From assembly GCA_022340515.1 (NCBI GenBank), contig JAJDNT010000039.1, forward strand, positions 1 to 36,676: 36,676 bases of DNA, read 5' to 3'. The notes under the pieces were generated by a model. It was not told the origin of the DNA. It made no database searches and was given only the letters and a program-made list of their open reading frames with translations. Shown in pieces: positions 1 through 36,676 of this stretch (position 1 is its first letter; the number at the start of each line of letters is the position of its first letter). Origin of the DNA: Deltaproteobacteria bacterium. GTDB lineage: Bacteria > Desulfobacterota > Syntrophobacteria > BM002. A program made the translations under genes and the position numbers.

Positions 1-75
1 GCTGATAAAAAATTTTGCTTATCTCGCCTCGTTCATAACCTGCCCTCAAAGACACGAAAGGTTGCGCTGACAAAC

Positions 76-1605
76 ATGGCTCTCCGATCTCTAATAATTG
101 TCATCCTAGTCGGCTTGTTTCTCTCGTTTACCAGAGCCACCGTTTCTAACACGGCCGCCATGGAGGGTAATACCATGCCGTTGGAAAAAATCCGTGAGTC
201 GGTGATTGCCGGGTCGTGGTATCCGGGAAATGCTTCTCGTTTGCAGCAAGAGATCCAAGATTATCTGAGTCAGGCTTCGGTGGCCGATTTCAAAGGAGAA
301 CTCATTGCACTCATCTCACCCCATGCTGGTTATCGCTATTCTGGACAGGTTGCCGCCTATGCCTACAAGATCCTGGAAACACACAAATGCGACACCGTAG
401 TGGTAATTGCTCCGAGCCATAGGGCCTATTTTAGAGGGGTATCGGTGTATGACCAAGGGGGCTACCGCACGCCACTTGGAGTGGTGCCCCTAGATAAAGA
501 GTTTGTGGCAGAACTCAAGCAACGAGAAAGTCGAATTAGCTATGTTGCCGAGGCCCACAGCCAGGAGCATTCCCTTGAAATCCAGCTTCCCTTTATTCAA
601 GTTGTCATGCCTGAAGGCAAACTTGTCCCTCTTATCATGGGGGATCAGAGTTTTGACACCTGTAAGTGGTTGGCCCAAGCGCTGGCGCACTGCATCAGGG
701 GTAAGTCGGTAGTAGTAGTAGCAAGTTCCGATCTGTCCCATTTCCACCCCTATAACGAGGCAAAGAGACTGGATCAGGTGGTGCTCGACAGGGTAAATGC
801 ATTTGACCCGCAGGGATTGAGCAATGACCTGGCGGGGGGCAAATGTGAGGCCTGCGGCGGCGGTCCTATGATTACTGCCATGTTACTTGCCCGTGAGTTA
901 GGAGCAAATAAAAGCCGCGTTTTGCACTACGCCAACTCTGGTGACGTTACTGGCGATCACAGCGGGGTAGTTGGCTATATGGCCGCTGCCTTATGGGCGA
1001 ATCCAAAGAAAGCTGGAGGGCAGAAGGAAGTGGGTCAACGGCTTGGTGTGGACCTGGGTCTCACCTCAGAGGAGAAAGCGCAACTGCTGCAGATTGCTCG
1101 AGAGGTTGTGGAGGCCCACTGCCGTGGGGATAGATCTCCCAAACTTAAGGTTGAGTCTCACAGCTTGAATGAACCAAGGGGTGCATTTGTGACCCTCCAC
1201 AAGGGTGGAAAACTCAGGGGGTGCATAGGTCACATTCGGGCCCAAAAACCTTTGATTGAGACAATTGTGGAGATGGCAGAAGCAGCTGCTTTCCAAGATC
1301 CCCGTTTCCCTCCTGTAACTTCGCAGGAGTTAAGCCAGTTAGAATATGAAATTTCTGTTCTCACCCCCCTTAGAAGAATCAAAGATGTGGAAGAAATACA
1401 AATTGGTATACACGGGATTTACATGAAAAGAGGTGGTTCAAGCGGGCTGCTACTGCCTCAAGTAGCAACTGAATGGGGTTGGGACCGGACCACCTTTTTG
1501 GAGCACACCTGCACCAAGGCTGGGTTGCCGGAGGACGCCTGGAAGGACAAGAAAACAGAGATTTATATCTTCTCTGCTGATGTATTTTCACCCGGTGATC
1601 TATGA
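76..1605 (+). CDS. AmmeMemoRadiSam system protein B (Memo-like) fused to protein A (AMMECR1-like), with N-terminal signal/TM segment
   Basis: Memo-like N-terminal half (IAGSWYPGN, ISPHAGYRYSGQVAAYAY, SSDLSHFHPY) and AMMECR1 C-terminal half (GAFVTLHKGGKLRGCIGHI, AFQDPRFPPV). N-terminus MALRSLIIVILVGLFLSF is hydrophobic. Confidence 0.9.
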   Translation: MALRSLIIVILVGLFLSFTRATVSNTAAMEGNTMPLEKIRESVIAGSWYPGNASRLQQEIQDYLSQASVADFKGELIALISPHAGYRYSGQVAAYAYKILETHKCDTVVVIAPSHRAYFRGVSVYDQGGYRTPLGVVPLDKEFVAELKQRESRISYVAEAHSQEHSLEIQLPFIQVVMPEGKLVPLIMGDQSFDTCKWLAQALAHCIRGKSVVVVASSDLSHFHPYNEAKRLDQVVLDRVNAFDPQGLSNDLAGGKCEACGGGPMITAMLLARELGANKSRVLHYANSGDVTGDHSGVVGYMAAALWANPKKAGGQKEVGQRLGVDLGLTSEEKAQLLQIAREVVEAHCRGDRSPKLKVESHSLNEPRGAFVTLHKGGKLRGCIGHIRAQKPLIETIVEMAEAAAFQDPRFPPVTSQELSQLEYEISVLTPLRRIKDVEEIQIGIHGIYMKRGGSSGLLLPQVATEWGWDRTTFLEHTCTKAGLPEDAWKDKKTEIYIFSADVFSPGDL

Positions 1606-1754
1606 GCAGAGCTCAGAGGTCGGAGGACAGGCGACAGAAGACAGAAGTCGGAGATCAGAGGGCAGAAATTATTGGATACAGAATAACAAATAACATGTCA
1701 TACCGTTTTCCGTTCACCGTTTACCGCTTACGATATAATCGATTTCAACGGTTT
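1604..1754 (+). repeat. heptamer-register spacer (about 19 units, 1604-1736) ending in two 9-mers (1737-1754)
   Basis: GAGCAGA GCTCAGA GGTCGGA GGACAGG CGACAGA AGACAGA AGTCGGA GATCAGA GGGCAGA ... GAATAAC AAATAAC ATGTCAT ACCGTTT TCCGTTC ACCGTTT ACCGCTT; then AATCGATTT CAACGGTTT. Confidence 0.85.
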
Positions 1755-1761
1755 TGGGCAA

Positions 1762-2913
1762 ATGGAAGAAAACCTTAGCAGGCGAGATTTCCTCAAACAA
1801 TGCAGCCGTTGCGCCCTCCTAAGTTTGACCATGGATTCCCTTTTCTCGATGACCATGGCCTCCCATTCGCAGGCTTTGGACTTGAAGAAAGGTTACCTTG
1901 GCCGCAAGCTTTCCCCTTTTTACACTTCCCTTGAAGGTGGTAGGGTACGCTGTGAGCTTTGCCCCCATCTCTGCGAAGTGGAGGAGGGTGAAAGGGGCTA
2001 TTGTGAAGTACGGGAAAATATTGGTGGTCGTTACTATTCGTTGGTCTACGGTAACCCCTGTGCAGTCCATGTGGATCCCATAGAAAAAAAGCCCTTTTAT
2101 CATGTCCTTCCCACCAGTCGATCTTTCTCTATTGCCACCGTGGGGTGCAATTTCGATTGTAAGTTTTGTCAAAACTGGGAAATCTCACAGGCTCGGCCGG
2201 ACGACACCCACAATTACGACCTGCCACCTGAACAGGTGGTGGAGCTGGCCATACAGTACAAATGCCAATCCATCGCCTCCACCTATGTGGAGCCTACAAT
2301 TTTCACAGAATACATGATCGACATTGGTATTCTAGCTCAAAAGCGGTCCGTCTTGAAGGTTATGCATTCCAACGGATACATTAATTGGGCCCCCCTTCAG
2401 GAACTGGGTAAGTATCTGAACGCGGCCTGCATTGATCTGAAGGGCTTTACTGAGTCCTATTATCGAGATCTTACCGAGGGGTCTCTGCAGCCTGTACTGG
2501 AGACACTTAAAGGCTTAAAAAAGTTGGGTATTCACACTGAAATTGTCAATCTAGTGATTCCGGGGAAAAATGATGATATGGAACAGGTGGCTGCCATGTG
2601 CAGGTGGATCAAGAACGAACTAGGGCCAGACGTGCCACTCCACTTCAGCCGTTTTTATCCCCTTTACAAACTGAAGAGTTTGCCGCCAACCCCGGTATCT
2701 ACCTTAGAGCGGGCTCGAGACAGGGCTCTAAAAGAGGGACTTCATTTTGTCTACATTGGAAATGTACCTGGTCATCCTGGCGAACACACTGAATGTCCCC
2801 GGTGCAAAACCAGGATCATCCAGCGCTGGGGATACAAAGTCCAGGTGCTGCATCTAAAAAACGGCCGCTGTGACCACTGCGGCCAGCCCATACCAGGGAT
2901 TTGGCAACTTTAG
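1762..2913 (+). CDS. amrS: AmmeMemoRadiSam system radical SAM enzyme with twin-arginine signal-like N-terminus
   Basis: CNFDCKFCQNWEISQ (CxxxCxxC), GYCEVRENIGGRYYSLVYGNPCAVHVDPIEKKPFYHVLP; N-terminal SRRDFLK motif; directly downstream of the Memo-AMMECR1 fusion. Confidence 0.9.
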   Translation: MEENLSRRDFLKQCSRCALLSLTMDSLFSMTMASHSQALDLKKGYLGRKLSPFYTSLEGGRVRCELCPHLCEVEEGERGYCEVRENIGGRYYSLVYGNPCAVHVDPIEKKPFYHVLPTSRSFSIATVGCNFDCKFCQNWEISQARPDDTHNYDLPPEQVVELAIQYKCQSIASTYVEPTIFTEYMIDIGILAQKRSVLKVMHSNGYINWAPLQELGKYLNAACIDLKGFTESYYRDLTEGSLQPVLETLKGLKKLGIHTEIVNLVIPGKNDDMEQVAAMCRWIKNELGPDVPLHFSRFYPLYKLKSLPPTPVSTLERARDRALKEGLHFVYIGNVPGHPGEHTECPRCKTRIIQRWGYKVQVLHLKNGRCDHCGQPIPGIWQL

Positions 2914-2935
2914 TAAGCCAGCTAGTATATTCCGG

Positions 2936-3952
2936 CTAATCTACTCCTCGTAAGAATTCGTCGGCCAGGTAAGTGGCAGTGGCCAGGGAATCTGCATTGT
3001 GGACAAGATTCCATAGGGTATGACCGAAGGCATAATTTTGGGAGAAGTAAAAAGTAAATCGCTTGAGCAGAGGGAGAGTGTATTCCGGTTCCATAGAGTT
3101 TTCCAAGATTGCAATAAAACGCTTAAAGGCATCGGCTGGATCTGGATACTTGTTGTCGTAAAGATCTGGCGAGAGCGAACTGGCTATTTGGCTGAAGAGC
3201 CAAGGATTTTTGACCGCGGCGCGGCCAATCATAACTCCGTCGCACCCGGTTAGCTCGAACATTCGCTGAGCAGCTTGGGGGGAATTAACGTCACCGTTTC
3301 CGATGACAGGGATATCTAAAAGTTGTTTGATCTTTGCAATATACTTCCAGCGAGCCGGCCTCTTGAGTCTATCCTGTTTCAGTCGTGGGTGCACACAAAC
3401 AGCATCCACTCCGCTGTCCTGAAGCATAAGACAAAAATCCCGCAGCCCGTTCCAGTTCATTGTCCAACCCAAACGGATCTTAGCGGTGAGCGGCAGGTCA
3501 GTGGCTTTGCGGCTGGCTCTAACTATTGCCTCTGCCCTTTTTGGCTCTTTCATTAGGGCAATGCCGCCTCCTCTTTTGGCGATCAAAGCGCTGGTGCATC
3601 CCATGTTCAAATCAATGCCATCTGCGCCGCAGGACTCGATCTTCTCTATGGCAGCTTCTAGTTCCTCAGCGTGGGATACTAGTAACTGGTAAGCAAGGGG
3701 CCGCTCTTGAGCAGTACCTCGCAGCCAGGGTGACGACTCGGGTGACTCATTGGGAAGAGCCCGGGCGCTGAGCATCTCCGTATAGAAGAGACCGCAACCA
3801 CCGAATTCAGCCACTAATTGACGCAAAACAGTGTGGGTCAGCCCACTCATGGGAGCCAGAATTAGCGGTGGGTCCACTTTGAGATTTTTGATATATAAAG
3901 GCTTTAATTTCATTGCTTCCCTATGATATTTATCGATTATGACTTGGCGCAT
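2936..3952 (-). CDS. dus: tRNA-dihydrouridine synthase (DusB-like)
   Basis: LAPMSGLTHTVLRQL, GADGIDLNMGCTSALIAKRGGGIALMKEP, GNGDVNSPQAAQRMFELTGCDGVMIGRAAVKNPW. The start may be internal (about 3913), because the first ATG lies in an intergenic repeat word. Confidence 0.9.
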   Translation of the reverse strand: MRQVIIDKYHREAMKLKPLYIKNLKVDPPLILAPMSGLTHTVLRQLVAEFGGCGLFYTEMLSARALPNESPESSPWLRGTAQERPLAYQLLVSHAEELEAAIEKIESCGADGIDLNMGCTSALIAKRGGGIALMKEPKRAEAIVRASRKATDLPLTAKIRLGWTMNWNGLRDFCLMLQDSGVDAVCVHPRLKQDRLKRPARWKYIAKIKQLLDIPVIGNGDVNSPQAAQRMFELTGCDGVMIGRAAVKNPWLFSQIASSLSPDLYDNKYPDPADAFKRFIAILENSMEPEYTLPLLKRFTFYFSQNYAFGHTLWNLVHNADSLATATYLADEFLRGVD

Positions 3953-4004
3953 GGCGCTATGCGATGACAGTTTACGCAGTAACTAACGAAGAGTAAAGAG
4001 CGAG

Positions 4005-4838
4005 GTGTATATGTTTTGGCTTGTTTTGCTGCTGTTATTATGGGTAATGGGTGTTGCATTTACCTATGTGCTTTTCTATTACGAATCTGCCAATAGCTCC
4101 CACCTGGAGGTTCTGCGCTCAAAAGGTTCGGTACCTATTATGATTTTAAGGGGTTTCCTCTGGAGTCTATACAGCCATGTGCTCGTCCTCCTGACCACAG
4201 CAACTGCTTTACACCGCGACTACTACAGCTTGCCACCTGGCCCGGCCAAGAGAACTCCTATTATTTTTGTCCACGGGCTTTACCACAATCACACGGCCTG
4301 GTACCTCTATCTTCGCTGGTTTCGCCGCTGGGGTTGGAGCCATATGAAAGCAATTAACCTAAAGGGAAAGTTTCGATCGATACACGAGTTTGCCCGTATT
4401 CTGTCGGAGGAAGTCGAAAAAGTACTAGCTGAAACCCAGAGCGAAAAGGTGGATTTGGTCGGTCAGAGTATGGGCGGACTGGTGATCAGAGCCTATCTGG
4501 CGGAAAACTCTGGCCGGGCCAAGATCCGCAGAGTTGTCACCTTAGGAAGTCCGCACCGAGGCTCAAAACTGGCTGTTTTCGGACTTGGTCAAGGAGCAAG
4601 AGAAATGGTTCCAGGAAGCGCATTTCTGGAATCGCTGAATCAGGATGTCCAAATTCCACAAAATGGTCGTTTTTATGCTATCTACACTATTGTGGACAAT
4701 ATGGTTCTACCCAACGAATCCGCGATCCTTGCTTGGGATGGGGTGAAGAACCTGGAGACTCGAATTGTAAACCACGTAGGCTTAGCATATTGCAAACATA
4801 CGGCACGCTTAGTAAAAGAGTGCCTGGATGAGGAATAG
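4005..4838 (+). CDS. alpha/beta-hydrolase, lipase-like, N-terminal TM anchor
   Basis: PIIFVHGLYHNHTAWYLY, GQSMGG nucleophile elbow (GxSxG), N-terminal hydrophobic helix. Confidence 0.85.
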   Translation: MYMFWLVLLLLLWVMGVAFTYVLFYYESANSSHLEVLRSKGSVPIMILRGFLWSLYSHVLVLLTTATALHRDYYSLPPGPAKRTPIIFVHGLYHNHTAWYLYLRWFRRWGWSHMKAINLKGKFRSIHEFARILSEEVEKVLAETQSEKVDLVGQSMGGLVIRAYLAENSGRAKIRRVVTLGSPHRGSKLAVFGLGQGAREMVPGSAFLESLNQDVQIPQNGRFYAIYTIVDNMVLPNESAILAWDGVKNLETRIVNHVGLAYCKHTARLVKECLDEE

Positions 4839-4848
4839 GGAGCTAGAA

Positions 4849-5019
4849 ATGGATCGATTCCAGTGCGCCCAGTGCAATGAGATTTTCTACTTTGATATGC
4901 AACTAGAGGGTATGGAAGCTAAACCGGATGAGAAAGTGTCTCTTGCCTGCCCTCATTGTGAGCATCAGTGGTCCTACTATAGGCCGGAAGATATTGACAG
5001 AGAGGTTACTCTTCACTGA
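4849..5019 (+). CDS. small zinc-ribbon protein
   Basis: Two CxxC pairs (CAQC, CPHC) in a 56-aa ORF. The longer ORF from 4828 overlaps the lipase stop. Confidence 0.6.
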   Translation: MDRFQCAQCNEIFYFDMQLEGMEAKPDEKVSLACPHCEHQWSYYRPEDIDREVTLH

Positions 5020-5133
5020 CCGTAATAGGATGGACATATAGGCCTTTTGATTGGGGCAGGGTGCACAGTTGAAGGCATAAGGCGGGCCTGCAGAAAATGC
5101 CAACAGAACGGGTACCTGAGCCAACTGGTAACA

Positions 5134-5319
5134 TTAAGCAGCACGAAGACGGGTTGAAAACCAGTGTACTTTCTCTTCTTGGAACCTCACCATTGCTTTT
5201 TGAAAGGCCGCTAATTTTTCACATTCTCTCATGCACAGTTCTCGATCTTCATCCAGCCTGGGGCAGCCGCGGCAGGGACTCTCAACGGTCTTGATGATCA
5301 TTTTATCATTATAGTCCAT
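5134..5319 (-). CDS. small cysteine-containing conserved-type hypothetical protein
   Basis: Cys-rich pattern CRGCPRLDEDRELCMRECEKL. G-rich RBS-like tract sits just upstream of the internal ATG at 5319. The annotated ORF begins at 5340. Confidence 0.5.
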   Translation of the reverse strand: MDYNDKMIIKTVESPCRGCPRLDEDRELCMRECEKLAAFQKAMVRFQEEKVHWFSTRLRAA

Positions 5320-5623
5320 ATCCACCCCCCCCTCACCCAAAATGCGAGCTTGGGGTTCACAATTATTTAATCTTTTTTCATTTTAGCAAACCTATTTTTC
5401 CTGTCAATAAAAACAGGAGACCAAAAACCACCTTGGCGAAAGTTTAAGTATTCAGTATTCAGGTTTTGGCCTTTATGTTTCTTCTTCCCGACATCTGAAA
5501 ATTGACACCTAGAAAATTTCTAGCCGAAATCCAAAATGTGATGTCATGGAGGCTTGTATTGTTCGCCTAGGGCAATTTTGTTATAGTGACCCCGCTCTCA
5601 ATCGTAGTGACTTTGGGAGATTG

Positions 5624-5777
5624 CACCACCAAGGTCACGGAGAACACAAAAGAAATTTGAGATTTTAGATTGCAGATTTACTTATGTGGAAACGAGAAGA
5701 TTTTGGAATCTACCATCCAGCATCTAGAATCTGAAATTAAAGGTCATTGTATCCTTTGTGCTCTTTGTGGTTCAATC
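5624..5777. repeat. heptamer-type spacer with inverted boundary words
   Basis: CACCACC AAGGTCA CGGAGAA CACAAAA; TTTGAGA TTTTAGA TTGCAGA; ATCTACC ATCCAGC ATCTAGA ATCTGAA; closing CTTTGTGCTCTTTGTGGTT. Confidence 0.6.
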
Positions 5778-5811
5778 TTCCCCGCCGATTATTTTGACTG
5801 GAGTCAAAAAT

Positions 5812-7533
5812 ATGACAAAGTGGCAGCAAAGACTGGCCAGGAGAATTGAGGCGGCTAGGGGTGACAGGCCAGTGGATCTCCTTTTTCGTGGGGCAAAGGT
5901 GGTCAACGTTTTTATCGGCGAGTTGGTCTCAACTTCCGTTGCCGTCTTCGATGGCGTGGTTGTTGGCTTTGATGATCGGCAAGCAAAGGAGGTTGTTGAA
6001 ATCAATGATGCCATTCTCTCCCCAGGTTTTATTGATGGCCACTTTCACCTGGAAAGCACCCTCCTTTTACCAGCGGAATTTGCCAGAGCCGTACTTCCCC
6101 ATGGGACCACTACGGTTGTGGCTGATCCCCATGAGATTGCCAACGTTGCCGGTGTGGCCGGTGTCGAATTTATGCTCAAGGCAAGCGAAGAAGTCGGGCT
6201 TGAGATTTTTTATATGGCCCCTTCCTGTGTACCGGCCACTAACATGGAGACCGCCGGAGCTGAACTGACCTCTAGTGATCTTGAAATACTGGCCGAACAT
6301 CCACGGGTACTGGGCCTGGCGGAAATGATGAACTTCCCCGGGGTGATTTATGCAGACCCGGCTATTTTAGACAAACTGGAACGTTTTCGCGACAAGATAA
6401 TCGATGGACATTCTCCGGGTCTAAGCGGCGCTTCACTGGATGCCTATTTGTGTGGTGGGATTGGCTCAGATCACGAGTGTACTCGTTTCGAAGAGGCTAG
6501 GGAGAAGCTCGCCAAAGGAATGCACATTATGATACGGGAAGGCAGTCAGGCGCGAGACCTAGAAGCACTGGCTCCTCTGGTAACCCCTCAGACCAAACAC
6601 CGTTGCATGTTAGTAAGTGACGACTGCCATCCGGAAGATCTGCTCGAGCACGGACACATGAATCGAGTCCTAAAAAGGGCTATTGAGTTGTCCATGGACC
6701 CAATAAGCGCAATCCAGCTGGCGAGTCTTAATCCGGCCCGCTACTTTGGCTTGCGCACACTGGGTGCCATTGCTCCAGGGTATCAGGCGGATATCGTGGT
6801 GCTCGGATCACTGGAATCGTTAGAAGTGTCCAGAGTATACAAGAAAGGTCAACTGGTTGCCAAAGATGGCAAATGTTTACTACCACAACTTACAGCCGCG
6901 AAAGAGACTGAACTAATTTCTATGAAACTAGGGGAATTGAGGGAAGACGACCTGCGTATTCAGGTGCAAGGCTCAAGGGTGAGGGCTATTCGAGTTGTGC
7001 CCAATACCTTGATAACCGAAGAGGAGATTCTCCCCGTAGTCACGAGGCAGGGTGCGGCCGTGAGTGAGCCCGGCCGAGATTTACTGAAGATGGTTGTGAT
7101 TGAGCGACACCGGGGTAGCGGTCGTAGGGGGTTTGCTTTCATCCGTGGTCTTGGTCTCCGCCAAGGAGCACTTGCTTCAACAGTGGCTCATGATTCTCAC
7201 AATCTTATTGTAGTAGGCGCCAATGACTCGGATATGGTAATTGCGGCCAATGTCTTGAGAGAGCTGGGAGGCGGGCTAGTAGTGGTTAAGGACGGTCAAG
7301 TTGCAGCGCAACTACCCCTGCCTATAGCTGGTCTTGTCTCTAATGCTACCCTGGAACGAGTGGTGGAGTTAAAAAAGGAGGTCGACCAAGCTGCCATTGA
7401 CCTTGGGGCTACCCTGGAACAGCCGTTTATGGCCCTATCGTTTATGGCTTTACCAGTAATACCAAAACTGAAGCTGACAGATCAGGGACTTGTTGATGTT
7501 GAAAGTTTCACCCATGTACCTTTGTTCGTGTAG
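5812..7533 (+). CDS. ade: adenine deaminase
   Basis: SPGFIDGHFHLESTLL, VADPHEIANVAGVAGVEFML, VSDDCHPEDLL, C-terminal adenine-deaminase domain. The ORF-track GTG at 5758 lies inside a repeat word, so ATG 5812 is preferred. Confidence 0.93.
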   Translation: MTKWQQRLARRIEAARGDRPVDLLFRGAKVVNVFIGELVSTSVAVFDGVVVGFDDRQAKEVVEINDAILSPGFIDGHFHLESTLLLPAEFARAVLPHGTTTVVADPHEIANVAGVAGVEFMLKASEEVGLEIFYMAPSCVPATNMETAGAELTSSDLEILAEHPRVLGLAEMMNFPGVIYADPAILDKLERFRDKIIDGHSPGLSGASLDAYLCGGIGSDHECTRFEEAREKLAKGMHIMIREGSQARDLEALAPLVTPQTKHRCMLVSDDCHPEDLLEHGHMNRVLKRAIELSMDPISAIQLASLNPARYFGLRTLGAIAPGYQADIVVLGSLESLEVSRVYKKGQLVAKDGKCLLPQLTAAKETELISMKLGELREDDLRIQVQGSRVRAIRVVPNTLITEEEILPVVTRQGAAVSEPGRDLLKMVVIERHRGSGRRGFAFIRGLGLRQGALASTVAHDSHNLIVVGANDSDMVIAANVLRELGGGLVVVKDGQVAAQLPLPIAGLVSNATLERVVELKKEVDQAAIDLGATLEQPFMALSFMALPVIPKLKLTDQGLVDVESFTHVPLFV

Positions 7534-7794
7534 GCATAGGGCATGGAGCGTGGAGCACAGGGAAATACAGCAGGCAGCTCGCAGAAGTCAGAGATCAGAG
7601 GTCGGAGGACAGACGACAGAGGACAGAAGTCGGAGGCCAAAAGACAGAATTTCGAATTTCGAATTGCGCATTTCGAATTTGGGATGTGAGATGACAAATG
7701 ACAAGTACCGTTCACCGTTTACCATTTACCATTTACGTACTGAACGATTTTAACGGTTTAAACGATTTGAACGGTTTGAACGACCTGAACGATC
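7534..7794 (+). repeat. longest heptamer-register spacer (about 29 units) followed by six 9-mers (7741-7794)
   Basis: GCATAGG GCATGGA GCGTGGA GCACAGG ... GGTCGGA GGACAGA CGACAGA GGACAGA AGTCGGA ... ATTTCGA ATTTCGA ATTGCGC ATTTCGA ... ATGACAA ATGACAA GTACCGT TCACCGT TTACCAT TTACCAT; then TGAACGATT TTAACGGTT TAAACGATT TGAACGGTT TGAACGACC TGAACGATC. Confidence 0.9.
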
Positions 7795-7801
7795 GGTGAA
7801 T

Positions 7802-10693
7802 ATGCAAAGTTTCGTTGAATTTCTGAAAACAGCTCAACTCCCAGGAGCCCGCTTGGTGCATCATGAGTTCATTCCCAGTCGTAGAGCGGTATATGGTGAT
7901 GTCCATCCGCCACTGGCCGCGCCGTTGCGTAGTGCTCTTGCTAAGCTAAACATCACCAAATTGTATAGCCATCAGGCGGAGAGTCTTAGCAGAATTCGCC
8001 AGGGTGAAAATGTGGTGGTGGCCACTCCCACGGCCAGTGGCAAATCGCTAATCTACAATATAGCCCTAGTAGAGTTGCTTAGTCAGGAAGGTGCTGGCCA
8101 CGGACTCTATCTTTTTCCTCTCAAAGCCCTAGCACAGGATCAATACCAGGCCTTTGTCGCGCTCAATCAAGCACTGCCAGACGAACTCCAATTACAAGCT
8201 GCCGTTTATGATGGGGATACGCCTTCGAGTCAACGGCGTAGAATTAAAGAAAAATTACCCCATTTGATCATTTCTAACCCAGATATGCTTCACTTAGGCT
8301 TTTTGCCCTTCCATCAACAGTGGGAGAACTTTTTTCGTAATCTCCGCCTTGTAGTAATCGATGAAGTACACACATATCGGGGCATTTTCGGCTCACATGT
8401 GGTGCAAGTTCTGCGAAGGCTGCAAAGGGTCTGCCAGCTTTATGGATCCCAGCCCAGGTACATCTTGCTCTCTGCTACCATCGAGAACGCCGGAGATTTT
8501 GCTAGTCGGTTGACCGGCATGGAATTCCAGGCAGTGGAGCAGAATGGTGCACCCCAGGCAGGAAGGCACTTCTTTTTCGTCAATCCTGAGATAAGCGCTA
8601 CTACTGTGGCAGCACGCCTTTTCGTCAAAGCACTGAAGAGAAACCTCAAGACCATCGCCTTCACCCAGGCTCGCAAGCTCACCGAAATCATCCACATGAA
8701 CGTGGCTGAAGCCATTCCGGAGCTTGCCTCCAAGGTCAGCTCATATAGGGCTGGCTTTCTCGCTGAAGAGAGGCGAGATATAGAACAGGGCTTGGCTAGC
8801 GGCTCAGTGGCTGGAGTAATTTCTACTAGCGCTTTGGAGATGGGCATTGACATCGGCGGTCTGGACGCCTGCATTTTAGTCGGCTATCCGGGCACTATTA
8901 TCAACACCTGGCAACGTAGTGGCAGGGTTGGGCGAGGGCAGAGTGATTCGCTGGTGATCCTCATAGCGCAGCCAGACGCTCTGGACCAATACTTTATGCG
9001 TCATCCTCAAGACTTTTTCCAACGTTCTTTCGAGGCGGCAGTGGTTGATCCAGATAATCCTGAAGTTCTGGACGCCCATTTACCTTGTGCTGCAGCAGAG
9101 ATTCCCTTGCATAGGAGTGATGATCTCTACACTAATGGCGGTATCTTAGCTTCCCGGGCGCCGGCACTTGAGGAAAGCGGAGCATTGCTGCGAAGCGCCG
9201 AGGGCGATGTTTGGTATGCAGCCAAGCAAAGACCCCACCGGTTGGTGGATATCAGGAGTGTAGGCGAAGGTTATGTCATTCTTGCTGGATCCAATGACAA
9301 AGCGATAGGCAAGAATGACGGAGTGAGGGTCTTCAAGGAGTGCCACCAAGGGGCTATTTACCTCCACAGAGGCCAGCAGCACCTGGTGACCCATTTGGAC
9401 CTAAAACGTAAGAACGTTTTCGTCAAGCCCACCAAGGTTCGCTATTATACCCGCGCCCTCAGTGAGAAAGAAACCGAAATATTAGAGGTGCAACGTAGCC
9501 GACCGGTTGCCAATTTCATTGCTCGTTTGGGTCGTGTCCGAGTTACCGAGCAGGTTGTTGGGTACGAAAAGCGTAATCTATTCAGTGGAGAACTTTTGGA
9601 TAGCATTTCTCTCGACCTGCCTTCGCAGAGTTTTGAAACCATCGGTATCTGGCTAGAAATCGAAGATATTCTTCAGGAGATGGTTCGGGAGCGGCAGCTC
9701 CATTTCATGGGGGGCATCCATGCACTTGAGCATGCCCTGATTAGCATGTTTCCCCTCTTCGCCCTATGCGACCGCAACGACATCGGGGGGATTGCCGTAC
9801 CCCGCCATTTGCAGCTGCAAAAGAGTGCTGTTTTCATTTACGACGGATACCCGGGTGGAGTGGGTTTGGCTGCCAGAGGATTCGACCTCATAGAGAAGCT
9901 CCTACAAAAGACTGTGGAACTTATTGCGGCTTGCCCGTGTGATCTGGGATGTCCTTCCTGCATTCATTCACCAAAATGCGGTGCCGGCAACAAGCCTCTG
10001 GATAAGGCCGCAGCTTTATTTCTCGCCAGGGTTCTCCTTGGCGAGCTTTCCCTTGAACTAAAAGCTGAAGAAACCAGTCAGTTGATTGTGGTCAATGCAG
10101 TCGGGGCAGAAAAAAGCAGAAGTGAACCGAATTTGGCTTTTTTTGATCTTGAAACACAACGGTTGGCTGATGAGGTGGGCGGGTGGGGAAACGTCCACCT
10201 TATGCGTTTGGCGGTGGGGGTACTTTACGATAAAAGTTCCAATGGATTCGAAGTCTTTGCAGAGGAGCAGGTTGAAAATTTGATCGAACGGTTAAGGGGG
10301 TTCGATCTGGTGGTGGGTTTTAATATCAAACGATTCGATTATCGGGTGTTGGCAGCTTACACGAACTTTGATTTCCATGAGTTACCCACCTTCGACATCC
10401 TGGAAGATATTTACCAACGATTGGGGTTTCGTCTGAGCCTGGGCCACCTGGCTGAACAGACTCTTGGCAAAACCAAGACTGCCGACGGTATCCAGGCAGT
10501 TCGCTGGCTCAGAGAAGGAAAACTTGATGCAGTAATCGACTACTGTAGAGATGATGTAACCATTACCAAAGATCTCTTCGACTTCGGTCTCAGCCACGGA
10601 TATTTGCTCTACCTGACAAGAGACGGGCAACCGGTTCGACTACCGGTGAATTGGAAATTGGACAATATTCTCAGGGAAGCAATTCGGAGGTGA
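7802..10693 (+). CDS. DEAD/DEAH helicase with DUF1998-type Cys cluster fused to a C-terminal DEDD 3'-5' exonuclease (MrfA-MrfB/YprA-YprB-like)
   Basis: Walker A TPTASGKS, DEVH box, SALEMGIDIGGLD, QRSGRVGRG; CPCDLGCPSCIHSPKCG; then FFDLETQ, VVGFNIKRFDYRVL and YCRDDVTITKDLF (DEDD-like). Confidence 0.9.
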   Translation: MQSFVEFLKTAQLPGARLVHHEFIPSRRAVYGDVHPPLAAPLRSALAKLNITKLYSHQAESLSRIRQGENVVVATPTASGKSLIYNIALVELLSQEGAGHGLYLFPLKALAQDQYQAFVALNQALPDELQLQAAVYDGDTPSSQRRRIKEKLPHLIISNPDMLHLGFLPFHQQWENFFRNLRLVVIDEVHTYRGIFGSHVVQVLRRLQRVCQLYGSQPRYILLSATIENAGDFASRLTGMEFQAVEQNGAPQAGRHFFFVNPEISATTVAARLFVKALKRNLKTIAFTQARKLTEIIHMNVAEAIPELASKVSSYRAGFLAEERRDIEQGLASGSVAGVISTSALEMGIDIGGLDACILVGYPGTIINTWQRSGRVGRGQSDSLVILIAQPDALDQYFMRHPQDFFQRSFEAAVVDPDNPEVLDAHLPCAAAEIPLHRSDDLYTNGGILASRAPALEESGALLRSAEGDVWYAAKQRPHRLVDIRSVGEGYVILAGSNDKAIGKNDGVRVFKECHQGAIYLHRGQQHLVTHLDLKRKNVFVKPTKVRYYTRALSEKETEILEVQRSRPVANFIARLGRVRVTEQVVGYEKRNLFSGELLDSISLDLPSQSFETIGIWLEIEDILQEMVRERQLHFMGGIHALEHALISMFPLFALCDRNDIGGIAVPRHLQLQKSAVFIYDGYPGGVGLAARGFDLIEKLLQKTVELIAACPCDLGCPSCIHSPKCGAGNKPLDKAAALFLARVLLGELSLELKAEETSQLIVVNAVGAEKSRSEPNLAFFDLETQRLADEVGGWGNVHLMRLAVGVLYDKSSNGFEVFAEEQVENLIERLRGFDLVVGFNIKRFDYRVLAAYTNFDFHELPTFDILEDIYQRLGFRLSLGHLAEQTLGKTKTADGIQAVRWLREGKLDAVIDYCRDDVTITKDLFDFGLSHGYLLYLTRDGQPVRLPVNWKLDNILREAIRR

Positions 10694-10721
10694 GCCTCTC
10701 AAAAAGGAGATCTAAGCACCA

Positions 10722-11330
10722 TCACCTGGGGCAGGCGGGAGTCCACTGCCAGGCCGGACAACCGAAGATAGCAAACCAAAAACCATTACGGACCATCCAC
10801 TGGCCATGGGTACTCCAGTCAGGATGGCCCTGTGGATTCTCCCGATTAAACATCTTGAAATCGTACTGGTAATCCGTCTGGCCGTTGTTGTGAAAACCCT
10901 CGTTGGTCCTCAATGAGAATAACAGGGTCTGGGCGAATAGCTCCGGTGTTTGCACATTCGCAGACCTGATCCTGTAACCACGATGACTGTCAGGTTGGAA
11001 TCCCATGGCAAGCTCTGGAAGTAAATATTTACCAGGGGAATCGGGGCGTTCAGATGGGTTCCAGCCGATCTCGATTACCACCCCTGCTTCGCTGGTCTTT
11101 TCACCGGATTTGAGAGGATAAAAGTTTTTATTGTCAAGATAATACATCTCCTGTGCCCTTAGAAATTCAATAACCGAAGCGCGGCATTGAATCTTGCTCT
11201 GCCGGAGGGAATAGGCGGTGATAGTCGGCATTGCCAGCGCCACAAGCAACCCAGCCACTCCCAGGGTAATGAGGAGTTCCAATATGCTAAAACCACCGCT
11301 TCTTTGGCACCAAAGCTGTTTACTGGACAT
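10722..11330 (-). CDS. type II secretion/type IV pilin-like pseudopilin
   Basis: Prepilin signal GGFSILELLITLGVAGLLVALAMP. Confidence 0.8.
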   Translation of the reverse strand: MSSKQLWCQRSGGFSILELLITLGVAGLLVALAMPTITAYSLRQSKIQCRASVIEFLRAQEMYYLDNKNFYPLKSGEKTSEAGVVIEIGWNPSERPDSPGKYLLPELAMGFQPDSHRGYRIRSANVQTPELFAQTLLFSLRTNEGFHNNGQTDYQYDFKMFNRENPQGHPDWSTHGQWMVRNGFWFAIFGCPAWQWTPACPR

Positions 11331-11336
11331 GGTGTA

Positions 11337-11936
11337 CTATTTTTCTCCCTCCACCGGATAGATATCCAGTTCGGTGGCAAGGAGATTTTCTCCCGATATA
11401 GGTGAATTCGGCTTAATTCGGAGCAGGTAACCTTTTTGCTCATCGAGATTGTATTCAAAATGCCGCAAGACCGCCCTATTTCCTCCTAGATCAGGCAAAT
11501 AGGTTGGCATAAGCTCGTAGAGGTTGTCGGGATAACTATGGCCGTGATCAACTGAGTAGTGAGTTAGTGTTTGCTGCAAAGCGGCAAGAAGTTCCACCGG
11601 GGCCCTGGTTTCCAAAGAAATCTGGGGCATGGTTTCGGCCTGACTCCAATAAAATCTTAGGCCCAAGAGAACCAATATCCCTGCCAATCCAATGGCGAGA
11701 ATTAAATTAATATAAGTGGGTCGCCACTTCTTCTGCAGACCGACTCGCCGGTCCTCCTCTTCCTGCTCCCTTAAAGTGGTTTCACTTTTCACATCCTCAA
11801 GAGAGACTGCCAGCATGCACCTATGACAGAAGGTCCGGCCGTCCTCTAAGCGGATGGTGCAGCCTTCACAAAGGGCTGCTTCACAATGATCACAGAATGC
11901 AGTACTGTCTTTACTTGGGTGATAAACACAGGTCAT
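11337..11936 (-). CDS. membrane protein with N-terminal B-box-like zinc finger and periplasmic pseudopilin-like tail
   Basis: CVYHPSKDSTAFCDHCEAALCEGCTIRLEDGRTFCHRC, one TM (YINLILAIGLAGILVLLGLRFYW), then HYSVDHGHSYPDNLYELMPTYLPDL. Internal start chosen at MTCVYHP. Confidence 0.7.
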   Translation of the reverse strand: MTCVYHPSKDSTAFCDHCEAALCEGCTIRLEDGRTFCHRCMLAVSLEDVKSETTLREQEEEDRRVGLQKKWRPTYINLILAIGLAGILVLLGLRFYWSQAETMPQISLETRAPVELLAALQQTLTHYSVDHGHSYPDNLYELMPTYLPDLGGNRAVLRHFEYNLDEQKGYLLRIKPNSPISGENLLATELDIYPVEGEK

Positions 11937-12104
11937 AGGTCTGGCCCCTAGGTTCACAATGTATAAAGCAAACGTATCTGGTGCTAATAGCAAATATTAT
12001 TGGTAAAATCAATAAGTTGTTCGATCGGCTGATTTTCTTGGGCCAAATCGTCAAACTGCATTAGTCAGGGCCTGACTGCGAGTTTAGGGCAAAGGCTAGT
12101 CTTT

Positions 12105-12350
12105 GCAAGTTGCAAGCCAGCGGGGTCAAAGACCAGCTTGCAGCAGACAGATTGCAGCTGGCAGATAGTCATTTCGTAATTCGGATTGCGCATTTGTCAT
12201 TTATCGTCTTGCACTGGATGGAGCTTGTTCCAGAGGAAATTTCAAATAAGTAATGAGAAATGCTAAATGAACAATGTCAAATTAGAAAGGTGCTTAGTGA
12301 CTAGTGGCAATAGCTGCCCGCTGTTTGCTGCCAGTTGCCTGCTGGTTTTG
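12105..12350. repeat. two heptamer-register blocks (12105-12209 and 12239-12350)
   Basis: GCAAGTT GCAAGCC ... GCAGCTG GCAGATA GTCATTT CGTAATT CGGATTG CGCATTT GTCATTT; ATGAGAA ATGCTAA ATGAACA ATGTCAA ATTAGAA ... GTTTGCT GCCAGTT GCCTGCT. Confidence 0.75.
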
Positions 12351-12357
12351 CATGGGG

Positions 12358-13530
12358 CTAGGAATAGATTAAATACTGCCTACGGAGTTGGCGAAACTCC
12401 TCTAATTGTGGCTCCCAACTTTGCTCCAACTCCTCTATGGCCACACCTGCTTCCAACTGCCTGTGCAAGTTGGTGCTACCGAGGATGATCTCTATGGGAA
12501 GGTGGTTGAATTCATATTCATAAGGGGGTGAGGTCCAACGGAATTCATTCTCGTGGCTAAGGGCAACTGCCTGAAGCAGGGTAAGCGAGGTCTTGAAGGG
12601 GCGGTAGATTTCAGGATCGCTGATATGGATCTGGAACCCGAGACAACTCTCACCTTTCCATTTGTCAAAAGATGGAGTAAAGCGAGCAGGCCGCAATACA
12701 AGGCCGGCAAGGTCCTTATGGACGAGAAATTCTAGAATCTTTTCTAACTTGAGATACGGTGCACCCCACAGTTCGAAGGGGGTGGTGGTGCCGCGGCCTT
12801 CTGAAAGGTTTGTTCCCTCCAGAATAACCTGGCCTGGATAAAGCAAGGTTGACTCGGGGGTAGGCAAATTAGGGGAGGGAGGCACCCAATACAAATCCGT
12901 CTGGCGATAAGACATGTCACGTGTCCAGCCCTGCATGCTAAATAGCTGCAAAGGAGCGCCAATCTCGAAAGCTTCATTGTAAAGACGTGCCATTTCGGCC
13001 ATGGTAAGGCCATGGCGCATGGGAATTGGGAAATGGCCCACAAAGGAGCGTCGCTTGAGATCAAGGAGGTTTCCTTCACAATGGTGGCCGCCAATGGGAT
13101 TTGGTCGATCAAGAACTGCCAACAAAACGTCATGGCTCCGAGCAGCCTCCATGCACAGAGCCAAAGTGGTACCGAAAGTATATACTCTGGTGCCTACGTC
13201 CTGGAGATCAACTACCAAGACGTCAATGCATGAGAGCATAGCCTCCGTGGGTTGACGGGTCTTGCCATAGAGGCTGAAGACCGGTATGCTGAGGTGATCA
13301 TCAATGAAGTCATCCGATTCTATCATATTGGCCTGCTGCTCACCGAAATAACCATGCTGTGGGGCAAAAAGTGCGGTGATTTTTGCCCCGGCTGCGAGCA
13401 GTCTGTCTCGGCTGTGCCGCAGACGGTTATCAACCGAGGCCTGATTGGCAAGCAGGCCAATCCTGGCGGTTTTTAGCCAGGCCGGCTCAATTGCCAGCAG
13501 GTTATCTATGCCGAGTTGGACAGATGCCAT
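12358..13530 (-). CDS. DUF1343 protein (NamZ-like exo-beta-N-acetylmuramidase family)
   Basis: GLLANQASVD, LFAPQHGYFGEQQANM, DVLVVDLQDVGTRVYTF, GTNLSEGRGTTTPFE. Confidence 0.85.
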   Translation of the reverse strand: MASVQLGIDNLLAIEPAWLKTARIGLLANQASVDNRLRHSRDRLLAAGAKITALFAPQHGYFGEQQANMIESDDFIDDHLSIPVFSLYGKTRQPTEAMLSCIDVLVVDLQDVGTRVYTFGTTLALCMEAARSHDVLLAVLDRPNPIGGHHCEGNLLDLKRRSFVGHFPIPMRHGLTMAEMARLYNEAFEIGAPLQLFSMQGWTRDMSYRQTDLYWVPPSPNLPTPESTLLYPGQVILEGTNLSEGRGTTTPFELWGAPYLKLEKILEFLVHKDLAGLVLRPARFTPSFDKWKGESCLGFQIHISDPEIYRPFKTSLTLLQAVALSHENEFRWTSPPYEYEFNHLPIEIILGSTNLHRQLEAGVAIEELEQSWEPQLEEFRQLRRQYLIYS

Positions 13531-13536
13531 CTGCAC

Positions 13537-13571
13537 GTTCCAAGTTCAAGGTTCAATGTTTCAAGTTCTAT
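13537..13571. repeat. short heptamer array
   Basis: GTTCCAA GTTCAAG GTTCAAT GTTTCAA GTTCTAT. Confidence 0.7.
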
Positions 13572-13822
13572 TACTCTGGCCAGATGAAAAATTTAAAGGC
13601 TTAGATGAGAGGTCGTCGACTTCGCTATGCGCTATATTGAGTTCAGGTCATTATAGGGAAGCTGACCTTCCAGTCAAGGGTAGCAATTCAAGGGGGGTAC
13701 TACTTGACCTTTGTGGTGTTATCTAGTAGAGTCGCCTTTGTCTCAGGGATGAGCTGAGTGGGCCTCTGAAAAATACCACTATTTGAGATACTCCTCCAAA
13801 GCATGTCTGATTGGAAGTATGC

Positions 13823-15046
13823 ATGGCCCGCAAGTCGACCTATAACATTCTTATGTATTCCCACGACACTTATGGCTTGGGGCATATTCGTAGGACTCTA
13901 GCCATTGCCTCCCATTTGCGCAGCCCCAATGTTAATATCCTCATCATCACAGGATCCCCGATAGTTGGCCGATTTTCCTTTCCCCCTCAGATCGACTTTG
14001 TTCGCGTCCCTGGCATGATAAAGATGACCAATGAAGAATACCTGCCCCTTTCCATCAAAATAAACACCCGGCACGCCCTTAAAATACGTCAGACTATAAT
14101 TACCAGTACTGCCAAGGCCTTCCAACCACGACTCTTTATCGTGGATAAAACACCTTTAGGTCTCAAAAGGGAGATTATTCCAACCTTGCAGTGGTTTAAT
14201 CGCTGTCATGGGCATACTAAGGCTGTCCTCGGCCTCAGGGACATCATGGACGATGCCGCTAGTACCAAAAAGGACTGGGAAGACAAGGGTGTCTATGAAG
14301 TTCTGGATCAGTACTACTCGGAAATATGGGTTTATGGCAATCAGGATTTCTATGACCCAATCCGTGAGTACGATATCCCTGAAGAGATCAGTGCGAAAAT
14401 GATCTTTACTGGATACATACCTCGAGCAGTACCCAAGACAGGAGAGATAAAGGAGGTGAGGAGGGAACAGCGTCTTGACAGCGAGCAAAAGCTTGTAGTG
14501 GTCACCACTGGAGGTGGTGGGGACGGTTATGACCATATGGATGCCTATCTCAGAATGCTTGAGGAATGGGGAGATTCGCCTCCCTTTCGAACGGTCATGG
14601 TTACGGGACCCTTCATGCCCAAAAAGAAAAGGATGGAGATTTTCAATAGAGCCAGGCGAATTAAGGTGCGGACTTACCGGTTCTATAGAAGAATGGAGAG
14701 ATTAATAGGGGCTGCCGATGTTGTGGTGTGCATGGGGGGATACAATACGGTTTGTGAGATTTTAAGCCAGGGGAAACCTTCGCTGATCATTCCCAGGGAA
14801 CAACCCCGCCGGGAGCAGTTAATTCGAGCTCAGATTTTGTATGAGCACAACTTGGCAGATTTCATTCCCTGGTATCAGGTGAACCCCGATCTATTGAGAA
14901 ATAAGCTGCTTGCTATGATCGAGAAGCCAGAAACCTATCATCAAGCAATAAAAAATTTCCAATTTACAGGTCTAGAAATAATGAGCCGACGATTGGATGA
15001 GTTCCGCGGCGAGGTTTCTAGGGAGAAAAAGGTATTACATCTTTAG
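13823..15046 (+). CDS. predicted glycosyltransferase, MurG-like (COG4671 type)
   Basis: NILMYSHDTYGLGHIRRTLAIASHL, VVTTGGGGDGYDHMDAYL, VVCMGGYNTVCEILSQGKPSLIIPR. Confidence 0.85.
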   Translation: MARKSTYNILMYSHDTYGLGHIRRTLAIASHLRSPNVNILIITGSPIVGRFSFPPQIDFVRVPGMIKMTNEEYLPLSIKINTRHALKIRQTIITSTAKAFQPRLFIVDKTPLGLKREIIPTLQWFNRCHGHTKAVLGLRDIMDDAASTKKDWEDKGVYEVLDQYYSEIWVYGNQDFYDPIREYDIPEEISAKMIFTGYIPRAVPKTGEIKEVRREQRLDSEQKLVVVTTGGGGDGYDHMDAYLRMLEEWGDSPPFRTVMVTGPFMPKKKRMEIFNRARRIKVRTYRFYRRMERLIGAADVVVCMGGYNTVCEILSQGKPSLIIPREQPRREQLIRAQILYEHNLADFIPWYQVNPDLLRNKLLAMIEKPETYHQAIKNFQFTGLEIMSRRLDEFRGEVSREKKVLHL

Positions 15047-15098
15047 TATTTTTAACACTGAAATTCTAACGACTTATAAATAGCCAACTGGGAAATAT

Positions 15099-15122
15099 AG
15101 TCCGCCGCCGCGGACTTTTTTC
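15099..15122 (+). terminator. Rho-independent terminator
   Basis: AGTCCGC-CGCC-GCGGACT stem-loop followed by a T-run, about 50 bp after the stop at 15046. Confidence 0.75.
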
Positions 15123-15189
15123 ATTGGAGTCAAGATATTAGAGTTCAGCGTTTGCCGCTGCCGCTTCGCTTCAGACGGGTTGCTCGACA

Positions 15190-15242
15190 GGTGTCAGGTT
15201 TTAGATTCTATTTTTTTCTTTTGAGAGCCGAAACCTGACACC
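15190..15242. repeat. perfect 12-bp inverted repeat, arms GGTGTCAGGTTT / AAACCTGACACC
   Basis: Arms 15190-15201 and 15231-15242. The arm word recurs exactly at 34289-34300. Confidence 0.8.
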
Positions 15243-15378
15243 CGCCTGGACTGGACGAGGTTCTGCGTGATAATATTCTTCATCCATAGATTCGTAAAGA
15301 TACTATACCCTCCGAAGGAAGCAACTCAGATGGTCCATGTAGGATACGAGATGTAAGGTATGAGAAAGGTCAAGAAAG

Positions 15379-16641
15379 TTGAGGAAGGGCCAAAAGACAA
15401 CTATCGGGTACATCCTCAAGGGTTACCCCCGTATTAGTGAAACCTTTATCTCCAATGAAATATATTTGCTGGAACAACTCGGTTTCTCACTTCATCTTTT
15501 TTCCATGCGCGAGCCCCGTGAATCTTTCACTCACGAGAGTGTCGAGCAAATTCAGGCAGGGGTGGACTATCTTCCTTCTTCTCTCTTGTTGCCTTTACCT
15601 CGCCTGCTCTACCACAATGTTAAACTGGCGAGACAGCGCCCTGAAGAATACTCAGGGGCCTTCCGGTTGATGATCAACCGCTTCCGGCGGACTAGAAAAA
15701 TCGCCACCATTAAACATTTGCTCCAGGCAGGCTACCTCGTCCATGCTCTGTTACCAAGTACAGATGTCTGCCACCTCCACGCTCACTTTGCTCATTCACC
15801 CACATCGGTGGCATTGTTTGCCCACAAGCTAAGCGGTCTGCCCTTCAGCTTCAGCGCCCATGCCAAGGATATATATACTTCCGACCAACGGCAGCTCCGG
15901 GAAAAAATTGCTCTGGCCAAATTCGTCGTCACCTGCACTGACTACAATCGTCGTTTCCTGCAATCATTGTCTTCAGATGGGCCCTCTATTCACCGAGTCT
16001 ACCATGGCATCGATGCCGGACTATTTTCAGGGCCATCTGACTTTCGCAAGCCTTCACCTCCTTACCGAATCCTCAGCATTGCCCGTCTAGTTGAGAAGAA
16101 GGGTCTACCCACGGTATTTCGTGCCCTGCGCAATCTCCTCGATCAGGGATATTCGTTACGTTACACTCTAATCGGCGATGGAGAGGAGAGGCGATCAATC
16201 TTGAATCAAATAGGTGATCTAGGTCTTGAAGATATTTTCACTTGGTTGGGCACCCAGCCTCACCACAGGGTCATCGATGAGTACAGGAAAGCTGACCTTT
16301 TTGTCTTGGGATGTGAGGTGGCGCGCAACGGTGACCGGGATGGTATTCCCAATGTTTTTCTGGAAAGCATGGCCATGGGAGTACCAGTTTTGGGCACCCG
16401 AGTCTCGGCAATCCCGGAACTTGTGGAGGAGGGTCGCACTGGACTTCTAGTAGACCCCGGTGAACCCGAGGCAATGGCTCAATCCATGGTTAAGTTGCTT
16501 GGAGATGCAGAACTGCGGCACAGGATTATCGACTCGGCGCGCCGACGGGTCAGGGAAGAATTCAACAACCGAGAGCTCATCCAGAAGCTGGCTGAGATAT
16601 TTGAAGCGGCAGGACTAACAAGAACAGAAAAGGGAGAGTAA
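15379..16641 (+). CDS. glycosyltransferase family 4
   Basis: GYPRISETFISNEI, HLHAHFAHSPTSVALFAHKL, FVLGCEVARNGDRDGIPNVFLESMAMGVPVLGTRVSAIPELVEEGRTGLLV. Confidence 0.9.
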   Translation: MRKGQKTTIGYILKGYPRISETFISNEIYLLEQLGFSLHLFSMREPRESFTHESVEQIQAGVDYLPSSLLLPLPRLLYHNVKLARQRPEEYSGAFRLMINRFRRTRKIATIKHLLQAGYLVHALLPSTDVCHLHAHFAHSPTSVALFAHKLSGLPFSFSAHAKDIYTSDQRQLREKIALAKFVVTCTDYNRRFLQSLSSDGPSIHRVYHGIDAGLFSGPSDFRKPSPPYRILSIARLVEKKGLPTVFRALRNLLDQGYSLRYTLIGDGEERRSILNQIGDLGLEDIFTWLGTQPHHRVIDEYRKADLFVLGCEVARNGDRDGIPNVFLESMAMGVPVLGTRVSAIPELVEEGRTGLLVDPGEPEAMAQSMVKLLGDAELRHRIIDSARRRVREEFNNRELIQKLAEIFEAAGLTRTEKGE

Positions 16642-16665
16642 TTCTTTTTTCATCGGAGGCAAGCT

Positions 16666-17835
16666 TTGGACCCCGAACCATCCGGTGCCCTTAAGGGCAG
16701 GACGCATGCTTGTATGCGGATTGCCTTTTATGCCCCTTTAAAACCTCTGGACCATCCCCACCCTTCTGGTGACTTGGTGATAGGCACTGGCCTTTATCAC
16801 TTCCTCGAAGGGCGCGGCCATAGGATAGACAGAATAACCCGGCTCCGCGCTCGCTGGATTTACTGGAAGCCTTGGCTTTGGCCCCAGGTTGTGCGAGATC
16901 GCAAACGGTCTCTAGAGCATTGCCGCAAAACGGCAGCTGATCTTTGGCTGACCTATCACAGCTATTACAAAGCACCAGACCTACTTGGGCCTTACTGCTG
17001 CCGCCGTCTCGGCCTACCCTATGTTATCTTTCAAGGCATTTACTCAACCAAACGGCGGAAGCACTGGACTACGTGGCCTGGCTTTGTCTTGAATCGGCAA
17101 GCACTTCTAGCTGCGCTCCACGTTTTTACCAACAGGAAAGAGGATCTGGTCAATCTGGCAAGAATAGTGCCGGAAGAAAGTCTTACCTATGTGGCGCCTG
17201 GTATCTTTACCGAACAGTTCTCTTTTGATTCAGAGTGGCGCAAGCAGCTCCGGTTCCAAATGGACATTGCTGACGGCGTAGTCGTAGTCACCGCTGCCAT
17301 GTTCCGACCAGGGGTGAAAAGCGAAGGAATTTCTTGGGTAATTCGCTCATGTGGCGAACTTTTCAAAAATGATGTTCCTTTGTATCTGCTGATAGCTGGC
17401 GACGGAAAAGAAGCTCCCCGTCTTCGCCAGATGGCAGAACACTTGCTCCCGGGGCGAGTTCGATTCCTTGGTAAGGTGCCACGGGAGGAAATGTACCGTT
17501 TTTACAGCGCCGGAGATTTATTTGTCTTTCCCGGTATTCGTGAGTCCCTGGGCATGGTGTACTTAGAAGCTCAGTCCTGCGGTCTACCGGTAGTGGCCTT
17601 TGCTGATGGGGGTGTTCCGGAGGTAGTTGCAGATAAAGTGAGCGGCTATCTGGTGCGGCCCTTCGATGTCAAGGGATTCAATCAGGCTATGACTCGACTA
17701 ATGGATGATTCCTCCTTGAGAAGGGAGATGGGAAAAGCTGCGAGCAACTATGTGCGCAGTCGCCATGATCTCCAAAGCAATTATCGAGTCGTGGAGGATA
17801 TTTTGCTGCGCCTCGCCCAGAGAAAAAACAGGTAA
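16666..17835 (+). CDS. glycosyltransferase family 4
   Basis: YLLIAGDGKEAPRLRQMAEHL, LFVFPGIRESLGMVYLEAQSCGLPVVAFADGGVPEVV. The start could be internal (16714). Confidence 0.88.
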   Translation: MDPEPSGALKGRTHACMRIAFYAPLKPLDHPHPSGDLVIGTGLYHFLEGRGHRIDRITRLRARWIYWKPWLWPQVVRDRKRSLEHCRKTAADLWLTYHSYYKAPDLLGPYCCRRLGLPYVIFQGIYSTKRRKHWTTWPGFVLNRQALLAALHVFTNRKEDLVNLARIVPEESLTYVAPGIFTEQFSFDSEWRKQLRFQMDIADGVVVVTAAMFRPGVKSEGISWVIRSCGELFKNDVPLYLLIAGDGKEAPRLRQMAEHLLPGRVRFLGKVPREEMYRFYSAGDLFVFPGIRESLGMVYLEAQSCGLPVVAFADGGVPEVVADKVSGYLVRPFDVKGFNQAMTRLMDDSSLRREMGKAASNYVRSRHDLQSNYRVVEDILLRLAQRKNR

Positions 17836-17836
17836 A

Positions 17837-18040
17837 GCGCATAGGGCATAGAGGAAGAAAGCTGGCAGCACATTCAGGTCCAAGGTTCCAAGTTCCAAGT
17901 TCCGAGTTAGGATTAGTTATGGGCTGAAGTCCTCTGTATAACGGATAACGGATAACATCTCGTACCGTTCACCGTTTACGACTTCAACGGCATGAAGAAT
18001 TGAACGAATCGACGAATTGACCCGTCGACGATTTGACACT
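17837..18040 (+). repeat. heptamer-register spacer (about 21 units) followed by six 8-mers (17993-18040)
   Basis: GCGCATA GGGCATA ... TCCAAGG TTCCAAG TTCCAAG TTCCGAG ... CGGATAA CGGATAA CATCTCG TACCGTT CACCGTT; then TGAAGAAT TGAACGAA TCGACGAA TTGACCCG TCGACGAT TTGACACT. Confidence 0.85.
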
Positions 18041-18052
18041 TAGCAAGGAAAA

Positions 18053-18655
18053 GTGAGCCAGATGGTTACCCGTTTCGCCCTGCTGCGTCATGCTGAGACC
18101 GCCTGGAACCGAGAAAAACGCATCCAGGGGCAACAGGATGCCCCCTTGACATCACACGGTCGACAGCAGGTAAAGCGCTGGGTCTTAGCTCTTGGGCGTT
18201 ACCAATGGGATCATATGGTTACCAGCGATCTGGGCAGAGCGAGTCTCACAGGCACCCTGCTGAACCTGCATCTGGATCTTCCTCGCTCCGAAGAACCCAG
18301 GCTGAGAGAGCAGGACTGGGGCCGCTGGGCAGGTCTCAACTTTAGCGACCTGCTCAAGCTTAGCGAACTGAAAGAGCAGGAAAGAATGGGATGGCATTTC
18401 CGTCCCTTTGAGGGTGAGAGTCGCTTGGAGGTCCTCGAGCGTAGTCGTCAGGCATTGGTTGATGTGGCCAATCGCTTATGGGGCCGACGGATTTTAGTAG
18501 TTACCCATGGAGGAGTTATTAAATGTCTGCTTTACCGGCTTTCCCATAGAGATTTCCTGCCGGAAGAGCCACCCCTAATAGAGCCATATCGATTGCATTG
18601 GCTGAGTTACGATGGCGAGGATTTTAAAATTGATCGGTTGAATGAGGAAATTTGA
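18053..18655 (+). CDS. histidine phosphatase family protein
   Basis: FALLRHAETAWNREKRIQGQQDAPLTSHGRQQ (RHG motif), VVTHGGVIKCLLYRL. GTG start. Confidence 0.88.
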   Translation: MSQMVTRFALLRHAETAWNREKRIQGQQDAPLTSHGRQQVKRWVLALGRYQWDHMVTSDLGRASLTGTLLNLHLDLPRSEEPRLREQDWGRWAGLNFSDLLKLSELKEQERMGWHFRPFEGESRLEVLERSRQALVDVANRLWGRRILVVTHGGVIKCLLYRLSHRDFLPEEPPLIEPYRLHWLSYDGEDFKIDRLNEEI

Positions 18656-18758
18656 GAGAGTCTTCAACGGTGTGGGGTTTTTGCATTCTTGGCTCATACA
18701 TATGAGGGTGTAAGAACCGAGTTCATACGCCCATGGAGTAATGGAATTTATGAAACCC

Positions 18759-18828
18759 CAAGCACCAAGCACCAAATTACAAACAAAGCCTGAATTCCGA
18801 TATCCAAAGACCGAAACAGGTTTGGAAT
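18759..18828. repeat. heptamer-register block
   Basis: CAAGCAC CAAGCAC CAAATTA CAAACAA AGCCTGA ATTCCGA TATCCAA AGACCGA. Confidence 0.65.
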
Positions 18829-18910
18829 TTTTAGTCTTCATCAATACTCTAGAGATTTTCAACCATGTTAGACCGGTTGTTCATCCATGCGAGGGAATAG
18901 AAGGAAGCGA

Positions 18911-20086
18911 ATGAAGATCGTCCATTACTGCCAACATGTCTTGGGCATTGGCCACTATTTTCGTAGCCTAGAAATTGCCCGGGCTCTTTACCGTCATGAG
19001 CTTGTTCTGGTGACCGGTGGTCCTCCAGTGGAGGTCCGCTTGCCACCTCATGTAACTGAGTATAGGCTGCCGGGATTGCAAATGGATGGGTCTTTTACTG
19101 TTGTCTCACCAACCGATAAAAACCGCAGCTTGGATGAGGTGAAGGAGGAGAGGAAGAAGCTTCTTTATTCATTGTTCGAAAGAACTGCACCTGATATTTT
19201 TCTAATCGAACTCTATCCCTTCGGGCGGCGCAGCTTTGCCTTCGAGGTGGAACCTGTTTTAGAGGCGGTTCGTCGGGGTGATTTTCCCTCTGCCAAGATA
19301 ATCTGCAGCCTTCGCGATATTCTGGTGGAAAAGAAAAATCACCAAACTTATGAACAAAGGGTCTTGAATATCCTTAATAAATATTTCGATGGACTTTTAG
19401 TGCATGCCGATGAAACTCTGGTTTCTTTGAGTGAGACCTTCGAGAGCGCAGATAAAATCAGGATTCCTTTGGCTTACACAGGCTTCGTCACTCCACGGCC
19501 TAGCGCCGATGGAGGGAGAAAAGTCAGGACTCGCTTGGGACTGCAGGGGAAAGAAGCCTTAGTTGTGGCTAGCGCCGGGGGGGGAAGGGTAGGGCATGAG
19601 CTTCTCAGGGCAGTAGTCGAGGCCCATGCTTGCCTGGCCGGCAAAAGACCACTACGCCTTTGTGTTTTTACCGGACCCTTTATGTCAGAAGCGAATTTCT
19701 CCGACCTTTCGGACCGGGTGGCTTCATTGCCCGGTATTGAGGTAGCGAGATTCACTGAGGATTTCCTTGCATATCTGTCGGCGGCAGATCTTTCTATAAG
19801 TATGGCGGGTTACAATACCTGTATGAATATTCTGGCAGCTGGGGTTCCCTCCCTGGTCCTTCCATTTGCCCAGAATAGGGAACAGCGGATTAGGGCGGAA
19901 AAGCTCGCCGCCCTTGGAGGTTTGAACCTGCTCAAGGAAGAGGATCTGGAGCCTTCACGTTTGGCGGCCCTTATGACTAAAGTGCTCAGTTCAGGAAAAA
20001 AACCTGTCAAGGTGCCAATCAACTTGGATGGAGCTCGAGAGACAGCACGGTGGATTGAGCACTGGCGAAAAAGTGCATTCTCATGA
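18911..20086 (+). CDS. predicted glycosyltransferase, MurG-like (COG4671 type), paralog of the 13.8-kb gene
   Basis: MKIVHYCQHVLGIGHYFRSLEIARALYRH, VVASAGGGRVGHELLRAVVEAH, LSISMAGYNTCMNILAAGVPSLVLPF. Confidence 0.85.
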   Translation: MKIVHYCQHVLGIGHYFRSLEIARALYRHELVLVTGGPPVEVRLPPHVTEYRLPGLQMDGSFTVVSPTDKNRSLDEVKEERKKLLYSLFERTAPDIFLIELYPFGRRSFAFEVEPVLEAVRRGDFPSAKIICSLRDILVEKKNHQTYEQRVLNILNKYFDGLLVHADETLVSLSETFESADKIRIPLAYTGFVTPRPSADGGRKVRTRLGLQGKEALVVASAGGGRVGHELLRAVVEAHACLAGKRPLRLCVFTGPFMSEANFSDLSDRVASLPGIEVARFTEDFLAYLSAADLSISMAGYNTCMNILAAGVPSLVLPFAQNREQRIRAEKLAALGGLNLLKEEDLEPSRLAALMTKVLSSGKKPVKVPINLDGARETARWIEHWRKSAFS

Positions 20087-20907
20087 ATTGGAACAAAGAT
20101 TTTGCCCCCCTATGGCGCCAGGTCCCTTCAGACATAGAGAAGCTTTTAGACAAATGTCTGGAGGAAGCTGCTGCCAAACTCCAACCTGGTGGAAGTGTTA
20201 TTGTCTTTTTCAGGGCGGATGACATTGGAGTGCCTGGAGAGGGTTTTGCCAGACTAGTTAACCTTTTTCGTCATCACCGAGCTCCTTTGACTCTCTCTGT
20301 AGTCCCGGCCTGGCTTACCAGACCTCGCTGGCAACAGCTGCAGAACCTCTGTGGTAAAAACCAACGGCTGTGGTGCTGGACCCAACATGGTTGGCGCCAT
20401 TTGAATCACGAACCCCGGGGAAAGAAAATGGAATTCGGCCCTAGCAGAAAAGCTTCCCTAAAGCGCCAGGATCTGTGGTTGGGTTATCAGCGGCTGCGTA
20501 AACTTATGGGAGAAATATTCGTTCCCGCCTTTACTCCACCTTGGAACCGATGCGACCTAGAAACCCTCACTACTCTCCAAGACTTGGGTTATCAGGCTTT
20601 ATCCAGGAGCTTGGGAGTGGAACCAGTTGCTCCAGTCAAACTTGCTGAGTATCCAGTAAGTGTGGACCTCCACACTAGAAAAGAACCGGATGCTTACGGG
20701 GGCTGGCAGAGCCTTTTGCATGAACTAAAAGAGAATCTTGCCGTCGGCTTCTGCGGGGTCATGATTCACCATCAGAGAATGAACCAGGCAGCTTTTATTT
20801 TTTTGGACCTACTTTTGAACAAGCTCAAGCGCTGGCAGTATGGGCGACTTGTCCATATGGGCACTCTACTCGAGGCAGATTGCAAAGTGCTTGAGGGCAG
20901 GTGTTGA
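20083..20907 (+). CDS. polysaccharide deacetylase (NodB-like) family protein
   Basis: VFFRADDIGVPGEGF (DD motif), TQHGWRHLNH, FTPPWNRCDLETL. ATGA overlap with the upstream stop. Confidence 0.75.
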   Translation: MNWNKDFAPLWRQVPSDIEKLLDKCLEEAAAKLQPGGSVIVFFRADDIGVPGEGFARLVNLFRHHRAPLTLSVVPAWLTRPRWQQLQNLCGKNQRLWCWTQHGWRHLNHEPRGKKMEFGPSRKASLKRQDLWLGYQRLRKLMGEIFVPAFTPPWNRCDLETLTTLQDLGYQALSRSLGVEPVAPVKLAEYPVSVDLHTRKEPDAYGGWQSLLHELKENLAVGFCGVMIHHQRMNQAAFIFLDLLLNKLKRWQYGRLVHMGTLLEADCKVLEGRC

Positions 20908-20951
20908 TTCGCAGTTTCCCCCTTATCCCATTTGTGCTATTTTGAAAATCT

Positions 20952-21674
20952 TTGATTTACAAGTTCAAGCAAGATAGTGGCAAAGAAGTCATGTTAAATA
21001 CAGGCAAAGAAGAGAAAACAGAGATCTCCAGGCAGGTTGTCCTGCCATTCAAAAAATCTCTGGAAATAAGCTTTCAAAGTATCAGGGTTAGATTCTTTCG
21101 CTCTATGATAACCACCATGAGCCTGGTGCTGGCTGTTTCATTTCTAAGTTTTGTGCGGGTTGGTACGGATGCAGCCAATGGCCTACTGGCAACGGGAGAT
21201 CCCGAACTGCATCAGTCTCTGGTAAATGCTGGTTATGATTTGGAACCGGGAGCCACGGCCACAGGCAGCAGTGCCAAGGAACGTTGGATTGTTATTCTTT
21301 CACTACTCGTCTGTGTGGTTGGTATTATTAATGCCCAGCTCATGGCAGTGACCGAACGCTTTCGGGAAATTGGTACCATCAAGTGTTTGGGAGCATTGGA
21401 CAGTTTTGTCTTACGCCTTTTTGTTTTGGAAGCAGGGATGCAAGGTTTGGCAGGAGCTGGTCTTGGTTCTCTGCTGGGGGGTGTGGCTGCTTTGTTGAGT
21501 ACCCTTATACGCTTCGGATTTCCGGCTTGGCAGCATATTTCCTGGTTGGCGGTGGGTCAGTCCATTGGTTTCGCCACAGTTATAGGCTGCCTTCTGAGCC
21601 TGCTGGGCGTCCTCTATCCAGCCATGGTAGCCGCCAGGATGCAACCAGTGGAAGCAATGAGGGTAGAACAATAA
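20952..21674 (+). CDS. compact FtsX-like ABC transporter permease
   Basis: SFQSIRVRFFRSMITTMSLVLAVSFL, MAVTERFREIGTIKCLGALDSFVLRLFVLEAG, YPAMVAARMQPVEAMRVEQ. No large periplasmic MacB core domain. Confidence 0.85.
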   Translation: MIYKFKQDSGKEVMLNTGKEEKTEISRQVVLPFKKSLEISFQSIRVRFFRSMITTMSLVLAVSFLSFVRVGTDAANGLLATGDPELHQSLVNAGYDLEPGATATGSSAKERWIVILSLLVCVVGIINAQLMAVTERFREIGTIKCLGALDSFVLRLFVLEAGMQGLAGAGLGSLLGGVAALLSTLIRFGFPAWQHISWLAVGQSIGFATVIGCLLSLLGVLYPAMVAARMQPVEAMRVEQ

Positions 21675-21740
21675 TCTGCTAAGGCTTATTTGCCATGGGC
21701 TTTTTTTAAGAAGTTGATCAGCTTAGGAATATAGAGGAGT

Positions 21741-21906
21741 AAATCCGAAATCCGAAGCACTAAATTCTAAACAAATTCAAATTATCAAAATTCGAATTAC
21801 CAAAACTCTTACCGCTTGTTATTATCCTGGAGTCTTTGTTTTGAACATTGAGAAATTTGAATTTCGTATTTGTTTCGGATTTCGAAATTAGATATTCGAA
21901 TTTTTT
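21741..21906. repeat. AT-rich heptamer-type spacer with inverted word classes
   Basis: AAATCCG AAATCCG AAGCACT AAATTCT AAACAAA ... ATTCGAA; later TTTGAAT TTCGTAT TTGTTTC GGATTTC GAAATTA GATATTC. Confidence 0.65.
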
Positions 21907-21955
21907 AAGTCGCAGCCTGGCCAAGATTGCTGGACAAAATGGATAATGGCGGTCA

Positions 21956-22699
21956 ATGGATATGACTGAGTTGCACAACATAGTTCGAGTTTCAGGAGTT
22001 ACCAAAGTCTTCACACTGAAAAAGCACAAGGTGGAAGCACTCCGGGGTGTTGATCTAGAAATCCGGTCCGGCGAGTACCTATCTATCATGGGGCCTTCGG
22101 GATCAGGTAAAAGCACGCTTTTCAATATGATCGGAGGCCTGGACAAGCCCACCTCCGGTAAGGTTTTTATCGACGAAGTGGATATCGCCCAACTCGATGC
22201 TTACGAGTTAGCCTGGCTGCGCTGTCGAAAAATTGGCTACATTTTCCAAACATTCAACCTGATCCAGGTTATGACTGCGCTGGAGAATGTCACTTTACCG
22301 ATGATTTTTGGCGGAATGCATAATGATGCGGCAGTACAAAAAGGTCTAGAGTTGCTGGACCTGGTGGGCCTAGGAGAGCGATTCAGACACAAACCCTCTG
22401 AGCTGTCTGGAGGCCAGCAGCAGCGAGTGGCCATTGCCCGGGCAATGGCCAACGATCCAGCCATTATCTTGGCGGACGAGCCTACGGGAAACCTTGATCT
22501 GAGTACAGGTGAAGAAATCATTGAATTGCTGAAAAGATTGAGTGAAGAGAAAGGTGTTACTATTATTTCTGCCACTCATGATTTCAAGATGCTCAGCGTC
22601 TCAGATCGTGTCGTCTGGATACGAGATGGCCGGATAGATAAAGTCGAAGAGCGAGAACAACTATCCATTTCGGTGGGAGAAATCGCTCACCGCCTTTAG
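21956..22699 (+). CDS. ABC transporter ATP-binding protein, LolD/MacB type
   Basis: Walker [10 protein letters not shown], signature [16 protein letters not shown], Walker [13 protein letters not shown]. Confidence 0.95.
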
Positions 22700-22861
22700 T
22701 AGTTGCACGAAGGGTATTGAAGCTCCTCGCAGGCCGGTAGCGGGATCTCCGCTTTTCTCCGACAGGCTCTAGTCCGGTTTGGTCGAATCCGAAATGTAAG
22801 GAAGATATCCCTTTTATTATAGTTCGCTCGCTAGCCCCGCAGACCGCCTTCGGCGGACGGG

Positions 22862-22926
22862 AAATGCGCTCGCCCTGTTGAATTTCCCGAAAGGAATTCT
22901 ATTCCGCAGGGCGCGCTGGTGCATTT
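22862..22926. repeat. imperfect long inverted repeat upstream of the giant FtsX-type gene
   Basis: AAATGCGCTCGCCCTG (22862-22877) versus CAGGGCGCGCTGGTGCATTT (22907-22926), preceded by CCGCC-TTC-GGCGG hairpin at about 22844-22856. Confidence 0.6.
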
Positions 22927-22977
22927 GCATCTCTGACCATCATCCATAAGCGTGAGTGCTCCCGGACACCAATTAGT

Positions 22978-25900
22978 ATGACATGGTCATGCCATAGGAA
23001 AGAACTCACTGAGAGAATTAGCAGGCCTAAGCTCTGGCGCACAATCAGGGTCTTGCTTTTCCTTGTTGGCCTTTGGTGTTTTACTTCGCAAGTTGTCTGG
23101 GCCGCTGAGGTTGGTAAAGACCTGATTAGAGAGCTATCTGCACTGGAGGACCGGAGTACTGGAACTCCCGGCTGCAGTAAGGCGGGAGATCAAATTGAGG
23201 AAGCTTTTAAAGCTCTGGGGATTGAACGGGTCGGTCGGCAACGCTTTCTGTTGCCGGTCACCCAATACCAGCCTGCCTATCTTACCATAGGGGGGCAACA
23301 ACGAACCCCGGTAAAACCACTCAGGCTAAACGCACTAAGCCCCCAATCTACACCGGCAGCGGGGATCGAAGGTCCCCTCTATTATGTGAGCAAAGGTAAG
23401 CTTGAGGATTTCAATTCCATCAAGGTGGAGGGTAGCATCATATTGATGGAGTTGGATTCTGGTAAAAATTGGCTCAATGCGCCGATGCTGGGAGCAAAGG
23501 CGCTAATCTATGTAGACCGAGGGCCAACTTCAAAATGGTTCTTTCAAGAAAAATTTGAACTTACCTCACTGGAATTCCCTCGTTTTTGGATGCCACTTTC
23601 CCAGGCAAGATCATTATTTGGCTCTTTTGAGACGGCAGCGGATGGTTTGCTTGCTTCCCGGGTCTCCCTTAATTCCAGTGGGGGATGGCGGCGGGTTCAG
23701 GGAGAAAACATCTACGCTCTCATCGAGGGTAAAAACCCAGAGCTCAAGGATCAGCTGCTTGTGGTGGAAGCGTTTTATGACAGCACGGCATTGATACCAG
23801 GGATGTCTCCTGGTGCAGACGAGGCGAGTAGTATCCTTTCCCTGCTGAATCTGGCCCGTGCGCTGCGTGATAGCCCTCCAGGCAGGTCGGTACTTCTATT
23901 GGCTACTAGCGGGCATGCCCAAACCCTTGCCGGCATGAGAGAGTTTATTTGGCCCCTTCGCTCCAGCCGAAGAGAGCGAAAAAAGGTGGAGGATGAACTT
24001 AAAAACCGGATAAAGCAAGCCCAGGAGGCTCTGGAAGCCCTGGAGGCGCCGCTGGTCCCCGAAGAATCGAGTAGAGAGGCCACTGATCGCTTGCGGGAAA
24101 GTTTGGTAGAGCAGATAAAAAGCGAGGTTGATTCCCTCAGTCAGAGGCTCATGCAGCTTCGCCTCGAGAAGGGTGGGGAGAAGAATCAACGGCAGATAGA
24201 TGAGCTGGCCAGACGGCGGCTTCTTTTGCGCCGGCTGAGCTGGCGCAGTTCCTACCAGGGTATTGAGGGTGAAGAGCTAAAGCTACTAGAGGAATTGATA
24301 CCGGCGGCAATCGAGGAAAACAAAACCATTCTGGAGGATGGTCGGGAGCAAATGAAATGTATGCGCAGCAATGCTCGGTTGCGCGGATTTATGAGTAATT
24401 TTGAACTCACTGCCTTCATTTCACTGCACCTTTCCAGCCATGGTGAGGGAATTGGCGCCTTCAACTACGGTTTTATGTATGACTTGAAGCCGCAAATTAG
24501 TCGCACAGGTATCTACGCACCCATCAACCGTATATTGAATCGTCTGGGTAAGGAGGTTGAGAAGGAGCTGGGCTTTAGCAATTTCTTTCAAGACACCCTG
24601 CGGCCTAACCCATTGCGCCCTTGGCAGAGCTATCTTCCCGACCAACCTGCCCTGGGAGGGGAGGTAACTGCACTGGCAGGATTTCTGGGAATTACCCTGG
24701 CCACCCTGAACGATGCCCGCCCATTCTGGGGAACACCCTATGATAGGCCAGAGAAGCTAAACTCGGCTTATCTAGAGCAACAAAGTAGACTAATTTCTGC
24801 TCTGATTGAGAAGCTTACCCACGAGCCGGAGCTGGTTTCTGATCGTTTACCCCTGAGGGGCTTCTCGTCCCTTGCGGGTCGAGCAAACTTCATTCGCCAA
24901 GGGGAAATTTTCCCTGATCAACCTGCCCCGGGAACTCTCGTTCTTGCCTATCAAGGACCCAGCCTTTTTTATACCATGGTAGACGCTGGCGGTTTGTTTC
25001 ATGTGCGAGGTCTTGCCGACCGCAAACACACGATCCACAAAGTTATTCTGGAAGGTTTTCGCTTCAGCCAAGACAGTGGAGAGATCATTTGGGCAATTGA
25101 TAAGGCTATGACCGGTAAAGACGCTTACCGAATAAAGATGACACGAAGCTTCATGGAGACGGATCTGGTGATGTTTGCTTGTCGGGCGAGTACCTTGTTC
25201 GATCTTCTCGAACCCCGCACTTTCAGCTATATGACAAGGATCAATTTGATAGACGGCAGGAGTGAGGCCAAACCACTGCGCTACTGGTGGAGCAGAATCG
25301 ATACCCGCGCCTCCACTCTGGCAAACATATTCTTGGAGCCTATCACACCATTCAAGTTGACCCTTTCGGATACAGTGCTCAAAAAGAAACTTATTTTGCT
25401 AAATTCCGATGCCGCCAAACCAGAAGGAAGAGGATATCGGGTTGAGCAGTGGCCAATCATCCCAGCCACAGAATATCGGGTTGCACGAGATATGTGGAAC
25501 CTTCTGCTGCCACGGATAACCAATTTGGAGAATCACGGTATCAGAAATAAACGAATTCGCGTACTTCAAAAGGAAGGCATTGAGGCTTTGGGGCGAGCCG
25601 AGGGAGCACTGAAAAATTTGCGCTACGATCGTTTTATGGAAGAAGCCAGAACCTCCTGGGCTTTAGCCAGCCGCATATACAACGATATAGAAAAAACACA
25701 GAAAGACGTGCTCTTTGGGGTGCTTTTCTACATAGCCCTTTTTGTTCCTTTCGCCTATTGCCTGGAACGTTTACTTTTTGCTTTTGTTGATATCCACAAA
25801 AGAATCGTTGCTTTCTTGTTGATTCTGTGTCTGATTATCGCCGTGATTTACGAGGTCCATCCGGCATTTCGCCTCACTTATAGCCCTTTGGTGGTAATAC

Positions 25901-27846
25901 TTGCCTTTTTTATCCTTGGTCTTTCGTTGCTTGTGGCCCTCATTATCATGAGTAGATTCGAACAAGAAATGGTACTGCTCCAGCAGCGAGCCCGCCAAAT
26001 GAGAGGTTCAGAGATAAGTCGGACAAAGGCATTTATAGCTGCCTTTGTCTTGGGTGTTAGTAATTTGCGCCGTCGACCTATCCGGACACTTCTCACATGC
26101 GTCACCTTAATTATCCTCACCTTCACTATTATGAGTTTCACCACGGTTAAAAGTTTGCGTCATCGTGGTAGCCTTCGTTTGCAGGAAAGTTCTGCATATC
26201 AAGGCTTACTTATGAAGATCCTCAATTGGGACAGCCTGCCGGCTGAAGCTCTTGCTACAACAGAGAATAAATTCAAGGACAAGGCCCTTGTGGTGCCCAG
26301 AGTCTGGCTGGAGAATGAGGATCGCACTCAGGCGGCGGTGGTTCCCATTCGATTGGGTGGGAAGGAAATCTTGGCAAGAGGGGTGGTGGGTCTCAGTGCT
26401 CGAGAGCCGAGTGTCAGTAACCTGGGGGACACACTCAGTCGCGGGCGGTGGTTTAAACCGGATGAGCGGCAGGTTGTGCTTCTTCCTGAAAGACTTGCAA
26501 AAATTCTTGGGGTCTCGCTAGAAGATCCGGAGAAAGCTAAAGTGTCAATTTGGGGTGCTAATTTTCGAGTGGTGGGTTGTTTCAGGGGTGAAGGATTGGA
26601 GAGTCATCCAGATCTAGATGGTGAGCCTATTACTCCAGTGACCTTTCCCAGCGAGGCGGTGATGGAGGTCACCGAGGTGGAGATGGAGGCCATAGAGGCC
26701 GGGGAGGATGTACAGACCTTTCAAAGCCTTTATCAACATATTTCTGCTGATCTGATACTAATAATGCCCTTTGAGACTCTTATGGCTTTAGGCGGCAAGC
26801 TCAAGGCTCTCGCTATCCGGCCGCACTCCTCTGAGGTTATCAGAGGACTCGCCGAAGATCTGGTGGACCGTTTCGGCTTGACCCTTTTCGCTGGAGAAAA
26901 AGAGGGCACCTTTATGTATTACGCCTCTGATACTCTCACTTACAGCGGTGTACCCAACATCCTCATTCCTTTATTGATCTCCGTGCTTATAGTGCTCAAC
27001 ACCATGATCGGTAGTGTCTACGAGCGGAAGCGAGAGATTGCCGTTTATACCTCGGTAGGCCTGGCACCCTTTCACGTTTCTTTTCTTTTCATCGCCGAAG
27101 CACTGGCATTCGCTGTGCTCAGCGTGGTTTTGGGTTATCTGCTGGCTCAGACCAGTGCCGACCTTTTTGCCAGTACTTCTCTCTGGCAGGGAATTACAGT
27201 GAACTATTCGTCTCTAGCCGGAGTAGCAGCCATGATGCTGGTAATCCTGGTGGTGTTGGTGTCAGTAATCTATCCATCTCGGGTGGCGGCCTCCATTGCC
27301 ATCCCCGACGTAACTCGTGCTTGGACGCTGCCAGAACCTGAGGGCGTGAAGATGAAGCTCACCCTTCCATTTTTGCTGAAATACAGGGAGCAACTGGGAA
27401 TTGCAGGGTATCTGCGCGACTACTACCTTGCTCATCAGGATGTGTCACACGGGCTCTTCACCATCGATGACATCTCCTTGGAGTTTTACTGCCCCCGCAG
27501 CCAACTTTCTGGGCTCGGCGGCCCAGATCACTGCGAAAAGGACTGCATCCAAATTAAGTGCAGGGTCTGGCTTGCACCCTTTGATTTCGGCGTAAAGCAA
27601 TTTGTTCATCTAGTGTTTTGTCCGTCAACAGAGGACCCTGATAACTATCTAGAAATTCAGGTAACCTTGCAGCGTGAAGCTGGTGAGGCCAACTATTGGA
27701 GACGGATTAACAAAGCCTTTTTAAACGACTTAAGAAAACAATTACTGATTTGGCGATCCCTCGACAATGAAGCCCAGGCCCACTATGCTAAATTACTGGC
27801 CACAGAATACGCTTCTGAGGAGATCGCTGCCCTGAATTGGACCTAG
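22978..27846 (+). CDS. giant membrane protein: signal segment, PA-like and degenerate M28-peptidase-like domain with coiled-coil insertion, FtsX permease core, soluble C-terminal domain
   Basis: LLVVEAFYDSTALIPGMSPGADEASSILSLLNLARAL resembles the M28 core; several TM helices; LRRRPIRTLLTCVTLIILTFTIMSF and SVYERKREIAVYTSVGLAPFHVSFLFIAEALAFAVLSVVLGYLLA are FtsX-like; about 150-aa soluble tail. Confidence 0.85.
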   Translation: MTWSCHRKELTERISRPKLWRTIRVLLFLVGLWCFTSQVVWAAEVGKDLIRELSALEDRSTGTPGCSKAGDQIEEAFKALGIERVGRQRFLLPVTQYQPAYLTIGGQQRTPVKPLRLNALSPQSTPAAGIEGPLYYVSKGKLEDFNSIKVEGSIILMELDSGKNWLNAPMLGAKALIYVDRGPTSKWFFQEKFELTSLEFPRFWMPLSQARSLFGSFETAADGLLASRVSLNSSGGWRRVQGENIYALIEGKNPELKDQLLVVEAFYDSTALIPGMSPGADEASSILSLLNLARALRDSPPGRSVLLLATSGHAQTLAGMREFIWPLRSSRRERKKVEDELKNRIKQAQEALEALEAPLVPEESSREATDRLRESLVEQIKSEVDSLSQRLMQLRLEKGGEKNQRQIDELARRRLLLRRLSWRSSYQGIEGEELKLLEELIPAAIEENKTILEDGREQMKCMRSNARLRGFMSNFELTAFISLHLSSHGEGIGAFNYGFMYDLKPQISRTGIYAPINRILNRLGKEVEKELGFSNFFQDTLRPNPLRPWQSYLPDQPALGGEVTALAGFLGITLATLNDARPFWGTPYDRPEKLNSAYLEQQSRLISALIEKLTHEPELVSDRLPLRGFSSLAGRANFIRQGEIFPDQPAPGTLVLAYQGPSLFYTMVDAGGLFHVRGLADRKHTIHKVILEGFRFSQDSGEIIWAIDKAMTGKDAYRIKMTRSFMETDLVMFACRASTLFDLLEPRTFSYMTRINLIDGRSEAKPLRYWWSRIDTRASTLANIFLEPITPFKLTLSDTVLKKKLILLNSDAAKPEGRGYRVEQWPIIPATEYRVARDMWNLLLPRITNLENHGIRNKRIRVLQKEGIEALGRAEGALKNLRYDRFMEEARTSWALASRIYNDIEKTQKDVLFGVLFYIALFVPFAYCLERLLFAFVDIHKRIVAFLLILCLIIAVIYEVHPAFRLTYSPLVVILAFFILGLSLLVALIIMSRFEQEMVLLQQRARQMRGSEISRTKAFIAAFVLGVSNLRRRPIRTLLTCVTLIILTFTIMSFTTVKSLRHRGSLRLQESSAYQGLLMKILNWDSLPAEALATTENKFKDKALVVPRVWLENEDRTQAAVVPIRLGGKEILARGVVGLSAREPSVSNLGDTLSRGRWFKPDERQVVLLPERLAKILGVSLEDPEKAKVSIWGANFRVVGCFRGEGLESHPDLDGEPITPVTFPSEAVMEVTEVEMEAIEAGEDVQTFQSLYQHISADLILIMPFETLMALGGKLKALAIRPHSSEVIRGLAEDLVDRFGLTLFAGEKEGTFMYYASDTLTYSGVPNILIPLLISVLIVLNTMIGSVYERKREIAVYTSVGLAPFHVSFLFIAEALAFAVLSVVLGYLLAQTSADLFASTSLWQGITVNYSSLAGVAAMMLVILVVLVSVIYPSRVAASIAIPDVTRAWTLPEPEGVKMKLTLPFLLKYREQLGIAGYLRDYYLAHQDVSHGLFTIDDISLEFYCPRSQLSGLGGPDHCEKDCIQIKCRVWLAPFDFGVKQFVHLVFCPSTEDPDNYLEIQVTLQREAGEANYWRRINKAFLNDLRKQLLIWRSLDNEAQAHYAKLLATEYASEEIAALNWT

Positions 27847-28019
27847 TTTTGAGTAATCGACGTAGGACCGTTTGGCTTACTGGAGGTAACATGCTGCTGA
27901 AAAAAGTCTAAGGCAGGTTTTATTATCCCACATCAAGCGGCCACCTTCTCGTCCTTGATACATGCTTAGTGGTTCCTAGTTTAGCCTACAGGGACCCTCT
28001 CGTCTGTTTGTTGAAGTGA

Positions 28020-30026
28020 TTGTTACTAGTAGAAACAGAAGTGAAAATGGATAAGAATAGGGTAAGACTAAGGGCAATAATTCTGGGCGTTCTTCTGGGA
28101 ACTATAATTTGCGCCCTTACCCCTTATAACAATGCCTACCTTAATGCAACTCCTCTTGGAGGCGGACATTTTCCCCTTGCTGCGTTTTTTGTTTTTTTCT
28201 GGCTTTCCATGGGAATTGCAGCCCTCGGGAGATTTCCCTCTACTGCCAACTGGTTAAGCGGTCGCGAACTCTTGGTCGTCTGGGTTCTAATGGTAATAGG
28301 TTCAGGGATTGCCTACACCGGCCTGGTTCGGACTTTCTTCATCAACCTAACAGCTCCCTACCATTTTGCCAGCGTCGGCAATCGCTGGGGCGAAGTGATT
28401 CAGCCCTTACTGCCTCGAGCCTGGTATCCAGGTGATATGAGCTCCATTAGTCTTCTTTATAACGGACTGGAGGGAGGCAGTCAGATGAGCTGGTGGCAAG
28501 TTATCCAGAAGATTCCCTGGGGTTGCTGGCTGCCACCCCTCCTTACCTGGACGGGCTTTGTTCTCCTTTGCTATTGGGTGATGCTCTGTCTGGTTGATAT
28601 TTTTAGTGAGCAGTGGATAGCCAACGAGAAGATGAATTTCCCTCTTCTTCGAGTGCCCCAGCTCATGGAAGAGGCTCTGGCCGAAAAGAGGCTATTACGC
28701 TTCCTCGCCAACCGTTTTCTCCTTGTGGGGTTGCTGGCTACTTTTACCCTCCATCTCATTAATGGACTCCATTTCTATTTCCCTTCAGTGCCCCAGATTC
28801 CGACGTTGATTCTTGCCGGTCCGTATTTTCCTAAACACGGCCTGTTTTCGGGTTTTCACAAGCTGAAAATCTTCATCTACCCGGCCTTTATCGGATTTTC
28901 CTTTCTAACCTCCCGGCAGATCTCTTTCAGTTTCTGGTTCTTTTTTTTCATTGGCGGCCTACTATATGGCTTGCTGGCTGTTTTAGGTTACAACATTCCT
29001 GCTGCTGCCTTGGGGGTAACCTTTGGTCCTGCCCTCTCACGCCCGGAAGAAACCCAGGTAATTGGTGCTTACGCTGTCTTCTTTATCTTCATCGTCTGGT
29101 TGGCTCGCTATCACCTGCTGGATGTTGCGCGGCAGTGCTTTTTTATTGGCAAAAGGAAAAAATCCGAGGTGGCGTGGTCTTCTCCGAGGATTTCCGGTTG
29201 GGGATTTTGGCTGGGAACAGTGGTACTTGTCTTTTGGTGTGTAAACTTCGGCATGCCTCTAACGGTGGCAGTCCTCCTTCTCGGTGCTTTCTTTTTTATT
29301 ATGTTGGTGTCCAGCAAGGTGATCTGTCAGGGGGGTATTCCTTATTTTACCCTCTCAGCTGCTCCCACAGATGGTCTGCTGTCGTTTTTTGGCTCCCGCT
29401 TCTTTACCAGTCTGGGGCTGGCCATGGCGGCGGTTATGCAAAAGGTGATGTTTGTAGACTTGCGGGAATCCATCATGCCTTCGCTGGTTCATGGCGCCAA
29501 GGTAAGCGAAGGCAGCCGCAACAGGCGAATGATCTTCCTAGGGATCATTCTGGCGATTATTGCTGGGGTAGTGGTCTCTTTTGTGGCCATGCTCGCCCTC
29601 TGTCACAAGTACGGAATCCGCGGTCTCCAGATGGATTGGGCCACCCGCACTACAGTTGGTGTCTACGAGAATGTCCAGCGTCTCCTGGATGCTCCCGGTG
29701 ATCCCCGTGAGTGGGTGCTGATATTTTCAGCTGTTGGTGCCGGTATTATGCTGGTTCTGGTCATTCTCTATCAACGTTTTTACTGGTGGCCGATCCATCC
29801 CATAGGCTACCTGACGGCCTACAGTTCGGCAATGCGGATACTCTGGTTTAGCTTCGCCCTGGGCTGGCTCTGTAACCATTTGAGTCTTAGATACGGGGGA
29901 GTATCACTGTTCAAGAAGGTGCGATTCTTTTTCATTGGCTTAATTATAGGAGATTTTCTCATGGCAGGATCCTGGGCCCTAGTGGGACTCTTCACCTTTG
30001 CGAGCTATCAGGTTCTGCCCACCTAA
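28020..30026 (+). CDS. polytopic membrane protein, DUF6785/DUF6784-type (OPT-like)
   Basis: 668 aa with many hydrophobic helices; TPYNNAYLNATPLGGGHFPLAAFFVFFWLS. Family assignment is by recollection. Confidence 0.65.
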   Translation: MLLVETEVKMDKNRVRLRAIILGVLLGTIICALTPYNNAYLNATPLGGGHFPLAAFFVFFWLSMGIAALGRFPSTANWLSGRELLVVWVLMVIGSGIAYTGLVRTFFINLTAPYHFASVGNRWGEVIQPLLPRAWYPGDMSSISLLYNGLEGGSQMSWWQVIQKIPWGCWLPPLLTWTGFVLLCYWVMLCLVDIFSEQWIANEKMNFPLLRVPQLMEEALAEKRLLRFLANRFLLVGLLATFTLHLINGLHFYFPSVPQIPTLILAGPYFPKHGLFSGFHKLKIFIYPAFIGFSFLTSRQISFSFWFFFFIGGLLYGLLAVLGYNIPAAALGVTFGPALSRPEETQVIGAYAVFFIFIVWLARYHLLDVARQCFFIGKRKKSEVAWSSPRISGWGFWLGTVVLVFWCVNFGMPLTVAVLLLGAFFFIMLVSSKVICQGGIPYFTLSAAPTDGLLSFFGSRFFTSLGLAMAAVMQKVMFVDLRESIMPSLVHGAKVSEGSRNRRMIFLGIILAIIAGVVVSFVAMLALCHKYGIRGLQMDWATRTTVGVYENVQRLLDAPGDPREWVLIFSAVGAGIMLVLVILYQRFYWWPIHPIGYLTAYSSAMRILWFSFALGWLCNHLSLRYGGVSLFKKVRFFFIGLIIGDFLMAGSWALVGLFTFASYQVLPT

Positions 30027-30029
30027 TTG

Positions 30030-30198
30030 ACGCAAAGCGCATAGAGCATAGCGCATAGCGTGACTGAGCAGTACCAAGAAGTATAGCAACTTATCTATTG
30101 CTTCTAGCAGGACTGTAACTCGTGCCCGATAATTTTACGGTTCTACCCTAAACACTCTCTGCGCTCAGCGCTCTGCGCTCTGCGCTATGCGACGTGAA
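30030..30198. repeat. heptamer arrays at both ends of a spacer, inverted relative to each other
   Basis: ACGCAAA GCGCATA GAGCATA GCGCATA GCGTGAC (30030-30064) and CTCTGCG CTCAGCG CTCTGCG CTCTGCG CTATGCG (30157-30191). Confidence 0.8.
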
Positions 30199-32160
30199 AT
30201 GTACGACGATAAAGAGCTAAAAGAGTATCGAGACCTCTTAAAAGTGCCGGATCATTTTGAGGAAGGTTTCGACTGGAAAACAATTGTTGGCGCCATTTTC
30301 ATCGGTTTCCTCATGATGCCAGGCAGCATGTACCTGCAGCTTGTAATCGGTACTGGCATTGGTCCGGCGGCTCGTTGGGTGACCATAATTCTTTTCGCTG
30401 AACTGGCCAAAAGGTCCTACACCGAACTAAAAGAGCAGGAGATTTTTCTCCTTTATTACATGGCGGGGGCTGCCTTGGCATCACCCTTTCAGGGGCTGCT
30501 GTGGAATCAGTATCTGGTCCAGTCAGATGCGGCCAAAATGTTGGGACTCACCGAATTCATCCCTAAGTGGGTGGCACCAGCCATAGGTTCTGAGTCTCTC
30601 CTCGAACGCACCTTTTTCCATCGCGATTGGATGATCCCCATTTTACTTCTGGTGGGGTCACAGATCATTCAACGTATCGATCATTTTGGTCTAGGCTATG
30701 CTTTGTTCAGGATTACCTCCGATGTGGAAAAGCTCCCCTTCCCCATGGCGCCGGTGGGAGCCTTAGGGACTATGGCCCTAGCCGAATCCACAGAAGATAA
30801 ACAAAAAAGTTGGAAATGGCGTGTTTTCTCCATCGGTGGGGTAATTGGCTTGGCCTTCGGCTCCCTGTATGTGCTTTTGCCTGCTGTTTCAAGCTTGCTG
30901 TTGACGGAACCAATCCGTCTTATTCCTATACCGTGGATTGACTTAACCCGACACACCGAGGATGTATTGCCAGCTGTAGCCACGGGCCTGCAATTAGATC
31001 TGGGACTCATATTTATTGGCATGGTATTACCATTTTGGGCGGTAATGGGCGGACTGGCGGGGTTGATCATCACCGTAGCCGCTAACCCGGTTCTCTACAA
31101 ACATGGGATACTCCACCGTTGGCGCCCAGGTATGGGTACCGTTGATACCGTTTTCGCCAACAATTTCGATTTCTATATGAGTTTCGGTATCGGCCTGGGG
31201 CTCGCCATTGGCCTTATAGGTGTGTGGTATGTGGTGCGCTCTTTTTGGAATGGCGGTGGAGGGCAGCGGGCTAGCTTTAAAGCGCTTTTCAAGCCTCCAC
31301 CCGGAAGGGGTGATTTCAATTTCTGGATCTCCATCGGCATCTATGTTTTATCTACCTTGGCCTATACGGGCCTCTGTGTTTGGTTGGTTCCCAAATTCCC
31401 CTGGATCTTTTTCCTTGGCTATGGCTTCATCTATACTCCGGTTATCTCGTATATTACCGCCCGTATGGAAGGCATTGCCGGACAATTCGTCAGTTTACCC
31501 CTAGTGCGGGAGGCGAGCTTCATTGCAGGAGCAAAATTCTTTGGCTACCAGGGAATCGAAATCTGGTATGCACCGATTCCCATTCACAACTATGGGGAGG
31601 CCACTGTCCAGTTTCGCAAGATAGAACTTACTGGGACGAGCATACGGGGTATCATCAAGGCAGAGATTGTGGTTTTCCCGGTTGTTATGGTGGCAAGCCT
31701 TCTCTTCTCTCAATTTATTTGGCGTTTAGCGCCCATACCCTCCAGTAGCTATCCTTATGCTCAGGAGCTCTGGCATTTACAGGCTTTAAACACCTTGCTG
31801 ATGCAAACTTCGACTTTGGAGGGAAATTCCCTTTTCTTCCAGGCGTTGAAAGCAAGTTACGTTTTGGGTGGTTTGGGCTTTGGCTTAGTAACCTATATCA
31901 TACTGAATGTCTTGGGCTTACCAGTACTGTTGGTGTACGGAGTGGTTCGTGGTTTGGGTCAGTCTACTCCCCATGGCATGATCCTGGAGGTGGTGGGAGC
32001 ATTTCTAGGACGCTTTTTTTTCCTCAAGCGTTACGGAGCAATGTGGCGCCAGTATGCACCTGTTCTGTTGGCGGGATTTTCCTGCGGAATGGGTCTTACT
32101 GGTATGTTCGCCATGGGCGTAACCCTTATTCTCAAATCACTGGGTAAACTTGCTTATTAA
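30199..32160 (+). CDS. polytopic membrane protein, OPT-like peptide transporter type
   Basis: About 650 aa, many TM helices; FDWKTIVGAIFIGFLMMPGSMYLQLVIGTGIGPAARWVTII. The ORF-track ATG at 30187 lies inside a heptamer array, so the next ATG is preferred. Confidence 0.65.
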   Translation: MYDDKELKEYRDLLKVPDHFEEGFDWKTIVGAIFIGFLMMPGSMYLQLVIGTGIGPAARWVTIILFAELAKRSYTELKEQEIFLLYYMAGAALASPFQGLLWNQYLVQSDAAKMLGLTEFIPKWVAPAIGSESLLERTFFHRDWMIPILLLVGSQIIQRIDHFGLGYALFRITSDVEKLPFPMAPVGALGTMALAESTEDKQKSWKWRVFSIGGVIGLAFGSLYVLLPAVSSLLLTEPIRLIPIPWIDLTRHTEDVLPAVATGLQLDLGLIFIGMVLPFWAVMGGLAGLIITVAANPVLYKHGILHRWRPGMGTVDTVFANNFDFYMSFGIGLGLAIGLIGVWYVVRSFWNGGGGQRASFKALFKPPPGRGDFNFWISIGIYVLSTLAYTGLCVWLVPKFPWIFFLGYGFIYTPVISYITARMEGIAGQFVSLPLVREASFIAGAKFFGYQGIEIWYAPIPIHNYGEATVQFRKIELTGTSIRGIIKAEIVVFPVVMVASLLFSQFIWRLAPIPSSSYPYAQELWHLQALNTLLMQTSTLEGNSLFFQALKASYVLGGLGFGLVTYIILNVLGLPVLLVYGVVRGLGQSTPHGMILEVVGAFLGRFFFLKRYGAMWRQYAPVLLAGFSCGMGLTGMFAMGVTLILKSLGKLAY

Positions 32161-32171
32161 AGCAAGTACAT

Positions 32172-32371
32172 GTCGTTCAAATCGTTAAAACCGTTGAAGC
32201 CGTTCAAATCGTAGAAATCGTTGCATTCTTAAATGGTAAACCGTGAACGGTAAATGGTGGAAACCGTACATTCTCAATTCCAGACTTTGGACTTGAATGT
32301 GCTGCCAGCTGCTCCCTGCCAGCTTTCTTCCCCTATGCCCCATGCCCTATGCGCCGAGCGCTCTGCGTTCA
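32172..32371 (-). repeat. reverse-oriented composite spacer: six 9-mers (32172-32225) then about 20 heptamers (32232-32371)
   Basis: GTCGTTCAA ATCGTTAAA ACCGTTGAA GCCGTTCAA ATCGTAGAA ATCGTTGCA; then AATGGTA AACCGTG AACGGTA AATGGTG ... CTGCCAG CTGCTCC CTGCCAG CTTTCTT CCCCTAT GCCCCAT GCCCTAT GCGCCGA GCGCTCT. Confidence 0.88.
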
Positions 32372-32989
32372 CCACGCATGCGGTTGAATCCAGCTAATAA
32401 GAGCTCCCGAAGGCTGGTAACCCTCGAGCCGGCCAAGTTCTTTACCATATTGGAAGAGGACTAAAGTAGGGGTTCCACCCACTCGATATAAAGTGGGGAC
32501 ATGTTGATTCAGATCAACATTGAAGGAGCCAACTTTGAGGCGACCCTGGTAATCTCTAGCTATTTTGTTGATGGTAGGGCTCAGTAACTTGCATGGACCG
32601 CAATTAGGTGAGAAGAAGTTGACTAAAAAAGGCAAGGGTGAACGCAGTACAGTGTCAGTAAAGTTTTGATCTGACAGCAGCAGAGGTGTAGTCTGGGTAG
32701 AAAAGTTGAAGGCAAGGGAAGATTTACACCTCCCACAGATGGGCTGGTCTCCAATTTTATTGAAAGGGATTTTGTTGCTAGTTTGGCATTGTTTGCAGGA
32801 TACGATAAATGTACCACTGCGAAGGGGTGATGACTCGGAAAAGAGTTGTTCTTTGCACTTACCACAGTTAGGACTTTGGCCAAGCCTCACTACTGGCAGC
32901 TTATTTTTTGCGCCGCAATGAGTACATAGAATGTAATAATCTGTGCTGTCCGGCATATTTATGAACCACCCCGAGATCCCGGTAAACAA
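32369..32989 (-). CDS. thioredoxin with two N-terminal zinc ribbons
   Basis: CTHCGAKNKLPVVRLGQSPNCGKC and CKQCQTSNKIPFNKIGDQPICGRC, then FLVNFFSPNCGPCKLLSPTINKIA and GGTPTLVLFQYGKE. Confidence 0.88.
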   Translation of the reverse strand: MFTGISGWFINMPDSTDYYILCTHCGAKNKLPVVRLGQSPNCGKCKEQLFSESSPLRSGTFIVSCKQCQTSNKIPFNKIGDQPICGRCKSSLAFNFSTQTTPLLLSDQNFTDTVLRSPLPFLVNFFSPNCGPCKLLSPTINKIARDYQGRLKVGSFNVDLNQHVPTLYRVGGTPTLVLFQYGKELGRLEGYQPSGALISWIQPHAW

Positions 32990-33018
32990 TAAAAGGTGAA
33001 GGAAAAAGCGATCTTTCG

Positions 33019-33095
33019 CTGTTTGCCTAACTGTTCACTGTTTACCCTTTCCTCTGTTTTTCTCTAGGCGCTCTGCGCTGAGCGCTATGCCATCT
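33019..33095. repeat. heptamer-register block (11 units)
   Basis: CTGTTTG CCTAACT GTTCACT GTTTACC CTTTCCT CTGTTTT TCTCTAG GCGCTCT GCGCTGA GCGCTAT GCCATCT. Confidence 0.75.
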
Positions 33096-33187
33096 TATCT
33101 AGACCAAAGGACCAGGTTTCCGGGATTGTAATCGAACATGATTTACATTAAGAATGAGATTGGTTCTGTCAAGCAGGGAAGGGGAGG

Positions 33188-33234
33188 GGATTGCGGATTT
33201 GGGATTGAGAACTTTAGTCTCAAATCCGCAATCC
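33188..33234. repeat. perfect 14-bp inverted repeat GGATTGCGGATTTG / CAAATCCGCAATCC
   Basis: Arms 33188-33201 and 33221-33234, immediately 3' of the minus-strand gene ending at 33241. No U-tract. Confidence 0.8.
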
Positions 33235-33240
33235 ACAATG

Positions 33241-34017
33241 TTAATCAAGGTCCAAATCGGGCGGTTGGGTCTTGGCGTACTCTTCGTCTTCTTCCGGTTC
33301 AGCCTCAGGCTCATGACCGATGTTCTCTTTGACATCATCGGGCAAAGCACCATAGTTGATGCGGAGATAAGGAGCACCTATACCGGGCGGGCGGTTCTTA
33401 TCGTATTTTACTAACTCTCCAGGTTGTTGTTCGGTGGTGATGATCCTAACTCCCTCACTTCCACCTGCCACACAGACTGAGATCTGGTCATCGGGAAAGC
33501 GGGCCCAGAAGATATTTACTTGAGCTGGTCCCTCTTTAGACCAACCAATGACACGACGCTCCTTGTGATCTTTGCTGAGTATCAGCCAGACTTCATCACT
33601 TTTGTGGATATCGGACAGAAGACGAACCTTTTCCTTTTTCTCCTTTCTGGAAGTATCCACTCCGACGTCGTAGAAAAAGGTGTTGACAATCTTGAGAACA
33701 TCGGGAGGTAGGTCCCGTGGCTCAAGAGAGATGTGACTCACCATCCATCCAGGTGGAAGGTCTTTTTCTTCCGGATTGAAAGGAACAGTTTCCTCCGAGT
33801 TGGCCAGGATGCGAAGTCCCGAGTCGCCGCCGACCACCAGAAGATCGATGAAGCCACTAGCCAATTCAGCCCAAAACACGCTTAGGTCGCAGGGCCCGGA
33901 CTTGGCCCAACCAACCACAATGCGGTGGAGTCGGTCTTCTAAACTTGGAAGAATAAGGTATCTAGTTTTATACGCGTTTGAAACCGGGAAGATAATTTCT
34001 TTCGCCATTGCCCACAA
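33241..34017 (-). CDS. hypothetical protein with two internal repeats and an acidic tail
   Basis: 258 aa; RIVVGWAKSGPCDLSVFWAEL / RRVIGWSKEGPAQVNIFWARF internal duplication. Confidence 0.7.
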   Translation of the reverse strand: MWAMAKEIIFPVSNAYKTRYLILPSLEDRLHRIVVGWAKSGPCDLSVFWAELASGFIDLLVVGGDSGLRILANSEETVPFNPEEKDLPPGWMVSHISLEPRDLPPDVLKIVNTFFYDVGVDTSRKEKKEKVRLLSDIHKSDEVWLILSKDHKERRVIGWSKEGPAQVNIFWARFPDDQISVCVAGGSEGVRIITTEQQPGELVKYDKNRPPGIGAPYLRINYGALPDDVKENIGHEPEAEPEEDEEYAKTQPPDLDLD

Positions 34018-34287
34018 CCCATCGGGTTTGATCAGACCGAAATACTAGCAGAGGTTAGGAATTTTAAGCAACAGGTAAATAGCCGTCTCTCGATTCGTTT
34101 GCAATGCTTGTGCCAGTCACCATAAGGTAAGGCTTAATATAACTTTATTTAGTCTGAGAAAACATGGTCCTTTCCCCGCACAGTGGCATTTTCCATGTGC
34201 CAGGTCAAGTTTCAATGGCTATGCCGGTAAAGATGGCGAGCGCTTTGGGAGTATTTGAGTATGAGAAATTCCGAATCACAATCACTA

Positions 34288-34371
34288 AGGTGTCAGGTTT
34301 CGGGTGTCAGGTGTGAGGAAAATAAACCCAAAGACTAAAAGTTGAAAGCTGAACACTGAAAACTTAAACCC
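34288..34371. repeat. heptamer-register block (12 units)
   Basis: AGGTGTC AGGTTTC GGGTGTC AGGTGTG AGGAAAA TAAACCC AAAGACT AAAAGTT GAAAGCT GAACACT GAAAACT TAAACCC. Confidence 0.8.
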
Positions 34372-34681
34372 GGAAAATTGGTCTTGGAGTTTGGGATTCC
34401 ATTATTTCTCCAGGCCGACATAGCGCAGCATGAGCGAAAAACCTTGGCAGCATTCCCCCGGGGCTGGCCAGGACCCGGCTTGTGTATTTAACTCTTGCTC
34501 TTTGCCGTATTCTGAGGATAAATGTAGGGCGACGCCCAAGGCGGACAATTGATTAATTGACGGTCTGGCGTGACTGTGACCACCAAAGTGCGAGTCTGAA
34601 TAAAATGCTTAATGCTTACTTTCTGGTAGCTTTTATCTGATCTTTGGGGCTACAGCCTCGGCCTAATAGGACACGGGTCCG

Positions 34682-35590
34682 ATGAATGTTGAGAATTTGG
34701 AGTTGTGGAAACGGGTGGCTTGGAACGGAATCAGTATGCGGGTGCCTTCTCAGTGGGAGGTAAGCTCTTTGGCAAAATCTTACCTTCAGCTGGACGACGG
34801 CACGGGCCCCGTACTTGAACTGAAGTGGCAACAGGTGAGAGGTGTTTTTTCCCACCAGGATCATTTGAAAAAGCTGGCTCGCCACTCCAAAGCTGTTCCT
34901 GGACTTAGTTTTCAGCAAACTTCACTGCCTGAGGAGTGGCAACAAGCTCTGCGTCATTTTGAGACTCAATGCTTTGAGTGGCAGGGCGGGGAAATAAATG
35001 GGAAAGGGGTTGTTTTGTATTGCCCGGCAAGTAAGCAGGCCAGCCTACTGCAGTTTTATCAGACCAGGGGTATAGTAGACTCTAAGGTACAACTGGGCGT
35101 GCTGGATTCATTTCGGGACCACTGTGAAGAGGACATGGTAAGATGGTCGTTGTTCGGCCTCAATGCGCTTATGCCTAAATCATTTGACCTAGTACGATAT
35201 CGTTTTGAACCTGGCCACTACCAGCTTGAGTTTCAAGATCGTCGAGATTGCGTTGACCTTAATCGCTGGGGGCCAGCTGATTTGCTTTTGAAAAAAAGTG
35301 ATCTTCGCCACTGGTTCGAAAAGAAGTGCAAGGAATTAAACTGGTGTAGGTCGACATCCATCCAGGAAGATTCTTACCACGGGAATCCGGCTCTTTATGG
35401 AAAACGGCGAGGTTCGGATAGCTACTCAGTGAGGCTTTGGGCAAAAATATCCAGGAAACTACCTAATGTGTGGATTCGCATCTGGCACCTTTATTCTCAG
35501 AACCAGATTATGGCGGTAGGTGCACGTAGCTTGAAATCTTTGGATGAACAGTTGCTCGAGGAAATCTGCAGAAACTATGATATGGCCTAG
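34682..35590 (+). CDS. hypothetical protein
   Basis: 302-aa uninterrupted ORF, stop overlapping the start of the PqqD-like gene. Confidence 0.65.
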   Translation: MNVENLELWKRVAWNGISMRVPSQWEVSSLAKSYLQLDDGTGPVLELKWQQVRGVFSHQDHLKKLARHSKAVPGLSFQQTSLPEEWQQALRHFETQCFEWQGGEINGKGVVLYCPASKQASLLQFYQTRGIVDSKVQLGVLDSFRDHCEEDMVRWSLFGLNALMPKSFDLVRYRFEPGHYQLEFQDRRDCVDLNRWGPADLLLKKSDLRHWFEKKCKELNWCRSTSIQEDSYHGNPALYGKRRGSDSYSVRLWAKISRKLPNVWIRIWHLYSQNQIMAVGARSLKSLDEQLLEEICRNYDMA

Positions 35591-36011
35591 AAGAAAAAAG
35601 CTGCAGAAACGTCACCTCAAAGGAGAACCCTCCACTAGGACTGAGGCTTTTGCCTGTTGTCCAGTGAAAAATAGAGAGGTGCTCGAAGAGGAGGTGGAGG
35701 GGGGTGCAGTGGTGCTAACCTATCCGCTGGTGATACGGCCTTGGCTGGCAGCTGTCGCTGAGAGGCTTGGGCTGAGGTCCAGAGAACCTCTAACCAGAAG
35801 GCTTCAGCTTGATGAGATGGGTAGTCTCACCTGGAGCCTCCTGGACGGTAAACGTACTGTAAAAGATGTTGTGGACTTCCTATGTCGCCGCTATAAGCTA
35901 AACCGTAGAGAGGCCGAAGTTGCAACGACCGGATTTCTTCGTGAACTGGGAAAGCGGGGCCTTGTTGGACTTCGATCACCCCATGAGGACAATAGAGAGA
36001 AATCTACTTGA
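35577..36011 (+). CDS. PqqD-like protein
   Basis: RRLQLDEMGSLTWSLLDGKRTVKDVVDFLCRRYKLNRREAEVATTGFLRELGKRGLVGL matches the PqqD-fold pattern. Start chosen at the internal ATG (track start 35544). Confidence 0.75.
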   Translation: MIWPRRKKLQKRHLKGEPSTRTEAFACCPVKNREVLEEEVEGGAVVLTYPLVIRPWLAAVAERLGLRSREPLTRRLQLDEMGSLTWSLLDGKRTVKDVVDFLCRRYKLNRREAEVATTGFLRELGKRGLVGLRSPHEDNREKST

Positions 36012-36065
36012 CAAGAAGAATTATTTCCCAGCAACATTTTGGATAGGAGTCACGATTATTACTAA

Positions 36066-36142
36066 GCATGGGGCATAGGGCATGGAGCATAGGGAAAATT
36101 CAAAATCTTTCACTCTATGCCCTTTGCTCTATGCTCTTTGCC
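36066..36142. repeat. heptamer-register spacer (11 units), first and last words mutually inverted
   Basis: GCATGGG GCATAGG GCATGGA GCATAGG GAAAATT CAAAATC TTTCACT CTATGCC CTTTGCT CTATGCT CTTTGCC. Confidence 0.85.
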
Positions 36143-36160
36143 TAAGGGAGGAGGTTTACA

Positions 36161-36676
36161 ATGCGGGTAGTATTGATTGGGCAGGCGCCCTTTGGTGCCA
36201 AAGTACTGGAGGGGCTGTTGGAAAAGGGCGAAGAAGTGGTGGCAGTGTATACCCCACCTGACAGGGGGAGTAGACTCGACCCCATCAAGGAAGCGGCACT
36301 TGCCAAGGGCATTGCGATTTATCAACCACAAACCTATAAGGATGATCAGGTTTTCGCCGAATACCAAAAACTAAAACCGGATCTGACAATTTTGGCCTTT
36401 GTAACTGACATTATACCCGAAAAGTTTTTCACTGAACCCTCTCACGGCAGCATCTGTTACCATCCTTCTCTTCTCCCCCTGCACCGTGGCGCTAGCGCCA
36501 TTAACTGGGCGATCATTATGGGTAGAGCCAAGACCGGTCTGACCATTTTTTGGCCGGACGGCGGAATAGATACAGGGCCAATTCTTCTTCAAAAAGAGGT
36601 GGAGATTGGACCAGATGATACCACTGGGTCCATTTACTTCAACAGTCTTTTTCCAATGGGAGTTGATGCCATCCTC
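36161..36676 (+). CDS. formyltransferase-family protein resembling the N-terminal domain of 10-formyl-THF dehydrogenase (truncated by window end)
   Basis: GGGAGGAGG RBS; translation MRVVLIGQAPFGAKVLEGLLEKGEEVVAVYTPPDRG...ICYHPSLLPLHRGASAINWAIIMG...GIDTGPILLQKEVEIGPDDTTGSIYFNSLFPMGV. Open to the window edge, so absent from the ORF track. Confidence 0.85.
   Translation, partial: MRVVLIGQAPFGAKVLEGLLEKGEEVVAVYTPPDRGSRLDPIKEAALAKGIAIYQPQTYKDDQVFAEYQKLKPDLTILAFVTDIIPEKFFTEPSHGSICYHPSLLPLHRGASAINWAIIMGRAKTGLTIFWPDGGIDTGPILLQKEVEIGPDDTTGSIYFNSLFPMGVDAIL

Follow-up and report, generated by a model that had tools for sequence, protein, structure and literature searches.

Why can so many non-coding spacers of a single bacterial contig be cut into 7-bp words? 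We address this question for a window of 36,676 nt, the whole stretch analysed, from a Deltaproteobacteria bacterium (contig JAJDNT010000039.1). An excess of heptamers in bacterial intergenic DNA has long been noted without an agreed cause, the standing explanations being slippage and G-quadruplexes. In the genus studied here, hundreds of arrays speak against either one as the general cause. They open several points to testing: which agent copies a block of four heptads or binds to it, why the block is 28-35 bp long, why it has one polarity, and by what route identical degenerate words came to be present in both a Desulfobacterota genus and Nostoc.

Heptad register in the window and the genome

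An earlier note had proposed a heptad register in non-coding spacers at many loci, and this observation is confirmed. All 14 stretches listed there showed lag-7 self-match of 0.48-0.77, while other lags mostly gave 0.1-0.4, except for multiples of 7 and, where words are A-rich or alternating, some near-lags. As these stretches were hand-picked, the fair test uses whole spacers. Compared with dinucleotide shuffles, the lag-7 excess reached z > 3 in 13 of the 18 window spacers (maximum 10.3), beyond the one or two that might have carried the signal, and self-match was 0.357 in spacers vs 0.246 in genes. Strong runs were defined by a rolling threshold of at least 20/35 matches; all 20 were intergenic, with spacers making up 14% of the window. 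This threshold was passed at 540 positions at lag 7, 125 at lag 9 and 0-22 at lags 5, 6, 8, 10, 11, 13 and 17, and the period was also visible at lags 14 and 21. Across 306 kb of the same genome, 159 intergenic lag-7 arrays were found, compared with 0, 0, 0, 8 and 18 at lags 4, 5, 6, 8 and 9 and 3, 0, 0 and 0 at lags 10, 11, 12 and 13. Masked N runs raise lag counts in genomes G002, G006, G007 and G012, and later counts were made without N. Heptad arrays occupy 18% of spacer DNA in the fetched contigs, a figure biased upward because some contigs were picked for carrying one word. Tandem 7-nt units are over-represented in intergenic DNA, as in heptanucleotide STRR and heptameric SSR repeats.

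The elements of the window are collected in Table 1. Additional arrays lie at 5433-5489, 5633-5750, 15181-15227, 21841-21914 and 34604-34646, one lag-7 array spans 7568-7736 with a score of 65.8, and the stretch 30157-30198 overruns a called start codon at 30187. Scans of the window returned no Rfam family and no tRNA.

Table 1. Heptad elements of the window, with supporting signal and state in genome G002
Positions	Strand	Element	Signal or context	G002
1604..1667	+	F3 array (RGNCRGA / AGRRGTC words), about 9 units	spacer 1606-1761, lag-7 z=8.3	gap-free alignment to spacer, with substitutions
1701..1731	-	F6 array (TTACCGT on +, i.e. GGTAAAC family on -)	TRF period 7, 4.4 copies	F6 family also in spacer
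7534..7561	+	F1 quartet GCATAGG GCATGGA GCGTGGA GCACAGG	directly 3' of adenine deaminase stop codon	F1 also in ortholog spacer
7566..7645	+	F4-like words, then F3 array (AGAGGTC/AGAAGTC)	TRF periods 7/14/28	
7646..7680	+	F2 array (AATTTCG/AATTGCG)	TRF period 7, 4.9 copies; exact F2 match 7648-7668	
7684..7736	+	F8-like words (ATGACAA) grading into TTACCRT words (F6 on -)	TRF 7706-7736 period 7	
12105..12350	.	mosaic: GCAGATT/GCAGCTG, CATTTCG/ATTCGGA, ATGNNAA, GCTGCCN (F4 on -)	spacer 11994-12357 z=6.2	
13537..13571	+	F11 words (GTTCAAN), 5 units	lag-7 0.68, lag-21 0.79	
17837..17983	.	partial F1, F11 (TTCCAAG), GGATAAC, TTACCGT words	spacer z=6.1; TRF	
18759..18828	.	CAAGCAC and related words	lag-7 0.48	
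21741..21914	.	AAATCCG words (F2 on -) and ATTTCG-type words (F2 on +)	segment analysis	F2 words absent from ortholog
30030..30060	+	F1 quartet (CGCAAAG CGCATAG AGCATAG CGCATAG), left arm of inverted pair		
30157..30193	-	F1 block (CTCTGCG words), right arm of inverted pair	4-species alignment	
32232..32262	+	F6 quartet (AATGGTA AACCGTG AACGGTA AATGGTG)		F6 also present
32302..32356	-	F4-type (CTGCCAG), then F1 (CCTATGCCCCATGCCCTATGC)	exact F1 match 32333-32352	F1 part retained
33019..33095	-	GTTTACC-type words and F1 variant (GCGCTCT GCGCTGA GCGCTAT)	spacer z=5.6	related words at ortholog
34288..34371	.	family H inverted pair: AGGTGTC AGGTTTC GGGTGTC AGGTGTG, then GAAAGCT GAACACT GAAAACT	lag-7 0.61	
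36066..36142	.	F1 hairpin composite: F1 x4, 20-base spacer with CAAAATCTTTCAC, F1 x4 on minus	49 own-genome matches	

Block vocabulary, length, phase, polarity and position

The words are indeed heptads, but the open-ended drift earlier ascribed to them was not borne out. They belong to a recurring vocabulary: about 20 word families supply the blocks, and the top 20 word clusters account for 88% of 935 blocks vs 55-57% for shuffled words. A block comprises four or five degenerate heptads, some 28-35 bp in all, and its upper size limit is sharp. The run-length distribution has a shoulder at 32-40 bp and then drops, and F1 chains comprise 72 with four units, 21 with five and 4 with six, a preference for four units shared with GGGNATC-type heptamers (Rehm 2015). 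Neighboring words are rarely identical, as had been claimed. F1 units within an array agree at 5.5/7 positions, mean array purity is 0.69 and purity exceeds 0.9 in 1% of arrays, so that the near-identical tandem copies of STRR/SSR repeats are not seen. In five species, positions 1, 2, 3 and 6 of the F1 word are 90-100% fixed while 5 and 7 are variable.

The register also persists where the word class changes, in agreement with the earlier description. For a given pair of families the gap between blocks is constant modulo 7 (F1/F2 at +4 in 10/12 on the minus strand, F1/F3 in 6/6, F1/F9 in 6/8), and self-match across block junctions is 0.346 at lag 7 vs 0.23-0.29 at other lags. Inverted pairs of one family have a single polarity, with 37 in the (+ -) and 0 in the (- +) arrangement; those of family H are head-to-head in 9/9 cases. 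There are 3 blocks per kb in the 25 bp around stops vs 0.45 per kb in the 25 bp around starts. With starts depleted and other words dominating, the exact TAACTGA word near starts (MacGregor 2015) does not describe these blocks.

Dispersal, turnover and origin of the blocks

Blocks and their composites are dispersed. The F1 hairpin composite (ca. 78 bp) has 49 matches in its own genome at E<=1e-3, and several of these copies, 76-91% identical and set in unrelated surroundings, extend over the greater part of it. Turnover between orthologous spacers is rapid: a family occurs 29 times in the 18 spacers, and 10 of these occurrences are common to the nearest species and 4 to G007, two thirds not being kept in the nearest species. 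Some blocks persist. The F1 quartet at 30030..30060 is letter-for-letter identical in L006 and L009, with an adjoining protein about 79-82% identical among the three species, and has lost exactly one 7-bp unit in L004. In its partner arm the GCG positions are invariant among four species and changes are confined to other word positions.

Further afield, the vocabulary recurs across the genus, in unrelated Desulfobacterota families and in some cyanobacteria, including Nostocaceae. Plasmids were compared by pattern searches with reversed-word controls, and F7 (CAGAATT/CAGGAGT) and F2 (AATTGCG) arrays of 4-5 units were found in Trichormus and Nostoc plasmids. A BLAST search of mosaic spacers against plasmids gave no match, probably as a result of the low-complexity filter or query shortness. 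F1 at high load is, within its class, confined to one genus; confinement of the whole repeat class was rejected, as F7 and F2 are present in many other families. The occurrence of the spacer words in distant lineages, Nostocaceae included, is new here.

Our best explanation, held tentatively and at somewhat less than even confidence, treats the spacers as mosaics built from intergenic repeats that are dispersed and non-autonomous and whose blocks are copied from locus to locus. The building block would be four or five degenerate heptads from one of the roughly 20 families, joined to others in heptad register and often as inverted pairs of fixed polarity. Blocks and block composites may be copied between loci, with transposition, template switching or gene conversion as candidates, and would mostly insert into the tolerant region just 3' of stop codons. 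Local 7-bp slippage would merely adjust unit number, and sequence-specific recognition, by the copying machinery or a binding factor, may fix some word letters and free others. Copying combined with positional constraint fits best because of unit similarity across loci, haplotype linkage and fast turnover. F1 units agree at 5.51/7 positions when adjacent vs 5.48-5.50/7 at other loci, F2 units at 5.46 vs 5.34, and for F5 a neighboring unit (5.22) is less similar than the same slot at other loci (5.72). Sites within whole blocks are linked more strongly than under column permutation, with z of 4-9 for F1, up to 8.7 for F7 and 5 for H. Copying is further favored by the restricted vocabulary, the composite with unrelated flanks, the spacing modulo 7, the capped runs, the 37-to-0 polarity, the stop-side density and the fixed F1 positions. 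Against it stand a within-array similarity excess in F3 and, weakly, in H, and little or no linkage of four-unit F2 and F4 blocks in some sets. The F1 copies also showed neither a target-site duplication nor a consistent insertion boundary, Y1/RAYT transposase counts do not follow the repeat load, and the species comparisons treat related species as independent. Slippage evidently acts as well since pure expansions exist (12 x GAGCATA in L019).

The main source suggested earlier, local 7-bp duplication or replication slippage with rapid subsequent point divergence, is strongly contradicted and now seems very improbable. It would account for the period at lags 7, 14 and 21, the precise unit loss in L004 and the pure expansions. 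However, units of one array are mostly no closer than units of other loci, run lengths drop sharply past about 41 bp without a tail, the vocabulary is common to loci, species and phyla, and the variable positions are identical everywhere. We conclude from unit similarity across loci, block linkage and spacer turnover that slippage with drift is not the main source. About as improbable, if not slightly more so, is an origin as remnants of a single ordinary MITE or REP/REPIN family that a RAYT/IS200-like transposase mobilised. The dispersed hairpin composite and the REP-like extragenic placement would suit such remnants, and inverted extragenic elements in many copies are indeed present. The many word families and one-armed blocks argue against it, and REPs are not known to be composed of tandem heptads. 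Inspection by eye of the surroundings of about 20 F1 copies revealed no consistent target-site duplication or insertion boundary, and no strain pair offered a clean empty site. A Y1/RAYT transposase was rejected as driver: its counts show no association with repeat load, being 0 in heavily loaded G008 and 8-10 in nearly empty G010 and G011.

A binding platform selected in spacers is a weightier alternative, although we still regard it as unlikely. Here, a DNA- or RNA-binding factor of oligomeric or repeat type would occupy four or five sites spaced 7 bases apart, and selection would recreate such sites de novo in many spacers. Position-specific constraint in F1 words, the block length kept at 4-5 units, the placement after stops and away from starts, and the F1 quartet identical in three species all agree with it, and a degenerate binding site under strong selection could produce a large part of the pattern ascribed to copying. 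Yet many unrelated words share the same architecture, which makes one sequence-specific factor insufficient, two thirds of family occurrences are missing at orthologous spacers of the nearest species, and whole-block site linkage points to copying. Selection for structure, either G-quadruplexes from four G-tracts or long RNA/DNA hairpins with heptads as a by-product, is improbable. Four units would match the G-tracts needed, as argued for GGGNATC repeats (PMC4692102), and inverted pairs can make hairpins. However, quadruplexes of four G3 tracts as in Rehm 2015 are rejected as a general cause, the G3 motif occurring in 0.5% of 182 arrays; a weak G2 motif occurs in 29% vs 14% after shuffling. 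The majority of F1 blocks have no inverted partner within their spacer (74 single vs 12 head-to-head pairs), and compensatory pairing of F1 hairpin arms was not seen but rather the reverse (variable-position identity 0.497 vs 0.588 with partners swapped).

For the copied-block reading, the data show dispersal, vocabulary, block length, polarity, phase, position and turnover, and we infer both a copying process and a recognising factor. It is conceivable, though we lean against it, that the blocks represent an undescribed class of intergenic elements defined by architecture instead of sequence, widespread, patchily distributed among phyla that carry identical degenerate words, and kept up by dedicated copying or binding machinery.

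Comparison with known repeat systems

In the earlier note the drifting heptad register was not recognised as a known class. This holds in part only: heptanucleotide STRR/SSR repeats are on record from Calothrix, Nostoc and Xanthomonas, TAACTGA repeats are a further described case, and degenerate heptad versions occur in the Nostoc plasmids examined here. REP, BIME and REPIN elements resemble our blocks as dispersed extragenic inverted elements in composite arrangement, whereas the arms here are tandem heptads with no tie to Y1/RAYT transposase numbers. Short tandemly repeated repetitive (STRR) sequences of Calothrix and other heterocystous cyanobacteria are likewise intergenic tandem heptads of several word types. 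Compared with them, words here are more degenerate (purity 0.69 vs 0.79 in Trichormus) and blocks are far denser and are assembled into long mosaics that keep phase and a single polarity; in Nostoc, F2 pairs have the opposite orientation to those here.

TAACTGA direct repeats are patchily distributed across phyla (Beggiatoaceae, Cyanobacteria, Bacteroidetes), with indels in 7-nt steps and mixed heptamers in Microcystis (PMC4679880). Heptamers and patchy distribution are common to both systems, but TAACTGA is one exact word placed mostly just upstream of starts in its main genome, while many degenerate words lie mostly 3' of stop codons here. The GGGNATC / GGGGA(C/T)T heptamers of Xanthomonas and Nostoc are intergenic, prefer four units, include inverted pairs, and lie near stop codons when on the sense strand and upstream of starts when on the antisense strand (PMC4692102). 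Our blocks are alike in being intergenic heptamers near stops with a four-unit preference and inverted pairs. They differ in that almost all are without G3 tracts, and in turnover, 83% of GGGNATC-type repeats being retained between two Xanthomonas species (PMC4692102) vs 10/29 family occurrences here. Relative to all these systems, the density, the mosaic phase, the polarity and the 4-5-unit limit without G-quadruplex motifs are new here.

Heptad register of the intergenic spacers

Split into seven-base words (heptads), every one of the 14 spacer stretches for which the earlier note had proposed a 7-bp register showed a lag-7 self-match (fraction of positions identical to the base seven further along) of 0.48-0.77. 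Because these stretches were hand-picked, whole spacers of the window were tested as well. Lag-7 self-match was 0.357 in spacers versus 0.246 in genes, with z>3 over dinucleotide shuffles in 13 of 18 spacers, bearing out the proposed register. Lags 14 and 21 were likewise elevated in spacers, and all 20 strong lag-7 runs were intergenic. As the copies are degenerate, Tandem Repeats Finder detected only fragments.

The window corresponds to a single contig of a draft genome totalling 3.83 Mb, in which the commonest word, F1, had 755 three-unit matches and its reversed control none. A 306-kb sample of the genome contained 159 intergenic lag-7 arrays, versus 0-3 at control lags 4-6 and 10-13, 8 at lag 8 and 18 at lag 9. 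At a looser threshold arrays spanned ca. 18% of spacer DNA, an upper estimate since the sample was partly picked for F1. A contiguous 400 kb of the sister genome G007 also showed a lag-7 excess (0.305 versus about 0.27). F1 load was high in 10 of 10 genomes of the genus; F1 was sparse in other genera of the family, and nearly every other genome in the class lacked it. Relatives are Desulfobacterota ("Deltaproteobacteria") MAGs, among them the complete chromosomes CP070689, CP070843, CP070735 and CP070692. Lag-9 and lag-8 segments were also over-represented in spacers of the genome and its sisters.

Block anatomy and polarity

The top 20 clusters contained 88% of 935 three-word blocks compared with 55-57% for shuffled words. 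The main word families were F1 (GCATRGR), F2 (RATTKCG), F3 (AGRRGTC), F4 (AGCAGGC), F5 (GCACTAG), F6 (GGTAAAC), F7 (YCAGRAN) and H (TCAGGTK). Run lengths showed a shoulder at 32-40 bp and dropped beyond it, a fit to simulated arrays placed most long arrays at 28-35 bp, and unit counts per family peaked at, or ended beyond, 4-5 units. The distance separating a given pair of families was constant modulo 7; the register is indeed kept while the word class changes, as the first reading had it.

Inverted same-family pairs were oriented plus-minus in 37 cases and minus-plus in none, and 62 of 74 unpaired F1 blocks pointed inward. Inward F1 orientation was commoner in co-directional (54/58) and convergent (21/26) than in divergent spacers (12/20). 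Block density was 3 per kb within 25 bp downstream of stops versus 0.45 within 25 bp upstream of starts. The F1 composite found in the window recurred with unrelated flanks.

Features of the window and of two loci from other Desulfobacterota families
Position	Feature	Observation
76-1605	Single gene	Fused Memo-like and AMMECR1 domains
7741-7793; 32174-32222	Period-9 arrays TGAACGATT, CGTTCAAAC	Adjoin heptad arrays
7796-10693	HRQ1/MrfA-type helicase	C-terminal RNase H-like domain
30030-30060	F1 block	Identical across three species; exactly one 7-bp unit absent in a fourth
30187-32160	657-aa protein	90-96% identity in genus and its family, 81-84% in remoter Desulfobacterota; 0 matches in Pfam, NCBIfam, PDB sequences; adjoins DUF6785/DUF6784 gene at every locus spanning both
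33241-34017	258-aa protein	85-95% identity among sister genomes; no match in Pfam, NCBIfam
36066-36142	Composite	F1 x4, 20-base spacer, inverted F1 x4
L182:7510-7636 (G136); L192:5180-5255 (G223)	Further words TTACTGG/TTACTCG, ATTTAAG	Outside F1-F10 list; similar block size

The called ATG of the 657-aa protein falls within the last CTATGCG heptad. The in-frame ATG at 30199 is the likelier start, and the preceding heptad array therefore probably lies entirely within the leader.

Origin of the arrays

Local stutter should leave units within an array more alike than units elsewhere. F1 showed no such excess (5.51/7 within arrays versus 5.48-5.50/7 elsewhere), and in F5 a neighbouring unit was less alike than the same slot at other loci; F3 was the main exception (4.82 versus 4.40-4.45), and H showed a slight excess. 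Loss of one 7-bp unit from an F1 block, together with pure word expansions, indicates that unit slippage occurs. Slippage, which the earlier note had suggested as a source, is nonetheless not what disperses the words, as units are mostly no more alike within arrays. Sites within blocks were linked across loci, which is the expectation for blocks copied whole. Spacer turnover is fast: the 18 spacers compared held 29 family occurrences, of which 10 were shared with the nearest species and 4 with G007. Some blocks are nevertheless retained, such as the F1 block at 30030-30060.

The best-supported reading is that of dispersed non-autonomous intergenic blocks, which would be copied from one locus to another, joined in register and tolerated chiefly downstream of stop codons, with sequence-specific recognition presumably keeping some letters fixed. 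Across five species, F1 positions 1, 2, 3 and 6 were fixed at 90-100%, and positions 5 and 7 were variable. The main rival explanation holds that the blocks are a selected binding platform with multiple sites. Co-variation between hairpin arms was examined and none was found. G-quadruplexes were rejected as a general cause (G3 motif in just 0.5% of arrays), as was a Y1/RAYT transposase as driver, which did not track heptad load.

Reach beyond the genus and known heptamer repeats

F7 occurred patchily in 74 of 247 Desulfobacterota genomes (49 genera), accompanied by F1 and F2 in other families. Direct sampling of two unrelated families recovered 4-5-unit blocks of the same kind, and neighbouring same-family pairs in one of them were plus-minus in 3 of 3 cases. 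With degenerate positions included, four Nostocaceae plasmids contained 5, 2, 10 and 2 matches to F7 words and 7, 1, 6 and 4 to F2 words; both families gave 0 matches in three other cyanobacterial and four gammaproteobacterial plasmids, and the reversed control words gave none. In a Trichormus plasmid F2, F3 and F7 exceeded permuted words, and nine other families were absent. Nostoc F2 pairs were oriented minus-plus; plus-minus polarity is therefore not universal.

TAACTGA repeats are known from Beggiatoaceae, Cyanobacteria and Bacteroidetes (PMC4679880), and heptameric SSRs of Xanthomonas and Nostoc show a four-unit preference and near-stop placement (PMC4692102). The heptads of the window share both of the latter properties and behave like described heptamer repeats, but their units are degenerate instead of near-identical and almost all blocks lack G3 tracts. 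If the common architecture reflects one machinery, they would be more than a variation on known heptamer repeats.
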